A stretch of 64,000 bases of DNA from NCBI RefSeq assembly GCF_030656875.1, contig NZ_CP130943.1, forward strand, positions 4,154,001 through 4,218,000. Direction: 5' to 3'. This document shows, in pieces, positions 1 to 64,000 of the stretch. Origin of the DNA: Prescottella sp. R16. GTDB taxonomy: Bacteria; Actinomycetota; Actinomycetes; Mycobacteriales; Mycobacteriaceae. The notes beneath the pieces were generated by a model. That model saw only the letters and a list, made by a program, of their open reading frames with translations, was not told the DNA's origin and did not search any database. The stretch's first letter is position 1. Each line of letters begins with the position of its first letter. The position numbers were made by a program, and so were the translations under genes.

Positions 1-236
1 GGCAACTCGGCGCGCACTGCCTCGACCATCTCCGGGAAGTACCGGGCCAGGTCCTTGCCGCCGCGGGAGCCGAACACGACGTCGTCGCCGTCCCGGAACA
101 CGATGGCGCGGAAACCGTCCCACTTCGGTTCGTACGACCACACGGGTGCGTCGGCAGGTTGTTCGGGCACTCCGGACGCGGCCTTGGCCAGCATCGGCTG
201 CAGGGGTGGCGCGATCGGCAGATCCACGGGGTCCAT
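1..236 (-). CDS. ligC: ATP-dependent DNA ligase, LigC type (amino-terminal part)
   Basis: Only the first 78 codons are in the window; the gene runs off the left edge. ATP-dependent ligases seal nicked DNA through a lysyl-AMP intermediate, and LigC-type enzymes of actinobacteria are thought to act in repair. The visible protein holds the adenylation motif KWDGFR at residues 38-43, with Lys38 as the expected nucleophile, preceded by an N-terminus of the form PPLQPMLAK that is typical of the LigC branch; RYFPE near residue 68 also matches. The ATG is the only good start. It lies downstream of osmC, from which it is separated by a strong hairpin, so it is probably transcribed on its own. Confidence 0.85.
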   Translation of the reverse strand, partial: MDPVDLPIAPPLQPMLAKAASGVPEQPADAPVWSYEPKWDGFRAIVFRDGDDVVFGSRGGKDLARYFPEMVEAVRAEL

Positions 237-268
237 AGTGACACCCGATCGCCGCGTTCGCGCGGGTT

Positions 269-299
269 CGACGCGGCCCGGCGTCGCCGGGCCGCGTCG
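269..299 (-). terminator. Intrinsic-type hairpin after the osmC-like gene
   Basis: A perfect 13-bp GC-rich inverted repeat (269-281 with 287-299) encloses a 5-nt loop, just past the stop codon of the OsmC-family gene and before the ligase start. No U-tract follows, as is common in high-GC actinobacteria. Confidence 0.7.
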
Positions 300-306
300 G
301 GATCGA

Positions 307-831
307 TCAGCCCGCGGACGGGGTCTCGAGCACCGAGACGACCGGCGTCGGGTTACGGGTCAGGTCCAGCACCGGGCAGTGCGTCTCGGCGGCCGCGTGC
401 AGTTCCAGGTAGCGCTCCCGTGATTCCGGGCCGGTGACGGTCACGACGACACGCACCTCCCCGAAGCCGGGACGCACAGCGTCGTCGAACCCGAAGAAGC
501 CACGGACGTCGAGGTCGCCCTCGGCGCGGGCCTTGATGTCGTCGACCCGGATGCCGAGGCGCTCGGCCCAGAACCGGTAGGTCACCACGTGGCAGGACAG
601 CAGCGACGCCAGGTAGTACTCGACGGGGTTGGGGGCGGTGTTGTCACCACCGAGGGCCGGCGGCTCGTCGACCTCGATCGCGTACTTGCCCAGCGAGACG
701 GTGCTGGCGACCGCGTCGTGCGCCCGGGCCGAGGCCCGGAAGACGACGTGCGCCTTGCCGGCGTCCTGCGCCACCGCATCGGCGGTGGCGGAGACGACGG
801 CGGAGAGACGGGAGACGGAAGCTGTGGTCAT
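307..831 (-). CDS. OsmC/Ohr-family protein (organic hydroperoxide or thiol-linked redox)
   Basis: This 174-residue cytoplasmic protein has the OsmC fold signature. Cys80 sits in the NPVEYYLASLLSC segment and Cys152 in HCPV; these are the two redox cysteines by which OsmC/Ohr proteins reduce hydroperoxides. Length is slightly above the usual 140-150 residues because of an extra N-terminal stretch of about 25 residues. The ATG at 831 has a weak AGGG about 8 bases upstream. The gene is preceded by a short leaderless cysteine-rich reading frame and a stable hairpin, so its expression may respond to cysteine supply, which suits a thiol-dependent enzyme. It could instead be a general OsmC-like protein without peroxidase activity. 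Confidence 0.85.
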   Translation of the reverse strand: MTTASVSRLSAVVSATADAVAQDAGKAHVVFRASARAHDAVASTVSLGKYAIEVDEPPALGGDNTAPNPVEYYLASLLSCHVVTYRFWAERLGIRVDDIKARAEGDLDVRGFFGFDDAVRPGFGEVRVVVTVTGPESRERYLELHAAAETHCPVLDLTRNPTPVVSVLETPSAG

Positions 832-860
832 GAGAGAACCCTGTCGTTCGTGTGGGGATT

Positions 861-882
861 CCGGGCAGGAGGAACTGCCCGG
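861..882 (-). promoter_or_regulatory. Hairpin between the cysteine-rich leader peptide and osmC
   Basis: A perfect 8-bp stem (CCGGGCAG/CTGCCCGG) with a 6-nt loop lies 27 bases after the leader-peptide stop and 29 bases before the osmC start. Its place fits an attenuator-like element that responds to ribosome stalling in the leader, or a weak terminator. The regulatory role is inference. Confidence 0.5.
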
Positions 883-909
883 CGAAATGGTCGTCGGGGC
901 CGATCGGGG

Positions 910-1002
910 TCAGCGACAACCGCAGGTACACACGAGCGCGAAATCGACGTGGCGACGCCGCGTCAGCAGCGCCCCTGAGTCGATCGCGCGAGGTTCGGTC
1001 AC
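910..1002 (-). CDS. Leaderless cysteine-rich leader peptide (uORF) upstream of osmC
   Basis: A 30-codon reading frame starts with GTG exactly 6 bases after a TACAGT -10 box and ends in the residues VCTCGCR followed by a stop. Three of the last six residues are Cys (UGU, UGC, UGU codons). Mycobacteria have leaderless short reading frames with clustered Cys codons near the end that act as cysteine-responsive attenuators of sulfur-related operons; the layout here (leaderless GTG, terminal Cys cluster, hairpin, then a thiol-redox gene) is the same. The peptide itself probably has no function; its translation rate would be the signal. The reading frame and promoter box are seen directly; the regulatory role is inferred from that family. 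Confidence 0.65.
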   Translation of the reverse strand: MTEPRAIDSGALLTRRRHVDFALVCTCGCR

Positions 1003-1008
1003 GCCGAG

Positions 1009-1014
1009 ACTGTA
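1009..1014 (-). promoter_or_regulatory. -10 box of the leader-osmC transcript
   Basis: TACAGT on the minus strand lies 6 bases before the GTG of the cysteine-rich leader peptide, which places the transcription start at or next to that codon. The -35 region, overlapping the end of the corA-type gene, is poorly conserved. Confidence 0.5.
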
Positions 1015-1029
1015 GCCCGTCGCCGCCCC

Positions 1030-2181
1030 CTACAACCAGCCGCGCCGCTTGAAGACGGTGTGGAGACCGAAGCAGGTGAGGAACATCAGCGTCAGCGCGA
1101 ACGGGTAGCCACCCGCCCAGTGCAGTTCGGGCATGATGTCGAAGTTCATGCCGTACACGGTGCCGATGAGGGTGGGGGCGAACAGGATTGCGGCCCACGA
1201 CGAGATCTTCTTGATCTCCTCGTTCTGCGCCAGGCTGGCCTGTGTGAGGTTGCGCATCTCCTCGTTCTGCGCCTGCGATACGAGGGTGGCGTTGACGGTG
1301 AGGATGTTGGCGAGCAGTGCCCGGAATCCGTCGACGCGTTCGACGACGGTGGTGGCGTGGTCGGTGACGTCGCGCAGGTATTTCTGCAGCTCCGCGTCGG
1401 TCTGGTATTTGTCGAAGCCTGCCGACAGCGCCCGCAGCATCCCCAGCAGCGGCTTGGTGGCGCGCTGGAATTCGATGACCTCACGGGAGAGTTCGTAGAT
1501 ACGTCGCGACACCCTCGGATCGCCGCTGAACACTTCGGTCTCGATCTCGTCGATGTCGTTCTGCAGCCCGGCGACGACGGGTGCGTAGCCGTCGACGACG
1601 GCGTCGAGGATCGCGTACAGCACGGCTTCGGGGCCGAGTTGCAGCAGCTCCGGCTCGTGCTCCATGCGCGTGCGCACGTTCGACAGGTCCGGTGACTCGC
1701 TGTGCCGGACGGTGAGCACGAACGTGGGGCCGCAGAAGATGTGCAGCTCCCCGAAGTCGACGGATTCGGATTCGTCGAGGTAGCGGGCGGCGCGCAGCAC
1801 CACGAACAGGGTGTCGCCGTAGCGTTCCAGTTTGGGCCGCTGGTGTGCGACGATCGCGTCCTCGACGGCGAGCTCGTGGAGGTCCAATTGTTTTGCGGCG
1901 GCATGTAGTTGAGCGTCGTCGGGGCGGTACAGCCCGATCCACGCCATGGACGACGGATCGGGCAGGCTCGCGAGGGCGTCCGCCAGGGTCGTGGGCGACG
2001 AGATACGACGGCCGCCCCGGTAGACGGCACTGTTCACGACGCTCGATTCGACGGCGACGGAGGACGGCGGTACCGGGCCGGGCTGCCGGGGGGCCATCGA
2101 ATGCTCCGGCGACACGGTGTCGTCGGCGGTGCCGGCGGAACGCCGGGGCAGGATCGAGCGGATCGGACGCTTGTCGAGCAT
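1030..2181 (-). CDS. CorA-family divalent cation (Mg2+/Co2+) transporter
   Basis: A 383-residue protein of the CorA family, which forms pentameric inner-membrane channels for Mg2+ and related ions. The C-terminus has the two expected membrane helices, the first ending at the selectivity motif YGMN (GMN at about 344-346), the second followed by the basic tail KRRGWL. The long acidic N-terminal domain is cytoplasmic. The ATG at 2181 is preferred over a GTG 39 bases upstream because neither has a strong ribosome site and it gives the usual length. The gene stands alone, with a hairpin-containing leader of about 200 bases upstream that might carry a metal-responsive element. Confidence 0.9.
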   Translation of the reverse strand: MLDKRPIRSILPRRSAGTADDTVSPEHSMAPRQPGPVPPSSVAVESSVVNSAVYRGGRRISSPTTLADALASLPDPSSMAWIGLYRPDDAQLHAAAKQLDLHELAVEDAIVAHQRPKLERYGDTLFVVLRAARYLDESESVDFGELHIFCGPTFVLTVRHSESPDLSNVRTRMEHEPELLQLGPEAVLYAILDAVVDGYAPVVAGLQNDIDEIETEVFSGDPRVSRRIYELSREVIEFQRATKPLLGMLRALSAGFDKYQTDAELQKYLRDVTDHATTVVERVDGFRALLANILTVNATLVSQAQNEEMRNLTQASLAQNEEIKKISSWAAILFAPTLIGTVYGMNFDIMPELHWAGGYPFALTLMFLTCFGLHTVFKRRGWL

Positions 2182-2297
2182 GCGAGTACTGCTTTCGGGA
2201 AGGCCCACGGACCGGAACACGCCACACGGTCGCGGACACCAGTCGACGCACCGCCGGGGAAGGCGGCGCAGATTGTCCGGTATTTCAGCTGGTACTC

Positions 2298-2330
2298 GGA
2301 GGTTGGCTACTCATGACTAGCCCCACCTCC
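2298..2330 (-). promoter_or_regulatory. Stem-loop in the corA leader region
   Basis: On the minus strand GGAGGT pairs with ACCTCC and GGCTA with TAGCC around an 8-nt loop, an 11-bp interrupted stem about 120 bases upstream of the corA-type start. It lacks the conserved M-box sequences, so any link to Mg2+ sensing is speculative; it might also end transcription of the small reading frame upstream. Confidence 0.3.
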
Positions 2331-2422
2331 TCTTCCTCGGCATCCCGCAGATGCGGCGGGCACGCATTCGACACGAACGACGACACACTACTCCGCGGCC
2401 CTCGGCGGCGACAACCGCGGTA

Positions 2423-2554
2423 TCAGCCGATGCGTTCCATCTCCGGCAGGTAGCGTGCCGAGTTCGCGACGTACGTCGCCACGCCCCGCCGGATCCCGTC
2501 CGCGAACTCGTCCGGATTCGTATGCAGCACAACGGTTGTCGGCGCGGAGAACAC
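2423..2554 (-). CDS. Possible 43-residue protein of unknown function
   Basis: A short frame beginning at a GTG and ending in YLPEMERIG has the G/C-rich third positions typical of real genes here and a sensible amino-acid mix (a polar middle, DEFADGIRRGVATYVANSA). The start is uncertain: a purine-rich GAAAGG abuts the GTG and is too close to act as a normal ribosome site. It lies downstream of the GntR gene in the same direction, separated by 32 bases. No family is recognised. Confidence 0.3.
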   Translation of the reverse strand: MFSAPTTVVLHTNPDEFADGIRRGVATYVANSARYLPEMERIG

Positions 2555-2586
2555 CTTTCGAACACGGAATGCGCTTCTCGAGGTTT

Positions 2587-3294
2587 CTACCCGGTGTGCG
2601 CCGACCCCTCGGCATCGGCCCGGCGTTCGTGTACCCCGGCGACGAACAGGTCCAGATGACCACACGTGCCGCGCAGGGCGAGCGCCTCGTCTCCCGACGC
2701 GATCCCGTCGACGACGTTCCGGTGATGCCCGGCCCCGAGTTCGGGTTCGTGTACGCCCTCGGTGAAGTCGTAGGTGGCGCGCAGCGGCTCCGAGATTCCG
2801 GCGAACAGTTCGTCGAGGACGGGGTTGTGGGCCGCGGCTACGACCGCGATGTGGAAGGCGAGATCGGCGTCGGCGAACGCAGAGCCGTCCCCGCTGCGGC
2901 CGGTCTCGTTCCGCAGATCGAGAGCCTCGCGCAGGCGCCGGATGTCGTCGTCGGTGCGGCGGGCACACGCGAGCCGCACCGCCTCGAGTTCGAGCGCTCG
3001 GCGGACCTCGTAGACGTGGAGCATCTCCGAGACCGCGACCCGACGGGTGAGGAGTCCTCCGATGTCGGTGCGCGCGCACACGTACGTCCCGTCCCCTCGA
3101 CGGATCTCGAGGATCCCGGTGGAGGTGAGGCACTTGATCGCTTCACGGAGGGTGTTGCGCCCCACGCCGAGGAGGTCGGTCAGTTCGGGCTCGGTGGGGA
3201 TCCGTTCGCCGATCGGCCAGTCGCCCGACGCGATCCGGGCGCGCATCCAGTCCAGCGCCTGCTGGTAAGCCGATTCCCTCTGCACAACCGTCAC
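2587..3294 (-). CDS. GntR-family (FadR/FCD type) transcriptional regulator
   Basis: A 235-residue repressor-type protein with an N-terminal winged helix-turn-helix (about residues 10-75, including IPTEPELTDLLGVGRNTLRE) and a C-terminal all-helical FCD domain that in this family binds a small acid, often with a metal held by Asp and His residues. The GTG start has GAGGAT about 9 bases upstream. It is divergent from an MFS transporter gene, with a perfect 18-bp palindrome between them, so it most likely controls both that transporter and itself. The effector is unknown. Confidence 0.9.
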   Translation of the reverse strand: MTVVQRESAYQQALDWMRARIASGDWPIGERIPTEPELTDLLGVGRNTLREAIKCLTSTGILEIRRGDGTYVCARTDIGGLLTRRVAVSEMLHVYEVRRALELEAVRLACARRTDDDIRRLREALDLRNETGRSGDGSAFADADLAFHIAVVAAAHNPVLDELFAGISEPLRATYDFTEGVHEPELGAGHHRNVVDGIASGDEALALRGTCGHLDLFVAGVHERRADAEGSAHTG

Positions 3295-3340
3295 CGGTTC
3301 ATCCTCACACGAGTCGCCACCCTCACCCAGAATACATAGG

Positions 3341-3358
3341 ACATCCTACGTAGGATGT
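3341..3358. promoter_or_regulatory. Perfect palindromic operator overlapping the MFS gene -10 box
   Basis: ACATCCTACGTAGGATGT is an exact 18-bp palindrome in the GntR/MFS intergenic region. Its right half contains TAGGAT (3351-3356), a -10 box exactly 6 bases before the MFS GTG, so the MFS transcript looks leaderless and a regulator bound here would block RNA polymerase. A partial extra half-site (ATACATAGGA) lies just left of it. Confidence 0.65.
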
Positions 3359-3362
3359 ATTC

Positions 3363-4637
3363 GTGCCGACGACCACCGTACGTTCCCGGACCGCCCCGCA
3401 GGACTCTCCCGACCGCACGCCCCGCTGGCCGACACGCCATTTCCACGGAATCGGGTACGTCCTGGCGATCCTGCTGGTGGGCGCGAACATGCCCACCGCG
3501 CTCTACGGCGTCTACCGTGCGGACTTCGGGTTCAGCCCCGTCACCCAGACAGTGATCTTCGCGGTGTACGCGGCCGCCCTCGTGCCCGCCCTCTTCCTCT
3601 TCGGCCCGCTGTCGGACCGGGTGGGGCGACGCCCGGTTCTGGTGACGGCACTCGTCGTGGGTCTCGCAGGGGCCGGTGTGCTCGCGGTGGCCGACGCGAC
3701 CGCCTGGCTCGTGGTCGGCCGCATTCTCCAGGGCGTGTCGGTGGGAGCCTGCTCGGCGGCCGGGGCGGCGGCCCTACTGGACCATGTACCGGCGCGCGAC
3801 ACCGTGCGCGCCGCCCGCGCGGCGAGTGCGAGCACCGCGGCGGGCGCGGCGCTCGGCCCGCTCCTCGCCGGGGCGGTCGCCGAGTACCTCCCCCACTCCA
3901 CCGTGCTGCCGTACGTTTTCTTCGCCGCGGCCCTGATCCCGGGTATCGTCGCGCTCGCCGCCCTCCCGAAACCGACGGTGTCGGTGCGCCGCGAGCAGAC
4001 CGGCCGCACCCGGCGTCGCCTCGTCGAGGTCCCGCGTCTTCCACGTGAGATCCGAGCGGTGTTCGTCCTGGCGACGCTGCCGGCCGCGATCGCCTGGGCC
4101 ACGGTGGGGTTGTTCCAGTCGGTGGTGCCGTCGTGGATCGCGGAGCTGCTCGGTGTCTCCAACCTGCTGGTGGGCGCTGCGGCCGCCGCGCTCGTGATGG
4201 GGTGTTCGGTGCTGTCGCAGCTGAGCATGCGCGGCGTCGATCCGCTTGTCGCGCAACGTATCGGGCTCGGGGTGATGTTCGCCGGGACGGTGGGACTGCT
4301 CGTCGTCGACCGCATCCCGAGCCTGCCGTTGCTCTTCGTCGTGACAGTGACGGTGGGCATCGGGCACGGCTGGGCCTTCGCGGGCGGTATGCAACGGGTG
4401 AGCGCGGCCGTCGCCGTGCGGGCCCCGGAGTCGAGCGGAGCCGTGCTGGCGGCGTTCTTCACGGTCACGTACATCGGCCTGGGGGTGCCGGCGATCGCGG
4501 CCGGACTCCTCGTCACGTATCAGGGAACCGCGGCAGCAGTTGCGGAGTTCGCGGCGGCCGCAGCGGTTCTGTGCCTGATCGCGTTGGTCTCGAACACGGT
4601 CCGCCGATCCGAGCCGACCGGATCGGCTACGGAATGA
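3363..4637 (+). CDS. Major facilitator superfamily transporter
   Basis: A 424-residue membrane protein with about 12 hydrophobic helices and the MFS loop motif between helices 2 and 3 (GPLSDRVGRRPV, near residues 80-91). Such proteins move small molecules with a proton gradient; the substrate cannot be read from sequence. The GTG start has no ribosome site but lies 6 bases after TAGGAT, so translation is probably leaderless. It faces a GntR regulator across a palindromic operator, which suggests substrate-induced expression. Its last bases overlap the end of the convergent LuxR-type gene. Confidence 0.85.
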   Translation: MPTTTVRSRTAPQDSPDRTPRWPTRHFHGIGYVLAILLVGANMPTALYGVYRADFGFSPVTQTVIFAVYAAALVPALFLFGPLSDRVGRRPVLVTALVVGLAGAGVLAVADATAWLVVGRILQGVSVGACSAAGAAALLDHVPARDTVRAARAASASTAAGAALGPLLAGAVAEYLPHSTVLPYVFFAAALIPGIVALAALPKPTVSVRREQTGRTRRRLVEVPRLPREIRAVFVLATLPAAIAWATVGLFQSVVPSWIAELLGVSNLLVGAAAAALVMGCSVLSQLSMRGVDPLVAQRIGLGVMFAGTVGLLVVDRIPSLPLLFVVTVTVGIGHGWAFAGGMQRVSAAVAVRAPESSGAVLAAFFTVTYIGLGVPAIAAGLLVTYQGTAAAVAEFAAAAAVLCLIALVSNTVRRSEPTGSATE

Positions 4638-5478
4638 GGCCCTGCCGCCGTGCCTCGACGACCGCCTCGTGCCGGCTCCGGACGCCGAGTTTGGTCATGA
4701 TGTTGCGCATGTAGCTCTTGACCGTGTCCAGGCGCAGACCGAGCCGCTGCCCGATCTCGGCGTTGCGGCATCCGAGCGCGACGTGGACGAGCACTTCGAA
4801 CTCGCGGGCCGACAGGGACACCTTCGCCGGTTCGGAACCTCCGGTGGTGAGCACGCGCAGTTTCTTCTCGACCGCTTCGATCTCTGCGGCGAGGCTCAGG
4901 TCGTCGAGTCGGTCGGCGATCGAGCGCAATGCCAGATAGCTCTCGATGATTCCCTCCGACACGCGCGGATCGCGGTGGGCCGCCGGTTCGGCGCGCGCGT
5001 TCTCGATCATCACGAGCCGGCGGTCCACCTCGTCGCGAACCTCGATCTCGTGGGCGAGGCTGCGAGCGGAACGCATCACCGTCTCCGCGACGACGTCACC
5101 GATGGGCAGGTTCGCCCGTAGTCCGCCGTACAGCGTGGCGCGGGTCCTTCCGTGCACCACGACGGGCGCGGCGAAGAGCGACTCGATTCCCTCACTGGCC
5201 ACCTCGTGGTCGTAGTCGTGCGTGATGTGCGGGGAGTTCGCGTAGTCCTGGACCGCGCCGGGGCGCTGTTCCGCCATCACTCGGCCTCCCAGCCCACACG
5301 CACTGTCGATCACGAGGTTCCGCAACATCGTGCCGCGAGTCCCGACGAAGCCGGACAACCGCACACGAGGCCCGTCCGCCACACCTCCGAACATCACCGG
5401 CAGCGATGTGCTGGTGCGCAGGCGTCGGAGCTCGGCGCGGATCGCATCCTCGTCGCTGGGTCTCAGAGTGTCGGTCAT
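4627..5478 (-). CDS. GAF-like/LuxR-type transcriptional regulator
   Basis: A 283-residue protein whose last 65 or so residues form a LuxR-type helix-turn-helix (LSAREFEVLVHVALGCRNAEIGQRL, then VKSYMRNIMTKLGVRSR). The first 170 residues look like a GAF-type sensor domain of the kind found before LuxR domains in regulators of actinobacterial catabolic genes. The ATG at 5478 is chosen from the clear start of the conserved domain; its ribosome site is weak. It is divergent from an acyl-CoA ligase gene with a 192-base shared promoter region, so that ligase is the likely target. The signal is unknown. Confidence 0.85.
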   Translation of the reverse strand: MTDTLRPSDEDAIRAELRRLRTSTSLPVMFGGVADGPRVRLSGFVGTRGTMLRNLVIDSACGLGGRVMAEQRPGAVQDYANSPHITHDYDHEVASEGIESLFAAPVVVHGRTRATLYGGLRANLPIGDVVAETVMRSARSLAHEIEVRDEVDRRLVMIENARAEPAAHRDPRVSEGIIESYLALRSIADRLDDLSLAAEIEAVEKKLRVLTTGGSEPAKVSLSAREFEVLVHVALGCRNAEIGQRLGLRLDTVKSYMRNIMTKLGVRSRHEAVVEARRQGLIP

Positions 5479-5670
5479 CTGTTCGTTCGAAAGGGTCCGG
5501 TCGGTTCTTCGGAAACGGTTCTCGGGTACCCGCTCGGACACCCACTTCAGAGGGTAGTGGGCCGCTCGCGGCACCCCATAGCGTCGACCCGACGGGTTGT
5601 AGCGCCCGTCACAGAAACGCCGGAGACCGGGTGACGCCACAAGTCGCCGAGTCTCGTCACCACCAGCACC

Positions 5671-7287
<1,617 letters not shown>

Positions 7288-7297
7288 TCCGTCACGG

Positions 7298-7328
7298 GAC
7301 GGCCTGCCGGGGCGACCGGCAGGCCGTC
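7298..7328. terminator. Bidirectional hairpin terminator between convergent genes
   Basis: A perfect 13-bp stem (7298-7310 with 7316-7328) and 5-nt loop lie between the ends of the ligase and the double acyl-CoA dehydrogenase, serving both strands. Confidence 0.8.
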
Positions 7329-7336
7329 CGTGCGTC

Positions 7337-9538
7337 TCAGTCGCGCGGCAGCCCGAGCATCCGTTCGGCGATCACGTTGAGCTGCACCTCCGTGGTGCCG
7401 CCGTAGATGGTGGTGGCGCGTCCGGCGATCAGCTGTTCCATCGCCTTGTCGCTGGGCTGTCCGGGGATCGCGACGACCCCGGCCTCCCCCAGTTCGGCGA
7501 CGACGTACTCCGAAATCGACTGCCCCAGGCTCATTCCCAGAAGTTTCCCGACGGACGCGGTGGTGCTCACGTCCGCTCCCGACAGCTGTTTCAGGACGAG
7601 CCGAGCGCCGATGAGGTCGACGGCCTGGCTCTCGACGACGAGTTCCCCGAAGCGGTGCCGCGCGACGGCGCCGAGGTCGCGGCCACGGGCGAACGCGTAG
7701 AGATCGTCGTCGGTGGCGTAGGCCTCGAGTTTCTGGCTGAGCGCCACCCGTTCCCCGGCGAGGGTGGTGCGGGCCACGTGCCAGCCGTCGTTCACGGCCC
7801 CGACGACGTTCGCGTCGGGCACGAACACGTCGTCGAGGAACACCTCGTTGAACAGGGCGGACCCGGTCATCTCCCGCAGCGGGCGCACCGTGATGCCGGG
7901 GGTGGACATGTCGAGGACGAAGTAGGTGATGCCGTCGTGTTTCGGTGCCGCCGGGTCGGTGCGGGCGATGAGCATCGCCCAGTCGGCGAACTGTGCGACG
8001 GTGGTCCAGATCTTCTGCCCGGTGACCTTCCAGCCGCCGTCGACCTTCACGGCCTTCGTGGTGAGCGACGCCAGATCGGAACCCGCCCCGGGTTCGGAGA
8101 ACAGCTGACACCACACGAGGTCGCCGCGCAGGGTCGGCACCGCGAGGTCCTGTTTCTGCTGCTCGGTGCCGTGTGCGACGACGGCCTGTACAGCCCAGCC
8201 GCCCATCAGCAGCTGCGGCATCGCGATGCCCGTGGCCGCGATCTCCTGCGCGATCACGATCTGTTCGAGCGGTCCGGCGCCGCGGCCGTACGGCGTCGGC
8301 AGGTGTGGTTGCACCCAGCCGCCGTCACCGAGGGCGATCAGCTGGTCGTCCTCGTCGTCGATCGCGGCGACCGGGGCCAGTTCGGTACGGACGGCCGCCC
8401 GGATGTCCGACGCCTCCGCCGGCAGTTCGAGTTCGGAGCGGCGGACGACACCGTCGAGCGCGGGGGCGGCGACGCGTTCGATCCGGTCCTCGCGGGTGCC
8501 GAGCAGCCCGCGGATCGCGAGGGCCCGTCGGTAGTACAGGTGGGCGTCGTGTTCCCACGTGAATCCGACACCGCCGTGTACCTGGATGCAGTCCTGCGCG
8601 ACCCGGACGGCGGCATCCGGCACCAGGGCGGCCGCGATGTCGGACGCGAAATCTGCTGTCGCGTCCTGTTTGTCGAGTGCGGACGCGGCGTCCCACACGA
8701 CGGCTCGGGCCTTTTCGAGCTCGATGCCCATGAGCGCGCACTTGTGTTTGACGGCCTGGAACTGCCCGATCGGCCGGCCGAACTGCACCCGGGTCTTCGC
8801 GTACTCGGCTGCGGTCGACACACACCACGACATCACGCCGACGGCCTCGGCGGCGAACACGACGGCCGCGATCGACCGCACCCGCGTTTCCTCGAGTCCG
8901 TCGAGGACGCGTCCGGCGTCGACGACGAGGTCCACCGCCCGCACCCGGGCCGCGCCGCGGAGCACGTCGACGCCGTCCTGTGGATCGACGGTGACGTCGG
9001 CGCGGTCGACGACGACCCACCGCACTGTCTCCCCGATGCGCGCGGGGAGCAGCAGGACGTCCGCGTGCACCCCGGCGGCCACCGCGTCCACGGTTCCGGC
9101 GAGCCGGTAGCCGCCACCGTCCGGGGTCGCGCCCACCGGTGAACCGAGACCTATTGCGGCGGTGCGGGTTCCGTCGAGCAGTCCGGGCAGGACATCGATA
9201 CCGGCCTTGGTGTCGGCGGCAGCCAGGACCGCGACGACGGCCGCAGTCGGCACGAACGGTCCGGGTGCCGCGGTCCGGCCGAGCGCCTCGAGTGCGACGG
9301 CGAGTCCGAGCAGTCCCGCGCCGTGTCCGCCACGATCCTCCGGGACCCCCAGTCGCAGCAGGTCCTGGTCGGCGAGGGCCGTCCAGAACGCCGGCCGCCC
9401 GTCCGCCGCCGGAGCGTCGAGTTCGGCCCGCACCTGCTCACGGGTGATCGACCGTTCCGTGAAGCTGCGGACCGCGTCGGCGAGCGCGGCGTGCTCGTCG
9501 CTCAGGCCGATACCGAGGTCGTACACATGTCGTGGCAC
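7337..9538 (-). CDS. Fused double acyl-CoA dehydrogenase
   Basis: A 733-residue protein made of two acyl-CoA dehydrogenase units in tandem (roughly 1-350 and 351-733), about twice the normal length. The first unit contains the QFGRPIGQFQAVKHK and QVHGGVGFTWEHD segments of ACAD C-terminal domains; the second holds the FAD/substrate segment WCQLFSEPGAGSDLASL and ends with IYGGTTEVQLNVIAERMLGLPR. These enzymes oxidise acyl-CoA to the 2-enoyl-CoA. The GTG at 9538 has GAAAGG 8 bases upstream; the frame stays open further upstream only as an overlap with the SDR gene. It is the last gene of the operon starting at 12,987, and a same-architecture paralog lies at 60,205. Confidence 0.9.
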   Translation of the reverse strand: MPRHVYDLGIGLSDEHAALADAVRSFTERSITREQVRAELDAPAADGRPAFWTALADQDLLRLGVPEDRGGHGAGLLGLAVALEALGRTAAPGPFVPTAAVVAVLAAADTKAGIDVLPGLLDGTRTAAIGLGSPVGATPDGGGYRLAGTVDAVAAGVHADVLLLPARIGETVRWVVVDRADVTVDPQDGVDVLRGAARVRAVDLVVDAGRVLDGLEETRVRSIAAVVFAAEAVGVMSWCVSTAAEYAKTRVQFGRPIGQFQAVKHKCALMGIELEKARAVVWDAASALDKQDATADFASDIAAALVPDAAVRVAQDCIQVHGGVGFTWEHDAHLYYRRALAIRGLLGTREDRIERVAAPALDGVVRRSELELPAEASDIRAAVRTELAPVAAIDDEDDQLIALGDGGWVQPHLPTPYGRGAGPLEQIVIAQEIAATGIAMPQLLMGGWAVQAVVAHGTEQQKQDLAVPTLRGDLVWCQLFSEPGAGSDLASLTTKAVKVDGGWKVTGQKIWTTVAQFADWAMLIARTDPAAPKHDGITYFVLDMSTPGITVRPLREMTGSALFNEVFLDDVFVPDANVVGAVNDGWHVARTTLAGERVALSQKLEAYATDDDLYAFARGRDLGAVARHRFGELVVESQAVDLIGARLVLKQLSGADVSTTASVGKLLGMSLGQSISEYVVAELGEAGVVAIPGQPSDKAMEQLIAGRATTIYGGTTEVQLNVIAERMLGLPRD

Positions 9539-9549
9539 GAGTACACCTT

Positions 9550-10419
9550 TCAGCCGAGCCGGTCGGCGAGATCGTCGACGGTCCACGGACCGTCGGATTC
9601 GATGGTGTCGCTGCCGTGCCAGTTGACGAGTTCGGTGATCGCCCCGCCCTGCACGGCGTACACCTTGCCGGTGAGTTTGCAGTCGGCCGCTGCCAGCCGG
9701 GCGACGAGCGGGGAGATGTTCGCCGGCGCGAACGCGTCGAACTCGCCCTCGGGGACCTCGGCCGCGAACAGTGCGCCCATACCGGGGGTGGCGAGAGTGA
9801 GCCGGGTGCGGGCGATCGGCGCGATCGCGTTGACGCGGACGCCGTAGCGTTCGAGTTCGTCGGCGGCCACGAGGGTCATCGCGGCGATCCCGGCCTTCGC
9901 GGCACCGTAGTTGGACTGTCCGGCGTTCGGCATGAACGTGCCCGAGGCCGACGCCGTGTTGATCACCGCGGCCCGAACGGGCTTGCCCGCCTTCGACTGC
10001 GCCTTCCAGTAGGCGGCGGCATGGTGCAGCGTCGCGGCATGCCCCTTGAGGTGGACCGCGATCACCGCGTCCCACTGGCTCTCCTCCATGCCCGCGATGA
10101 AGGCGTCCCGCAGGATGCCGGCGTTGTTGACGAGGACGTCGAGTCGGCCGAACTCGCGTACCGCCTGCGCGACGAGTGCCTCCGCGCCCGCCCAGTCGGC
10201 GACACTGTCGGTGTTCGCGACGGCCCGCCCGCCGGCGGCGACGATCTCGTCGACCACCTGCTGCGCCGGCCCGGCATCCGCTCCGGTGCCGTCGTTGGCG
10301 CCGCCGAGGTCGTTGACCACGACCGCCGCCCCCTCCCGGGCGAACAGCAGTGCGTGCTCGCGGCCGATGCCGCGTCCCGCGCCGGTGATGATCGCGACAC
10401 GTCCGTCCAAAGTTCCCAT
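9550..10419 (-). CDS. SDR dehydrogenase, MFE-2-like (3-hydroxyacyl-CoA type)
   Basis: A 289-residue short-chain dehydrogenase. The cofactor motif TGAGRGIG is at residues 12-19, NNAG at 98-101, and the catalytic Ser (156-158), Tyr171 and Lys175 (YGAAK) are present. The NDLGG segment at 36-40 and the long insert before the active site match the dehydrogenase unit of peroxisomal-type multifunctional enzyme 2, which oxidises (3R)-hydroxyacyl-CoA. It sits between a MaoC hydratase and the double acyl-CoA dehydrogenase, so hydration followed by oxidation of an enoyl-CoA is the likely route. Substrate is unknown; sterol side chains are one option. Confidence 0.88.
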   Translation of the reverse strand: MGTLDGRVAIITGAGRGIGREHALLFAREGAAVVVNDLGGANDGTGADAGPAQQVVDEIVAAGGRAVANTDSVADWAGAEALVAQAVREFGRLDVLVNNAGILRDAFIAGMEESQWDAVIAVHLKGHAATLHHAAAYWKAQSKAGKPVRAAVINTASASGTFMPNAGQSNYGAAKAGIAAMTLVAADELERYGVRVNAIAPIARTRLTLATPGMGALFAAEVPEGEFDAFAPANISPLVARLAAADCKLTGKVYAVQGGAITELVNWHGSDTIESDGPWTVDDLADRLG

Positions 10420-10462
10420 CGGGTCTGTTCTCCTCGAAAGTTGTTGCGAGCGAAAGTCGGTG

Positions 10463-11329
10463 TCAGTGATCGGCGATGACGGCGAGGCCGTCCTTGACGA
10501 CGAGGTCGTCGCCCACGGTCGACTCGTACACGTAACCGGTGGCGCCGTTCTCGGCCCCCGACTTCCGGAACACGGTCTCGACGTCCTGCCCGGGCAGAAC
10601 AGGTTTCGCGAACCGGACCGCGAGCCGCCGCAGTCGGTGGACGTCGCCGTCGGCGAGTTCGGTGAGCGCCGCCCACGACGTGAACGCCATGGTGCACAGG
10701 CCGTGGTTGATGATGCCGGGCAGCCCGGACATGCGGGCGATCTCGTCGTCGAGGTGGATCGGCATGGGGTCGCCCGACGCGGGCGAGTACCGGAACGTCT
10801 GGTCGTCGTCGATGTGCTGGCGCACGACCGCGACCGGATCGGCGGCCCGCAAAGCCTCGTCGAACCGGTGTCCGGGAGCCTGTTCGCCTACTCCGGCACC
10901 GGCGTCGACCTTCCGGAAGAACGCGGTCATCCACTGTTCGTTGACGAGTTCCCCGCCGTCGGTGCGGGTCTCGACATAGACGACGACGGTGGAACCGTTG
11001 TCCCGGCCGGTGAAGCCGACGGGTTTCGCCCGGACCACGAGGCTGTCACCGGGACGGATGGGCCGATGGAAGTGGAAATCCTGCTCGCCGTGGACGAGTT
11101 TCACGAGCAGTTCCACCGGCGCCACCGCGAGCGCGGCCGGCGCCATCGACGTGAACGCCGGCACCACCGCGAACACCGGTGGTGCCACGTCGCCGCGCCG
11201 GTGCACGTCGATGGGGTCGTTGGTGGCCGCGGCGTATTCGGCGATCCGCTCGGCAGTGACGTCGAACCGCTGTTCCTCGGTCCACACCCCCAGGCCGGAG
11301 GTGTCGAACTCGGCGGTGGACGTGGTCAC
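10463..11329 (-). CDS. MaoC-like (R)-enoyl-CoA hydratase, double hot-dog
   Basis: A 288-residue protein with two hot-dog units. The second carries the hydratase-2 motif YSPASGDPMPIH (residues 181-192) with Asp187 and His192 as the expected catalytic pair, followed by GIINHGLCTMAF. The first unit is degenerate and probably binds the acyl chain, as in eukaryotic-type hydratase 2. It would hydrate a trans-2-enoyl-CoA to the (3R)-hydroxyacyl-CoA that the next gene's SDR can oxidise. It follows the SRPBCC gene with a 7-bp gap. Confidence 0.88.
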   Translation of the reverse strand: MTTSTAEFDTSGLGVWTEEQRFDVTAERIAEYAAATNDPIDVHRRGDVAPPVFAVVPAFTSMAPAALAVAPVELLVKLVHGEQDFHFHRPIRPGDSLVVRAKPVGFTGRDNGSTVVVYVETRTDGGELVNEQWMTAFFRKVDAGAGVGEQAPGHRFDEALRAADPVAVVRQHIDDDQTFRYSPASGDPMPIHLDDEIARMSGLPGIINHGLCTMAFTSWAALTELADGDVHRLRRLAVRFAKPVLPGQDVETVFRKSGAENGATGYVYESTVGDDLVVKDGLAVIADH

Positions 11330-11336
11330 GGCGCCG

Positions 11337-11768
11337 CTACCCGACCAGCTCGGCGAACTTGGCGAGCGACGCCTCGAGGTCGACGGCCGCGTTCTTCGCG
11401 ACGGCCTTCCCGATGGGGCCGACGATCATGGTGCCCTTGAAGGACGCGTCGACGGATGCCTTGCTGCCCGTGCCCTCGGGTTCGACGCGCAGCGTGAACT
11501 GCACCGTCACCCCGGCCATGCCGGTGCCGGCGATCGTCACCGATTTCGGGGCCTCCACCTCGGTGACGGTCCACTCGATCTTGTTGGCCATGCCCATCAC
11601 GGACACGACCTCGGTGAACGTGGCGCCGAGCCGGACCTCGGTGGGCAGTTCGCTCTTCCAGCCCTGGTGGATGGTGAGCCATTCCTCCCATCGGGACAGG
11701 TCGGACAGGGCGTCCCACGCCTTGTCGGGCGTGGCGGGCAGGGATGCGGAGACGGAAACGGAAGCCAT
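11337..11768 (-). CDS. SRPBCC (polyketide cyclase/START-like) family protein
   Basis: A 143-residue protein with the helix-grip pattern of the SRPBCC superfamily (start SVSASLPATPDKAWDALSDLSRWEEW, a Gly-rich middle, and a long C-terminal amphipathic helix). Members bind hydrophobic ligands in a deep cavity; some are lipid carriers, some catalysts. AAGGAG 9 bases before the ATG decides the start. Its place between a lipid-transfer-type thiolase and a MaoC hydratase suggests that it presents a bulky hydrophobic acyl substrate, which is inference. Confidence 0.8.
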   Translation of the reverse strand: MASVSVSASLPATPDKAWDALSDLSRWEEWLTIHQGWKSELPTEVRLGATFTEVVSVMGMANKIEWTVTEVEAPKSVTIAGTGMAGVTVQFTLRVEPEGTGSKASVDASFKGTMIVGPIGKAVAKNAAVDLEASLAKFAELVG

Positions 11769-11796
11769 GACAGAACTCCTTACAGATGAATGTTTT

Positions 11797-12987
11797 TCAG
11801 CGGTTCGCGGGACGGTAGGCGGTGACGACGACGGCGCCGCCGAGACCGATGTTGTGTTGCAGCGCGACGGCCGCACCGTCGACCTGGCGGGCGTCGGCGT
11901 CGCCGCGCAGCTGCCAGGTCAGCTCGCTGCACTGCGCGAGGCCGGTGGCGCCGAGAGGGTGTCCCTTGGAGATGAGGCCGCCGGACGGGTTGACCACCCA
12001 GCGTCCGCCGTACGTGGTCTCGCCCGCGTCGACGAGCTTGCCGCCCTCACCCTCCGCGCACAGGCCGAGTGCCTCGTACGTGATGAGTTCGTTGGTGGAG
12101 AAGCAGTCGTGCAGTTCGATGACGTCGAGGTCGTCGGGTCCGATTCCGGCCTGCTCGTACACCTTTCGGGCCGCGGTGCGGGTCATGTCGGCGCCGACGA
12201 GGCTGATGGCACTCTTGTCGGCGAACGTCGATTCGAGGTCGGTGACCATCGCCTGCCCGACGATCTCGACGGCCCGATCGGCCAGACCGTGTTCGTCGAC
12301 GAACCGTTCGCTCGCCAGCACCACGGCACCGGAACCGTCGGACGTCGGCGAGCACTGCAGCTTGGTGAGCGGCCCGTAGATCGGTTTGGACGCGAGCACC
12401 TCGTCGAGCGTGTACGGGTCCTGGAACTGTGCGTACGGGTTGTTCACCGAGTGCCGGTGGTTCTTGACGCCGATCCGCGCGAACTGTTCGGCGGTGGTGC
12501 CGTAGCGTTCCATGTGTTCCTTGCCGGCCGCCCCGAACATGTACGGCGCGGGCGGCATCGCGAACTCCTGCAGTTCCGCCAGGGCGAGCAGGTGCCGCAT
12601 CATCGGCTGCTCACGGTCGTCGTACGTCGTCCCGAGGGAACCGGTCTGCATCTTCTCGAACCCGAGGGCGAGGGTGCAGTCGGCCAGACCGCCCCGAATC
12701 GCTTGTGCGGCAAGGTAGAGCGCCGCGGAACCCGTCGAACAGTTGTTGTTGACGTTGACGACCGGGATACCGGTCAGACCCAGTTCGTAGACCGCGCGCT
12801 GCCCGGACGTCGACTCGCCGTACACGTAACCGACGTACGCCTCCTGCACCTGCCGGTACTCGATACCGGCGTCGGCGAGCGCCTTGGCCCCCGCTTCCCG
12901 CGCCATGTCGGGGTAGTCCCATTCGCGGGCCCCCGGCTTCTCGAACTTCGTCATCCCCACGCCGATGACGAACACCTTGCTGCCCAT
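11797..12987 (-). CDS. Lipid-transfer/SCP2-type thiolase
   Basis: A 396-residue thiolase-superfamily protein close to the actinobacterial Ltp1/SCP-X type. The nucleophilic Cys83 is in [11 protein letters not shown], with His293 in ELHDCF and His343 in the GHPLGATG motif, so all three catalytic blocks are intact and thiolytic cleavage of a 3-ketoacyl-CoA is expected. GGGAG lies 6 bases before the ATG. It is the first gene of the leftward operon thiolase-SRPBCC-MaoC-SDR-ACAD, a nearly complete beta-oxidation set for a probably branched or cyclic acyl-CoA. A TetR gene is divergent from it. Confidence 0.9.
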
Positions 12988-13018
12988 AGCAACTCCCGAT
13001 CCGGATCAGATTGCGTGT

Positions 13019-13064
13019 GACGCGCTGTCCAACCAAAAGTAAGTGAGACACGTTGTCCAGTCAA
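13019..13064. promoter_or_regulatory. Overlapping divergent promoters with repeated TetR-type operator
   Basis: For the thiolase operon, TTGACT (13059-13064) and TACTTT (13036-13041) on the minus strand are 17 bp apart, an excellent promoter. For the TetR gene, TTGTCC (13053-13058) and TAGTGT (13077-13082) on the plus strand are 18 bp apart. GACGCGCTGTCCA (13019-13031) and GACACGTTGTCCA (13047-13059) match at 11 of 13 bases; the second has GACA/TGTC arms and lies inside the thiolase promoter spacer. This is the expected layout for repression by the neighbouring TetR protein. Confidence 0.65.
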
Positions 13065-13089
13065 TGACTGCTCGGCTAGTGTTCGGCGA

Positions 13090-13749
13090 ATGACGGACGG
13101 GCGCTCGACACGGTGGGACGACCACAAGGTGCGCCGTCGCGATCGCATCCTCGAGGCTGCCCTCGCCGCGGTCGAGGACAGCGGCACCGACATCGGGGTG
13201 CAACAGATCGCCGAGCGGGCCCAGGTGCCGCGATCGGTGGTGTACCGCATCTTCACGGACCGCGGTGACCTGGACGAACAGATCCGGCTGCGGATCATCG
13301 AGACGATGATGGCCGACCTCGGCCCGGTTCTCACCCCGCACGGCACCGTGCACGAGACCATCACCTCGGCGGTCGACACGTATCTGCACTGGATCGTCGA
13401 ACACCCGCGCCTGCACGCGTTCCTCGGACGCGGCGCACCCGGCCGCAAGACCGTCGGCTCACGCGCGGTCACCGGCACCAAGACCGCGATCGGCATCCAG
13501 CTCGGGGCGCTGCTCACCGACATCCTGGAAAGACGGGGGGCGGCGTCCGATCTCGCCGAACCGATCGCATTCGCCCTGGTCGGCCTGGTCGACGCGACCG
13601 TCAACCGCTGGCTGAGCCAACCCGACAACCGGGTCTCCGACACCGCCCTGGCCCGATTCCTCGAGACCTCCATCTGGAGTGTGCTCGACGCCAATCTCCG
13701 CGCCCTCGGTGTCGAGATCGATCCGACGGCGGCCGTCGCTGCGCTGTGA
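13090..13749 (+). CDS. TetR-family transcriptional regulator
   Basis: A 219-residue TetR protein: an N-terminal helix-turn-helix (about residues 18-65, with IGVQQIAERAQVPRSVVYRIF) and a helical ligand-binding domain. The ATG lies 7 bases after a TAGTGT box, so the transcript may be leaderless. It is divergent from the thiolase operon and a repeated operator sits in their shared promoter, which makes it the probable repressor of that operon and of itself, with an acyl-CoA as a likely inducer. The next TetR gene begins 29 bp downstream. Confidence 0.9.
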   Translation: MTDGRSTRWDDHKVRRRDRILEAALAAVEDSGTDIGVQQIAERAQVPRSVVYRIFTDRGDLDEQIRLRIIETMMADLGPVLTPHGTVHETITSAVDTYLHWIVEHPRLHAFLGRGAPGRKTVGSRAVTGTKTAIGIQLGALLTDILERRGAASDLAEPIAFALVGLVDATVNRWLSQPDNRVSDTALARFLETSIWSVLDANLRALGVEIDPTAAVAAL

Positions 13750-13778
13750 GCGCTCGTGCCGTGTGGATACTGACAGCC

Positions 13779-14471
13779 ATGACTGAGCGCCCCGACGGAT
13801 CCGACGACGCCGACAATTTCCGGGTGGGGGTCGCGGCGCAGGCGATCCGATTGTTCGCCGAGCACGGTTACGAGGCCACCACCGTCGACGAGATCGCGGC
13901 GGCGGCGGGAGTGTCGCGGCGGACCTTCTTCCGGCAGTTCCGCTCCAAGGAGGACGTGATCTTCACCGATCACGAGGCGCTGCTGGCCCAGGCGTCGACG
14001 CATCTGGCGACGACGGCGGAGGATCCGTGGACGGCGGTGTGCACGGCAGCCCATCTGGTGTTCGACCGGTTCCGGGAGAACCGGGAGCTGTCGGTGCGCC
14101 GGTATCGGGTGGTGCAGCGGGTGCCGGCGTTGCGCGACCGCGAGCTGGTCACCGTGCACCGGTACGAGCGTTTGTTCACCGACTATCTGCGGGACGCGGT
14201 GCCGTCGGCTCCGGCGGTCGACGTCGTCGGGTTCGCGGCGAGTGTCACCGCCTGCCACAACTATCTGCTGCGCGCGATGATCCGCGGCGACGAGACCGCC
14301 ACCGCCCACGCACTCGAGCGCACCCTCGCCGACATTCGACGCCGGTACGGTGTCGTGCCCGCCGCCGACGCGCCGGCCGCGGACACCGCAGTGACCGTCG
14401 TGACCTACCCGACCGGGACCTCCCCGGACGAGGTCGCTCGACGCGTCCGGGAGCAACTCACCCAACCTTGA
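13779..14471 (+). CDS. TetR-family transcriptional regulator
   Basis: A 230-residue TetR protein with helix-turn-helix segments TTVDEIAAAAGVSRRTFFRQFRSKEDVIF near residues 35-65 and a long C-terminal domain ending in a polar tail. The ATG at 13779 is preferred because GATACT lies 7 bases upstream (leaderless pattern); a GTG at 13746 overlapping the previous stop would add 11 residues. It follows the first TetR gene and precedes fadE25, separated by a 180-base region with a palindrome, so it could act on fadE25. Target and ligand are unknown. Confidence 0.85.
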   Translation: MTERPDGSDDADNFRVGVAAQAIRLFAEHGYEATTVDEIAAAAGVSRRTFFRQFRSKEDVIFTDHEALLAQASTHLATTAEDPWTAVCTAAHLVFDRFRENRELSVRRYRVVQRVPALRDRELVTVHRYERLFTDYLRDAVPSAPAVDVVGFAASVTACHNYLLRAMIRGDETATAHALERTLADIRRRYGVVPAADAPAADTAVTVVTYPTGTSPDEVARRVREQLTQP

Positions 14472-14508
14472 CCGGCACTCAGTGCCGTGATTCACTGGAC
14501 CGAACAGT

Positions 14509-14524
14509 GTTGCGCACGCGCAAC
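14509..14524. promoter_or_regulatory. Palindrome upstream of fadE25
   Basis: GTTGCG-CACG-CGCAAC is an inverted repeat with perfect 6-bp arms, about 130 bases upstream of fadE25. A TACCCT box (14555-14560) lies downstream of it and could be the -10 element. The binding protein is unknown; the adjacent TetR protein is one candidate. A small hairpin (14473-14487) just after the TetR stop may be its terminator. Confidence 0.4.
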
Positions 14525-14651
14525 CGGCGGAAACATCACCGGTCATCGCGTCGCTACCCTCACCGAAATGTGGCACCGAGTGCCCGCACGGAGTTCGGTC
14601 GGCGCTGCCAGACTGGACTCCGACCGTCCCGCACACCCGAGGAGCGTCCCC

Positions 14652-15809
14652 ATGGCCGGCAATCCCGATTTCCCCCTCTTCCAGCTGAACGAGGAGCACG
14701 ACGAGCTGCGGGCCGCGATCCGCGCCCTCTCCGAGAAGGAAATCGCCCCGTACGCGAAGGACGTCGACGAGCACGCCCGCTTCCCGGAAGAAGCGCTCAC
14801 CGCGTTGATCAACTCCGGTTTCAACGCCATCCACGTCCCCGAGGCCTACGGCGGCCAGGGTGCGGACTCCGTCGCCACGTGCATCGTGATCGAGGAGGTC
14901 GCCCGCGTCTGCGGTTCGTCCTCTCTCATCCCGGCCGTCAACAAGCTCGGCACGATGGGCCTGATCCTCAAGGGTTCCGAGGGCCTCAAGAAGAAGGTGC
15001 TGCCGGGGATCGCGGAAGGTGCGATGGCGTCGTACGCACTGTCCGAGCGTGAGGCCGGCTCCGACGCCGCGAGCATGCGCACCCGCGCGAAGGCCGACGG
15101 CGACGACTGGATCCTCAACGGCTCCAAGTGCTGGATCACCAACGGCGGCAAGTCGACGTGGTACACGGTGATGGCCGTGACCGACGCCGACAAGGGCGCC
15201 AACGGCATCTCCGCGTTCATGGTCCACAAGGACGACGAGGGCTTCGTCGTCGGCCCGCTCGAGCACAAGCTGGGCATCAAGGGCTCCCCCACCGCCGAGC
15301 TGTACTTCGAGAACTGCCGCATCCCCGGTGACCGCATCATCGGCGAGCCCGGCACCGGCTTCAAGACCGCCCTCGAGACCCTCGACCACACCCGTCCCAC
15401 GATCGGCGCGCAGGCGCTCGGCCTGGCGCAGGGTGCGTTCGACGCCGCGGTGGCCTACACCAAGGACCGCAAGCAGTTCGGCAAGGCGATCGCCGACTTC
15501 CAGAACACCCAGTTCATGCTCGCCGACATGGCGATGAAGATCGAGTCGGCCCGCCTCATGGTCTACACCGCGGCCGCCCGCGCCGAGCGCGGCGAGAAGA
15601 ACCTCGGTTTCATCTCCGCCGCCGCGAAGTGCCTGGCGTCGGACGTCGCGATGGAGGTCACCACCAACGCCGTGCAGCTGTTCGGCGGCGCCGGCTACAC
15701 CACCGACTTCCCCGTGGAGCGCATGATGCGCGACGCCAAGATCACCCAGATCTACGAGGGCACCAACCAGATCCAGCGTCTGGTGATGTCGCGTGCCCTC
15801 CTGAAGTGA
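14652..15809 (+). CDS. fadE25: Acyl-CoA dehydrogenase, FadE25 type
   Basis: A 385-residue acyl-CoA dehydrogenase nearly identical in layout to mycobacterial FadE25 (about 389 residues). The FAD-binding segment YALSEREAGSDAASMRTRA, the KCWITNGGKS segment, and the C-terminal block QLFGGAGYTTDFPVERMMRDAKITQIYEGTNQIQ are all present; the Glu in YEGT is the expected catalytic base. It introduces the 2,3 double bond in acyl-CoAs, in the cytoplasm, as a homotetramer with electron-transfer flavoprotein as acceptor. GAGGAGCG upstream supports the ATG. It is a single-gene unit followed by a hairpin. Confidence 0.92.
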   Translation: MAGNPDFPLFQLNEEHDELRAAIRALSEKEIAPYAKDVDEHARFPEEALTALINSGFNAIHVPEAYGGQGADSVATCIVIEEVARVCGSSSLIPAVNKLGTMGLILKGSEGLKKKVLPGIAEGAMASYALSEREAGSDAASMRTRAKADGDDWILNGSKCWITNGGKSTWYTVMAVTDADKGANGISAFMVHKDDEGFVVGPLEHKLGIKGSPTAELYFENCRIPGDRIIGEPGTGFKTALETLDHTRPTIGAQALGLAQGAFDAAVAYTKDRKQFGKAIADFQNTQFMLADMAMKIESARLMVYTAAARAERGEKNLGFISAAAKCLASDVAMEVTTNAVQLFGGAGYTTDFPVERMMRDAKITQIYEGTNQIQRLVMSRALLK

Positions 15810-15887
15810 AGTAACGCGGACTGCTCGAGTGCCGCACGGTTGCGTCACGACGGGTTCCCCGATGTCGGGTACCGAGCGTTCGATGGA

Positions 15888-15915
15888 ACGGACGGCGCTG
15901 TCCGGCGCCGTCCGT
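15888..15915 (+). terminator. Hairpin terminator of fadE25
   Basis: An 11-bp perfect stem (ACGGACGGCGC with GCGCCGTCCGT) and 6-nt loop, about 80 bases after the fadE25 stop. Confidence 0.65.
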
Positions 15916-15992
15916 GGCGCACGGTTCGGGCCGGAACCGGTCGGGGAGTCGGCCTCGATGCCGTGTGATCGACGTGCAAGGAGTTGAGTCAC

Positions 15993-16133
15993 GTGGGATC
16001 GATCAGCATTCTCGGTGAACTCGTCGATGTTCTCGGCAAGCTCATGGACATGATGGGCCAGGGCGGCGGAGGCATGGGCGGTATGGGCAGCCTCGGCGGC
16101 ATGGGTGGCGGCGGCGGGGGCAGCTCCAGTTGA
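15993..16133 (+). CDS. 46-residue hydrophobic peptide with Gly/Met-rich tail
   Basis: The frame starts at a GTG with AAGGAG 9 bases upstream and ends before a 15-bp terminator, so it has its own complete gene signals. Residues 1-22 (VGSISILGELVDVLGKLMDMMG) form a likely amphipathic helix with the hydrophobic residues on one side; residues 23-46 are almost only Gly, Met and Ser. No Cys, no signal peptide. No family is recognised. Size and helix recall the tiny cell-wall channel peptides (PorA/PorH type) of related genera, but that is a guess. A second tiny peptide gene lies on the other side of fadB2. Confidence 0.6.
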   Translation: MGSISILGELVDVLGKLMDMMGQGGGGMGGMGSLGGMGGGGGGSSS

Positions 16134-16151
16134 CCGCGCTGCGCAACGGAT

Positions 16152-16185
16152 TCGGGCCGGTGGGCGTGTGCGCCCACCGGCCCGA
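16152..16185 (+). terminator. Hairpin terminator after the 46-residue peptide gene
   Basis: A perfect 15-bp stem (16152-16166 with 16171-16185) and a 4-nt TGTG loop, 18 bases after the stop codon. Confidence 0.75.
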
Positions 16186-16252
16186 GTAGCAGAATGACCT
16201 TCGACAGCACGCCCGTTCGGTGGCGTGAAGAGACGACAGTGGAGATTCGACT

Positions 16253-17104
16253 GTGGAGCTTGTGGGTGTGATCGGTGGCGGCACGATGGGTGCCGGTATC
16301 GCCGAGGTGTGTGCCAAGGCCGGAAGCAACGTTCTGGTGCTCGAGACCAAGCAGGAATTCGCGGATGCCGCGCAGGCGCGCATCGCGTCCTCGATCGGCA
16401 AGGGCGTCGCCCGCGGCAAGATCACCCAGGAGGAGGCGGACGCCGCCATCGCCCGGGTCCGGGTGACCCTCGACATCGAGGAGTTCGCGGACCGTGACCT
16501 CGTCATCGAGGCCGCCCCGGAGATCGAGGCCCTCAAGTACGAGATCTTCGGCAAGCTCGACAAGATCGTGAAGCCGTCGGGCATCCTGGCAACCAACACG
16601 TCGTCGATCCCGGTCATCAAGGTCGCGAACGCGACGCAGCGTCCCGAGCAGGTCGTCGGCGTCCACTTCTTCAACCCGGTGCCGGTGATGCCGCTGGTGG
16701 AGATCATCTCGACGCTCGTCACGTCGCCGGAGACCGCGGCCGCCGTCACCGACTACGCGAAGAACACCCTGGGCAAGACCACGGTGCAGGCCGGGGACCG
16801 CGCGGGCTTCATCGTCAACGCGCTGCTCATCCCGTACCTGTGCGACGCCGTCCGGATGCTCGAGGCCGGCTACGCGACCGCCGAGGACATCGACGACGCG
16901 ATGAAGGGCGGCTGCGGCTACCCGATGGGTCCACTGACCCTGCTCGACACGGTCGGCCTCGACATCGCGCTGGCCGCGGCCGAGTCGCTGTACGCCGAGT
17001 TCGGTCAGCCGCACTACGCCCCGCCCGCCCTGCTGCGCCGCAAGGTCGATGCCGGCCAGCTCGGCCGCAAGACCGGCCAGGGCTTCTACAGCTACGGCAA
17101 GTAG
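16253..17104 (+). CDS. fadB2: 3-hydroxybutyryl-CoA dehydrogenase
   Basis: A 283-residue enzyme of the 3-hydroxyacyl-CoA dehydrogenase family that oxidises or forms (3S)-hydroxybutyryl-CoA with NAD(P). The dinucleotide motif GVIGGGTMGAGIA is at residues 5-17; VHFFNPVPVMPLVEI (around residues 139-153) supplies the catalytic His, followed by NALLIPYLCDAVRMLEAG in the C-terminal domain, which ends with LGRKTGQGFYSYGK. Length matches mycobacterial FadB2 (about 286). The GTG has GGAGA 9 bases upstream. It is monocistronic, flanked on both sides by strong terminators and tiny peptide genes. Confidence 0.93.
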   Translation: MELVGVIGGGTMGAGIAEVCAKAGSNVLVLETKQEFADAAQARIASSIGKGVARGKITQEEADAAIARVRVTLDIEEFADRDLVIEAAPEIEALKYEIFGKLDKIVKPSGILATNTSSIPVIKVANATQRPEQVVGVHFFNPVPVMPLVEIISTLVTSPETAAAVTDYAKNTLGKTTVQAGDRAGFIVNALLIPYLCDAVRMLEAGYATAEDIDDAMKGGCGYPMGPLTLLDTVGLDIALAAAESLYAEFGQPHYAPPALLRRKVDAGQLGRKTGQGFYSYGK

Positions 17105-17118
17105 TACCTACGGAAACG

Positions 17119-17161
17119 ACGTCCGGCCCGCACCACCTCGAGGAGGGTGCGGGCCGGACGT
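17119..17161. terminator. Bidirectional 16-bp hairpin terminator
   Basis: 17119-17134 pairs perfectly with 17146-17161 (16 bp) around an 11-nt loop, between the end of fadB2 and the end of the convergent 45-residue peptide gene. Confidence 0.85.
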
Positions 17162-17176
17162 GTCTTCGGGCGGGGA

Positions 17177-17314
17177 TCAGCCCTTCGGCATCAGGGCGTT
17201 GACGGCGCCGATGAGCGTCAGGATCGCGCCCAGACCGCCGATGACGGTGCCGACACCGCTGACGACCGGCTGGATCTGCTTGATCAGCGCGAGATCAGAC
17301 TCGGAAGAACCCAT
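17177..17314 (-). CDS. 45-residue hydrophobic peptide, membrane- or cell-wall-active candidate
   Basis: The ATG has GAGGAG at ideal spacing and the frame ends just before a bidirectional terminator, so this is very probably a real gene. The peptide has a polar N-terminus (MGSSESDLALIKQIQP) and a Gly/Val/Ile/Leu-rich remainder (residues 17-42) that could span a membrane or form an amphipathic helix; it ends MPKG. There is no signal peptide or Cys. Such length and composition resemble the small channel-forming cell-wall peptides of Corynebacterium and Rhodococcus, which are exported without a signal peptide, but identity cannot be claimed. Confidence 0.65.
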   Translation of the reverse strand: MGSSESDLALIKQIQPVVSGVGTVIGGLGAILTLIGAVNALMPKG

Positions 17315-17534
17315 GGCAAAACTCCTCACAGTGAAGTGTGTCCGCGCTCGTGCGCGTCCGGTCCGGCTGCCGCGACGCCCACGAGAGTACGTGAGACGTT
17401 CGGGCAGAGATTCTGTGAGACAGCGGTTTTCGCGTCCCGCCTCCTCGAATCTCCGTGAGAAATAATCACGTGACCCGGCAACGGTTCGAGTACGACCGGG
17501 TGTCGGGCAAGAGAACAGCAGCGGTCGAATCGGG

Positions 17535-18209
17535 TCAGCCGACCGGCAGAGAGCGGATGATCCGGACAATTCCGGAAAGAGGTGTCTGCCGGTCCGAGTG
17601 GTCGTAGTTGGGGACGCGTCCGTTCCCCAGGTTGAAGTAGGTCCCCACCTGACCGAACTCCGGGAGCACCGGCGGGGTCGTGCACACATCCGCGACGAGG
17701 CAGGGGTAATCGGCGAACAGCGCCGCGAGACGCTCCCCGTGCGGCGCGGAGATCCGGAACCCGGGATCGAGCAGCGATTCGGTCTCGACCTGGAAGTACT
17801 CGACACCGGCAGCCACGAGCCGGTCCAAGTGCGCGCGGCTGCCCAGGAAGGACACGTCGTCCTTCATCACGAAGAAGCCGTTGGCGATCTTCGGCACCGC
17901 GAGGCGGCCCAGCAGATCCAGTTGTTCGTCGACCTGCGGCTCCTTGGCCGCATCGACGGCCGTGAACTCGAAGTAGTCGGGCCGCAACGACTCGACCGTG
18001 GCGACGACCTCCTCCGAGGAATATCCCATCGAGGCGTCGACGTACAGCGACGTTCGCACACCGGCCATCTCCTGCAGCGCGGTGAACGTGTCCACGTCGA
18101 CGACTCGACGGCCGGTTGTCACGGGGTCACCCAGGCAGATGCCGACGATGTCTGCGCCGCGCAGTTTGCCCGCTTCCGTACGCGAGACCACCTGGTTCAC
18201 CTTGATCAC
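17535..18209 (-). CDS. Protein of unknown function, possibly TIM-barrel fold
   Basis: A 224-residue cytoplasmic protein with alternating beta strands and helices: the N-terminal strand VIKVNQVVS, then repeated segments such as DYFEFTAVDA, VPKIANGFFV, VEYFQVETES and YPCLVADVC. The pattern resembles small (beta-alpha)8 isomerases or aldolases such as TrpF, but no catalytic motif is recognised. The GTG at 18209 has GGGAGG 6 bases upstream; the frame is open further up but without a start signal. It lies downstream of kshA and a 26-residue peptide gene on the same strand, with a hairpin in between, so it may be co-expressed with the oxygenase. Confidence 0.65.
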   Translation of the reverse strand: MIKVNQVVSRTEAGKLRGADIVGICLGDPVTTGRRVVDVDTFTALQEMAGVRTSLYVDASMGYSSEEVVATVESLRPDYFEFTAVDAAKEPQVDEQLDLLGRLAVPKIANGFFVMKDDVSFLGSRAHLDRLVAAGVEYFQVETESLLDPGFRISAPHGERLAALFADYPCLVADVCTTPPVLPEFGQVGTYFNLGNGRVPNYDHSDRQTPLSGIVRIIRSLPVG

Positions 18210-18245
18210 AGAAACCTCCCGCACGAAACCCGCCCCCGGACAGTA

Positions 18246-18281
18246 AACGAGGTCCCCTGCTCTCTCGCGGGGGACCTCGTT
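18246..18281 (-). terminator. Hairpin between the kshA unit and the downstream gene
   Basis: AACGAGGTCCCC pairs with GGGGACCTCGTT (12 bp, 12-nt loop). On the minus strand the stem is followed by TACTG. It either ends the kshA transcript or lowers expression of the next gene. Confidence 0.6.
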
Positions 18282-18302
18282 CACGAACAACACGAGCGGA
18301 AC

Positions 18303-18383
18303 TCAGTCGTCGAGGACACCGATCCGGCCCTCGGCGGCCACCGGCACCCGGCAGCCACAGCGATCGCACTCGACCGGTTCCAC
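18303..18383 (-). CDS. 26-residue CxxCxC mini-protein translationally linked to kshA
   Basis: Two bases after the kshA stop codon a GTG opens a frame of 26 residues (VEPVECDRCGCRVPVAAEGRIGVLDD). Three cysteines at positions 6, 9 and 11 form a CxxCxC cluster that could bind zinc or iron. Such a short gap is typical of translational coupling. It may be a mini metal-binding protein, a chaperone-like piece for the Rieske centre, or a decayed ferredoxin-like C-terminus; no family is recognised, and it would be missed by usual length cut-offs. Confidence 0.45.
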   Translation of the reverse strand: MEPVECDRCGCRVPVAAEGRIGVLDD

Positions 18384-18385
18384 GA

Positions 18386-19543
18386 CTACGCCTGTTCCGC
18401 GGCGGCGCGGCGGGCCAGGTTGTCGGCGACCTCGGCCTTCCACGCCTCCACGGGCTTGGTGGTGTCGAGTTCGAACTCGAAGCGGTCCACCATGTCCGGG
18501 GTGACGTCGGCGACGTCCACGTAGAACTGCTCGTACCAGCGGCGCAGCTGGTAGACCGGGCCGTCCTCGTTGGTCAGCAGCGGGTTCTCGATCCGGGTCT
18601 TGTTCTTCCAGATCTCGATGTCCTGCTCGAAGCCGACACCGATGTAGCCGATCATCGCGTCCACCAGCTGGTCGGCGATCTCGGCGGGAACCTGCTCGGT
18701 CTTCTTCACCGAGATGCCGTACATCAGCACGAACTTGTCCGGGGAGATCGGGTAGTGGCAGTTGATGAGCACGGACTCGACGTCGTACTTGTCGTAGTGG
18801 TAGGTCAGATCGTCGATCATGAAGGACGGGCCGTGGTATGCGGCGACGGACGTGTTGCCCACCAGCTGCGGCACGTCGGGGTCGGTCCACTCGGTGACGT
18901 CGTCGCGGCCGACACCCTTCTGCTCCTGGACCGCGACGTGCCCCTCGAAGACGTTCTTGAAGTACGTGGGGAACGAGTAGTGCACGTAGAAGAAGTGCGC
19001 CATGTCCACGACGTTGTCGACGATCTCACGGCAGTTCGTGTCGATGACGAGCGACTTCCACTGCCACTCCGTCCACTCGGCGTCGGTCGAGCGCATCGCG
19101 GGGATCGTGACCTCCGGCGGCGGCGGGTTGCCCTCCGGGTCGTTCCACACGAACAGCAGCTCGTCCTGCTCCATCGTCGCCCACGCCCGCGTCTTCGCGA
19201 CCGGGGGAACCCGACGGGCGTAAGGGATGTCGGTGCACCTGCCGTTGCCGCCCCAGCGCCAGTCGTGGAACGGGCACGCCACCGAGTCGCCCTTGATCGT
19301 GCCCTGGCTCAGGTCACCACCCATGTGCCGGCAGTAGGCGTCGAGCACCTTCAGGTCGCCCTTGCTGTCGGCGAACACCACCAGCTTGGTGCCGAACGCC
19401 TCGACCGAGTGCGGCTTGCCGTCGCGGAAACCGTCGACGAGACCGAGGCAGTGCCAGCCGCGGGCGAACCGCGCCGGCGGCGCGCCCTGGTCGATGATGC
19501 GAACCTCGCCGGTATCGACGTCCTCGGCGTGCACGGAGGTCAT
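18386..19543 (-). CDS. kshA: 3-ketosteroid 9-alpha-hydroxylase oxygenase subunit (KshA-type Rieske oxygenase)
   Basis: A 385-residue Rieske non-haem iron oxygenase matching mycobacterial KshA (386 residues) over its whole length. Rieske ligands Cys71 and His73 (CRHMGGDLSQG) and Cys90 and His93 (CPFHDWRWGG) bind the [2Fe-2S] cluster; Asn177, Asp180, His183 and His188 (DNVVDMAHFFYVHY) belong to the mononuclear iron site. KshA with reductase KshB hydroxylates C9 of 3-ketosteroids, opening ring B. AAAGGA precedes the ATG. No KshB or other steroid-ring gene lies in the window, so this is an isolated copy; rhodococci often have several KshA homologues with different substrates, including steroid-CoA esters. 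Confidence 0.88.
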   Translation of the reverse strand: MTSVHAEDVDTGEVRIIDQGAPPARFARGWHCLGLVDGFRDGKPHSVEAFGTKLVVFADSKGDLKVLDAYCRHMGGDLSQGTIKGDSVACPFHDWRWGGNGRCTDIPYARRVPPVAKTRAWATMEQDELLFVWNDPEGNPPPPEVTIPAMRSTDAEWTEWQWKSLVIDTNCREIVDNVVDMAHFFYVHYSFPTYFKNVFEGHVAVQEQKGVGRDDVTEWTDPDVPQLVGNTSVAAYHGPSFMIDDLTYHYDKYDVESVLINCHYPISPDKFVLMYGISVKKTEQVPAEIADQLVDAMIGYIGVGFEQDIEIWKNKTRIENPLLTNEDGPVYQLRRWYEQFYVDVADVTPDMVDRFEFELDTTKPVEAWKAEVADNLARRAAAEQA

Positions 19544-19680
19544 GGTCAGTCCTTTCGTCCCACGGTGCACGCCGGCGGGCTGTGCCGGTGCCCCGTTCGA
19601 ACCTCCAATCTCCCGACGCCGCAGCCCCGTTTCCAGAGCTCCTCCCGTTGGCTGGTCATTCGTTCGGTGGCACCGTCGGC

Positions 19681-20490
19681 TCAGCTCGAGACCACGTCGA
19701 CGAGGTCCGGCGCCACGACATCGGACAGCCGGTCCCACGGAACCGTGATGTCGATCAGCCCGATCGCGTGCGGGCCCACCTGGTAGTCGGAGAAGTGGAT
19801 CTCCATCCCGGCCGGGGTGGCCACCCAGTTCGCGAAGTTCTCCTGTTTCGGCTCGATTCCCTCGCGCGGGAAGTCCGGTCCGGCGGCGGTCGCGGGCAGG
19901 AGCCGCGCGGATTCCTCGGACAGCCGGTTCAAGCCCGCCTGCAGATCCGGGAACAACCGGTCGAGCGTGATCGGCTGCGCATCGTCGGCGTCGATCACGA
20001 CCGTCGCGACGATCGGTGTCGGGTGCGCGCCGGGTGGATCCGCGTTCCACGACGTGACGAGCAGCCCGCTGACGACGCGGGACCCGATGTGCACGACGGC
20101 CGACCGGTCGGTGGATTCGAGTGTGAACCGGTCCTCCGGCCACCCGTCGATCTGGTCCTGCAACGCGGCGCGCATCGACTCGTCGAACTCGGCTGCGACG
20201 GCAGGGTCTCCGCCCTCGATCTGCGGCACCACGACGTCGTACCGGACCCGGCCGGTGTCACCCGCGACCCGCACACTCGTTGCGGTGTAACCACTTTCGT
20301 CTGTACTCGTCGACGGCGCGGAGGACTGCACCGACGTCGCGGACAGAGCGGACGGAACCGCCGTCACCGTCACTTGTCGTGTCTCGGCCACGCCGTCGGT
20401 GTCGGTGTCGCTCGAACAGGCCACGACGGCGAGGAGCATTCCGGCCGTGGACGCCACAGCCACTGCACGAAGAATCGAGGTGGTCGTCAT
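19681..20490 (-). CDS. Secreted lipoprotein with RsiV/DUF3298-like domain
   Basis: A 269-residue protein with a lipoprotein signal peptide ending in the lipobox LLAVVAC (acylated Cys25), then a Ser/Thr-rich linker (about 26-65). The rest (YDVVVPQIEGGDPAVAAEFDESM onward, PITLDRLFPD near 180 and a C-terminal strand VGPHAIGLIDITVPW) looks like the DUF3298/RsiV-type domain found in several envelope proteins of unknown role. It would be anchored on the outer face of the cell membrane. It is divergent from a DHA2-type exporter gene 127 bases away. Confidence 0.75.
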   Translation of the reverse strand: MTTTSILRAVAVASTAGMLLAVVACSSDTDTDGVAETRQVTVTAVPSALSATSVQSSAPSTSTDESGYTATSVRVAGDTGRVRYDVVVPQIEGGDPAVAAEFDESMRAALQDQIDGWPEDRFTLESTDRSAVVHIGSRVVSGLLVTSWNADPPGAHPTPIVATVVIDADDAQPITLDRLFPDLQAGLNRLSEESARLLPATAAGPDFPREGIEPKQENFANWVATPAGMEIHFSDYQVGPHAIGLIDITVPWDRLSDVVAPDLVDVVSS

Positions 20491-20617
20491 CGCTCCATCA
20501 TCACCCGGGTGACGGACGCCGGCACGGCAGCGCTCACCCTCACGCACAGGCTGCCGACCGACCTGCCGGTCGGGCGCCCCCTTCCGGTCGGGTCCACTCG
20601 CGAGCACCATCGAGAAC

Positions 20618-22081
20618 ATGACTGCTCCGGCGCTGCATCTCACCTCGTCGCGGGGACGCTGGGTCGTGGCCGCGACCGTGCTCGGTTCGTCCCTGGCGAT
20701 GCTCGACGGCACCGTCGTCAACGTCGCACTGCCCCGGATCGGCGCGGACCTCGGTACCGAGGTGTCGGGCCTGCAGTGGGTGCTCAGCGGCTACACCCTC
20801 ACACTGGCCGCCCTGATCCTGCTGGGCGGCGCCCTGGGTGATCGCCTGGGTCGTCGCCGCGTGTTCGTCTGGGGCACAGTATGGTTCGCGATCGCATCGG
20901 TGCTGTGCGCGATCGCGCCGGGGGTCGACGTACTGGTGGCCGCGCGTCTGTTGCAGGGCATCGGCGCCGCGTTGCTGACTCCGGGCAGCCTCGCGATCAT
21001 CTCGGCGTCGTTCGACGAGGAGGACCAGGGGGCCGCGATCGGGCTGTGGTCCGGGCTGGGCGGGGTCGCATCCGCGGTCGGCCCGCTTCTCGGCGGGTGG
21101 CTCGTCGAGGTCGCGGGGTGGCGTTCGGTGTTCCTGATCAACCTGCCGCTCGCGGTCGCGGTCGTGTGGGTCACGGCGCGACACGTCCCCGAGACCCGGG
21201 ACCCGCATCCGTCGGAACGTCTCGACCTCGCCGGATCCGTGCTCGCCACACTCGCGTTGGGCGGGCTCACCTACGGCCTGATCGAGAAGACGGTGTGGGC
21301 CGTGGTCGCCGGCATCGTCCTGCTGGCGGTGTTCGTCGTGGTCGAGCGCCGCTCGCGGTACGCGCTGGTGCCGGGATCGCTGTTCGCGTCCCGGGTGTTC
21401 GTCGCCGCCAACCTGGTGACCCTCGCGGTGTATGCGGCGCTCGGCGGGGTCTTCTTCCTGCTGTTGCTGCAGTTGCAGATCGTCTCCGGGTATTCACCGT
21501 TGGCCGCGGGCGTCGCGTCGCTGCCGATCACGATCCTGATGTTGTTGTTGTCGGCGCGGGCCGGACGCTGGGCGCAGGTCCACGGCCCGCGGATCCCGAT
21601 GACCGTCGGGCCGCTGCTCGGCGCCGGAGGCCTGCTGCTGATGCTGCGGATCGGGCCGGAGGCGTCGTACCCGACCCAGGTCCTGCCGGCGGTCGTGGTG
21701 TTCGGCCTCGGGCTCGCCGCACTCGTCGCGCCGCTCACCGCAGCCGTGCTCGGCTCGGTGTCGTCGGACCGGGCGGGTATCGCGTCGGGCGTCAACAACG
21801 CCGTCGCCCGCACCAGCCAACTGCTCGCGGTGGCGGCACTCCCCGCGCTCGCCGGGATCGGTGCGGACGCCCTCACGGACCCCGCGGCATTCGCGTCGGG
21901 ATTCCGGGTCGCGATGCTCGTCTGCGCCGGACTGCTCCTGGTCGGGGCGGCGATCTCCGCGGTGATGATTCCCCGGAAGGCCGCACCGGAAGCGGCGGCA
22001 GAAGCAACGGCGGGCGAGTCCGTCGCGTGCCGGCCGCACTGCGACGTCACCGCGCCCGCCGTGCAGCCGCCCACGAACTGA
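20618..22081 (+). CDS. MFS exporter of the DHA2 (14-helix, EmrB/QacA) type
   Basis: A 487-residue membrane protein with about 14 hydrophobic helices. Family motifs are visible: LDGTVVNVALPRIGADL (residues 29-45) at helix 1, GALGDRLGRRRVF after helix 2, and GPLLGGWLVE in helix 5 (antiporter motif). Such proteins expel drugs or metabolites in exchange for protons. The C-terminal 35 residues are soluble with two Cys (CRPHC). It ends 7 bases from the convergent amidase. Substrate is unknown. Confidence 0.88.
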   Translation: MTAPALHLTSSRGRWVVAATVLGSSLAMLDGTVVNVALPRIGADLGTEVSGLQWVLSGYTLTLAALILLGGALGDRLGRRRVFVWGTVWFAIASVLCAIAPGVDVLVAARLLQGIGAALLTPGSLAIISASFDEEDQGAAIGLWSGLGGVASAVGPLLGGWLVEVAGWRSVFLINLPLAVAVVWVTARHVPETRDPHPSERLDLAGSVLATLALGGLTYGLIEKTVWAVVAGIVLLAVFVVVERRSRYALVPGSLFASRVFVAANLVTLAVYAALGGVFFLLLLQLQIVSGYSPLAAGVASLPITILMLLLSARAGRWAQVHGPRIPMTVGPLLGAGGLLLMLRIGPEASYPTQVLPAVVVFGLGLAALVAPLTAAVLGSVSSDRAGIASGVNNAVARTSQLLAVAALPALAGIGADALTDPAAFASGFRVAMLVCAGLLLVGAAISAVMIPRKAAPEAAAEATAGESVACRPHCDVTAPAVQPPTN

Positions 22082-22088
22082 CCCGGGA

Positions 22089-23507
22089 TCAGCCCTCCAC
22101 CACAGGCCACACCGGCGCCGTGTTCCACGGGTAGGCGGCCTCGAGTTGAGACGCGACCCGCAGCAGCAGATCCTCGCGTCCGTGGGCGGCGACCAGTTGG
22201 GCGCCGAGCGGCAGCCCGGTGGCATCCGCACCCAAGGGCAGGGAGATCGCAGGCTGGCCACCGGTGTTGAACGGGCTGGTCAGTGCGCCGTAGATACCGC
22301 CGTACTTCCACACCGCGTCGAGGTTCATGGCGTCGAGCAGGCCCAGCGGCGGGGTGGGGCTGCCGAGGGTCGGGGTGAGCAGGATGTCGTAGTCCTCGAA
22401 GAACCGTCCGATCTCCTGCGCGGCCCGATCCAGTTCGGCGTACGCGAACGCCAGGTCGGTGACGGGTGCCGACGTGCAGCGTTCGTACTGCACGCGGGGC
22501 AGCGTCTCGAGGTCGTCGTCGCGCAGGTCGCGGCCGAGTTCGGTGAGCCGCCGGCCGATCTCCACCGACATCGGGGCGGCCATGAGGTACTGCATCGCAG
22601 CCATCAGTGCGTCCTGCGGAAACACCACGGACGCGGTCTCGACGCGGTGGCCGAGCTTCTCGAGCAGGACACCGGTCTCCGACGCGACGGCCGCGCAGTC
22701 GTCGTGCACCGCTTCACCGTTCGGCATCGTGGCGATCACACCGACCCGGAGGGGGCCGGGGTCGGCACCGACCTCGTCGACGTACGGGCGGGCCGGCGGC
22801 GCGATTCCGATCGACGAGCCGACCGTGGGGCCGGCGGTGAGATCGAGCAGCAGTGCAGTGTCGCGGACGCTGCGGGTGACGGCGTGTTCGACGCTCATCG
22901 GCGCGGCGATCGGCGTGTGCATCGGCATCCGGCCGCGGGACGGCTTCAAACCGACGAGACCGTTGGCGGACGCCGGGATCCGGATCGAGCCGCCACCGTC
23001 GCTGGCGTGCGCAGCCGGCACGATCCCGACCGCGACCGCGGCCGCGGAACCACCCGACGAGCCGCCGACCCCGTGGGTGAGTCGGCGCGGATTACGGGTG
23101 GGCCCGAACAGGACCGGCTCGGTGCTGGCGTTCTGCCCGAACTCGGGGGTGTTGGTCTTGCCGACCACGACGAGCCCGGCCCGCCGGTACCGCGACACCA
23201 GCTCGCTGTCGCGCTGCGCGATCCGGCCGGCGAACAGCCGCGACCCGTTGGTGGTGGGCAGGCCGGCGACGTCGGCGTGCAGGTCTTTGATCAGGAACGG
23301 GATTCCGCGCAGTGGACCGTCGGGCAGACCGGCGTCCACCTCGGCGAGCGCCTCGTCGCCGCGTTCGGCGATCACGGCGTTGACGGCCGGATTACGTTCC
23401 GCGAGCCGCTGCAGCGCGAACTCGACGACCTCGCGGGCGGCCACCTCGCCGGTGCGGATCGCGTCCGCGATACCGGTCATGTCACGGCCGTCGAACAGGT
23501 CTTCCAT
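22089..23507 (-). CDS. Amidase (amidase signature family)
   Basis: A 472-residue amidase with the Ser-cisSer-Lys catalytic set: Lys74 (FLIKD), Ser150/151 in GGSSGGS, and Ser174 in GGGSIRIPAS as nucleophile. These enzymes hydrolyse amides (aliphatic, aryl or peptide-like) to acid and ammonia or amine. The ATG has GGAGGGGA upstream. It lies downstream of a peptide-type ABC transporter operon but is separated from it by a long inverted repeat, so it is either a separate unit or an attenuated last gene. Together with the amidohydrolase that heads that operon it suggests use of an imported amide. Confidence 0.9.
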   Translation of the reverse strand: MEDLFDGRDMTGIADAIRTGEVAAREVVEFALQRLAERNPAVNAVIAERGDEALAEVDAGLPDGPLRGIPFLIKDLHADVAGLPTTNGSRLFAGRIAQRDSELVSRYRRAGLVVVGKTNTPEFGQNASTEPVLFGPTRNPRRLTHGVGGSSGGSAAAVAVGIVPAAHASDGGGSIRIPASANGLVGLKPSRGRMPMHTPIAAPMSVEHAVTRSVRDTALLLDLTAGPTVGSSIGIAPPARPYVDEVGADPGPLRVGVIATMPNGEAVHDDCAAVASETGVLLEKLGHRVETASVVFPQDALMAAMQYLMAAPMSVEIGRRLTELGRDLRDDDLETLPRVQYERCTSAPVTDLAFAYAELDRAAQEIGRFFEDYDILLTPTLGSPTPPLGLLDAMNLDAVWKYGGIYGALTSPFNTGGQPAISLPLGADATGLPLGAQLVAAHGREDLLLRVASQLEAAYPWNTAPVWPVVEG

Positions 23508-23535
23508 CTGTGTTCCCCTCCCGTATCCCCCGCGC

Positions 23536-23592
23536 GTGCCACGCACGTGCCGCGTCCGGATCGACGGATCCGGCGCGACACGTGCGTGGCAC
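23536..23592 (-). terminator. Long inverted repeat between the ABC operon and the amidase gene
   Basis: GTGCCACGCACGTG (23536-23549) pairs perfectly with CACGTGCGTGGCAC (23579-23592), and the 29-nt interior forms a further CCGGATC/GATCCGG stem. The stacked hairpin follows the ABC ATPase stop and precedes the amidase ribosome site, so it may end transcription or stabilise the upstream messenger. Confidence 0.6.
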
Positions 23593-23603
23593 GTGAGCAG
23601 GTG

Positions 23604-24593
23604 TCAGACGTTGTGGCAGGCCACGAAGTGGCCGTCGCCGACCTCCCGCAGCTGCGGTTCCTCCGCCGCGCACCGGTCCGTCGCGAGCGGGCAGCGGGTC
23701 CGGAACCGGCAGCCCGACGGCGGGTTGAGCGGCGACGGCAGATCGCCCTCGATGACCGGGGTGGCGTCGGCCTCGCCGCGGTGGATGTCCGGGTCGGGGA
23801 TCGACGCCAGCAGCAGCCGCGAGTACGGGTGCACCGAGCGCTTCTCCATGTCCTGGCTCGGCGAGATCTCGCACACCTTGCCCAGGTACATGACCATGAC
23901 GCGGTCGCTGATGTTCTTGACCACCGCCATGTTGTGGGCGATGAAGATCATCGACAGGTCGAACTCGGCCTTCGTGTCCTCGAGCAGGTTGAGGATCTGC
24001 GCCTGGACGGACACGTCGAGGCTCGACACCGGCTCGTCACAGATGAGGACCTTCGGGTTCATCATCATGGCGCGGGCGATGCACACGCGCTGGCACTGGC
24101 CGCCGGACAGTTCCCCGGGCAGGCGTTCCCACACCATGTCGGGGTCGAGGCCCACCGAACGCAGCAGGTCCCGGGCCAGCGTTTCGAGCCGTTCCTTGTT
24201 GGTCTGCCCCCACATTCGGGCGCCCTCGGTGACGAGGTTCTTGACCTTGCGACGCGGGTTCAGCGACGAGATCGGATCCTGCATGATCATCTGCATCTTC
24301 GCCCGGATCGAGCGCAGCGCGGACGGGCTCAGGGTCGTCAGCTCGATGCCGTCGATCTCGACGCTGCCCGACTTCGGGGCCGGCAGCTGCAGTACGGCGC
24401 GTCCGGCGGTGGACTTGCCACAGCCGGATTCGCCGACGATGCCGAGAGTTTCACCGGGCATCAGGTCGAAACTGATGTCGGACACCGCGTACACCGTCTG
24501 CCCGCGACCGGCCGGGAATTCCACGACCAGGTTTTCGACGGTGAGGACGGGTTCGGCATCCCTGCGCAGGTGCGCAACTCCACTACCGGCCAT
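23604..24593 (-). CDS. Oligopeptide-type ABC transporter ATP-binding protein (DppF/OppF-like)
   Basis: A 329-residue ATPase with Walker A GESGCGKST near residue 55, signature LSGGQCQR, Walker B ICDEPVSSLD, and the C-terminal oligopeptide/dipeptide-type extension with the Cys cluster CRFRTRCPLATDRC and a final CH. It works as a heterodimer with the preceding ATPase on the inner face of the membrane, powering import. Its ATG overlaps the previous stop (ATGA). It is the last gene of the transporter proper. Confidence 0.92.
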   Translation of the reverse strand: MAGSGVAHLRRDAEPVLTVENLVVEFPAGRGQTVYAVSDISFDLMPGETLGIVGESGCGKSTAGRAVLQLPAPKSGSVEIDGIELTTLSPSALRSIRAKMQMIMQDPISSLNPRRKVKNLVTEGARMWGQTNKERLETLARDLLRSVGLDPDMVWERLPGELSGGQCQRVCIARAMMMNPKVLICDEPVSSLDVSVQAQILNLLEDTKAEFDLSMIFIAHNMAVVKNISDRVMVMYLGKVCEISPSQDMEKRSVHPYSRLLLASIPDPDIHRGEADATPVIEGDLPSPLNPPSGCRFRTRCPLATDRCAAEEPQLREVGDGHFVACHNV

Positions 24594-25657
24594 CAGATGT
24601 TCTCCACTTCGAGCTCACGAGCGTGCGCACCACCGGTGCGCGGCATACCGAGGTCGGCGGTGCCGTCCAGCGGGAAATGGCACGCCACCTGGTGCGGGTG
24701 CCGTTCGGCGGCGGTGGCGGCGGACGCCTCGAGGGTCGGGACGACCTCGCGGCACTTGTCCTGTGCGTACTTGCACCGGGACGCGAACGAGCAACCCGTG
24801 GGCGGCTTCGTCATGTCCGGCAGACCGCCGTCGATGGACTCGAGCCGGGTGTGCGGCTCCTGCTCGAGCCGCGGCACGGCCGCGAGCAGCGCCTCGGTGT
24901 ACGGGTGCCGCGGGTTCTTGAACAGCTCCCGCGTCGGGGCCGTCTCGACGATGCGGCCCGCGTACATCACGGCGACCCGGTCCGTCTGTCCGGCAACGAC
25001 TCCCAGATCGTGGCTGACGAGGATGCCGGCCATGCCCATCTCGGTACGCAGCGAGTCGAGGAGTTCGAGGATCTGCTTCTGCACCGTGACGTCGAGGGCC
25101 GTGGTCGGTTCGTCGGCGATGGTCAGCTTGGGGTCGCACGCGAGTGCCATCGCGATGACGACACGCTGCCGCATGCCGCCGGAGAGTTCGTGCGGGTACT
25201 GGTCGATGCGCCGCGTCGGCTCGGGGATCCGGACCTTGCGCAGCAGTTCGATCGCCCGCTCCCGCGCCTGCGCCTTGTCCAGGCCCAGATGCGATCGCAG
25301 TGACTCGGTCAGATGCGTGCCGATCCGCTTGAACGGGTTCAGTGCCGACATGGGGTCCTGGAACACCATCGCGATGTCGTTGCCCCACAGCTGCTGCTGT
25401 TCCTTGCGGCTCAGCTTCTGCATGTCGCGGCCCATGAAGTCGATCTTGCCGGTGACGGTGGTGCTGCCACCGTGCGAGACGAGCCCCATGATGGTCTGGC
25501 CCAGAACCGATTTCCCGGATCCGGATTCGCCGACCAGGCCGAGGGTCTCGCCCGCCTCGAGAGTGAGCGACACCCCCTCGACCGCGCGCAACTGCCCGCG
25601 CTTGGTACGGAATCTCGTGGACACGTTGTCCACGGTCAGGAGTGGTTCGTTGCTCAC
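24593..25657 (-). CDS. Oligopeptide-type ABC transporter ATP-binding protein (DppD/OppD-like)
   Basis: A 354-residue ATPase: Walker A GESGSGKSV, Q-loop VFQDPMSALNP, signature LSGGMRQR, Walker B IADEPTTALD, and the C-terminal Cys-containing extension (CSFASRCKYAQDKC). The GTG start overlaps the stop of the permease gene (GTGA). It pairs with the DppF-like subunit. The frame stays open upstream, but only as an overlap with the permease gene. Confidence 0.92.
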   Translation of the reverse strand: MSNEPLLTVDNVSTRFRTKRGQLRAVEGVSLTLEAGETLGLVGESGSGKSVLGQTIMGLVSHGGSTTVTGKIDFMGRDMQKLSRKEQQQLWGNDIAMVFQDPMSALNPFKRIGTHLTESLRSHLGLDKAQARERAIELLRKVRIPEPTRRIDQYPHELSGGMRQRVVIAMALACDPKLTIADEPTTALDVTVQKQILELLDSLRTEMGMAGILVSHDLGVVAGQTDRVAVMYAGRIVETAPTRELFKNPRHPYTEALLAAVPRLEQEPHTRLESIDGGLPDMTKPPTGCSFASRCKYAQDKCREVVPTLEASAATAAERHPHQVACHFPLDGTADLGMPRTGGAHARELEVENI

Positions 25658-26760
25658 AGCTTCACCTCCCGGGCTCCGCCGGTACGCTTCTGGGCCTTCT
25701 CGCCGACCATGTTGAAGGCGAAGACCGTCAGGAACAGGAACAGACCGGGCACCAGCACGATGTACGGGTGCTTCTCGAAGACGTTGCCCTGGCCCTCCGA
25801 GATCATGTTGCCCCACGTCGGGGTGGGCGGCTGGATGCCGAGACCGAGGAAGCTCAGGGACGCCTCCGCGACGATCATCACCGACAGCATCACCATGCCG
25901 AGCGAGGCGAGCGGCAGGAAGACGTTGGGTGCGATCTCCCGGATCATCACCCGCCACCGGGTGGCGCCCATCGAGCGGGCCGCCAGCACGAATTCTCGTT
26001 GCGAGAACACGAGGGTGTTGGCTCGGGCGATGCGGATCATGCTGGGGATCGCGAGGACCGCCAGCGCGAACGAGATGTTCCGCAGGTTCGGTTCGAGGAC
26101 CGACGCGAGCGCGATCAGCAGGATCAGCGCGGGCACCGCGAGCAGCGAGTTGGTGAACACACCGATGATCTTGTCGACCTTGCCGCCGAAGTAGCCGGCG
26201 ATGATGCCGATCGCGCCGCCGACGATCAGGCCGATCAGGACCGCGGACACCGCGACGACGAGCGAGCCGCGGGCACCGTAGACGGAGCGCGCCAGCATGT
26301 CGAGGCCGAAGTTGTTGGTGCCCAGCGGGTGCTCGGAGAACAGGCTCGGCGGAGAGTAGCTCTTGGCGCCGAGGGTCTTGGTGGTGTCCTCGTGTTCGGC
26401 GAGCGGCAGGATCGGGGCGAGTACGGCCGCCGCGACCAGGGCCACGAGCCAGACACAGGACAGGACGAACGTCAGATCGAAGTCGGCTCCGAAGCGTGCC
26501 AGTCCCAGTCGGCGCACACCCATGTAGAGGGCGACGAGTCCGACCAGGAAGAGCGCGATCCGGGCACCGGTCACCAGGATCGGTGCCACCCCGAGGCCGG
26601 CTGCCACGACACCCACGACGGTGAGGATCGTGCCCACGCGGTACAGGTTCCGGCGCTCGGCGGCGTCGGACGTGTCGATCACGGACGTGGTGGTTCCGTC
26701 GTCGAGTTCCCGGCCCACTTCGGCCGGCATCTCGATCTCGTCTGTGGTGGTCTCAGACAT
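25654..26760 (-). CDS. Oligopeptide-type ABC transporter permease (DppC/OppC-like)
   Basis: A 368-residue inner-membrane permease. The C-terminal 240 residues hold the usual membrane domain with the EAA-type cytoplasmic loop (REFVLAARSMGATRWRVMIREIAPN). The N-terminus is unusual: after a 35-residue acidic cytoplasmic stretch there are two extra hydrophobic segments (about residues 42-85) before the usual first helix, making it some 60-70 residues longer than typical DppC. The ATG overlaps the end of the first permease gene by 8 bases. Confidence 0.9.
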   Translation of the reverse strand: MSETTTDEIEMPAEVGRELDDGTTTSVIDTSDAAERRNLYRVGTILTVVGVVAAGLGVAPILVTGARIALFLVGLVALYMGVRRLGLARFGADFDLTFVLSCVWLVALVAAAVLAPILPLAEHEDTTKTLGAKSYSPPSLFSEHPLGTNNFGLDMLARSVYGARGSLVVAVSAVLIGLIVGGAIGIIAGYFGGKVDKIIGVFTNSLLAVPALILLIALASVLEPNLRNISFALAVLAIPSMIRIARANTLVFSQREFVLAARSMGATRWRVMIREIAPNVFLPLASLGMVMLSVMIVAEASLSFLGLGIQPPTPTWGNMISEGQGNVFEKHPYIVLVPGLFLFLTVFAFNMVGEKAQKRTGGAREVKL

Positions 26761-27706
26761 GGGCACGTCGGCTCCTTGGGTCCAGGTATCCGTAGGAGAT
26801 GTCGATGACGCTGTTGGCGACCACATAGATGACCGCGATCACCAGCACCGCACCCTGCACCATCGGCATGTCGCCCTGCTGCGCGGCACGGACGATGAGC
26901 GAGCCCATACCCGGCAGCGAGAACAGCGTCTCGACGATGACGGTGCTGCCGATCATCGAGCCGAGGACGATGCCGAGCATCGTGATGAGCGAGAACGACG
27001 ACGGCCGCAGCGCGTCGCTGAACAGCAGGTGCCGGTTCGACATTCCCTTCGCCTTCGCGACGAGGATGTAGTTCTCCTTGAGCGTCGTCACCAGGTCGCT
27101 GCGCAGGATCCGGGTGAACATCGCCATCTCCAGGAGGCTGATGGCGACGGCCGGCAGGATCGCGTGGTACAGGTTTTCGCCCAGTCCTTCGGAGACCCGC
27201 ACCCACTGGGAACGCGGGAACCAGCCGAGGGAGTTGACGAAGATCATGATGAGCAGCAGGCCGGACAGGAAGCTGGGGATGGACAGCACACCGAAGGTGC
27301 ACGCGCTGATCGCGCGGTCGATCCAGCCGCCCTGGTGGCGTGCCGAGTACATGGCCAGCGGGACCGATACGACGAGTGCGATGACCAGGCCCATGACGGC
27401 CAGCTGCACACTCACCGGCAACGCCGATGCGATGCTGTCGGTCACCGATCCCTGAGGCGGCACCATCGACGTGCCGAGATCACCCTGCAGGGCGCCCGAC
27501 AGCCAGTTCCAGTACCGCGTCAAGAAGGGATCGTCGAGGCCCATCTCCGCCCGGACCCGTGCGTACTCTTCCGGTGCACGTCCCTCACCGAGCACCGCCA
27601 CCGACGGATCGCCCGGGATGAACGAGACGAGAGCGAACGTGCCGAGACTGACGATGAAGAGCACGACGACCAGTTCGATCAACTTGTCGATCACTGTTCG
27701 CGCCAT
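26753..27706 (-). CDS. Oligopeptide-type ABC transporter permease (DppB/OppB-like)
   Basis: A 317-residue permease with six predicted helices. The N-terminus (LIELVVVLFIVSLGTFALVSFIPGDP) is the classical DppB start, and the EAA loop is at LVTTLKENYILVAKAKGMS. AGGAGG lies upstream of the ATG. It follows the binding-protein gene after 61 bases and forms the transmembrane channel with the DppC-like subunit. Confidence 0.92.
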   Translation of the reverse strand: MARTVIDKLIELVVVLFIVSLGTFALVSFIPGDPSVAVLGEGRAPEEYARVRAEMGLDDPFLTRYWNWLSGALQGDLGTSMVPPQGSVTDSIASALPVSVQLAVMGLVIALVVSVPLAMYSARHQGGWIDRAISACTFGVLSIPSFLSGLLLIMIFVNSLGWFPRSQWVRVSEGLGENLYHAILPAVAISLLEMAMFTRILRSDLVTTLKENYILVAKAKGMSNRHLLFSDALRPSSFSLITMLGIVLGSMIGSTVIVETLFSLPGMGSLIVRAAQQGDMPMVQGAVLVIAVIYVVANSVIDISYGYLDPRSRRAHV

Positions 27707-27767
27707 CGTGTCACCGCCTCCTTCCTGTTTTCGTGAGCGTCCCAATCGAATTGCGACGAGAGTTGAT

Positions 27768-29378
27768 TCAGGACGCGGAACCGGAAGCGAGCCAAGCATT
27801 TCCGAAGAGCATGATCCCGTCCGCGCTGGGAGTGATTCCGTGGGCATTGCTGCTCCACGGGATGAAGTACTTGCCGGCACCGACCACGAGCATGGGTGCG
27901 GTGTCGTTGACGAGGGTCTGGATGTTCTCCAGGACCCGGCGTCGGTCGTCGTCGGTGGCCGCGGTCTGCAGGTCTGTCAGCAGGGCGTCCATCTCCGAGT
28001 TCTGGTAGCCGAGGACGTTGGACGTCGACGCGCTCGACAGGTTGCCGTACATCCGGACGAACGGTGACTCGTCGAGGATGTTGAAGCCGGCGTAGCCGAT
28101 GTCGTAGTCGTGCTGCGCGTACATCTTCTTGACGAGGTCGTTGATGCTCGACGCGTACACGATGTCGACGGTGAACCCCACGGCCTGCAGCTGCGACTGG
28201 AAGGCTAGCGCACTGCGTTGTGTCGCAGGATCGTTCATCCCGACGTAGGTGAGTTTGCCGTCGTAGCCGTCGGCCTTGGCCTCGTCGAGATACTTCTTCG
28301 CCGCGTCGGGGTCGTAGCCGGCGCCGGCGACGTCACCGTGCCACTGCGACCAGTCCTGGAACATGTCGCTGCCCGACTTGCCGAATCCCCCCTCGACGCG
28401 CTCGTTGAAGGCGTTCGGATCGAATCCGGCGACGATGGCCTTGCGGACCCGTTCGTCGGATGCGGCCCGCCCCTCACGCTGGTTGATGTTGCCGACCCCG
28501 CCCATGTTGACGGTGTAGACGTAGCCGACGTCACCGGAATCGAGTGCGTTGTGGACGGTTTCAGCGTTGCGCAGGTACGCGGCCTGGATGTCGCCGGCAT
28601 GCAGGGCGTCGAGCTTGCCCTGCTCACTGACGATCGCCGGGAACCGCAACCTGTCCAGATGCGGCTTCCCACCCCAGTACGACGGATTCGCCGCGAGGAC
28701 CAGTTCGTCCTGCGACGCGAACCGCTCCACCGTGAACGGACCCGCCCCGACCGGAGCGAACGTGCCCGACGCCATCGACGACGGCGCCACCACCATCCCC
28801 GGCCCCGTGGTGAACATGATCGGGAACTCGTTCCACGGCTGCTTCAACGTGAACACCACCGTCGACGCATCCGGAGAAGTCACATCCGCAACCGACACGT
28901 TCCACACCTGCGTGTGCGTGCCCTTCTTCTGCAGATACCGATCGATGCTCCACCGCACCGCATCCGCATCCACCGGGGTGCCGTCACTGAACGTCGCACC
29001 GTCCCGCAGTCGCAGCGTCCAGACGGTGTTGTCACCGTTGGCCGTCAGAGACTGCGCCAACTGCGGCACATACTCCTTCGCCTCCGGGTCGTACCGCATC
29101 AACAGGTCGTAGATCGCCGCCATCTCCGAGCCGCCCGTGGATCCGCCGTCCTGACGGTCCGCCGGATCCAGGCTGCTCACCGAGCTGTAGGTGGCGTACG
29201 ACAACGTGCCGCCCGACACGGGATCACCGCCGTCGGCCTGGCCACCGACGAGACCCGTCGACACCTCCGATGCGTCGGTCGAGCCGGTCGAGCTGCCGGC
29301 ACAACCGGCGATCAGCACCGCTGCAGCGGACAGTGCCGTGACGAACCGCCCCAGACGGGCCAGAGACGAACCGTTCAC
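27768..29378 (-). CDS. ABC transporter substrate-binding lipoprotein, family 5
   Basis: A 536-residue extracytoplasmic solute-binding protein (peptide/nickel family 5) with a lipoprotein signal ending at Cys26 (VLIAGCAG), a disordered Gly/Ser linker, and the family-5 hallmarks GGTLSYATYSSVSSLDPA, TWTLRLRDGATFSDGTPV and the YWGG block. Its GTG overlaps the stop of the preceding amidohydrolase (GTGA), so the hydrolase, binding protein, two permeases and two ATPases form one unit. Two paralogues, at 31,857 and 57,009, share the same linker position and core motifs but lack permeases of their own. Confidence 0.92.
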   Translation of the reverse strand: MNGSSLARLGRFVTALSAAAVLIAGCAGSSTGSTDASEVSTGLVGGQADGGDPVSGGTLSYATYSSVSSLDPADRQDGGSTGGSEMAAIYDLLMRYDPEAKEYVPQLAQSLTANGDNTVWTLRLRDGATFSDGTPVDADAVRWSIDRYLQKKGTHTQVWNVSVADVTSPDASTVVFTLKQPWNEFPIMFTTGPGMVVAPSSMASGTFAPVGAGPFTVERFASQDELVLAANPSYWGGKPHLDRLRFPAIVSEQGKLDALHAGDIQAAYLRNAETVHNALDSGDVGYVYTVNMGGVGNINQREGRAASDERVRKAIVAGFDPNAFNERVEGGFGKSGSDMFQDWSQWHGDVAGAGYDPDAAKKYLDEAKADGYDGKLTYVGMNDPATQRSALAFQSQLQAVGFTVDIVYASSINDLVKKMYAQHDYDIGYAGFNILDESPFVRMYGNLSSASTSNVLGYQNSEMDALLTDLQTAATDDDRRRVLENIQTLVNDTAPMLVVGAGKYFIPWSSNAHGITPSADGIMLFGNAWLASGSAS

Positions 29379-31066
29379 CGAACTTCCCCTTCGGCCGACG
29401 CGAACTCCGGAGCCACCGAGCCGGCGGAGAACACCACACGGCCACCGACCACCGTCGTGAGCACGGCGACGTCCCCGATCGCCGACGGCTCGCACGACAG
29501 CGGATCACCGTCGAGGACCACGAAGTCCGCGAACAGGCCCGGCGCGATCGCCCCCTTGACGTCGTCCTCGCCGACGAGCCGCGCGGCCGCGGTCGTGTAG
29601 CCGGACACGGCGGTCGCGGCGTCGATGCGCTGCTCGGGGCCGAGGACGTCACCGCTGCGGGTGACGCGGTTGACCGCCGTACCGATCGTGAACAGCGGAT
29701 GGACCGGGGTGACGGGGCTGTCGCAGTGCAGTGCGAACCGCAGTCCCGCCGCGGTGATCGACGCGAGAGGACTGATCCGGCTGCCGCGGTCGGGGCCGAG
29801 GAAACGGTCCCGGTGCCGGTCACCCCAGTAGTAGACGTGGTTGACGAACACCGATGCGGCGACACCGAGTTCGCTCATGCGCCGAATCTGGTCCTCGCGC
29901 AACGTCTGTACGTGTTCGAGCCGGTGCTGGAGTCCTCCCGGAAGTCCGGCGCCGGTCGCGGCCACGGCCTTCTCGATCGCATCGAGTGCGAGGTCGATGG
30001 CGTGGTCGCCGTTGGTGTGGACGGCGACCTGCAGCCCCGCGGCGTGGCACTGCGCGACCATCTCGTCGAGGTCCCCGGACGGGATCGCCATCTCGCCGCA
30101 GTGGCAGCCGTCCAGGTCGTGGTACGGCTCCGACAGTGCGCCGGTGTGCAACTGGATCGACCCGTCCGAGATCAGTTTGACGCCACCGACAGTGAGCGTG
30201 TCGTCGGACGATTCACCGGTGGCGGTGGCCGGGTCGAACCCGTCGAGGGCACCGAAGCCGACGTAGAGACGGCCACGCAGGGCCAGTTCACCGGCGGCCT
30301 GCAGGCGCCGGTAGGAGTCGATCATCACGGGGGTGACGAACATGTCGTGGAAGCTGGTGACACCGACCGCCGCCATCCGGGCGAGGGATCGGCGCAGTGA
30401 CGCGTCGAGGTCGTCGGCGCCGGGCATCGCCTCGTCCGGGTCGACGACCAGGCGCATCGCCGGCAGCTCCCGAAACTCTCCGGTGGGGGCACCGTTCGCG
30501 TCCCGAACGATCACGCCTCCCTCGGGGTCGGGGGTATCACGGTCGATCCCCTTGGCCCGCAAGACGAACGAGTTGACGTACACCGCGTGTCCGGACAGGT
30601 GCCGGACGAAGATCGGCCGCGTCGTGTCGGCGCGGTCCAGGTCGGCGACGGTCAGACCGCGGTCGTCGGCGACGAGGGTGTCGTCGAAACCGGCGGCGAG
30701 GACCGCGTGCCCCGGAACGGCCCCGGCCGCGCGAACCGTCAGCGCAGCCACCAGGGCATCGATGTCCGGGCAGGCGGTGACACCCGCGTCCACATCGGCC
30801 TCGGCGTTGCCGGACATGTGGGGATGCAGGTGCGTTTCGATGAAGCCAGGAAGAACCGTCCGGCCCGCGAGATCGACCCGGGCGGTGCCCGGTCCGGCGA
30901 GCGCGGCGATCTCGGTGTCCGACCCCACGGCGACGAATCGTCCGTCCCGTACCGCGAAGGCCGTGACGGTATCCGCATCCGTCATGGTCTGCACGACGCC
31001 ACCCAGGCAGATCAGGTCGGGACGCGAAGTGCCCGCATCGGCACCCGCTGCCAAACAATCGACCAT
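29375..31066 (-). CDS. YtcJ-like metal-dependent amidohydrolase (amidohydrolase family 3)
   Basis: A 563-residue amidohydrolase-superfamily protein. The first metal motif is HLHPH in PGFIETHLHPHMSG, a His-rich block HTNGDHAID follows in the second half, then HRLEHVQ, and an Asp in CDSPVTPVHPLF; the C-terminus has the GAIAPGLFADFVVLDGDP block. AAAGGAG decides the ATG. YtcJ-type enzymes cleave C-N bonds of amides, formamides or cyclic ureas; substrate here is unknown. It is cytoplasmic and leads the ABC transporter operon, so the imported compound is probably its substrate or a relative. Another family-3 member lies at 48,363. Confidence 0.88.
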   Translation of the reverse strand: MVDCLAAGADAGTSRPDLICLGGVVQTMTDADTVTAFAVRDGRFVAVGSDTEIAALAGPGTARVDLAGRTVLPGFIETHLHPHMSGNAEADVDAGVTACPDIDALVAALTVRAAGAVPGHAVLAAGFDDTLVADDRGLTVADLDRADTTRPIFVRHLSGHAVYVNSFVLRAKGIDRDTPDPEGGVIVRDANGAPTGEFRELPAMRLVVDPDEAMPGADDLDASLRRSLARMAAVGVTSFHDMFVTPVMIDSYRRLQAAGELALRGRLYVGFGALDGFDPATATGESSDDTLTVGGVKLISDGSIQLHTGALSEPYHDLDGCHCGEMAIPSGDLDEMVAQCHAAGLQVAVHTNGDHAIDLALDAIEKAVAATGAGLPGGLQHRLEHVQTLREDQIRRMSELGVAASVFVNHVYYWGDRHRDRFLGPDRGSRISPLASITAAGLRFALHCDSPVTPVHPLFTIGTAVNRVTRSGDVLGPEQRIDAATAVSGYTTAAARLVGEDDVKGAIAPGLFADFVVLDGDPLSCEPSAIGDVAVLTTVVGGRVVFSAGSVAPEFASAEGEVR

Positions 31067-31856
31067 TTGATCTCCTTTTGAGACGTGCGTCACAAGACGC
31101 TCGAGGGAGGCTAGCGCACAATGAAATTCACTCCGGACACCGGAGCGTTCCTACCTGCGAGTAATTTCCGAAACACCCTGATCCGAGCAAGAAACCGCAC
31201 GTCGGAGCCGAGTCCCACTCAGCGAGACCTGCGGGATTGCGGGAGCGCTCGTCCGATCACGCCGGGCCGGACACGCGCGCGTCTGCATGCCCCCGAACCG
31301 GTGAGTCCCATCGATGTGGCACCGGGTCGCGGCCGGCGCGATACCGCCTCGTTCGGCGCCCGACGCCGCGGTGGCGGCGGCCGACATCGCGCCCAGCCTG
31401 CTCGCCGACCCCCATGCCCGAGGCGTGTGCTGCGAACCCATCACGACACCTCCACTTCCGACGGCCGTCGACATCTTCGACGCCCACCCTGAAAGGAGTG
31501 CTGAACTGCGAAAACGCCGACGTCGAACACGGTCTACACCAACTGGCGTCCCGATAATCTAGGACATGTTTCTCATTTCCACAAGAGTCGTTCGACCGTC
31601 GATGCGTGAACCGCGAATACCCCTGGGAGAGCACGAAACCCCCGATCTGTCCGAATCCTTGTGTGACGCCCATCTCACCCGCTAGAGTCCGTGTCTGCAA
31701 CGGACCGCGCGGCGTGCCCGCCGTGGCCGTCAGCACTCGGCGACCGGGCGCTCTGCCCTGTCGGATGCCCGAGATTCCAACTCGATCAGGCGGACGGGAC
31801 CACACGACACCCGTACCGACAGCACGGGCGCCAACCCCCAACCGTGGAGGTTCTTC
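31067..31856. other. Long intergenic region between divergent transport genes
   Basis: This 790-base stretch separates the amidohydrolase/ABC operon from the orphan binding-protein gene. The right part holds a promoter and a leader of about 160 bases. A 97-codon leftward frame (31151-31441) has GGAGG before its ATG, but its codon use decays after about 45 codons and it matches nothing recognised. No IS end or RNA gene was recognised; the middle may be a remnant of a lost gene. Confidence 0.4.
31659..31688 (+). promoter_or_regulatory. Promoter of the orphan binding-protein gene
   Basis: TTGTGT (31659-31664) and TAGAGT (31683-31688) are separated by 18 bp. The start of transcription would be near 31695, giving a leader of about 160 nt before the ATG at 31857. 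Confidence 0.5.
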
Positions 31857-33464
31857 ATGAGCAAGTATTCGAGGAGAGTCAGCCGCATGCTGGCGATGGT
31901 CGCCATCGGTGCCGTCGCCCTCACCGGCTGCGCCGGCAACGACGACAACGACGAGAACTCGTCCGGTTCCGGTGGAGCGACGACGACGGCCTTCGGAATC
32001 CTGGGCGACCAGGGTGACGGCGGCACCCCGGTGTCGGGTGGCACGCTCAGCTACGCCACCTACGCGCCCGTCACGAGCCTGGATCCGACCGTCACCCAGC
32101 CCGCGGGAGCGACCGGCGGTTCCGAGATGGCGGCCGTCTACGACGTGCTGATGCGGTACGACACCGAGACGCAGACCTTCGAGCCGCAGCTCGCGAAGTC
32201 GTTCGAGGAGAGCAGCGACCACCTGACGTGGACGCTGAAGCTGCGCGACGGCGTCACCTTCAGCGACGGCACTCCGCTGAACGCGGACGCGGTCGTCGCG
32301 AGCATCGATCGCTACAACCAGCGACGCGGCGCCAACTCGCAGGTGTACACGCAGATGGTCAAGAGCACCGAGGCCACGGACGCGTCGACCGTCGTGTTCA
32401 CGCTGAACCAGCCGTGGCGCACCTTCCCGGCGATGCTCGCCTACGGGCACGGCATGATCGTGGCCCCGTCCTCGCAGCAGGGCGACAAGTTCACCCCGAT
32501 CGGCGCCGGCCCGTTCACGGTCACCAACCTGGCACCGCAGCAAGAGCTGGATCTGAAGGCCCGTCCGGACTACTGGGGCGGCGCGCCGAACCTCGACGGC
32601 CTCAAGTTCGTCGCGATCGCCGCCGAGCAGCCCAAGGTCGACGCACTGAAGACCAACGGCGTCGACATGATCTACCTCCGCAACGCGGAGACCGTGAACG
32701 CCGCGAAGGACGAGTTCCCCGGCTACATCGAGACCGTGAGCATGTCGATGGTCGGCCAGCTCAACAACGCGGAGGGCCGCCCCGGCTCCGACCCGCGAGT
32801 CCGTCAGGCCATCGCGTACGCCGTCGACCCCGAGGTCCTGAACCAGCGCGCCCGCAACGGGCAGGGCATGCCGGGCACCGACATGTTCCAGCCGTGGTCG
32901 ATCTGGCACGGTGACACCTCCGGCATCACCCCGGACGCCGCGAAGGCCAAGGAACTCGTCGAGCAGGCCAAGGCCGACGGCTTCGACGGCAGGATCACCT
33001 ACGTCGGTGTCAACGAGCCCAACGCCCAGCAGATCGCGCTGGCCGTGCAGGCCCAGCTCAACGCCGTCGGCTTCGACGTCGTCCTCGAGACCACCAGCAA
33101 CATCACCGACATGGTCAAGCGGCTCTACGTCGACCGCAACTACGACATGAGCTTCGGCGCCTACAGCATCTCGGACGTCGCGCCCGAGATCCGGCTGTTC
33201 AGCTCGCTGTCGAGCACGTCGACCAACAACATCCTCGGCTACAAGAACCCGGAGATGGACGAACTGCTCGCCAAGGTGCTCTCGGCTCCGGACGAGTCCG
33301 CCCAGAAGGCCGCGATCAACGAGATCCAGCAGTTGGTGAACACCGATCAGCCGTTCCTCGCGTGGGGCGCCGGCACCAACTTCGTCGCCTGGGGTGACAA
33401 CGTGTACCGCGTGAGCCCGACCGTCGACGGAATCATGCTGTTCGACAAGGCGTTCAAGAAGTAA
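31857..33464 (+). CDS. Orphan ABC substrate-binding lipoprotein, family 5
   Basis: A 535-residue family-5 solute-binding protein with lipobox ALTGC (Cys25) and the core motifs GGTLSYATYAPVTSLDPT, TWTLKLRDGVTFSDGTPL, GAGPFTV and DYWGG. It is clearly paralogous to the binding protein at 27,768 (same motifs, length and ending GIMLF-DKAF/GNAW). GGAGG precedes the ATG. No permease or ATPase follows it; a 19-bp terminator does. It probably feeds the ABC transporter encoded 4 kb to the left with a second substrate. Confidence 0.92.
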   Translation: MSKYSRRVSRMLAMVAIGAVALTGCAGNDDNDENSSGSGGATTTAFGILGDQGDGGTPVSGGTLSYATYAPVTSLDPTVTQPAGATGGSEMAAVYDVLMRYDTETQTFEPQLAKSFEESSDHLTWTLKLRDGVTFSDGTPLNADAVVASIDRYNQRRGANSQVYTQMVKSTEATDASTVVFTLNQPWRTFPAMLAYGHGMIVAPSSQQGDKFTPIGAGPFTVTNLAPQQELDLKARPDYWGGAPNLDGLKFVAIAAEQPKVDALKTNGVDMIYLRNAETVNAAKDEFPGYIETVSMSMVGQLNNAEGRPGSDPRVRQAIAYAVDPEVLNQRARNGQGMPGTDMFQPWSIWHGDTSGITPDAAKAKELVEQAKADGFDGRITYVGVNEPNAQQIALAVQAQLNAVGFDVVLETTSNITDMVKRLYVDRNYDMSFGAYSISDVAPEIRLFSSLSSTSTNNILGYKNPEMDELLAKVLSAPDESAQKAAINEIQQLVNTDQPFLAWGAGTNFVAWGDNVYRVSPTVDGIMLFDKAFKK

Positions 33465-33482
33465 CCCGACACCGCATCACCC

Positions 33483-33522
33483 AGCGGAAGGCCCCGCCAC
33501 TCCAGTGGCGGGGCCTTCCGCT
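33483..33522. terminator. Bidirectional 19-bp hairpin terminator
   Basis: 33483-33501 pairs perfectly with 33504-33522 (19 bp) with only CC between the arms, so the top pair or two must open to form the loop. It separates the binding-protein gene from the convergent aminoacylase-like gene. Confidence 0.85.
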
Positions 33523-33531
33523 GTGCGGTCG

Positions 33532-35259
33532 CTATCCGGTCGACGGCGGCGCCGGCTGCGCGCCCCGGACGAGACGGCCCGGCAGCGCCCCGGTGTGCCC
33601 ACCGTTCTCGAACACCACCTCCCCCGCGACGACCGTCGCGGTGTACCCCGATGCGGTCTGCATCAGCCGCCGGCCGCCGGTGGGCAGGTCGTAGCAAACC
33701 TCCGGGTGGTGGGCCTGCAGCCGATCGAAGTCGATCACATTGAGATCTGCCCGGTAGCCGACCTCGATCCGGCCCCGGTCGAGCAGGCCGACGACGGCCG
33801 CGGTGTCGGCGGTGTGCCGCTTGACCAGCCATTCGACCGGGAACCGGTCACCGCGCCGGCGGTCCCGGCCCCAATGTGTGAGCAGCGTGGTGGGGAAGCT
33901 CGCGTCGCAGATCGCGCCGCAGTGCGCGCCCCCGTCCCCGAGTGCCGGCACGGTGTCGGCGCGGGCCAGCATCTCCCCGACGGCGTCGAGATTCCCGGCC
34001 GCATAGTTGAGCATCGGGAAGTACAGCAGCCCGCGCCCGTCCTGCGACATCATCGCGTCGTATGCCACCGCGACCGGATCGGCGCCGGCCCGCTCGGCGA
34101 ACGCTGCCACCGAATCCTCCGGCCCCGGCTCGTAGTTCGGCGGATCGCCGAGCAGGTACACCCGATCGAACCGGGTCGAGAGCCGCTCGACGAACTCGCT
34201 GTCGGTCACCGGGGACTCCGTCAGGATCGCGGCCCGGACCTCGGTGCGGCGCAACTGCTCGATCCGTTCGGCCGGCGGCAGGTCCGCGAGTGCGGCGTAG
34301 GTCGGGTACGCCATGAACGGATGCCAGCTGAGCTCCCAGCCGAGCATCACCCCGACCGCGCGCGGCGCAACCTGACCGATGATCGGAATGTTCTGCTTCG
34401 CAGACACTTCCGACAGGCCGTCGAGCAGGTCCACCCATTTGTCCGGAGCCCGGTCGCTCTGGACCACCGAGACCGACATCGGTCGCTGCGCCGCCGCGAC
34501 GATCGCACTCACGAACTCCATCTCCTCCGGCTCGTCCATGAAGTCGGAGATGAAGTCGATGACGCCGGCACCTGCATCGGCGAGGCCCCGAGCCATGCCG
34601 GTCAGTTCTTCGCGCGACGCGGTGAGACTCGGCGTCGGTTCGCCCGTGGACGTCTTGTGCACCGCGGTCCGAGACGTCGACCATCCGAGCGCGCCGGCCT
34701 CGATCGACTCGGCCACGAGAGCGCGCATCCGGTCCATCTCGGCGTCGGTCGGCCGCGCGAGATGGTCTCCGCCACGCGGACCCATCACATAGGTGCGCAG
34801 CGCCCCGTGCGGCAACTGCGCCGCGAAATCGATCGCGTGCGGAGTGTCGATCGCGTCGAGGTAGTCGGGGAAGGTCTCCCAGTTCCACGACATCCCTTCG
34901 GCCAGGACACTTCCGGGAATGTCCTCGACACCCTCCATGAGGCTGATCAACCAGTCGCGCTGCTCCGGCCGGACCGGGGCGAACCCGACACCGCAGTTCC
35001 CCATGACCACTGTGGTCACCCCGTGCAGAGACGACGGGGTCAGTAGCGGATCCCATGTGACCTGCCCGTCGTAGTGGGTGTGGATGTCGACGAACCCCGG
35101 TGTGACGAGCAGTCCGGCTGCGTCGATCTCGCGTCGCCCGGTGCCGGGCACATCGCCGACCGCGGTGATGCGGCCGTCGTCGACCGCGACGTCCGCCGAC
35201 CGGGGAGCCGCACCCGTCCCGTCGACGACCAGCCCGCCACGAATCACCAGATCATGCAT
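33532..35259 (-). CDS. N-acyl-D-amino-acid deacylase-like amidohydrolase
   Basis: A 575-residue amidohydrolase of the D-aminoacylase branch. The N-terminus [16 protein letters not shown], the metal motif DIHTHYDG (near residues 59-66), the [10 protein letters not shown] block with its metal-ligand Cys, and the [15 protein letters not shown] and [12 protein letters not shown] segments near the C-terminus are all present. Members remove N-acyl groups from D-amino acids or hydrolyse related amides. AAGGGAG supports the ATG at 35259. Its start overlaps the end of the esterase gene by 8 bases, so both are one operon. It is cytoplasmic; the substrate is unknown. Confidence 0.88.
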
Positions 35260-36232
35260 GAACACTCCCTTCCTCGGAATCCTTGTGCACATCAACGGTT
35301 TCGATGATTCTCGCGATGGCCGCCACGATCTCGCCGGCAGCAGCGGCAGCGGCCGACGAGGCGGCGGTGAACTGCAGGAACCCGTGCGGCAGCGAGGGGT
35401 AGCGCAGCAGTTCGACCCGCACACCGGCCTCGGACAGTCGCTGCGCGTACTCGAGCCCCTCGTCGAGCAGAGGGTCGTGGCCGCCGACCACGACGACCGT
35501 CGACGGCAGTCCCGACAGGTCGAGGGCTCGGATCGGTGCGATCATCGGCGACGTTCTCGGCGCCGCCTCCGGGCAGTAGTGATCGAGGAACCACTGCATC
35601 TCGCGGGCACCGAGGAACACTCCCGAGTTCGTGGCGTACGAATCACGGTCGAGGTCGGTGTCGACCACCGGGTAGATCAGCACCTGTCCCACCAGGTCGA
35701 TTTCCTCGTCGTCTCGGGCCAGGTTCGCGCACACGGCGGCCAGGTTGCCGCCGGCACTGTCACCGGTCACCACGACGCTGCGCCCCAGATCCTCGGATCC
35801 GGCTGCGACCCAACGCAGGACGGCCATCGCGTCGTCGATCGCCGCCGGGAATCGATGCTCCGGCGCGAGCCGGTAGTCCACGCTCACGACCGTGGCTCCG
35901 GCGGTCTCGGCGATCGCCCGGCAGATCGCGTCCGCGTACTCGAGGTCCCCGGTGACCCAGCCCCCACCGTGGAAGTGGACGACGGTACTCGCCGACGTGG
36001 TGGTGTGTGGCCGGTAGAGCCGGACCGCGATGTGGTCACCGATCGTGTGCGCGGTGACCGCACCGACGTCCGGGCCGGGTGCGCACGACGCGGTCGTGCC
36101 CCGCACACGTTGCCGTGCCTCGTCCGGTGACAGGTCCACCATGGGCGGAAGTCCGGCACCGGCGACCGCCTCGGCGACGGACTGGAACGCGGGGTCCAGT
36201 CGGATTCGAGCGCCTTCCATACCTCTTGTCAT
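35252..36232 (-). CDS. Alpha/beta-hydrolase, HSL-type esterase
   Basis: A 326-residue hormone-sensitive-lipase-type hydrolase. The oxyanion motif HGGG is at residues 88-91, nucleophile Ser159 in GDSAGG, Asp253 in GGHDPLLDEG and His283 in LPHGF complete the triad. It would cleave carboxylic esters, possibly those formed by the Baeyer-Villiger monooxygenase encoded nearby. The ATG at 36232 is chosen because TAGATT lies 7 bases upstream (leaderless); the next ATG (residue 5) has AAGAGG too close. The Ala-rich C-terminal helix is odd. It is co-transcribed with the aminoacylase-like gene. Confidence 0.88.
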   Translation of the reverse strand: MTRGMEGARIRLDPAFQSVAEAVAGAGLPPMVDLSPDEARQRVRGTTASCAPGPDVGAVTAHTIGDHIAVRLYRPHTTTSASTVVHFHGGGWVTGDLEYADAICRAIAETAGATVVSVDYRLAPEHRFPAAIDDAMAVLRWVAAGSEDLGRSVVVTGDSAGGNLAAVCANLARDDEEIDLVGQVLIYPVVDTDLDRDSYATNSGVFLGAREMQWFLDHYCPEAAPRTSPMIAPIRALDLSGLPSTVVVVGGHDPLLDEGLEYAQRLSEAGVRVELLRYPSLPHGFLQFTAASSAAAAAAGEIVAAIARIIETVDVHKDSEEGSVHA

Positions 36233-36234
36233 GA

Positions 36235-36255
36235 ACTAGAATCTAACTCTAGTCT
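36235..36255. promoter_or_regulatory. Inverted-repeat operator with -10 boxes on both strands
   Basis: ACTAGA (36235-36240) and TCTAGT (36248-36253) form an inverted repeat with a 7-nt centre. TAGATT on the minus strand (36240-36245) is the -10 box of the esterase operon, 7 bases before its ATG. On the plus strand TAGTCT (36250-36255) could start a rightward transcript. The TetR gene next door is a candidate regulator. Confidence 0.5.
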
Positions 36256-36317
36256 CAAACTATGGCAACGGTCACACCCGAGCGGACGGAGTATCCTGCC
36301 GTTCCCGGATTTCGGTT

Positions 36318-36336
36318 GCGGGACTTCGCGTCCCGC
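36318..36336 (-). terminator. Hairpin after the TetR gene
   Basis: GCGGGAC pairs with GTCCCGC (7 bp) around TTCGC, 13 bases past the TetR stop at 36349. Confidence 0.5.
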
Positions 36337-36348
36337 GACCGACGCGCG

Positions 36349-37029
36349 CTACGGCCGGCCGGCCGCCGCGGTCGGGAAGATCATGTCCACTGCGCGATCC
36401 AGCAGCCGATGGACCTCCGCAACGTTCCGTCGCCCGAGTCCGAACATGATCAACTCGTGCGCCAGGACCGCCGTCACGACCGCGACGATGTCCTCCGCTT
36501 CCTCGTCCGGCAGGTCGAACAACTGTTCCCGGTACGACGCGAGGACCTGCGCCGAGAACTCTGCGAACAGCGCGCACACCACCGGATCGGTCGACTGCCG
36601 CAGCGTGTTCTGCAGCCGCAGGTAGGTCGGGTACTCCTCGAACCGATGGACCGAGTGGTGCAGGCGGATCCGGATGCGTTCGGCCGGCGGCAGAGCCGGG
36701 TCGGGTGCACCGCCGCGCGTGATCGGATCGGTCGCGGACCAGTCCCGCAACACCGCCGCATAGAGGTGGTCCTTGGACGCGAAGTACCGGTACACGGTGC
36801 CCAGCGCGACATCCGAACGCTCCGCGACGTCCCGGACCTGGATGCGCTCGAAATCGTCCGCCACCAACAATTCCCCGGCCGCATCGATGATGCGCTGGCG
36901 TCGCTCCCGCTGACCGCGGGGCAACGACGCCGGGTCCGGCAGCACCGGTCTGTCCTGCCGGTCCGCAGCCCCTGCACCCACGCTCGCACGCCTCCCATCG
37001 CCCCCACCCGACCGGCGGGACACCTGCAC
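36349..37029 (-). CDS. TetR-family regulator (KstR-like DNA-binding domain)
   Basis: A TetR protein of up to 226 residues. The helix-turn-helix (RIQVRDVAERSDVALGTVYRYFASKDHLY, about residues 62-90) is of the type seen in KstR and its relatives, and the C-terminal domain is helical. The start is uncertain: a GTG at 37029 gives the full length, but the first 40 residues are low-complexity and a later GTG may be used. It is divergent from the Baeyer-Villiger monooxygenase gene with only 47 bases between, and next to the esterase operon, so both are candidate targets. Confidence 0.85.
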   Translation of the reverse strand: MQVSRRSGGGDGRRASVGAGAADRQDRPVLPDPASLPRGQRERRQRIIDAAGELLVADDFERIQVRDVAERSDVALGTVYRYFASKDHLYAAVLRDWSATDPITRGGAPDPALPPAERIRIRLHHSVHRFEEYPTYLRLQNTLRQSTDPVVCALFAEFSAQVLASYREQLFDLPDEEAEDIVAVVTAVLAHELIMFGLGRRNVAEVHRLLDRAVDMIFPTAAAGRP

Positions 37030-37076
37030 CGATGCTACTGGCAGCCCCGTATCCCACTACGAAAAGAGGTTTCTCC

Positions 37077-38747
37077 ATGCACGACTCCACCGTTCCCGAG
37101 CCCACCTACGACGTCGTCGTGGTCGGCGCCGGATTCGCCGGCCTGTACGCGCTGCACCTCCTGCGTCTGCGCGGGCTGTCGGCGCACTTGTTCGAAGCCG
37201 AGAACGGGGTGGGCGGCACGTGGCTGCGCAACCGCTACCCGGGCGCCCGCTGCGACGTCGACAGCGCCGACTACTCGTACTCGTTCGACGACGCGTTGCA
37301 ACAGGACTGGGTGTGGACCGAACGGTTCCCCGCACAGCCGGAGATCCTGCGGTACCTCGAGCACGTCGCCGACCGGTTCGGACTGTACGACGACATCACG
37401 TTCGGCACCCGGGTGACAGCGGCACACTTCGACGACGCCACCGCGCTGTGGACGCTGCGCACCGACGACGGTGCCGCCGTGACGGCGCAGTGGACGATCA
37501 TGGCGACCGGTGCACTCTCGGCGGCGCGCCTGCCCGACATCCCGGGCCGGGACTCGTTCGCCGGGGACGTCTTCCACACGTCGGTGTGGCCCGCCGACGG
37601 GGTCGACTTCACGGGCCGCCGGGTCGGCGTGATCGGCACCGGATCGTCGGGGGTGCAGGCGATCCCGGTGATCGCCGAGCAGGCCGCGCAGCTCACGGTG
37701 TTCCAGCGCACGCCCGGATTCGTCGTCCCGGCCCGGAACCGGCCACTGGCCGCCGGGGAACTCGATGCGATCAAGGCGGACTATCCGGCACGGCGGCAGC
37801 GGCTGCGCGAATCGCACGGCGGCTGGACGATCGCGGCCCCCGTCGGCCTGGCCCGCGAGACCGCCCCGGAGGTTCGGGACAAGGAGTACGAGAGCCGCTG
37901 GGCGGCTGGCGGTATCGGCTTCCAGAACACGTTCGGCGACATCATGCTCGACGCCGACGCGAACGAGACTGCCGCCGAGTTCGTGCGCGCCAAGATCCGG
38001 GCGACGGTCCACGATCCCGCCACGGCGGAGACGCTGTGCCCGCGCGGTTATCCGTTGGGGGCGAAGCGCCTGTGCATCGGCACCGACTACTACGAGACGT
38101 ACAACCGGGACACTGTCGACCTGGTCGATGTGCGGGCCACCCCGATCCGGGAGATCGTGCCCGCCGGGATCCGCACCGGAACCGGCGCGGACGTCGTGGT
38201 CCACGAACTGGATGCGATCGTGTTCGCCACCGGATTCGACGCCATGACCGGCGCCCTCGACGCCGTCGACATCCGCGGCCGTGACGACGTCACGCTGCGG
38301 GAGGCGTGGCGGGACGGGCCCCGCACGTATCTCGGGGTCGCGGTCGCCGGCTTCCCGAATCTCTTCGTGATCACCGGTCCGGGCAGCCCCTCGGTGCTGT
38401 CCAACGTGGTCGTCTCCATCGAACAGCACGTCGAGTGGGTGACCGGGTTCCTCGACCACCTGCGCGCCACCGGGGCACGGACCGCGGAGGCGACACCGCA
38501 GGCGCAAGCGGACTGGGGTGATCACGTCACCGGTATCGCCGCCGGCAGCCTCTACCAGCAGGCCGATTCGTGGTACGTCGGCGCGAACGTCCCCGGCAAA
38601 CCCCGCGTCTTCCTGCCCTATCTCGGTGGCGTGGGCACCTACCGGACCCTGTGCGCGCAGATCGCGGCCGACGGGTATCGGGGGTTCACCACGACCGCCG
38701 ACCACGAGGCCGGAAGTTCTCGAGCCGAGCCGTTCCGAACGGCATAA
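37077..38747 (+). CDS. Baeyer-Villiger monooxygenase (flavin-containing)
   Basis: A 556-residue flavoprotein monooxygenase. FAD motif GAGFAG is at residues 17-22, the BVMO fingerprint FAGDVFHTSVWP at 161-172, and the NADPH Rossmann motif GVIGTGSSG follows near 182. The CHMO-like order GTWLRNRYPGARCD after the first motif is also present. These enzymes insert oxygen next to a ketone carbonyl, giving an ester or lactone, with NADPH and O2. AGAGGT supports the ATG. An esterase, a zinc alcohol dehydrogenase and CoA-ligase genes nearby could carry the product further. Ketone substrate unknown. Confidence 0.92.
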   Translation: MHDSTVPEPTYDVVVVGAGFAGLYALHLLRLRGLSAHLFEAENGVGGTWLRNRYPGARCDVDSADYSYSFDDALQQDWVWTERFPAQPEILRYLEHVADRFGLYDDITFGTRVTAAHFDDATALWTLRTDDGAAVTAQWTIMATGALSAARLPDIPGRDSFAGDVFHTSVWPADGVDFTGRRVGVIGTGSSGVQAIPVIAEQAAQLTVFQRTPGFVVPARNRPLAAGELDAIKADYPARRQRLRESHGGWTIAAPVGLARETAPEVRDKEYESRWAAGGIGFQNTFGDIMLDADANETAAEFVRAKIRATVHDPATAETLCPRGYPLGAKRLCIGTDYYETYNRDTVDLVDVRATPIREIVPAGIRTGTGADVVVHELDAIVFATGFDAMTGALDAVDIRGRDDVTLREAWRDGPRTYLGVAVAGFPNLFVITGPGSPSVLSNVVVSIEQHVEWVTGFLDHLRATGARTAEATPQAQADWGDHVTGIAAGSLYQQADSWYVGANVPGKPRVFLPYLGGVGTYRTLCAQIAADGYRGFTTTADHEAGSSRAEPFRTA

Positions 38748-38777
38748 CCCCGTCGGCGTCGGGGGGTGATGCCGTTC
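38737..38777. terminator. Bidirectional hairpin spanning the BVMO stop codon
   Basis: GAACGGCAT pairs with ATGCCGTTC and ACCCC with GGGGT, with one mismatch and an 11-nt loop, between the convergent monooxygenase and alcohol dehydrogenase genes. Confidence 0.65.
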
Positions 38778-38786
38778 GTCCGGCCA

Positions 38787-39917
38787 CTACGGTCGGACCG
38801 GCGATTCGGTCGGAGTGATCACGATGTTGATCGGCCGTTCCTCGGGATGATCGCCGCGGAGCAATTCGATCCCGTATTCGAGACGATCGAATCCGAGCAC
38901 ATGAGTGCGCATGCGGCTGAGCGGGAATCGGCCGGACGCGACGATGCCCGCCGCCTGCTGGTACGACTGCACACTCGACCCGCCGCACCCGATCAACCGG
39001 ATGTTCTTGAGCGTCAGCAGGTCGATCGGGAAGTTCTCGATCGGCCGAGTCTTGAGTCCTGCCGACACCACCGTGCCGCCCGTGCGGACGATGTCGAGGG
39101 CGTCGAGAAGCGGCCCGGTCGCGTGCGGCGACGTGTCGAGTACGACGTCGAATCCCCGTCCGCGGGTCGTCAGGTGCGCTGCGTCCCGCAGGTCTCCGGT
39201 CTCGACGTCGACCACCACGTCGGCGCCGAATTCCTTTGCGAGATCGAGCTTGTGCTGATCGCGTGACAGTCCGGTCGCGAGGATCGTGTCGGCGCCGACC
39301 GCCTTCGCCGCGACGACTGCGGCAAGCCCGCGCTGGCCGCAGCCCAGGATCGCGATGGTCGTCCCGATCGTGGTGCCGGGGGTCGTCACCGCCCAGTCGA
39401 TCGCAGCTGCCAACGGATTCCACAGGGTGGCGTCCAGCGGGTCGGTGCTCGCCGGGAACGGGTGCAGGATCGCGTTCGGATGAATGTAGACGTGCGTCGC
39501 GTAGCCGCCCCACAGAGCCGGGGCGTGCCGGGTCGGGATGTACCCGTACGCATTGGGACGGAACGGCCACCCGCTGCATCGGATGGTCGAACCTTCCCGG
39601 CAAGCGTCACACCGGCCACATCCTAGGAACGGGTTGACCGCCACCCGGTCACCGATCTGCACTCCGTCCGGGCGGGCACCGCCGCCGATGTCCTCGACGA
39701 CGCCGACGATCTCGTGTCCGTTGATCCGGGGGAACGGCGACACCCCCGGCTCGTACGCCGAGTGCTTCGCCTCCCACGAGTCGATGTCGCTGGCGCACAG
39801 TCCGTTCGCCTCGACGCGGAGCAGCGCCGAACCCGGCACGAGGGCCGGGAGCGGGATCTCCTCGAAACGCACCTCACGCGGACCGGCCTGCACCAGTGCG
39901 GTTGCCATCGTTGCCAT
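38787..39917 (-). CDS. Zinc-dependent alcohol dehydrogenase (MDR family)
   Basis: A 376-residue medium-chain dehydrogenase. The catalytic zinc site is shown by Cys in GLCASDID (near residue 41) and the His-Glu pair in NGHEIVGVVEDIG; a structural zinc loop of four Cys lies in GCGRCDACREGSTIRC. The NAD motif is ILGCGQRGLAAV near 190-201. It would oxidise an alcohol to aldehyde or ketone. An ATG 9 bases downstream is an alternative start. It is the last gene of the operon amidohydrolase-small protein-ADH led by a regulon-type operator; the alcohol could come from an ester cleaved after Baeyer-Villiger oxidation. Confidence 0.9.
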   Translation of the reverse strand: MATMATALVQAGPREVRFEEIPLPALVPGSALLRVEANGLCASDIDSWEAKHSAYEPGVSPFPRINGHEIVGVVEDIGGGARPDGVQIGDRVAVNPFLGCGRCDACREGSTIRCSGWPFRPNAYGYIPTRHAPALWGGYATHVYIHPNAILHPFPASTDPLDATLWNPLAAAIDWAVTTPGTTIGTTIAILGCGQRGLAAVVAAKAVGADTILATGLSRDQHKLDLAKEFGADVVVDVETGDLRDAAHLTTRGRGFDVVLDTSPHATGPLLDALDIVRTGGTVVSAGLKTRPIENFPIDLLTLKNIRLIGCGGSSVQSYQQAAGIVASGRFPLSRMRTHVLGFDRLEYGIELLRGDHPEERPINIVITPTESPVRP

Positions 39918-39919
39918 GT

Positions 39920-40183
39920 TCAGCGCTCCTCGACGAATTTCCGGGACTCGGCCGCCGCAGCGATGCGCCGCCGCACCAGGTCGACGGCCGCCTGCGGGGC
40001 ATTCTGCTCTTCCAAGTAGGCCAGTTCGGCAGTGGCCTGAGCGGCAACGGCGTCGAGGCGCTCGACGGCAAGATCACGTGTGAGCAGATCCTGCTCGACC
40101 CAGTCGTCGGCCTCGATACGATCTTCCGCAGTCATCGGAGTGATCGGCGGTTGTTGCCAGCCGAACGGGTCGGGTGTCGTCAC
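39920..40183 (-). CDS. 87-residue acidic helical protein of unknown function
   Basis: The GTG overlaps the stop of the amidohydrolase (GTGA), so it is translationally coupled, and it ends 2 bases before the alcohol dehydrogenase ATG. The sequence is an extended N-terminus (MTTPDPFGWQQPPITP) followed by two long acidic/basic helices (DRIEADDWVEQDLLTRDLAV and AVDLVRRRIAAAAESRKFVEER) likely to form a hairpin or coil. No Cys, no signal. The tight coupling suggests a small partner subunit of the amidohydrolase; no family is recognised. Confidence 0.7.
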   Translation of the reverse strand: MTTPDPFGWQQPPITPMTAEDRIEADDWVEQDLLTRDLAVERLDAVAAQATAELAYLEEQNAPQAAVDLVRRRIAAAAESRKFVEER

Positions 40184-41343
40184 GCCTTGGCCCCGTCGTC
40201 GTAGAAGTTGAACAGTCGCCGCGCGTTGGTCTCGACGATCTTGACGACCTCGTCGTCCGGCACGTCCTGGAAGCGGAACTCGGCGTGCTTCCGACTGTTG
40301 GGCCAGTACGAGTCCGAGTGCGGGTAGTCGCACTCCCACGTGATGTTGTCGATGCCGACGACGTGCCGGTTCTTAAGACCGAAGTCGTCGTCGATGAAGC
40401 AGCCGTACATGTTCTTGAACCACAGCGTCGAGGGCACCACGTCCTGGACGACGTTCTGGTAGTGCCGATGACGCTCCCACACCGCGTCGATGCGCTCGAG
40501 CATGTAGGGCACCCAGCCGATATTGCCTTCGGACAGCGCCACCTTGAGATTCGGGAACTTGTGGAACACCGGCGAGAACAACAGATGCGACGTCGAAGAC
40601 ATCATGTTGGTTGCGTACAGCGAGATGGTCACCGCGTACGGGGCCTCCTCCGCAGTGGCCGGCGGCCGGCCCGAGGAGCCGAAATGCATGCACAGCGGCA
40701 TGCTCGTCTCCTGGGCGGCAGCGAAGACCGGATCCCAGTGATCGGTGTAGTACGACGGCAGCCCCAGCGGAACCGGATCCTCCGGGAAGGTGATGCCTTT
40801 GGCGCCCTTCGCGGCGGTGCGGTGGATCTCCTCGACGCACTCGGCGATGTCCCATAGCGGCAGGATGATCACCGGGATGAAACGGTCGGGCGCGGTGGCG
40901 CACCACTCGTCGAGGACGTAATCGTTGTAGGCCTTGACACTCAGGAGCGCCAGTTCCATGTCCGTGCTCTCGACGGTGAACAGGGCGCCGGCGAAACGCG
41001 GGAACGACGGGAAACAGGTCTGTGCCCACACGCCGTCGAGGTCCATGTCCGCCAGACGCGCCTTGGGGTCGTAGCAGCCCGGGATCATGTCGGAGTAGCG
41101 GACCGGCTCCATACCGAAGTCCTCGGGATTCTTGCCCGCCACCGCATTGAGACCGATCGCGGGAAAGCGCTTGCCCTGGTAGTTCCACACCTGCATAGGT
41201 GCACCGCCGGACGGCGACGCCTCCTCGACGATGCGGGGGCCGGCGTCGAGGAACTTGGCGGGCAGGCGATCGGCCCACACGGTGGGATGCTCGATCAGAT
41301 GGTCGTCGACCGAGACGAGCTTCATCCACGGCTGGAGTGGCAT
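40180..41343 (-). CDS. Amidohydrolase-2 family metal-dependent hydrolase/decarboxylase
   Basis: A 387-residue TIM-barrel protein of the amidohydrolase-2 (ACMSD-like) family. The first metal motif region reads SVDDHLIEHPTVW; CMHFGSSGRPP near residue 235 supplies the barrel His, and WECDYPHSDSYWPNS near 345 supplies the C-terminal Asp and His. Family members hydrolyse or decarboxylate without an external cofactor. AGGAGG precedes the ATG. A regulon-type operator lies 27 bases upstream of the start, and a small coupled protein and an alcohol dehydrogenase follow. A second member is encoded at 62,413. Substrate unknown. Confidence 0.88.
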   Translation of the reverse strand: MPLQPWMKLVSVDDHLIEHPTVWADRLPAKFLDAGPRIVEEASPSGGAPMQVWNYQGKRFPAIGLNAVAGKNPEDFGMEPVRYSDMIPGCYDPKARLADMDLDGVWAQTCFPSFPRFAGALFTVESTDMELALLSVKAYNDYVLDEWCATAPDRFIPVIILPLWDIAECVEEIHRTAAKGAKGITFPEDPVPLGLPSYYTDHWDPVFAAAQETSMPLCMHFGSSGRPPATAEEAPYAVTISLYATNMMSSTSHLLFSPVFHKFPNLKVALSEGNIGWVPYMLERIDAVWERHRHYQNVVQDVVPSTLWFKNMYGCFIDDDFGLKNRHVVGIDNITWECDYPHSDSYWPNSRKHAEFRFQDVPDDEVVKIVETNARRLFNFYDDGAKA

Positions 41344-41369
41344 TGGTGTGCCTCCTGTAGAAGTCTGTA

Positions 41370-41385
41370 ACAAACGATTGTTGCA
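41370..41385. promoter_or_regulatory. Regulon operator copy 1
   Basis: ACAAACGATTGTTGCA differs at two positions from the exact 16-mer found at 48282 and 52179. It lies 27 bases upstream of the amidohydrolase start, between that gene and the end of the SDR gene of the operon to the right. Confidence 0.7.
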
Positions 41386-41431
41386 AGAGAAGTGCGCCAT
41401 GTCCGCGGAACCGCGGACGGCGAGACCGAGG

Positions 41432-42325
41432 TCAGATGACGGCGGAGAGGTATCCTGGCCGGATCCGCGTCTTGTCGATGTCGTCGGGCTGCCAGCCCGG
41501 AACGAGCGCGGTGCCGTCCAGCGTGCGGACCGGGCGGTCGAGTTCGACGAGGATCCCCAGGTTTCGAGTGATCTTCCCCGTCAGCACCTTCGGGTCTCCG
41601 GTGCACAGGGCCAGTGCCGCCTCCGCGATGGTCTCCTCCGGTTCGGAGTTGCCGGTGGTGACACCGGGCACGGTGAGGGCGTTCTCGGTGGCGATCGAGT
41701 ATTCAGGCGCCAGCGTGTTGACCGCGATGTTGTCGTCGTACAGGTCCATCGCGGCGCCCGTGGTGATCCGGTCGATCATGGCCTTGGTGCCGCCGTACAG
41801 GCAGGCACCGAACGTCGAGTTCGGGGCGAACGGCGGGCCCTTGCGCGGCCCAGCCTGGGTCGAGGAGATGCTCAGGATCCACCCGGCCCCCCGCTTCCGC
41901 ATGCCGGGCACCGCCGCCGTCGCCAGATCCCATCCGGCCCAGACGTTCGTCTCCACCGAGTCGTAGAAGGACTCCCGGGTCATCTCGCCGTACAACTGGT
42001 CGAAGTGCCGAGTGGCTGCGGCGTTGTTGACGAGGATGTCGACCGGCGCACCGAGCACGGATTCGGCGTGGGCGATCACCGAGGCGCGGTCCGCGGTCGG
42101 GTCACCGAGGTCGAATACCAGGGCCTCGGCAGTGCCGCCGTCGGCTCGGATCTGCGCGACGGTCTCCTCGAGCGAGCCCTGCAGACGGCCGTCGCCGGCC
42201 CGCAACGATCGCGACACCGCGAGAACGTGGATGCCATCGGCGGCAAATCGTCGCGCGATGGCCCGGCCGATGCCACGGCTCGCGCCGGTGACGACGGCAA
42301 CGTGCGGAATATCGTTGTCGCTCAT
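41432..42325 (-). CDS. SDR-family oxidoreductase
   Basis: A 297-residue short-chain dehydrogenase: cofactor motif TGASRGIG at residues 13-20, the NNAAA variant of NNAG at 100-104, and Tyr177/Lys181 (YGGTK). The segment APNSTFGACLYGGTKAMIDR around the active site is shared with the SDR at 63,273, its closest relative in the window. Its ATG overlaps the DUF35 gene stop (ATGA), so it is the last gene of the six-gene operon from 48,185. It likely oxidises or reduces a hydroxy/keto intermediate, for example the aldolase product. Substrate unknown. Confidence 0.88.
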   Translation of the reverse strand: MSDNDIPHVAVVTGASRGIGRAIARRFAADGIHVLAVSRSLRAGDGRLQGSLEETVAQIRADGGTAEALVFDLGDPTADRASVIAHAESVLGAPVDILVNNAAATRHFDQLYGEMTRESFYDSVETNVWAGWDLATAAVPGMRKRGAGWILSISSTQAGPRKGPPFAPNSTFGACLYGGTKAMIDRITTGAAMDLYDDNIAVNTLAPEYSIATENALTVPGVTTGNSEPEETIAEAALALCTGDPKVLTGKITRNLGILVELDRPVRTLDGTALVPGWQPDDIDKTRIRPGYLSAVI

Positions 42326-42774
42326 CCGTTCACCCCCGAGTCTGCGGGCGCGAAGTACGGCAGTACGACGCCGTCTTCGATCTCGTGGAACTCCACCGCG
42401 ACAGGCATGTCGATCCGGACGTCGGCGGGCGCGCACCCGATGATGTTCGACACCATGTGGTAGCCCTCGTCGAGCTCGACGATGACCACCACGTAGGGGC
42501 TCGTGAAGGCCGGCGTCTGCGGCCTGGTCACCTCGGTGTAGCTGTAGACGGTGCCGCGACCGGAGCCGACCTGCCACTCGAGGCTGTCCGCCCCGCATCC
42601 GCGGCACAGCTTGTTCGGGTCGAACTCGGCGTGTCCACACGCCGAGCAGCGCTGGTACCGCAACTCTCCCGCGACGCATCCGTCCCAGAACGGCCTCGAC
42701 AGGACGGTGGGCTCGGGCAGCGGAATTCCCGCCCGCTGGGGCGCCAGTAAGGTCGTGATGATGTTCTCGCTCAT
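42322..42774 (-). CDS. DUF35/OB-fold acyl-CoA-associated zinc-ribbon protein
   Basis: A 150-residue protein with an N-terminal helix region, a rubredoxin-like zinc ribbon (Cys43, Cys46, Cys57, Cys60) and a C-terminal OB fold (TVYSYTEVTRP onward). DUF35 proteins partner thiolase-fold enzymes; in steroid side-chain breakdown the DUF35 part of ChsH2 binds Ltp2 to form an active retro-aldolase. Here the gene follows directly on a thiolase-fold gene with a 4-bp ATGA overlap, so the two products very likely form a complex. It could instead serve as a stabilising partner without a direct catalytic role. Confidence 0.88.
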   Translation of the reverse strand: MSENIITTLLAPQRAGIPLPEPTVLSRPFWDGCVAGELRYQRCSACGHAEFDPNKLCRGCGADSLEWQVGSGRGTVYSYTEVTRPQTPAFTSPYVVVIVELDEGYHMVSNIIGCAPADVRIDMPVAVEFHEIEDGVVLPYFAPADSGVNG

Positions 42775-43937
42775 GGTCGTTCACTTCCCAGTAGCAGGAC
42801 GTCGGTGAAGAAGGCCCCGGCGCCGCCGTTGCTGCACAGCACCACCTCGGGGTCGTCGACCTGGTTGGTCGCGCACACACCCTGGAGTTGGTGCACGGAC
42901 CGCGCGATGCGCTGGGTCAGCTGCACGATGCCGCCGCCGTGGCTGTACGACATCAGGCCGCCGTCGGTGGTCAACGGCAGCTTCGGGTCGTCACCGGTGA
43001 CGTTCTCGACGCACCACCGACCGCCCTCGCCCTCCTCGCAGAACTCGAATGCCTCGAACTGCCGGATGATCTCGAAGGAGAAGGGATCGTAGAGTTCGGC
43101 CACGTCGACATCGGCGGGCGTGAGCCCGGCCATCGCGAACGACTTACGGGCCGCACGGCGCCCGACGTATCCGTTGGGGATGTCGGAGGACCGGCTGCCG
43201 AGATCCCAACTGGGGGCGTGCTGGTAGGACGGGCCCATGTGGTCCAGTCCACCACCGAGGACGTAGACGGGCTTGCCGGGCAGGTCCTTCGCACGCTCGG
43301 CGGTGGTGACGATGAGCGCGCAGCCCCCCTCGGAGGTCATCGCGCAGTCGAGGAGGTGGAACGGGTCGGCGATCATGCGCGAGGCCAGGATGTCCTCGGC
43401 GGTGAACGGCCCACGGCCGTAGTAGATCGCGTCGGGGTTGATGTTGCCGTTGTTGCGGATAGTCGCCGCGATCTCAGCCATCTGCTCGGACGTCGTGCCG
43501 TGCTGGTGCATGTGCCGACGCGCGATCAGTGCGAACTCCGAGGCCGTGTAGAGGCCGAACGGGGCGACGAACTCGTTCGACGGGCGTGTCCACGGCGCGG
43601 TGGACTCGCGCTCGGTGTACCGGCCGGCCTCGCCGTCCGCGACCAGCACGGTCTCGCACAGTCCGGCGGCCACGACACTGGCGGCGTGTAGCACACCCGT
43701 GATGCCACCGGGGTTGTTCGCGTTCCACACCGGCCCCAGACCAAGCGAGTAGACGATCTGCGGCGCCGTCTTGCTGTACACGCCGTCGATCGTCGTCGGG
43801 TCGATACCGGACTCGGCGATGACGCCGCGCGCTGCCTCGAGACTGATGGTGAAGCTGTTGTGGCCCTCCAACACTCGCGCCTGCTCGGTGTTGTAGGCCG
43901 CGACGATCACGACGTCGCGGAAGGGATGTGCGGTCAC
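42771..43937 (-). CDS. Thiolase-fold protein lacking the catalytic Cys (Ltp2-like retro-aldolase candidate)
   Basis: A 388-residue thiolase-superfamily protein. Where true thiolases have NNNCSTG it reads NNPGGITG (about residues 74-81), so the nucleophilic Cys is gone. Instead Tyr283 (ELYDPFSFE) and Tyr331 (LMSYSHGGG) stand 48 residues apart, close to the two catalytic Tyr of Ltp2-type aldolases (50 apart). This predicts retro-aldol cleavage of a beta-hydroxyacyl-CoA rather than thiolysis. The GTG at 43937 is chosen from AGGAG 8 bases upstream. It overlaps the DUF35 gene that encodes the expected partner. Confidence 0.85.
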   Translation of the reverse strand: MTAHPFRDVVIVAAYNTEQARVLEGHNSFTISLEAARGVIAESGIDPTTIDGVYSKTAPQIVYSLGLGPVWNANNPGGITGVLHAASVVAAGLCETVLVADGEAGRYTERESTAPWTRPSNEFVAPFGLYTASEFALIARRHMHQHGTTSEQMAEIAATIRNNGNINPDAIYYGRGPFTAEDILASRMIADPFHLLDCAMTSEGGCALIVTTAERAKDLPGKPVYVLGGGLDHMGPSYQHAPSWDLGSRSSDIPNGYVGRRAARKSFAMAGLTPADVDVAELYDPFSFEIIRQFEAFEFCEEGEGGRWCVENVTGDDPKLPLTTDGGLMSYSHGGGIVQLTQRIARSVHQLQGVCATNQVDDPEVVLCSNGGAGAFFTDVLLLGSERP

Positions 43938-43957
43938 ATCGAGTACTCCTGTCTGGA

Positions 43958-46333
43958 TCAAAGATGAAGGGGGCGTTCGCCGATCACGTTGTCGACGGTC
44001 AACTGCGCCAGACGCTCCGGATCAACCCCGGCGAGGCGGGCCAGCACCTGGGCGTTGTGCTGGCCGAGAGTCGGCGCCGGTGTCGTGAACGCCGGCGCGG
44101 CGTTCGATGCGAACACCACGGGCAGACCCGGGATCTCGAACGCCCCGAGCACCGGATGGTCGAGTTTCTCGGCGAATCCGCGTGCCCGCACCTGCGGGTT
44201 GTCGAGGATCCGGCTCGGGTCCACGACGCGGGCGGCCGGAACTCCCTGTACGAGGAGAGCACGCTCGAGTTCGTCGACCTCGCGGACCGCACAGAACTCG
44301 GTGACCAGTTCGTCGAGCCGGTCGTGACAGTGGCGACGGCCGCTCGCCGTCGCGAAGGTTTCGTCGAGGACGACGTCCGGAAGTCCGAGGATCGCGGCGA
44401 GGGCGGTCCACTGGTCGTCGTCGGTGACGGCGATAGCCAGCCAGTCGTCGTCGCCCGCACAGCGGTAGACGCCCTGCGGAGCAGCGGCCGGACCGCGGTT
44501 GCCGTCCCGGGTCGGTGCGTTGCCGTAGGCGCTGTACTCGACGGCCATCTCGGCGGCGACGTTCAATGCGCTCTCGACCATCGGCACCTCGACGAAGCAG
44601 CCGCGTCCACGAGCTCGGGCGAACTCGAGCGCCGACAACGTCGCGACCACTGCATGCAGTCCGGCGACGGGATCGCACGGGCCCTTGAGCACCATCGGGC
44701 TGCCGTCGCGGTATCCCGTCGTCCACGACAGCCCCGTGGCCTGTTCCATCGTCTGTGCGAATCCGGTACGGTCCCGCCACGGACCGGATAGCCCGAACGC
44801 GGGCATCCGGACGAACACCGCCGCGGGGTTCACCTCGTGGATGCGTTCCCATGTGAGACCGAAGTTGTCGAGGACGCGGGGCGAGAAGTTCTCGATGACG
44901 ACGTCGGCGTGCCGGATCATCTCGAGCAGAACGTCGACCCCTTCGGGTCGGCTCAGGTCCAGGGTCACACCGAGTTTACCGGCGTTCGCGCCCTGGTAGA
45001 CGCCGCCGGCCTCCCACCAGGAGGGCTCCGCCGGGGTGCGGGTGGACGTGAAGCGCATCCCGTCCGGGCGCTGCACGGACTCGACCTTGATCACTTCGGC
45101 GCCGAGCCCGGCGAGCAGTTGTGTGGCCGCGGGTCCCGCCCAGAATGCGGTGAGATCGAGGACCCGCACACCGGCCAGCAGCGCGGCGTCCGTCTCGTCG
45201 AGCGGACGCGACGGCTGCACGCGGGGTTCCCACGGCCGGGCGTCGTCGTGCTCACCGAGCGTCGGGGCGGGGCGGACCGCATCGGGCGATACACCCTCGA
45301 CGAGGTACGGCCGTCGCGGCTGGACGAAGCCGGCCGGATTGTCGACGAACACGCCACGCTCCACGAAATGCGCGTTCTGCGTGACGGTCTCGGGTGTCCC
45401 GAGGGGCGACACCGGGATCCGCATGGCGCCGGCGATCTCGTCGATCGCCTCCACCGGCATCGTCATGGTCCACGACTCGATCATCGACTGGAACTCGGCG
45501 TAGCGTTCCTGGCGCCGACGCACGTCGACGATCGAATCGTCGGCCAGCAGTTCCGCCCGATCGATCATGATCAGGAAGTCCTGGAACATCTGCGCCGTGA
45601 TCGTGCAGAAGCCGACGTAGCCGTCGAGGCACCGCTCGACCGACGGGATCTCGACGGTGCGGGGCGTGCGGCGGCCCGGAGCGCCCGTCAGAACGGCAGA
45701 CACCGGGTGATAGAGAGCCATTGCGACGCCCATGGATTCGAGCATCGACAGGTCCGCCCACTCACCACCGCGGCCCCGACCGGCCGCACCGAGGCGCAGG
45801 CCCAGGGCGGTCGCGGCGGCAAAGGAGCCTGCGATCCACTCGCCGAGACGACCACCAGCCTGCAGTGGCTCGCGACCCTCGGGACCCCGGATCGCCAGCG
45901 AACCGGCGAGGGCCTGCAACGTGAACTCGGTGGCCGGCCGGTCGGCCCACGGACCACTCCGGCCGAACGGCGTGATCGACAGGATGTCGAGGCCGGGATA
46001 CTGCGACCGGATCGACTCGATCTGCGCGACCGACAGTTCCCCGGACTCGACCACCAGATCGGCGCCGGCCACGAAGTCGAGGACGTGCGAGTCGGCGGGC
46101 CCACCGCGGAGCGACCGCTTACCGGCCGCGAGGTACCGGAACAGCGCACCGTCGTCCGGACCGGCGTTCCCGTCGAGGCGCCACCGCCGCAGCGGATCCC
46201 CGTCCGGACCGGCCTCGACCTTGACGATGTCGGCGCCCGCGTCCACCAGCATCTTGGTGCAGTACCCGCCGGCGATCCCCGTGGAGAAGTCGACCACACG
46301 GAAGTCCTGAAGCAACGAATGCGACTGTTGCAC
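43958..46333 (-). CDS. Fused double family III CoA-transferase (CaiB/BaiF)
   Basis: A 791-residue protein with two CaiB/BaiF units in tandem. The first starts at LQDFRVVDFSTGIAGGYCTKMLVDAGADIVKVE, the second near residue 380 at GVRVLDLTAFWAGPAATQLLAGLGAEVIKVE; each has the conserved core and the second ends in the PTLGQHN block. Family III enzymes move CoA between carboxylic acids. GTG with AAGGA upstream. Such fusions may work as an intramolecular dimer, since the single-unit enzymes are interlocked dimers. It is the third gene of the operon from 48,185, so the substrate can be activated either by it or by the CoA ligase just before it. Confidence 0.9.
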   Translation of the reverse strand: MQQSHSLLQDFRVVDFSTGIAGGYCTKMLVDAGADIVKVEAGPDGDPLRRWRLDGNAGPDDGALFRYLAAGKRSLRGGPADSHVLDFVAGADLVVESGELSVAQIESIRSQYPGLDILSITPFGRSGPWADRPATEFTLQALAGSLAIRGPEGREPLQAGGRLGEWIAGSFAAATALGLRLGAAGRGRGGEWADLSMLESMGVAMALYHPVSAVLTGAPGRRTPRTVEIPSVERCLDGYVGFCTITAQMFQDFLIMIDRAELLADDSIVDVRRRQERYAEFQSMIESWTMTMPVEAIDEIAGAMRIPVSPLGTPETVTQNAHFVERGVFVDNPAGFVQPRRPYLVEGVSPDAVRPAPTLGEHDDARPWEPRVQPSRPLDETDAALLAGVRVLDLTAFWAGPAATQLLAGLGAEVIKVESVQRPDGMRFTSTRTPAEPSWWEAGGVYQGANAGKLGVTLDLSRPEGVDVLLEMIRHADVVIENFSPRVLDNFGLTWERIHEVNPAAVFVRMPAFGLSGPWRDRTGFAQTMEQATGLSWTTGYRDGSPMVLKGPCDPVAGLHAVVATLSALEFARARGRGCFVEVPMVESALNVAAEMAVEYSAYGNAPTRDGNRGPAAAPQGVYRCAGDDDWLAIAVTDDDQWTALAAILGLPDVVLDETFATASGRRHCHDRLDELVTEFCAVREVDELERALLVQGVPAARVVDPSRILDNPQVRARGFAEKLDHPVLGAFEIPGLPVVFASNAAPAFTTPAPTLGQHNAQVLARLAGVDPERLAQLTVDNVIGERPLHL

Positions 46334-46359
46334 AGTGTTTCCTTTCGCTCGTCGAACGG

Positions 46360-47880
46360 TCAGCCGGTGACTGCGGTGAACTGCTCGCGCAGCACGCGCC
46401 GCAGCACCTTGCCCATGTCGTTGCGGGGCAGGTCGGCACGGAACTCGACGAAAGCGGGTACCCGGGACGAACGCAGCCGGGCGCCGACCCACTCTCGGAT
46501 GACAGTGTCGGTGACCACACCGTCCGGGCTGTCCCCGCTCGGCACGATCGCCGCCACGACGACCTCGCCCCACCGGTCGTCGGGAACGCCGTAGACCACG
46601 ACGTCGTCGACGTGCGGATGTTCCCCGATGACGTCCTCGATCTCGCCTGGGGACAGGTTCTCCCCGCCGCGGACGATCACGTCGTCGAGGCGGCCTTCGA
46701 CGTAGACGTAGCCGCCATCGTCGATCCATCCTCCGTCCTTCGTGCGGAACCAGCCGTCGGCGTCGAGCAGCGAGGCGCCGGAGTACTCCCCCGAGACCTG
46801 GGCGCCGCGCACCCACAGTTCGCCGCGGGCGCCGGCCGGAACGGGGCGCCCGTCGTCGTCGCAGACCACGATCTCGACGTCAGGAACCGGTTGACCGACC
46901 GACCCTAGCCGGCGCTTGATCACGGGATCGGTCGACACCAGCGCCTCCCGATGATCCCGCGGCCCGAGAACTGCGATGGACGAGGAGGTTTCGGTGAGAC
47001 CGTAGCCGTTGACGAAGTCGACGCCGGGCAGCAGTTCGAGTGCCCGTTCGACGACGGGCAGCGGCATGCGGCCGCCACCGTAGGACAGGTGTCGCAGCGA
47101 GGGCAGGCCCTGCCCGTCCTCGGTGAGGACGTCGACGATGCGCGCGAGCATCGTCGGGACGACCATGGCGTGGGTGATGTCCTGCTCGCGCACGAGCCGG
47201 ACCCACTCGCGTTCGTCGAAGTTGGGCATCTGGACGATGCGGCGGCCGCTGTAGAGGCCGGTGAGCAGTCCCGCCACGCCCGCGATGTGGTAGGGCGGGA
47301 CACTCACCAGCGCGGCCTCGTCGGGGCCCGCACTGAACAGTTCGGTACCGCCCAGAACGTACGAGACGAGGTGTCGGTGCCGCAGGATCGCGACCTTCGG
47401 GGTGCCGGTCGTTCCGCTGGTGTGCAGTAGGACCGCGGGCGCCTCGGGGTCCTGTTCGGCCGGTGCGACGTCGACGGCCCCGCCGTGGTCACCGCCACCG
47501 AGACTCGCGATCAATGCGTCGGGGGCGACGATCGAGACACCCGCGACGTCCGCGCCGACCCGTGCAACGTTGCCGTCCGCGACGAGTATCGCCGGCGCAC
47601 GTCCTTCGATGAGGCGGCGCATCGGCTCGTCGGCCAAGCGGTAGCTGATCGGGGCGAACGGAATTCCGCTCCAGGCCGAGCCGAACAGCGCGATCGGGAA
47701 GGCGGCGGACGCCGTCGACCCGTAGAGCACGGCCTGTTCGGTGCTGTCGGCGCGATCGGCGGCGAACGCGCCGGCCAACTCGAGTAGTCGCGCGTAGCTG
47801 AGGCCGTCGCGCTTGTCGCCGACGGCGATACGATCGCCGTCCGCGCCCGCGGCGATCTCGAGAAGCGTGAGGATGTTCAT
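46360..47880 (-). CDS. Acyl-CoA synthetase (AMP-forming)
   Basis: A 506-residue AMP-forming ligase. The P-loop-like motif LLHTSGTTGTPK is at residues 151-162, NGYGLTETSS marks the adenine pocket, the hinge region is GRLDDVIVRGGENLSPGEIE, and Lys491 (NDMGK) is the catalytic lysine. It would convert a carboxylic acid to its CoA ester. Second gene of the operon led by the regulon operator at 48,282, followed by the double CoA-transferase. The usual PTGK of fatty-acid ligases reads NDMGK here, which fits a non-standard acid. Confidence 0.9.
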   Translation of the reverse strand: MNILTLLEIAAGADGDRIAVGDKRDGLSYARLLELAGAFAADRADSTEQAVLYGSTASAAFPIALFGSAWSGIPFAPISYRLADEPMRRLIEGRAPAILVADGNVARVGADVAGVSIVAPDALIASLGGGDHGGAVDVAPAEQDPEAPAVLLHTSGTTGTPKVAILRHRHLVSYVLGGTELFSAGPDEAALVSVPPYHIAGVAGLLTGLYSGRRIVQMPNFDEREWVRLVREQDITHAMVVPTMLARIVDVLTEDGQGLPSLRHLSYGGGRMPLPVVERALELLPGVDFVNGYGLTETSSSIAVLGPRDHREALVSTDPVIKRRLGSVGQPVPDVEIVVCDDDGRPVPAGARGELWVRGAQVSGEYSGASLLDADGWFRTKDGGWIDDGGYVYVEGRLDDVIVRGGENLSPGEIEDVIGEHPHVDDVVVYGVPDDRWGEVVVAAIVPSGDSPDGVVTDTVIREWVGARLRSSRVPAFVEFRADLPRNDMGKVLRRVLREQFTAVTG

Positions 47881-47888
47881 CGGGTGCC

Positions 47889-48185
47889 TCAGTCCGATGC
47901 GGGCATCGCCTTGGGCGCCTTGACGCCCAGCGGCTCGTCCCCGACGGTGAGGGTGCCCGATCCCGGCTTGGTGCAGAGCAACTCGACGGAGCCGTCCGTG
48001 TTGCAGTAACGCTTGCCGAGCTGAATCTCACCACTCGTGGCCCCCTCGGGGGTGCCCGCCGACTCCGGCGTGACCATGGCGACGCCGTCGCAGCGGATGT
48101 CGACGTCCTGCGCCGGGATCCGGATGACGATCAGTTCGGCCGCGGAAGTTGCACTCCGCAATCTGGCTCCTACACGCAACTGCAT
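47889..48185 (-). CDS. 98-residue protein of unknown function heading the catabolic operon
   Basis: A small protein starting MQLRVGARLRSATSAAELIVIRIP, with GAGGAG 9 bases before the ATG. The middle (QDVDIRCDGVAMVTP) and a second Cys pair region (KRYCNTDGSVELLCTKPG) look like a small beta-rich domain with four Cys that might bind metal. It ends 8 bases before the CoA ligase gene. No family is named here with confidence. As the first gene behind the operator it is expressed with the whole pathway and may be a binding or scaffold protein. Confidence 0.75.
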   Translation of the reverse strand: MQLRVGARLRSATSAAELIVIRIPAQDVDIRCDGVAMVTPESAGTPEGATSGEIQLGKRYCNTDGSVELLCTKPGSGTLTVGDEPLGVKAPKAMPASD

Positions 48186-48281
48186 GGGAAAACTCCTCGA
48201 GATCTTTCGCGGCTCGTAGCCGCGGGCACGTGGGAACGACGTCGGCGCCGGGACACTACCCATCCGGCGTCGGACATCCGA

Positions 48282-48297
48282 GCAAACGCTTGTTGCA
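48282..48297. promoter_or_regulatory. Regulon operator copy 2
   Basis: GCAAACGCTTGTTGCA, identical to the site at 52179, lies 97 bases upstream of the 98-residue protein gene that heads the leftward six-gene operon. A TAGTGT box on the minus strand (48253-48258) is a possible -10 element downstream of it. Confidence 0.75.
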
Positions 48298-48362
48298 AAC
48301 AACTATTACAGCCGTGTGTGATCCACGTCAAACCTCGATACCGGCGGTGTCGGCATAGCCCC

Positions 48363-49775
48363 TCACGACAGGTCGAGAACCCGACCGCCCACGAGAACCG
48401 TTCCCACAGCGGAAGAATCAGGTGAACTCAGCATCTCCCGCAGGGCCACGTCGAGAACGACGAGGTCTGCCGGCGCCCCGGGACGTACGCGACGGGACGG
48501 TCCGCCCGGGCTGTCCGCAGACGCCAGATATCCCCGGAGCGCCCGGGAGGCGTCGAGCCGCTCGGCCGCTCCGAACACGACCCCGGATTCGGTCCGGCGC
48601 CGGGCCGCGGCCGCGATCACCGCCCATGGATCGAGCGGCCCGTAGGGGGCATCGCTCGACAGTGCGACGGGCACGCCCGCGTCGAGCAGGGTCCGGCACC
48701 GGTACAGGTCGCCGTGGTCGCGTTCGTCGACCCGGGCCCGGTAGTCGTCCCCGCGATCGGCGACGAACCCCGGTTGGGTGACGACGATCAGCCCGTGCCG
48801 GCGCAGCGCGTCGACCGCCTCGACCGGCACGATCGACGCGTGCTCTATGCGATCACCCGGCAGGCAGCCGACCTGGTCGAGGACGGCGAGCAGGACCAGC
48901 AGCGACTCGCGCGTGACACTGTGCACCGCGACGGCGCGCCCGTCCGCCCGCGCCCGGAGGACGGTATCGGCCAGACGATCGAGGTCGGGCGGGTCGGAGT
49001 CTGCGAGCACGATCTTGTACGGCCCCACCGTCACCCGGCCGTCGCACGCCGGCAGGCGCGCCGATCCGGGGGCGATACCCAGCAAGTGCAGACGTTGCGG
49101 AAGGTCACCGCACCGGACGGCGTCGACCAGCGCCGCGCAGGACCCGGTGGTCAGGTCGGGCGTGGCGTCGGTGACCGCCGTGATGCCCAGCCGCGCGAGG
49201 TCACGGCCGATGCCTGCCAGTGCGGGTGGCCGTCCGGTCGGCAGCCGGTCGCGGAGGACGTCGTCGGCACGCCATACCCGGCCGGTGGGGCGATCCGACG
49301 AGTCCCGTTCGATGCCGGGATGTCGGACGGCGGCCAGGCCGGCAGCCTCGACCGCGGCCGTGTTGAGCATCCACAGCGCGCCGCTGCGGTGCTGGACGCG
49401 GACCGGGCGCGGCGTGTGCAGCGCATCCAGTGCCGACGCGTCGAGTAGGCCCGCAACCGTTTCGACGTAGCCGACGCCCCGCACCCATCCCCCGGCGCCC
49501 GCGTCGGCGCCGGCCAGCGCGCGGGCCAACTCCGCGGGGTCGCGCACCGCGGGCGGACCACACCGGACCGAAGCGCGCGCCGCCGCCATCGCGTGCAGGT
49601 GCAGGTGGTGATCGACCAGTCCGGGCAGCACCGCGCCGCCGCGCGCGTCGAGCAGCTCGCCCCGGTCCGCGGCCAGCCCCGGCCCAACCTCGACGATCCG
49701 GCCCGCGACGACTCGCACGTCCAGGCCCGGCCGCCCCTCCACCTCTGCGTTGCGGACGACGAGTTCGGTTCTCAC
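48363..49775 (-). CDS. Amidohydrolase family 3 (YtcJ-like) protein
   Basis: A 470-residue amidohydrolase. The metal motif DHHLHLHAM (near residues 55-63) has the family-3 HLH pattern; HSVTRESL, RIEHASIV and SSDAPYGPLDPW give the further His and Asp ligands; the C-terminus has GAPADLVVLD. It is shorter than the 563-residue relative at 29,375. Its GTG overlaps the end of the CoA-transferase gene, so the two are coupled. It probably hydrolyses a C-N or C-O bond of an intermediate; substrate unknown. Confidence 0.86.
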   Translation of the reverse strand: MRTELVVRNAEVEGRPGLDVRVVAGRIVEVGPGLAADRGELLDARGGAVLPGLVDHHLHLHAMAAARASVRCGPPAVRDPAELARALAGADAGAGGWVRGVGYVETVAGLLDASALDALHTPRPVRVQHRSGALWMLNTAAVEAAGLAAVRHPGIERDSSDRPTGRVWRADDVLRDRLPTGRPPALAGIGRDLARLGITAVTDATPDLTTGSCAALVDAVRCGDLPQRLHLLGIAPGSARLPACDGRVTVGPYKIVLADSDPPDLDRLADTVLRARADGRAVAVHSVTRESLLVLLAVLDQVGCLPGDRIEHASIVPVEAVDALRRHGLIVVTQPGFVADRGDDYRARVDERDHGDLYRCRTLLDAGVPVALSSDAPYGPLDPWAVIAAAARRRTESGVVFGAAERLDASRALRGYLASADSPGGPSRRVRPGAPADLVVLDVALREMLSSPDSSAVGTVLVGGRVLDLS

Positions 49776-51046
49776 ACCGACAGTCCCAGCTCGCGTAGTA
49801 CCCGGGCGGTGTCGTGTCCGGGTGCCGGCGCGCGCACCGGGGCCCCGGGACGCCGCCCCGGCCGGGCGATCTCGATCTCGCCGTCATCGGTGGCGACCAG
49901 CCAGCGGTCGCCGCGCCAGTGGACCCGCGGCGGGTCCGCATCGACCCCGTCCAGCGTCGCGGCGACGACGTCGGCCATCGAGACCTCCCAGAGGTGTCCG
50001 GCGCTCCCGTCCGGGGGCACACTCATGGCCCGCACGGCCGCGGTGAGACCGGTGAGCGGGTCGGCGACGGCGTCGCCGACGAACATCGGCAGCCCGGCCT
50101 CGTCGAGGGCGACGAGACCGCTCGACGCGGCGACGTCGTCCCCGAAGCCGACCACCGCACAGTCACGTCCGCGAGCGGTGATCGAGATCCACGTGGTTCC
50201 CTCGGCGCATGCGGCGGCCGCGTCGAGCCCGAACCGTTCGAGTGCTCGCGGACGCGACGCCTCGACGACCACGTCCGCGGCGGCGACGAGCCGCGCCATC
50301 GCGGTGCGCCCCGCCCGGGTGTCCGGGTCGAGTACCACCGACTCGTGGCCCGCATGGAGCATGCTGTAGAAGCCCCGGTCCCCGAACCTGGCCCCGTCCA
50401 GGCGATTCGGTGTCTCGACCTTGATCACCCGCGCGCCCGCCGCCCCGAGCAGCTGCGCGCACAACGGGCCCGCCCACAACGCACTGAAGTCGACGACCAG
50501 CAGACCCTGTACGTTCCGCGGCCGGCCGGTGGTCGGGTCCGCGCCCTCGCTCACGGCCCGACGGATCGGGGCGGCCGCGATCCCCAACAGCTCCGCACGC
50601 TCCCCCAGGTCCGCCCCGGAGTGCTCCCGCAACCACGCCGCCACCGGGGGCCACGGATCGTCGCCGACGTCGCGGCCGATCATCGCCCCGAGCAGGGCGG
50701 GATCGTCCGGGCGGGCGCACGAGACCGCCGCCCAGCCGTCGGCGGTCGGCAGCAGTCGGCAGTGTCGCCCGACCGACAGGCTCCCGCCCCGGACACCTCC
50801 CGTGTAGGCGGCGCGTTCGGCGAGCACCCGGGCGCCGTCCACCCGGACGGGGTGAGCGGTGCCCGCGGTCGCCGCGGCGATCCAGTCGGACAGCTCCCGC
50901 GCACAGGACGCGGCCCGGCCCGGCGGGACGACCGGCGGCCCGTCGGGCCGACCCGTCAACATCACCACTCCGCTCTCCGCCCAGTCCCGAATGCGTTCCC
51001 GCACAGTACCGGGCGGATAGTTCGAGAACCGTGTTCTACACTCCAC
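49772..51046 (-). CDS. Family III CoA-transferase (CaiB/BaiF)
   Basis: A protein of up to 424 residues of the CaiB/BaiF type. RDWAESGVVMLTGRPDGPP near the N-terminus and GLLVVDFSALWAGPLCAQLLGAAGARVIKVETPNR in the middle are conserved blocks; the core domain begins only around residue 180, so it resembles the second half of a double transferase with a shortened first half. The start is uncertain: GTGs at 51046 and 51004 are possible, and an ATG at 50962 has the best ribosome site but would cut the conserved block. It is coupled to an amidohydrolase gene and divergent from a crotonase gene. Confidence 0.85.
   Translation of the reverse strand: MECRTRFSNYPPGTVRERIRDWAESGVVMLTGRPDGPPVVPPGRAASCARELSDWIAAATAGTAHPVRVDGARVLAERAAYTGGVRGGSLSVGRHCRLLPTADGWAAVSCARPDDPALLGAMIGRDVGDDPWPPVAAWLREHSGADLGERAELLGIAAAPIRRAVSEGADPTTGRPRNVQGLLVVDFSALWAGPLCAQLLGAAGARVIKVETPNRLDGARFGDRGFYSMLHAGHESVVLDPDTRAGRTAMARLVAAADVVVEASRPRALERFGLDAAAACAEGTTWISITARGRDCAVVGFGDDVAASSGLVALDEAGLPMFVGDAVADPLTGLTAAVRAMSVPPDGSAGHLWEVSMADVVAATLDGVDADPPRVHWRGDRWLVATDDGEIEIARPGRRPGAPVRAPAPGHDTARVLRELGLSV
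51025..51042 (+). promoter_or_regulatory. Inverted repeat and -10 box upstream of the crotonase gene
   Basis: AGAAC-CGT-GTTCT (51025-51037) is an inverted repeat overlapping TACACT (51037-51042), a likely -10 box for the rightward crotonase gene. It also lies at the start of the leftward CoA-transferase gene, so one bound protein could affect both. Confidence 0.4.
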
Positions 51047-51087
51047 GCGCTCACACTTGCACAGTCATCTCGACCGACGAGGACCGG

Positions 51088-52155
51088 ATGGATTTCCACA
51101 CACCACACATCTCGGCCCGCCATCTCGCCGACGGCTTCGCCGACCGGCCCTTGCTCGACGACGACGCCGCGATCGACACGCCGGTCGTCGTCGTCGACCT
51201 CGACCTCGACGGGCACGACGATCCGGGGGTGCTCGCGGCCGCGGCCGAGCGGGCCCGTGCCGCAGACCGCTACCTAGTCGGTCTCCGCCGTGGCCCGATC
51301 CCCGCGACGGCCCCGCAGCTCCCCCTGATCCGGGCACTGGACGCCACCTACACCGACGCCCCCGACACCCCCGAGCGGGCCGTCGTCCCGGTTTCCGGCG
51401 CCGAGCACGCGGTGCGGGACTTCGCGGCCCGGGTCGCCGCGAACCCGCAGGCCTCGACGGTGCTGCGGCAGGTCCTGCGCGCCGGACTCGACCTCGACGT
51501 TCCGGCCGCGGTCGATGTGGAGTCGCTCGCCTATTCGACGCTGCTGGGCGGCCCCGAGTTCGCCCGGTGGCTCGGCCGGCGTGGCGCTCGCCCGTTGCCG
51601 CCGCCACCGGCCACCGATCCGGTCCTGGTGTCACGCGCCGGCACCGAACTCCATGTGACACTGAACCGGCCCGAGCGCCGCAACGCGTACGGTACCCGGC
51701 TACGCGACGCCCTCACGGCGGCCTTGAGCATCGCGGTCACCGACGCGTCGGTGATGCGGGTCGTGCTCGACGGTGCGGGCCCGGCCTTCTGCGCCGGCGG
51801 CGATCTCGACGAGTTCGGGACCACCCCCGACATCGCCCTCGCGCACCTGGTCCGCACCCGCGGCGGGGCCGGACTGCTGGTCCACGAGTTGGCCGATCGC
51901 ATCGAGGCCCGAGTTCACGGAGCCTGTGTCGGTGGCGGTATCGAGATCCCAGCCTTCGCAGGTCGGGTCCTCGCGGCCGAAGACGCATGGTTCCGGCTGC
52001 CGGAGGTCGAGATGGGCCTGATCCCGGGAGCGGGCGGCACCGCGAGCGTTCCTCGGCGGATCGGACGCTGGCGCGCGATGCACCTGTTCGTCACCGGAAC
52101 GCGCATCGACGCGCGGACCGCGCTGGATTGGGGGCTGGTGGACGCTCTCTGTTGA
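51088..52155 (+). CDS. Enoyl-CoA hydratase/isomerase family protein with N-terminal extension
   Basis: A 355-residue protein whose last 170 residues are a crotonase core: the oxyanion loops are FCAGGDLDEF and GACVGGGIEI, and the acidic residue in LPEVEMGLIPGAGGT is the likely catalytic base. The first 185 residues look like a decayed second crotonase unit (PVVVVDLDLDG at the start, then ESLAYSTLLGGPEFARWL), ending in a Pro-rich linker (ARPLPPPPATDP). The ATG at 51088 has GAGGA upstream. It would hydrate or isomerise an enoyl-CoA. It lies next to a regulon-type operator and the TetR gene. Confidence 0.85.
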   Translation: MDFHTPHISARHLADGFADRPLLDDDAAIDTPVVVVDLDLDGHDDPGVLAAAAERARAADRYLVGLRRGPIPATAPQLPLIRALDATYTDAPDTPERAVVPVSGAEHAVRDFAARVAANPQASTVLRQVLRAGLDLDVPAAVDVESLAYSTLLGGPEFARWLGRRGARPLPPPPATDPVLVSRAGTELHVTLNRPERRNAYGTRLRDALTAALSIAVTDASVMRVVLDGAGPAFCAGGDLDEFGTTPDIALAHLVRTRGGAGLLVHELADRIEARVHGACVGGGIEIPAFAGRVLAAEDAWFRLPEVEMGLIPGAGGTASVPRRIGRWRAMHLFVTGTRIDARTALDWGLVDALC

Positions 52156-52178
52156 TCCCGGAACGCCCGACTCCGCCA

Positions 52179-52194
52179 GCAAACGCTTGTTGCA
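52179..52194. promoter_or_regulatory. Regulon operator copy 3, upstream of the TetR gene
   Basis: GCAAACGCTTGTTGCA, identical to the site at 48282 (17 identical bases when the preceding A is counted), lies 86 bases upstream of the TetR start. This position fits autoregulation by the product of that gene. Confidence 0.75.
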
Positions 52195-52279
52195 GAGCCC
52201 GCATTCTCCTGCCATGATGAACCGAGCTTTGGAACCAGCGGGCGCTGCCACGCTCGCGCGCCGCGGAAGGGCCGAACGC

Positions 52280-52909
52280 ATGCCGTCGAAAATCGAACGG
52301 ACGTCACCGAGCGAACGCCCCGTCGGCGACGCCAAGGCGGCCTTCCTGACGAAGATTCGCAAGGCCGCACTACGTCAATTCGCCGACAGCGGCTACAACG
52401 GCACCTCGATGCGCGACATCGGCTCGCTCGTCGGTGTGCACGCCGGCAGCCTGTACGTCCACATCAAGAGCAAGGAAGACCTGCTCTACCAGATCGTGGG
52501 CGAAATCGTCGAGAACGGCGAGGCGGCACTGTCGAAGGTCGAGGCCTCCGACGTCGGCGCCATCGACAAGCTCCGCATGCTGGCCCGCATCCATCTGCGC
52601 TGGGCCATGGCGAACCCGGACGCCGCGAAGGTGTTCGAGCGGGAATGGATGCGGCTCAACGGCGCCCAGCTCGACGAGGTCCGCCACAAGCGGCAGCAGT
52701 GGGCCGAGGCGGTGGAGCGGATCATCCAGGCCGGCGTCGACGCGGGCACGTTCCGGAAGATGGACGTGGCACTCGCCGCGGTCGCGTTCCGGTCGGTCCT
52801 CAACGCCAACTACACGTGCGAGGGCGATCCCGACGTCGACGGTATCAAGCTGGCCGACGAGTTCGTCGATTTCCTCTTCAACGGCTGGGTCGTCGTCGAC
52901 AACCGCTGA
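52280..52909 (+). CDS. TetR-family regulator, proposed regulator of the catabolic regulon
   Basis: A 209-residue TetR protein with HTH segments GTSMRDIGSLVGVHAGSLYVHIKSKEDLLYQIV (about residues 43-75) and a helical C-terminal domain of the kind that binds CoA thioesters in catabolic regulators. The ATG at 52280 has GGAAGGG upstream; an ATG at 52214 would add 22 low-complexity residues. The operator that also occurs at 41370, 48282 and 56523 lies directly upstream, so this is the best candidate for its binding protein. That link is inference. Confidence 0.88.
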   Translation: MPSKIERTSPSERPVGDAKAAFLTKIRKAALRQFADSGYNGTSMRDIGSLVGVHAGSLYVHIKSKEDLLYQIVGEIVENGEAALSKVEASDVGAIDKLRMLARIHLRWAMANPDAAKVFEREWMRLNGAQLDEVRHKRQQWAEAVERIIQAGVDAGTFRKMDVALAAVAFRSVLNANYTCEGDPDVDGIKLADEFVDFLFNGWVVVDNR

Positions 52910-52996
52910 CCCCGCCGGGTAACAGGCAACCGCCCGCTGCCCTCCTTCCCGCGTATCGGGGCCGGCCCCGACGCCTCGAATCCGTAAGGGGCTTCC

Positions 52997-53686
52997 ATGT
53001 TGACTGGAACCGCATTCGTCACCGGCGGCACAGGCGCACTCGGTGTCGCCGTCACCGAACATCTGCTGTCGATCGGCTGGCGCGTCGTCGTACCGTTCAT
53101 CGTGCCGGAGGAGGCCGCGCGCCTCTCCGACCACGATCGGCTCGAGAAGATCCGCTGCAACGTCGCCGAACCCACCGAACTGGACGAGGCCGTGACCGTC
53201 GCCGCGAACGACGCGGGCGCTCCACTGACCGCACTGGTCAACCTCGTCGGCGGTTTCGAGTCGGGTCCGCGCACACACGAGGCCGACGCCGCGGCCATCG
53301 ACCGCCAACTGGATCTCAACGTGCGCACCACGTATGCGGTGCTGCGCGCGGGGCTGCCGCACCTGATCGCGAACGGTGGCGGGTCGGTGGTGGCCATGTC
53401 GTCCGGCGCGGCTCTCAAGCCATTCCCCGGCGGTACCGCCTACAGCACCTCCAAGGCCGCGGTGCTTGCGCTGGCCGAGTCGATCGCCGTCGAGTACAAA
53501 GCGGACGGAATCCGGTCGAATGCGTTGCTGCCCGGGGTGATCGATACCCCCGCGAACCGCACGGCGATGCCGAACTCCGATCGCGCCAACTGGGTCGCCC
53601 CCGCCGCGATCGCGAAGGTGATCGAGTTCCTGCTCTCGGAGGACTCGGCACCCATCTCGGGTGCCGCGATTCCACTGGGACTCTGA
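52997..53686 (+). CDS. SDR-family oxidoreductase
   Basis: A 229-residue short-chain dehydrogenase with cofactor motif TGGTGALG (9-16), the NLVGG segment in place of NNAG, Ser135/136 and Tyr149/Lys153 (YSTSK). The replacement of NNAG is unusual but known in divergent SDRs. AAGGGG precedes the ATG. It follows the TetR gene by 87 bases on the same strand and could be co-transcribed with it, hence under the same operator. Substrate unknown. Confidence 0.86.
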   Translation: MLTGTAFVTGGTGALGVAVTEHLLSIGWRVVVPFIVPEEAARLSDHDRLEKIRCNVAEPTELDEAVTVAANDAGAPLTALVNLVGGFESGPRTHEADAAAIDRQLDLNVRTTYAVLRAGLPHLIANGGGSVVAMSSGAALKPFPGGTAYSTSKAAVLALAESIAVEYKADGIRSNALLPGVIDTPANRTAMPNSDRANWVAPAAIAKVIEFLLSEDSAPISGAAIPLGL

Positions 53687-53961
53687 CGACCCGGATCCCT
53701 GCAGATTCTCGACATGTTCGTTGCAGTCCGCGGTCCGATCGGCGGGTCGCGGATCGCTACGAATCAGTGCCGTACGTACCTTGCGACGCAGAGTCCGTCG
53801 CTCTCGAAGGCGTAACACACCAGAGGTCGTAGATCGCAGCCGGCTCGGTAGACGCGCGTCCTACCGACACCGATGCGACGATATTGCGGGTTCCATGCGA
53901 GCGGATGTCCACGCCGTGGCCCGGCGTGGCGGCAGCCGTTCCGCAGTCGATGCCTCGAAGT
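53687..53961. other. Intergenic region between convergent SDR and CoA ligase genes
   Basis: These 275 bases carry no convincing gene, perfect long hairpin or operator. Base composition is less skewed than in the genes. It may be decayed coding sequence. Confidence 0.3.
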
Positions 53962-55632
53962 TCAGTGGATCGAGCCCGCACGCCCCGGTGTCAGCGACGT
54001 CAACACATCCACTCGCTTGACCTTGCCGGTTGCGTTCCGGGGCAATTCTTCTGTCTGGACGACCCACCGGGTCGGCACCTTGTATCGCGCGATCCGTTCG
54101 GTCATGTAGTCGGTCAGTTCCGACTGGGTCACCGAGGCGCCTGCAGCCACCACGACCACGGCACAGACTTCCTCACCGTAGTCGTGATGGTCGACCCCGA
54201 CGACGATGCACTCACGCACCGACGGATGCTCGCCGAGTGCGTCCTCGACCTCCGCCGGGTACACGTTCTCTCCGCCACGGAGAATGAGATCGGACCGCCG
54301 GCTGCTGATCCGGAGGTATCCGTCCTCCATCGTGCCCAGATCGCCGGTACGCATCCACCCCGAGTCGTCAGTGATCGATGCGGTGGCCTCCGGGTTGTTC
54401 CAGTAGCCGAGCATCACCAGCGGGCCACGCACACAGATCTCGCCCTCGACACCCTCCGGGACCGGATTCCCCGCATCGTCCCGGACCTCGACCTGCATGG
54501 TGAGGACCGGGCGGCCCACCGTGTCGGGCCGCTCGGCCAGGTCGGCTGCGGCGGCAACCGTTGCAGCAGAGGAGGACTCGGTCAGACCGTAACTGGTTCC
54601 GAGTGTACGTTCTGCGGCCGGCAGGATCTCCCGCAATCTCTCCTTCAATTTCGAAGAAGACGGGGCGGAACTTATCGAGATGGTCTGCAGGGACGACAGA
54701 TCGTAGCGGGAGAGATCGCCGTGCTCGACCAGTCGGGTCATCATCGTCGGAACCGCACCCCAGTTCGTGAGGCCTTCCCGCTCGATCAGTGCCAGCACCC
54801 GATCGATGTCGAATCGGCCGGTGCTGATCACGGCGGTGTCACCGAACGCCAGCCGCGGAACAGCGAGGTTGTGAAGTGCCGCGATGTGGAAGAGCGGTGT
54901 CGCCAGCAGGAACCGCCGCCGACTCGGTGCGCGGACCAACTCCGCTGCGAGTGCATCGTTGAACCTGTGAAAGTCCACCGCCGCCACCATGTTCCGGTGC
55001 GAATGTGTCGCCCCTTTGGGGCGGCCGGTGGTACCGCTGGTGAACAGAATGACCGCCGGATCGTCTTCGTTCACGCTGCTGTGCGGCAGTTCGATGCCCG
55101 GATGCGCGGATGCCCGAGCAGGCACGTCCTCCTCCGTGGACAGCACCGGTACCGCCACGGGTCCGAGGAGGTTCCGACGAGGCGCGTCCGCGACGATCAC
55201 CTTCGGCTCGGACAACTCCACCCCGTAAGCGACTTCACGAGCGGACCACAGCGAGTTCATCCCCACGGTGATTGCGCCGAGCGCGGTCGTGGCCCAGAAG
55301 GTCATGATCCATTCCGCGTTGTTCGCCGACAGGATCGCGACCCGGTCTCCCGGACCGACGCCATGCTCGGAACGCAACGAGTGAGCGAGTGACGCAACCC
55401 GTGCCAGATGCTCGGTGAAGGTCAGGCGGAGGTCGTCGCACACCAGGTACTCGGCGTCACCGTAGCGTGCGGACTCGGCGAGTATCTCGTTCAGCGAGCG
55501 GTATCTGTTGCGGAACACCGGCATCGGGTATCCACGTACCTGCTCCTCAACGATCTCGAAGGGCGCCCCCGCCGCCGTGAGCCGGGCAACTGCTTCCGTG
55601 CGCGCGTCGAGCACACGACGAAGGTCGGACAT
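53962..55632 (-). CDS. Acyl-CoA synthetase (AMP-forming)
   Basis: A 556-residue AMP-forming ligase with FTSGTTGRPKGA (near residue 210), the adenine-pocket segment SYGLTESSSA, the hinge block SRRSDLILRGGENVYPAEVEDALG and the C-terminal Lys in NATGK. The 40-residue N-terminal stretch before the core (YPMPVFRNRYRSLNEIL) is typical of cyclohexanecarboxylate- or aryl-acid-type ligases more than of fatty-acid ligases, a weak hint of substrate. GAAAGG supports the ATG. The gene directly downstream of its start region is a thiolase/SDR remnant, so it probably once belonged to a larger operon. Confidence 0.9.
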   Translation of the reverse strand: MSDLRRVLDARTEAVARLTAAGAPFEIVEEQVRGYPMPVFRNRYRSLNEILAESARYGDAEYLVCDDLRLTFTEHLARVASLAHSLRSEHGVGPGDRVAILSANNAEWIMTFWATTALGAITVGMNSLWSAREVAYGVELSEPKVIVADAPRRNLLGPVAVPVLSTEEDVPARASAHPGIELPHSSVNEDDPAVILFTSGTTGRPKGATHSHRNMVAAVDFHRFNDALAAELVRAPSRRRFLLATPLFHIAALHNLAVPRLAFGDTAVISTGRFDIDRVLALIEREGLTNWGAVPTMMTRLVEHGDLSRYDLSSLQTISISSAPSSSKLKERLREILPAAERTLGTSYGLTESSSAATVAAAADLAERPDTVGRPVLTMQVEVRDDAGNPVPEGVEGEICVRGPLVMLGYWNNPEATASITDDSGWMRTGDLGTMEDGYLRISSRRSDLILRGGENVYPAEVEDALGEHPSVRECIVVGVDHHDYGEEVCAVVVVAAGASVTQSELTDYMTERIARYKVPTRWVVQTEELPRNATGKVKRVDVLTSLTPGRAGSIH

Positions 55633-55684
55633 CTCTATACCTTTCCGAAAAAGGAATCGATCGCGGTCGGACCGTCGACTGTGA

Positions 55685-56153
55685 TCATCGGATGGTCGAC
55701 TGGCCGCCGTCGACGTTCCACGACTGGCCACTGACCCACGCAGTCTGGCTGCTGGCGAGGAATACTGCTGCTCAAGCGATCCCGGCGGGATCACCGGCAC
55801 GGCGCAGAGGAATGTTCGCTTCCGCGTACTGCTTCCACACAACCGCCGACCCGGATCCCGGACGGCCCGAGCTCCTTGGCCATCGACGACGTCAGCGACT
55901 GGATCGCGGCCTTCGACGCCGAGTATGCCGACGAGTTCGCGCCGCTCGGCTTGCCGTCGACCGACGAGATGTTGACGATGCACCCACCCGCACCGCGCTC
56001 AACCATCGAGCGCGCACAGGCCCGGCTCATCAGGAACGTTCCTCGCAGATCGACTCGGCGCACCCGGTCCCAGACGTCGACGTCCGCGACCAGGGCGACG
56101 GCCCTGCGACCGATCGGAGACCTCGCCACGTCCACGATCACCGGGTTACCCAT
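55685..56153 (-). pseudogene. Chimeric remnant: thiolase start joined to SDR middle and C-terminus
   Basis: The ATG at 56153 has a good GAGGG site and begins MGNPVIVDVARSPIGRR, the standard N-terminus of an acetyl-CoA acetyltransferase. After about 17 residues the frame continues as the middle of a short-chain dehydrogenase (VDLRGTFLMSRACARSM, NISSVDGKPSG, YSASKAA), then breaks near 55800. The SDR C-terminus (WVSGQSWNVDGGQSTIR and a stop at 55685-55687) resumes in another frame. Both the thiolase rest and the SDR nucleotide-binding N-terminus are missing, so this is a product of deletion that fused two adjacent genes, followed by frameshift decay. It is unlikely to encode an active enzyme. 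Confidence 0.8.
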
Positions 56154-56223
56154 AGCAGCCCTCCTCGAACAGCGCATACGAGTACCGTCGAGACACGGCC
56201 AACTACGCATTCTGTGGCAGATT

Positions 56224-56250
56224 TGAGAATACAATTCTCATGACATGAGA
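56224..56250. promoter_or_regulatory. Nested palindromes upstream of the thiolase/SDR remnant
   Basis: TGAGAATACAATTCTCA (56224-56240, 7-bp arms) overlaps TCTCATGACATGAGA (56236-56250, a perfect palindrome around A). Together they give three copies of TGAGA in alternating orientation, about 70 bases upstream of the remnant start. This looks like the operator of the lost thiolase operon. Confidence 0.55.
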
Positions 56251-56276
56251 CACCATAGTGCTTCGATACACAAGCC

Positions 56277-56465
56277 TTACTGTCGAGTAGCCAGACCATC
56301 CATCACTAAATAGAATGATGTTCTAAAAATAACCTCGATCCGGATCCGCTCGCCCAGACGCCCCATCCGCTCGCGGAGCGCAGGGGCGATCACCTCGACG
56401 ATCTCACCGGAATCGCCTTCGCCCCAACCTCTGTCGACGAACAACCGACAGTCGAAGCAGGCCAC
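56277..56465 (-). pseudogene. Possible gene fragment, unidentified
   Basis: A 62-codon leftward frame has gene-like codon use for its first 44 codons (ACFDCRLFVDRGWGEGD and on to GRLGERIRIE) and then runs into AT-rich, promoter-like sequence. The two early Cys (CFDC) are notable. The abrupt loss of composition suggests a gene piece cut at a rearrangement point. No family is recognised. Confidence 0.35.
56311..56325. promoter_or_regulatory. TAGAA-N5-TTCTA palindrome in an AT-rich stretch
   Basis: TAGAATGATGTTCTA has perfect 5-bp arms in the most AT-rich 100 bases of the window. It resembles TetR-type operators, but the spacing differs from a KstR box. The gene it served may be lost. Confidence 0.35.
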
Positions 56466-56522
56466 AAGTCCTCCTCACCCGAGGAGTAGCCGGGCAGGCC
56501 CGGATGTGATGTAGCTTTCTAA

Positions 56523-56538
56523 ACGAACAAGCGTTTGC
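56523..56538. promoter_or_regulatory. Regulon operator copy 4 (reverse orientation)
   Basis: On the minus strand GCAAACGCTTGTTCGT matches the first 13 bases of the consensus 16-mer exactly. It lies 15 bases upstream of the gutted SDR gene and the binding-protein gene that follows, so the binding protein at 57,009 may now be driven by this operator-promoter. Confidence 0.65.
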
Positions 56539-56553
56539 TCCAATGGGGAGAAC

Positions 56554-56965
56554 ATGAGACTCCAAGAAAAATCTGTGCTCGTCACCGGCGTCGGCCCAGG
56601 ACTGGGACGTGAGAGCGCGCTGTTGTTCGGCGAGAACGGTGCACAGGTCGCGGTCACCGACATCGCCGACGCGGACGACGACGATCAAGCTGTGGCCGGA
56701 TACCGTCGTGACAGCTTCGTCCGCCCGTTGCACGGCATGCCACCTACCTTCTTCGGTTCCACGGCCGATAGAGTGACGGACCGATCGAGTGAAGAAACAC
56801 GGGAGGGGACCCCGATTCGACGGGGATGCCGCTCGAGTTGAATCGCCCACCGCGACTGCGCGACAACACGAACGCTGCCCTGTTCTTCGCATCGGACGAG
56901 TCCGAATACATCAGCGGAGTCTGCCTGCCGACCGCCGACGGCGGAATCCTCACAGACTTCCATCT
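56554..56965 (+). pseudogene. SDR gene with internal deletion
   Basis: GGGGAG precedes an ATG that opens MRLQEKSVLVTGVGPGLGRE, a normal SDR nucleotide-binding start (TGVGPGLG), lost after about 37 residues at QVAVTDI. Out-of-frame sequence follows, and near 56870 in a different frame comes the SDR C-terminal block NAALFFASDESEYISGVCLPTADGGIL. The middle, with the catalytic Ser-Tyr-Lys, is gone. It keeps its ribosome site and an upstream regulon operator. The truncated gene precedes an intact binding-protein gene on the same strand. Confidence 0.75.
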
Positions 56966-57008
56966 CGATCGCGGACCGGTCCGACTCTCACCAAACAAGG
57001 AGAATCCG

Positions 57009-58628
57009 ATGCTCGACCCCCAACGCAACCCACGGTGGAAAACCGCCCTGGTCGCAGCCGCAGCCGGACTGGCACTGACAGGCTGCGCGTCGGCCACAGA
57101 TACCGCAGACGGCGCGTCGCTCAGCGCGTCGACCTTCTCGGAACTGCGGGAGGGCATGATCAACGTCGAACCCGCTTCCGGTGATGCAACATCGGGCGGC
57201 ACACTCACTTTCGGCGCCTACTCCGAACCGCGGTCTCTCGACCCGGCAGAAACGATCGCCGCGGTGACCACCGGTGGTGTCGAGATGCTCAACGTCTACG
57301 ATTCGCTGATGCGTTTCGATGCGGAGACGGCCACGTTCGTCCCGCAGATGGCGGAAAGCCTCGACCACGACGACGACTACCGGACGTGGACGCTGACCCT
57401 GCGCGACGACGTCACCTTCTCCAACGGTGATCCGGTCGACGCAGCCGCAGTCCGGTCGAGCCAGGAACGCTACGCCCGGAGCAAGGGGCCCGAATCCTCG
57501 TTGTGGATCGACAACGTCCGCGAGGTCTCCACTCCGGACACCCGCACAGTCGTCTACCGGCTCGACAACCCGTGGCCCGAGTTCCCGGGCATCCTCGCCA
57601 CCGGTCCGGGCATGATCGTCGCTGCCGCAGCCGACGGCCCCGACGGCTCCTTCACCCCGATCGGTGCCGGCCCGTTCACCCTGGAACGCTGGGCTCCGAC
57701 CACCGAGATCGTCTTGGCCGCCAACGACACCTACTGGGCCGGGCAGCCGCATCTCGACGCTCTCAAAATCGTCTACCTGTCGGGCCAGCAGACCAATATC
57801 GACACTCTGCGCACCGGCGGTATCGATGCATCCTTCGTGCGCGAACCCGACCATGTCGAAGACGTTCTCAGCGACGGCACCAGCGGCTACGTCAACCTGG
57901 CCGCTGCGCAGAACGCGGCGATCATCAATACGGCCGAGGGTCGTCCCGGAGCCGATCCCCGGGTGCGGCGGGCCATGCAGTTGGCCATCGACGCTCCCCA
58001 GATGACCGACCGCATCTACAACGGCTACGGGCTCGGTGACAGCACGCTGTTCCCCGAATACTCACGCTGGCACACGGAGACATCCGGACTCGCCTACGAC
58101 CCGGAAGCCGCCCGAGCCCTTCTCGATGCCGCCAAGGCGGACGGCTACGACGGCAAGGTCGAATACATCAAGGCCAACACGCCCACCGACCAGCGGTCCG
58201 CGTTGACGTTCGAAGCTATGCTCGAAGCCGTCGGATTCGACGTCCAGGTCAACATCGTCCCGACCGTCAACGACCAGATCCGGCTGGTGGCGGCAGATCG
58301 GAACTACGACGTCTCCGGCTGGGGACTCGCCTTCCGCGAATCCGATCCGTACCCGAAGATGTTCGCGACGATGAGCAGCGGCGGCACGCAGACGTACGGG
58401 ATGTACACCAGCCCCGAGATGGATGCGCTGCTCGCAGAATTCCAGCAGGAAGCGGACCTGGACGCCAAGCGCGCCACGATGGATCGCATCCAGCAGCAGA
58501 TCAATCAGGATGTGCCGTTCCTCGTCTACGGCCCCTTCGCCGAGTTCGTCGTGTGGAACGACTCCGTGCACGGTGTCGTCGGCAGCGCCAACACGATGGT
58601 GTTCTTCGGCGGAGCGTGGAAGGACTGA
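57009..58628 (+). CDS. Orphan ABC substrate-binding lipoprotein, family 5
   Basis: A 539-residue family-5 solute-binding protein: lipobox ALTGC (Cys26), GGTLTFGAYSEPRSLDPA, TWTLTLRDDVTFSNGDPV, GAGPFTL and a TYWAG block. It is a more distant paralogue of the proteins at 27,768 and 31,857. AAGGAG supports the ATG. It has no permease or ATPase genes beside it and lies downstream of a regulon operator and an SDR remnant, so it could import the substrate of this catabolic regulon using the membrane parts encoded at 24-27 kb. That sharing is inference. Confidence 0.92.
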   Translation: MLDPQRNPRWKTALVAAAAGLALTGCASATDTADGASLSASTFSELREGMINVEPASGDATSGGTLTFGAYSEPRSLDPAETIAAVTTGGVEMLNVYDSLMRFDAETATFVPQMAESLDHDDDYRTWTLTLRDDVTFSNGDPVDAAAVRSSQERYARSKGPESSLWIDNVREVSTPDTRTVVYRLDNPWPEFPGILATGPGMIVAAAADGPDGSFTPIGAGPFTLERWAPTTEIVLAANDTYWAGQPHLDALKIVYLSGQQTNIDTLRTGGIDASFVREPDHVEDVLSDGTSGYVNLAAAQNAAIINTAEGRPGADPRVRRAMQLAIDAPQMTDRIYNGYGLGDSTLFPEYSRWHTETSGLAYDPEAARALLDAAKADGYDGKVEYIKANTPTDQRSALTFEAMLEAVGFDVQVNIVPTVNDQIRLVAADRNYDVSGWGLAFRESDPYPKMFATMSSGGTQTYGMYTSPEMDALLAEFQQEADLDAKRATMDRIQQQINQDVPFLVYGPFAEFVVWNDSVHGVVGSANTMVFFGGAWKD

Positions 58629-58638
58629 TCCGTTCGGG

Positions 58639-58673
58639 CCTCGTGTGGTCGGGCAGTTCCCGGCCACACGAGG
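58639..58673. terminator. Bidirectional hairpin terminator
   Basis: CCTCGTGTGG pairs with CCACACGAGG (10 bp) with an inner CGGG/CCCG stem, between the binding-protein gene and the convergent TetR gene. Confidence 0.75.
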
Positions 58674-58695
58674 TGCCGGGACGGCCACTGCACGA

Positions 58696-59313
58696 TCACC
58701 GGTAGTCGTCGAGAACCAGGCGCGACACGTCCCGAACGTTGCGGAGCGCTTCGGCGAATCCGATCCGGCCAGTGGTCCACAGCACCAACGAGTTGAGCAT
58801 CGTGCTTCCGATCGACAGCGACGCGAGCCGGGCACGTTCGGCGGGCACGCCGTCCATGAGTTCGAAAAGCGCCGTCCGGTTGGCGGCAGAGCGCTCGTCG
58901 AGCGTGTCGCGCACGTAGGGGTCGTCCGAGGTTTGGAGTTCGACCTCGAGCCGAGCAAAGTTCGGGCCGCGCTGGAACGCCTTCATCTGCCGCGTGTAGA
59001 GGTCGACGACACGGTCGAGGACCGATCCCTGAGCCCGTGCCTGTCCCGACTCGCGTTCTTCGGCGAGACGTGCGGCGAGAATGTCGTTCCAGGCGACCAT
59101 CGCGGCCGCGAGCAGATGCTGCTTGGCCGGGAAATACCGGTACAGCGTGCCGAGCGCCACCCCCGACCGTTCCGAAACTTCGCGCATCTGGATCCGGTCC
59201 GGACTCGTCTCGGCGAGCATCTCGATCACGGTGTCGGTGAGCTGCCGGCGACGTCGTCGCTGCGCGTCGGTCATGTCGTCGGGGTTCATCGGCACGGCAA
59301 CGGCATCGGTCAC
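58696..59313 (-). CDS. TetR-family regulator (KstR-like DNA-binding domain)
   Basis: A 205-residue TetR protein. The HTH region RIQMREVSERSGVALGTLYRYFPAKQHLL (about residues 40-68) is very like that of KstR, the cholesterol-catabolism repressor, but the C-terminal ligand domain differs. The GTG lies 6 bases after TAGGCT, so the transcript is probably leaderless. It sits immediately downstream of the SDR that ends the large leftward operon (59,330 to beyond 64,000), with its own promoter in the 16-base gap, and may control that operon. A close relative by domain type is the TetR at 36,349. Confidence 0.88.
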   Translation of the reverse strand: MTDAVAVPMNPDDMTDAQRRRRRQLTDTVIEMLAETSPDRIQMREVSERSGVALGTLYRYFPAKQHLLAAAMVAWNDILAARLAEERESGQARAQGSVLDRVVDLYTRQMKAFQRGPNFARLEVELQTSDDPYVRDTLDERSAANRTALFELMDGVPAERARLASLSIGSTMLNSLVLWTTGRIGFAEALRNVRDVSRLVLDDYR

Positions 59314-59319
59314 GAGGGC

Positions 59320-59325
59320 AGCCTA
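59320..59325 (-). promoter_or_regulatory. -10 box of the leaderless TetR transcript
   Basis: TAGGCT on the minus strand, 6 bases before the GTG of the TetR gene at 59313. Confidence 0.45.
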
Positions 59326-59329
59326 GTCA

Positions 59330-60208
59330 TCAGCGGATCACGACCGGTGTGGTCTCCGTGGGCGGCGGCGAGAGACACCCGCCCAGTACGTCGTGCAGTT
59401 CGTCCTGGCTCCATCGCGAGGCCGACCGCACGGTCGTCTCCACGGCCGGTGCCGACATCACGTCGATCCGATCACCGTATGCCACCAGCACACGTCCGGT
59501 GATCGGCTCGGCGACAGGCGAGGCGAGATAGACGACGAGTGGCGTGACGTGGTCGACGGACAGCGGGTCGTCGCCCGTTCGCGGTCCCGGACCGAACACG
59601 TCACCGGTCATCTCGGTTCGGGCACGAGGACAGATAGCATTGGCACGCACACCGAACGAGCCGCAGCCCCGCGCCGTCGACACCGTCAGCGCGACGACAC
59701 CCGCCTTCGACGCCGCATAGTTGGCCGCACCCGGCGGTCCGGACGCATAGGCCTCCGACGACGTGTTGACGATGCGGGCGTACACCGGCTCGCCGGTCTG
59801 TTTCGCCCGGCGCCGCCAGTGGTCGGTCGCAGCCCGAGTGGTGAGGAACGTGCCCCGCAGATTGACCCGGAGCACTGCATCCCATTCGTCGGCGGACATG
59901 TTGAATACCATGCGATCCCGGATGATCCCCGCATTGTTCACCAGGATGTCGAGGCTGCCGAACTCCTCGACCGCCACTGCGACGAGCCGATCTGCGGTGG
60001 CTTGCTCGCCGACGTCGCCATAGCAGGTCACGGCATTGCCGCCGGCGTCACGGATCGCCGCGGCGACGGACTCGAGGCGTTCACCCCGTGCGTTGATCAC
60101 GACATTCGCACCGGCTTCCGCCAGGGCGAGGGCCTCGGCCGCGCCGAGACCCTCACTGGCTCCGGTGACGATTGCGGTGCGCCCCGCGAGCGGTCGTGAC
60201 CTACTCAT
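59330..60208 (-). CDS. SDR dehydrogenase, MFE-2-like
   Basis: A 292-residue SDR with TGASEGLG at 15-22, NNAG at 91-94, Ser150/151, Tyr164 and Lys168 (YAASK). The central segment with the long RAATDHWRRRAKQTGEPVYARIVN insert parallels the SDR at 9,550, so it probably also oxidises a 3-hydroxyacyl-CoA. The ATG overlaps the stop of the double acyl-CoA dehydrogenase (ATGA). Pairing of an SDR with a double dehydrogenase thus occurs twice in the window. A C-terminal stretch of 40 residues (ending ETTPVVIR) is extra. Confidence 0.88.
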   Translation of the reverse strand: MSRSRPLAGRTAIVTGASEGLGAAEALALAEAGANVVINARGERLESVAAAIRDAGGNAVTCYGDVGEQATADRLVAVAVEEFGSLDILVNNAGIIRDRMVFNMSADEWDAVLRVNLRGTFLTTRAATDHWRRRAKQTGEPVYARIVNTSSEAYASGPPGAANYAASKAGVVALTVSTARGCGSFGVRANAICPRARTEMTGDVFGPGPRTGDDPLSVDHVTPLVVYLASPVAEPITGRVLVAYGDRIDVMSAPAVETTVRSASRWSQDELHDVLGGCLSPPPTETTPVVIR

Positions 60209-62406
60209 CGCGACTCCCGTGGCAACCCGAGGATCTGCTCGGAGATGACGTTGAGCTGGATCTCGAGGGTGCCGCCACCGATCAGCAGTTTCGGCGTCGC
60301 GAGATACGCCTTGGCCGCGCGCCCACCACCGGAGACGTCCGCGCCCAGGCTGCCCACGGCCGCCTCCGGGCCGAACCATTCGAGCACCTGCGCGGTGACG
60401 TCGGTGATGTGGTGTGCGGACGCGGCCTTGAGCGCACTTGCCTCGACCCCCGGGTTGAGGCCGGAGAGTCGTTTGAGGACGCTGCGGTGCGCGAGCGCGT
60501 CGAGGGCCCCGGTGGTCGACGTGATCCGGCCCAGCGCGGGCAGCGCGTCGTATCGGGTGTCCGGGTCCAGGGACCGCGCCACCTCCACGGGATCGAAGCG
60601 GTATCCGCCGGCGACGGGGGTGTTGCCCATCGCGACCCGCTCGTTCGCCAGGGTCGTGCGGGCCACCTTCCAGCCCTCGCCCGGAAGACCCACCAGGTCG
60701 GCGTCCGGGACGAACACACCGTCGAGGGTGACCTCGTTGAACATGCTGTCGCCGTTGGCCTCCCGGAGCGGCCGGACCTCCACTCCCGGCGCCGACATGT
60801 CGACGAGGAAGAAGCCGATCCCGCGATGCTTGGGGGCGTCCCGGTCGGTGCGGGCGAGGCAGATGCCCCAGTGCGCCTCGTAGGCCTTGGAGTTCCACAC
60901 CTTGTTGCCGTCGATGCGCCAACCGCCGTCGACCTTGGTGGCGAACGTCGTCAGCGACGCGAGATCCGAACCGGCGCCGGGCTCGGAGAACAACTGGCAC
61001 CAGACGATCTCCCCGCGCAGGGTCGGAACGACGAGTCGTTCCATCTGTTCCTCGGTGCCGTACTGGAGAATGGACGGCAACGCCCACTCACCGATGACCG
61101 TGCTGGGCTGGGTGATTCCGGCGCGGTCGAACTCCTCGGCGATGATCAGCTGTGCAGCGGTGTCGGCGCCCAGACCGTACGGCTCGGGATAGTGCGGCGC
61201 GACCAGACCGCGGTCGGCGAGCAGCACCCGTGCGGCTGCCTCGTCGAGCGCCACGGCCTCGGCGATCGTCGCCGCCACCCCGGCGCGGAAGTCCGGCCGG
61301 TCCGGGACGCCCAGTACGGATTCTCGTTCCGTGGTCGACGCCAGTTCGCCGGCGCGGCGGGCCCATTCGTCCGGCGAGCCGCCGAGCGCGAGCAGGCTCA
61401 CGACGCGCCGCCAGTACAGGTGGATGTCGTGTTCCCACGTGTTGCCGATCCCGCCGAGCAGGGTGAGCGCATCGAGTACCACGTCGACGGCCTCGCGACG
61501 TACCACCGTCGCGGTCCGAGCCGCCGCGAGTGCCAACTGTTCCCGGTCACCGCTGTCCGCGGCCAGCGCGGCGTCCCACACCGAGCTGGTCAGCACCTCG
61601 AGCCGGATGAACAACTGCGCGCACTTGTGCTTGATCGCCTGGAACGACCCGATCGGGCGCCCGAACTGCTCGCGGATCTTCGCGTACGCCAGGCTGGTCT
61701 CCTGCGCCCAGCGCGCGACGCCGACAGCCTCGGCGCACTGCAGCACAGCGACGATCGCCGCGACCTCGTCGGCATCCGCACCGAGGACGTTCTCGGCGGG
61801 GATCCGCGTGTCGGACAATCGCACCCGCCCGATGTCCCGGGTCAGGTCGACCCCCTCCTCGGCGACGACCTCGACGCCGACGTCACTCGCCGACACCGCG
61901 AACCACACCGACCGCTCACCGCACCGACCGGCCAGCACGAGGATCTCGGCACCGGGCGCACCGAGCACGGGCACGGTCTCGCCGGTGGCCACCACCTCGT
62001 CGCCGTCACCGTCGAGCGTGACGGTGCCGGTCTCGAACGCGACCGCGCCCGTGGCGCCGCCGGCCAGGCGTGGGAGCAGCGCCTTTCGTGCCGTATCCGT
62101 GCCGTGGGACTGGATCACGGCGCTCGCGGTGACCGTCGGCAGCAACGGTCCGGGGACCAACCCGTGCCCGGACTGTTCCAGCGCCACCGCGAGTTCGAGC
62201 AGGCCCGCGCCCGCCCCGTCGTACTCCTCGGCCAGGTGTAGCGACGGAATCCCCATACCCACCAACTGCTCCCAGAAGGCGGGCCGATCACCGCGCGCGA
62301 ACTCCTCGAACTGCGCGCGGGTCCGTTCCACGGGTGCCTCGCGGGCGGCGAACCGCGCGAGCGAGTCGGCGAGTGCGTCGTGATCTGGTCCGATACCGAT
62401 CGGCAT
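60205..62406 (-). CDS. Fused double acyl-CoA dehydrogenase
   Basis: A 733-residue tandem acyl-CoA dehydrogenase, the same length and domain order as the protein at 7,337. Unit one contains REQFGRPIGSFQAIKHKCAQLF and LLGGIGNTWEHDIHLYWRR; unit two contains VWCQLFSEPGAGSDLASLTTF and ends IGGGTLEIQLNVISEQILGLPR. The conserved TWEHD block in unit one supports an active first half. It would oxidise an acyl-CoA of the local pathway. It lies 6 bases after the amidohydrolase gene in a leftward operon that begins outside the window. Confidence 0.9.
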   Translation of the reverse strand: MPIGIGPDHDALADSLARFAAREAPVERTRAQFEEFARGDRPAFWEQLVGMGIPSLHLAEEYDGAGAGLLELAVALEQSGHGLVPGPLLPTVTASAVIQSHGTDTARKALLPRLAGGATGAVAFETGTVTLDGDGDEVVATGETVPVLGAPGAEILVLAGRCGERSVWFAVSASDVGVEVVAEEGVDLTRDIGRVRLSDTRIPAENVLGADADEVAAIVAVLQCAEAVGVARWAQETSLAYAKIREQFGRPIGSFQAIKHKCAQLFIRLEVLTSSVWDAALAADSGDREQLALAAARTATVVRREAVDVVLDALTLLGGIGNTWEHDIHLYWRRVVSLLALGGSPDEWARRAGELASTTERESVLGVPDRPDFRAGVAATIAEAVALDEAAARVLLADRGLVAPHYPEPYGLGADTAAQLIIAEEFDRAGITQPSTVIGEWALPSILQYGTEEQMERLVVPTLRGEIVWCQLFSEPGAGSDLASLTTFATKVDGGWRIDGNKVWNSKAYEAHWGICLARTDRDAPKHRGIGFFLVDMSAPGVEVRPLREANGDSMFNEVTLDGVFVPDADLVGLPGEGWKVARTTLANERVAMGNTPVAGGYRFDPVEVARSLDPDTRYDALPALGRITSTTGALDALAHRSVLKRLSGLNPGVEASALKAASAHHITDVTAQVLEWFGPEAAVGSLGADVSGGGRAAKAYLATPKLLIGGGTLEIQLNVISEQILGLPRESR

Positions 62407-62412
62407 ATCCGA

Positions 62413-63276
62413 TCAACCTTTCAGTTTGAGCACCTTGCGGGCGTTCTCGTGCAGGAACTTCGGCCACACCTCGTCCTTGAACGGCACGCCCGGCATGTCG
62501 CCGAAGATTCGGTCCAGGGTCAACCCCGCGGGGAAGTACCCGGCGTAGATGATCTTGTCGGCGCCGCGAGTGTTCGCGTAGTCGACGATCGCCTTCGGGT
62601 AGTGCTTGGGCGCGAACGCCGAGGTCGAGTAGTAGAGGTTCGGCCATTTGATCATCAGTTTGACGGCCAGATCCTCCCACGGTTCGCAGCCGTGCCGCGT
62701 GACGAATACCAGATCTGGGAAATCGAACATCACGTCGTCGATCAGTTCGACGTGCTGGACTGCCGACTTCAGTCGCGGGCCCGCGATTCCGGCACACGCG
62801 AAGATCGGGATGTCGAGTTCGACGCACTTGGCATAGATCGGATACATCTGCGGCGCGTTGAGCGCCACCTGCGGGAACGTACCCGCGGCGAACGAACTCA
62901 CCGAGACGATGCCGAATTCCTCGTACTCACGGGTCATCCGGGTCAGTGTGCCCATGATGTCGTTGGGATCGACCGCCGAACCCTGCGGCACGAATCGGTC
63001 CGGGAACATGCGGACGGCGCGCTGCCCGGATTCCTTGGCCATGCTGACCATGCCGATCTCGATACCGTGCTTGTCCATCTCGTACAGCGTCACCGAGATC
63101 GGATCGTCGGTCGCGAGGTCCGGCACACCCTTGAACATGTACTGCGCCGGCATGCTGAACTCGTCGTTGCTCTCGCGATCCTTCGTCTGCCGTGTGATGA
63201 ACGCGTACTCGTCGTAGCCGGCCTCGCGGAAACCGATGTGCGTGTCGATGATCGAGATGCCGTCGTAGGGCGTCAT
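62413..63276 (-). CDS. Amidohydrolase-2 family protein
   Basis: A 287-residue TIM-barrel protein of the amidohydrolase-2 family. SIIDTHIGFRE replaces the usual DxHxH with DTHIG, so one metal-ligand His is absent; HGCEPW near residue 196 and the C-terminal block ADKIIYAGYFPAGLTLDRI, with YF where other members have D-P/H, complete a weakened metal site. It may use a different metal arrangement or be non-hydrolytic. The closing FLHENARKVLKLKG is typical of the family. ATG overlaps the SDR stop (ATGA). A fuller member is encoded at 40,180. Confidence 0.85.
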   Translation of the reverse strand: MTPYDGISIIDTHIGFREAGYDEYAFITRQTKDRESNDEFSMPAQYMFKGVPDLATDDPISVTLYEMDKHGIEIGMVSMAKESGQRAVRMFPDRFVPQGSAVDPNDIMGTLTRMTREYEEFGIVSVSSFAAGTFPQVALNAPQMYPIYAKCVELDIPIFACAGIAGPRLKSAVQHVELIDDVMFDFPDLVFVTRHGCEPWEDLAVKLMIKWPNLYYSTSAFAPKHYPKAIVDYANTRGADKIIYAGYFPAGLTLDRIFGDMPGVPFKDEVWPKFLHENARKVLKLKG

Positions 63277-64000
63277 GCGTTCTGCTCCTTCGCGATCGGC
63301 CTGCCGTCCAGACCGTGGACCGTGACCTTCTCACGCTCGAGGATGTCCAGGCTCGCCTCGACGTTGCCGGTGTGATGCGGCGCGGCGGCGCACAACCACG
63401 TCACCGCTTCGACCATCTCCTCGAGCGACTCGGGGACGAACCACTGCGAACCGACCATGTTCGACGCCACCGACAGCGCACCGGCGGTCGCGACCGCCGA
63501 GCGAGGGCTCACCGCATTGACCCGGATGCCGGTGCCGTTCAGTTCGGCGGCGAGCCCGGCCGTCATCCGGTCCTGCGCGGCTTTGCTCATGCCGTACAGG
63601 GCGGTGCCGTGGATGTCGGCGTCCAGGTCGGTCTGCCCGTCGGGCAGCGGCTCGACCGGACGGATCCGGGCCGTGCCACTGGTGATGTTGACGATCCAGC
63701 CCTCGCCGCGCTCCATCATCCCCGGGATCACCCGCTGTGCGAGATCGAGCGGCGCATGCACGTTCACCTCGAACGTCAGGTGCGCACGCTTGGCCGGGTA
63801 GCTTCGCAGCGGTTCGAACATCGCAGCCGCGGCATTGTTGACGAGGATGTCGATCGGGCCGCCCAGTGCCGCTTCGGCTTCCGGCACGATGCGGGCCCGG
63901 GACTCCGGATCCTCCAGCGCGGACGCGACGATCGCGACGGTACCGCCGCTCGCACGGATCAGGTCGGCGGTCGCGGCGAGGGTGCCGTCGAAGCCTCCTC
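63273..64000 (-). CDS. SDR-family oxidoreductase (C-terminal part, runs off the right edge)
   Basis: The visible 242 residues lack only the nucleotide-binding start, which lies beyond the window. PIDILVNNAAAAMFEP supplies the NNAG-equivalent, NITSG the Ser, and YGMSKAAQDR the Tyr-Lys pair; SPRSAVAT follows. The nearest relative in the window is the SDR at 41,432, which shares the GGPIDILVNNAA/ and GMMERGEGWI-type segments. It heads the visible part of the leftward operon SDR-amidohydrolase-double ACAD-SDR, with 4-bp overlaps throughout. Confidence 0.85.
   Translation of the reverse strand, partial: GGFDGTLAATADLIRASGGTVAIVASALEDPESRARIVPEAEAALGGPIDILVNNAAAAMFEPLRSYPAKRAHLTFEVNVHAPLDLAQRVIPGMMERGEGWIVNITSGTARIRPVEPLPDGQTDLDADIHGTALYGMSKAAQDRMTAGLAAELNGTGIRVNAVSPRSAVATAGALSVASNMVGSQWFVPESLEEMVEAVTWLCAAAPHHTGNVEASLDILEREKVTVHGLDGRPIAKEQNA

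Follow-up and report, generated by a model that had tools for sequence, protein, structure and literature searches.

A conserved 14-bp palindrome and a candidate TetR repressor in a probable local regulon of a Prescottella catabolic island

A catabolic island in Prescottella sp. R16 carries a short repeat upstream of several of its genes, which raises the question of whether the copies are operators of one local regulon and, if so, which protein binds them. We analyzed a 64,000-nucleotide stretch of contig NZ_CP130943.1 (positions 4,154,001 to 4,218,000; referred to here as the window), for which an initial annotation had proposed a 16-bp operator in four copies. With up to three mismatches, the 16-mer was recovered in the window at the four reported places, i.e., 41370 (2 mismatches), 48282 (0), 52179 (0), and 56523 on the minus strand (3); 0.18 matches were expected, and four were reached in 0 of 100 shuffles. 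The genome scan suggested in that annotation was unspecific at this tolerance (19 matches versus 35 in a reversed-pattern control), whereas the three genome matches with no more than two mismatches were all in the island. Given that the 16-mer with up to three mismatches had no signal above the control, we switched to a 14-bp near-palindrome, AnCAARCGHTTGTT, which begins one base to the left. Exact copies of the 16-mer do exist, but the unit is better read as this palindrome. In the whole genome, the 14-bp pattern ANCAARCGHTTGTT had four matches, all in the island (reversed-pattern control, 0), and the random genome-wide occurrence that would have spoken against the annotated operators is not seen for it. 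The coordinates of the operators and of the island genes are presented in Table 1.

Table 1. Operators, inferred promoters, and genes of the catabolic island (window coordinates)
Feature	Position	Strand	Basis or context
Zinc-binding alcohol dehydrogenase (ADH)	38787..39917	-	Family search; kept in relatives
Conserved 81-aa protein, no family found	39920..40165	-	Family search
PF04909 protein, putative amidohydrolase-related oxygenase	40180..41343	-	Closest solved structures DitZ, PtmU3
Operator 1, AACAAACGATTGTT	41369..41382	+	Upstream of DitZ-like gene/small protein/ADH operon (minus strand)
SDR, last gene of six-gene operon	41432..42331	-	
ChsH2-type zinc-ribbon/OB partner	42322..42774	-	Six-gene operon
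Thiolase/lipid-transfer-like protein (putative aldolase subunit)	42771..43961	-	Six-gene operon
Double-domain type III CoA-transferase	43958..46378	-	Six-gene operon
Acyl-CoA synthetase	46360..47880	-	Six-gene operon
Conserved 98-aa protein, no family match; first in six-gene operon	47889..48185	-	
Operator 2, AGCAAACGCTTGTT	48281..48294	+	Upstream of six-gene acyl-CoA operon (minus strand)
Inferred six-gene operon promoter, TTGACG - 17 bp - TAATAG	48303..48331	-	Read from sequence
Enoyl-CoA hydratase-like protein (ECH)	51088..52155	+	
Operator 3, AGCAAACGCTTGTT	52178..52191	+	In TetR1 gene promoter
Inferred TetR1 gene promoter, TTGCAG - 17 bp - CATGAT	52190..52218	+	Sequence and alignment
TetR1, likely cognate repressor (TetR_N + TetR_C_24)	52280..52909	+	Family profiles, model
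Aldehyde dehydrogenase (ALDH) N-terminal remnant	56349..56456	-	44% over 36 aa
Operator 4, AGCAAACGCTTGTT	56526..56539	-	Between ALDH and SDR remnants
SDR remnant	56554..56977	+	N- and C-terminal pieces lie in different frames
Family-5 extracellular solute-binding protein of ABC transporter	57009..58628	+	

All four operators are intergenic, and the gaps to the following start codons, with starts as called here, are approximately 25, 95, 88, and 14 bp (in the order of Table 1). The annotation had placed every copy upstream of an island gene, and for the fourth this needs correction, as it now faces gene remnants (the ALDH remnant match had an E value of 6e-6 in a 3.7-kb search). In one relative, the counterpart of operator 4 (L106:9402) lies between an aldehyde dehydrogenase gene that is still intact and an SDR gene that is broken. 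The copy at 52179 precedes the TetR gene, as annotated, and that gene only, being downstream of the ECH gene; a site is present in the divergent promoter of the ECH gene in two relatives (G009 and G142), with none there in this genome. Operator 2 starts 8 bp downstream of the inferred promoter of the six-gene operon, i.e., at about the start point, and the TTGACG and ATAG elements of that promoter were invariant in a six-genome alignment. Operator 3 overlaps the -35 element of the inferred TetR1 gene promoter. No clear promoter was found in the surroundings of operator 1.

The local regulon is strongly supported by its conservation. Operators 1 to 3 occur at the same three promoters in all six genomes compared (i.e., this genome and the five relatives in which the island was found). 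Invariant columns accounted for 14 of 14 positions of operator 1 and 13 of 14 of operator 2 in six-genome alignments, and for 11 of 14 of operator 3 in seven rows, which included a second TetR copy of G142; outside the operators, the corresponding values were 15/76, 67/176, and 26/116. Thus, the palindrome is preferentially conserved, far better than its surroundings. A scoring matrix derived solely from 15 sites of the five relatives, with the window sites left out, gave its four highest scores in the window to exactly the four operators (22.7 to 32.5 bits; next, 9.9), and the best score among 60 simulated windows was 17.1 bits. Given four palindromic sites before neighboring genes, in the same places in relatives, a nearby repressor most likely controls the set.

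TetR1 is the best candidate for this regulator, as the initial annotation had suggested, judging from a promoter site in six of six genomes and from the second TetR1 copy of G142, which is located away from the island and has its own site upstream. The protein combines an N-terminal TetR helix-turn-helix (PF00440, 47.3 bits; cut-off, 24) with a TetR-type C-terminal domain (PF17932, 60.7 bits; cut-off, 26.4), as expected of the TetR family, and its AlphaFold model has a mean pLDDT of 87.2. The recognition-helix stretch HAGSLYVHI was identical in 40 of 40 aligned homologues and differed in five other TetR_C_24 proteins of this genome picked up by a motif scan. The closest solved structures in a fold search included AibR with isovaleryl-CoA, KstR2, and FadR with stearoyl-CoA. 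AibR, FadR, and other acyl-CoA-responsive TetR repressors have the fold in common with TetR1 at approximately 21 to 23% identity, perhaps indicating the same ligand class, and the ligand of TetR1 is probably an acyl-CoA. The operators and targets of those repressors are other than those proposed for TetR1.

Amycolatopsis and Thermocatellispora have distant TetR1 homologues that share its recognition helix, and upstream of these the pattern AnCAAnCGnTTGnT would be predicted. An order-wide search with the alignment yielded one further protein (G676), whose recognition helix is different, and the island-type palindrome was not found in its 3.6-kb locus. No further TetR1 homologues emerged from a class search with TetR1, an order search with a distant homologue, or a plasmid search; these searches scored no more than 7, 8, or 10 first-look candidates per genome, so that absence is weak evidence. 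The same limit applies to the eight genomes of the genus in which TetR1 was not found among the candidates scored. Across the 14 genus genomes, the pattern had 23 matches, of which 22 were in the six genomes where TetR1 was found and one was in the other eight (reversed-pattern control, three across all). Two of the 23 are unexplained (G058:C9 and G163:C1); the latter, whose genome yielded no TetR1, scored 19.3 bits, above every simulated window. The island, TetR1, and the sites are gained or lost together, and co-occurrence alone therefore does not single out the regulator.

The repeats could in principle be a chance or nonregulatory repeat, given that the motif is short and that part of its conservation is inherited among six related genomes; this is hardly credible, since the positional conservation, with an invariant core within divergent flanks, the four top scores in the matrix test, and the lack of any other match in the genome already contradict it. 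Neighboring regulators are also improbable. These are the KstR-like TetR2 (58696 to 59313), which is conserved across the genus, and a third TetR approximately 3 kb beyond the window, both physically close to the island. Three genomes, G075, G153, and G183, encode relatives of TetR2 with 88 to 91% identity (in G183, compared over residues 49 to 203 only); none of the three yielded TetR1 or a match to the pattern. TetR2 is not favored on these grounds, although these genomes also do not have the island, so that the zero matches are not decisive. For the third TetR, no island-type site was present in the 20 kb that start 1 kb before the window end and contain its gene.

The rival with somewhat more in its favor, though still unlikely, is the KstR2 of this genome (gene at approximately 732.9 kb) or a KstR2-like paralogue, which would bind the sites as part of a steroid regulon with TetR1 as a target or partner. 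According to the report on KstR2 of mycobacteria and rhodococci (PMC3068626), that regulon likewise consists of a TetR repressor, a 14-bp palindrome (A-n-CAA-nnnn-TTG-n-T), and a few promoters near the regulator gene, with autoregulation and catabolic targets, and its operator, AnCAAGnnCTTGnT, has the same architecture as the island sites. Two of the three sites at the KstR2 locus of this genome share the core half CAATCG/CGATTG, and the G058 match adjoins another KstR2-like TetR gene. However, AnCAAGnnCTTGnT fits none of the four island sites and has two genome matches, both outside the window; the CAAG-nn-CTTG form is likewise not fitted by the island operators, and the target genes also differ. 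A KstR2 orthologue is not encoded with the island. Instead, a separate KstR2-like gene, named from its sequence, its neighbors, and a motif found by eye, has its own sites at 730 to 743 kb, and the best two of these scored 13.9 and 10.5 bits in our matrix, compared with 22.7 bits or more for the island. TetR1 and KstR2 are 18 to 19% identical in a fold alignment, and the recognition helix of TetR1 is unlike that of the KstR2-locus protein. Operator misfit, recognition helix, and matrix scores thus disfavor KstR2.

A local, autoregulated TetR1 regulon is, in our view, the very probable explanation, in agreement with sites that lie in the promoter of the regulator gene and of adjacent operons, are rare elsewhere, and are conserved. 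A TetR1 homodimer would bind the palindrome and repress each of the four promoters: its own, via operator 3 over the -35 element; that of the six-gene acyl-CoA operon, via operator 2 at the transcription start; that of the DitZ-like/ADH operon, via operator 1; and, as a fourth target, that of an old, divergently oriented ALDH/SDR pair, now decayed in this genome. An acyl-CoA pathway intermediate would probably release the repressor.

The island genes look suited to degrading a bulky compound, and we infer polycyclic terpenoid or steroid acids as the substrate class. The "amidohydrolase" of the ADH operon does belong to PF04909 (105.9 bits), as annotated, but it is closest to DitZ (E value, 4e-77) and PtmU3 (5e-34) and may be an oxygenase. 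PtmU3 is counted among the amidohydrolase-related dinuclear oxygenases (AROs) (PMC10811679). The island protein has the PF04909 fold and relatives among proven oxygenases, the ARO listing being that of PtmU3. AROs are defined by oxygenase activity and a dinuclear metal site of three His and three carboxylates; several His, Asp, and Glu residues of the island protein align with DitZ. A neighboring Rieske ferredoxin gene has served as a search criterion for AROs (PMC10811679), and a scan of 18 stretches of the window (one read out of frame) gave no PF00355 match. The KstR3-atf1-chsH4-chsE6 operon of Mycolicibacterium neoaurum similarly joins a repressor gene to a side-chain-cleaving aldolase/DUF35 pair, but as one operon that includes the regulator (PMC10398937). 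More tentatively, TetR1 might form a separate KstR2-like branch, with its near-invariant HAGSLYVHI and an operator dialect of its own, that governs an undescribed pathway of CoA activation of a polycyclic terpenoid or steroid acid, DitZ/PtmU3-like hydroxylation, and ChsH2/Ltp-type aldolase cleavage. Given how near this dialect is to that of KstR2, cross-talk of the two regulons in one cell would then be conceivable.

In titles and opening lines of abstracts of the open-literature papers listed for R. equi/Prescottella TetR regulators, no report on this island was found, and no open-literature paper was found that links a KstR2/TetR palindromic operator with an amidohydrolase. The type of control is familiar, and the island regulon is a solid new example of it, in which operator 4 is a case of an operator outlasting the genes formerly under its control. 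TetR1 and KstR2, as related repressors with near-synonymous operators in one genome, suit the study of how TetR specificity diverges. With its regulon defined, its operator delimited exactly, and a repressor proposed, this uncharacterized Prescottella catabolic island becomes open to a simple binding-release screen for the inducer, and hence for the substrate. The more interesting part, beyond the regulation, is the pathway with its DitZ/PtmU3-like putative oxygenase.

The 16-mer of the initial annotation was present in the window as claimed, and the repeat can be written as a near-palindrome, AnCAARCGHTTGTT (operators 1 to 4; see the table). Given that this pattern was defined only after the sites had been seen, weight falls on tests of it. 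The scan of the whole genome (the window's contig has 4,531,251 bases) with this 14-bp palindrome yielded four matches, all within the island of catabolic genes around the operators, and none for the reversed-pattern control. A looser form, AACAANCGNTTGNT, occurred exactly at five places in the genome, four of them in the island. A symmetric matrix was derived solely from 15 sites in the islands of five relatives (window excluded), and with it the four window sites ranked 1 to 4 in 64 kb (32.5, 25.1, 24.9, and 22.7 bits; next, 9.9). On 60 Markov-simulated windows, the best score of this matrix reached 17.1 at most (median, 10.8).

Operators and associated features of the window
Feature	Position	Strand	Remark
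Small protein	39920-40165
DitZ-like gene	40180-41343	minus
Operator 1	41369-41382	plus	before DitZ-like operon
Small protein	47889-48185
Operator 2	48281-48294	plus	before six-gene operon
Amidohydro_3	48363-49775
CaiB	49772-51046
Enoyl-CoA hydratase-like (ECH) gene	51088-52155	plus
Operator 3	52178-52191	plus	before TetR1
TetR1	52280-52909	plus
Acyl-CoA synthetase	53962-55641		no operator at gene
SDR fragment	55791-56234		frame opens with thiolase-like N-terminus (by eye); close to the two remnants
Aldehyde dehydrogenase N-terminal remnant	56349-56456	minus	flanks operator 4
Operator 4	56526-56539	minus	between aldehyde dehydrogenase and SDR remnants
SDR remnant	56554-56977	plus	split over two frames; flanks operator 4; then solute-binding protein
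TetR2 (KstR-like)	58696-59313
SDR and 733-aa acyl-CoA-dehydrogenase-like frames	59330-62406		by eye; adjoin TetR2

Prescottella sp. R16 is described as an isolate from deep-sea sediment (PMC10972888). At E 1e-25, a search of 301 family genomes (at most 10 first-look candidates scored per genome) recovered TetR1 in 6, all from the window's genus; these 6 were also the ones, among 14 genus genomes, in which the DitZ-like gene was detected. Records with a full TetR1 include P. defluvii Ca11, P. equi DSM 20307, R. hoagii AcN21-7, and Rhodococcus sp. OK519. In P. defluvii SampleD3_15, TetR1 is reduced to a C-terminal stub adjoining the neighbouring SDR, with no operator site in the 20-kb stretch scanned. 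The 14 genus genomes contained 23 matches to the pattern, i.e., 22 in the six TetR1 genomes and 1 in the other eight (reversed-pattern control, 3 in total). All five relatives had sites upstream of the DitZ-like gene, of TetR1, and of the 98-aa gene that is the first of the six-gene operon. Invariant columns made up 14/14 of operator 1 (15/76 elsewhere in the promoter alignment), 13/14 of operator 2 (67/176), and 11/14 of operator 3 (26/116); because the aligned genomes share ancestry, the evidence is this contrast and not invariance as such. In two relatives (G009 and G142), the second site sits in a divergent promoter common to the ECH gene; in the window, Amidohydro_3 and CaiB intervene, leaving the ECH gene without an adjacent site. 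The two small proteins, kept in all five relatives (75 to 91%), had no match in Pfam or NCBIfam.

The initial annotation named TetR1 as the likely regulator, and the sequence comparisons favor it as the likely repressor. Its promoter bears a site in all six genomes, and G142 has a second TetR1 copy (G142:C1:754139-754868; loci L048 and L059) about 70 kb from its DitZ-like island, beside the TetR2 cluster and with its own operator. This copy is the strongest argument that TetR1 and the operator belong together. The TetR1 stretch HAGSLYVHI is identical in 40/40 aligned homologues (36 to 93% identity to TetR1) and differs in five other TetR_C_24 proteins of the same genome, which were picked by a motif scan of 11 further loci. 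TetR2 as the regulator of the island sites is not favoured, since three genomes in which TetR1 was not found carry TetR2 relatives (88 to 91%) and have no match to the pattern, although they also lack the island. Among the 13 other genomes of the genus, 8 have a TetR2 relative (86 to 93% identity), and TetR2 perhaps serves the neighbouring frames.

The KstR2 operator and that of the island share one architecture and differ as dialects do, and cross-binding may occur. For KstR2, the published motif reads AnCAAGnnCTTGnT (PMC3068626). The genome also has a KstR2-like gene of its own (at about 732.9 kb), whose locus carries AGCAAGTGCTTGGT, AGCAATCGCTTGGT, and ACCAAGCGATTGCT; the island matrix gave scores of 13.9 and 10.5 for two of them, and the remaining one is outside the locus's three best scores. 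The sites at L103:4886 and L103:14878 in this locus have the half-site CAAT in place of the published CAAG. About 3 kb past the window (L104:4142-4732) lies a third TetR gene, whose product has a helix like that of KstR2 (GALYHYF). Two matches count against the pairing of TetR1 with the operator. One, AGCAAACGATTGTT (G163:C1; L071:1501), is the single match of a genome in which TetR1 was not found and, at 19.3 bits, exceeds all 60 simulated windows; it precedes a frame that, by eye, is NRPS-like. The other, AACAATCGCTTGGT (G058:C9; L070:1501), scores 16.8 bits with the island matrix near another KstR2-like TetR gene and is perhaps a third dialect; it sits between two SnoaL-like frames (by eye).

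The layout of operators and promoters fits repression by TetR1 through promoter occlusion, together with autoregulation through operator 3. The six-gene operon has a good predicted promoter of sigma-70 type (TTGACG, 17 bp, TAATAG), of which TTGACG and ATAG are invariant across the six-genome alignment. This promoter ends 8 bp before operator 2, so a bound repressor would cover the transcription start point. Operator 3 overlaps the -35 element of the predicted TetR1 promoter (TTGCAG, 17 bp, CATGAT). Operator 1 ends about 25 bp ahead of the DitZ-like start codon, and no clear promoter was seen in the sequence upstream of that operon.

Operator 4 looks like a former regulon member whose genes decayed in the window, since on a separate contig of G058 (L106) the site AACAAACGATTGTT is flanked by an aldehyde dehydrogenase frame that is intact and by an SDR read as broken. 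At E 1e-150 to the G058 protein, this aldehyde dehydrogenase was found in G058 alone among the 14 genus genomes. L106 also has a shortened solute-binding gene past a stretch with a transposase-like frame (by eye). The surroundings of operator 4, together with the nearby SDR fragment, are a small gene graveyard.

Regarding the ligand, the closest folds to the TetR1 AlphaFold model (mean pLDDT, 87.2) were 3him, AibR with isovaleryl-CoA, 6azh, KstR2, PfmR, and FadR; this suggests an acyl-CoA. The operon products are an acyl-CoA synthetase, a double CoA-transferase, a thiolase-like/ChsH2-like pair, an SDR, and an ADH. For the "amidohydrolase" of the initial annotation, the best matches among solved structures are DitZ (E 4e-77) and PtmU3 (E 5e-34), both proteins of diterpenoid pathways. 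A neighbouring synthetase (53962-55641) scored 854.5 against the NCBIfam cut-off of 750 for the steroid-24-oyl-CoA synthetase CasG. Some 24 kb from this gene and beyond the window, a second frame (L104:16628-18328) has, by eye, an N-terminus like that of the synthetase. PtmU3 counts as an amidohydrolase-related dinuclear oxygenase in PMC10811679. On the basis of the operon enzymes, the DitZ/PtmU3 likeness, and the CasG-type neighbour, we guess, at low confidence, that the substrate is a polycyclic terpenoid or steroid acid.

The initial proposal of a local regulon was right in substance. We conclude that the regulon is real, local, and conserved and that TetR1 is its likely repressor; it is a further example of a well-known kind of control.
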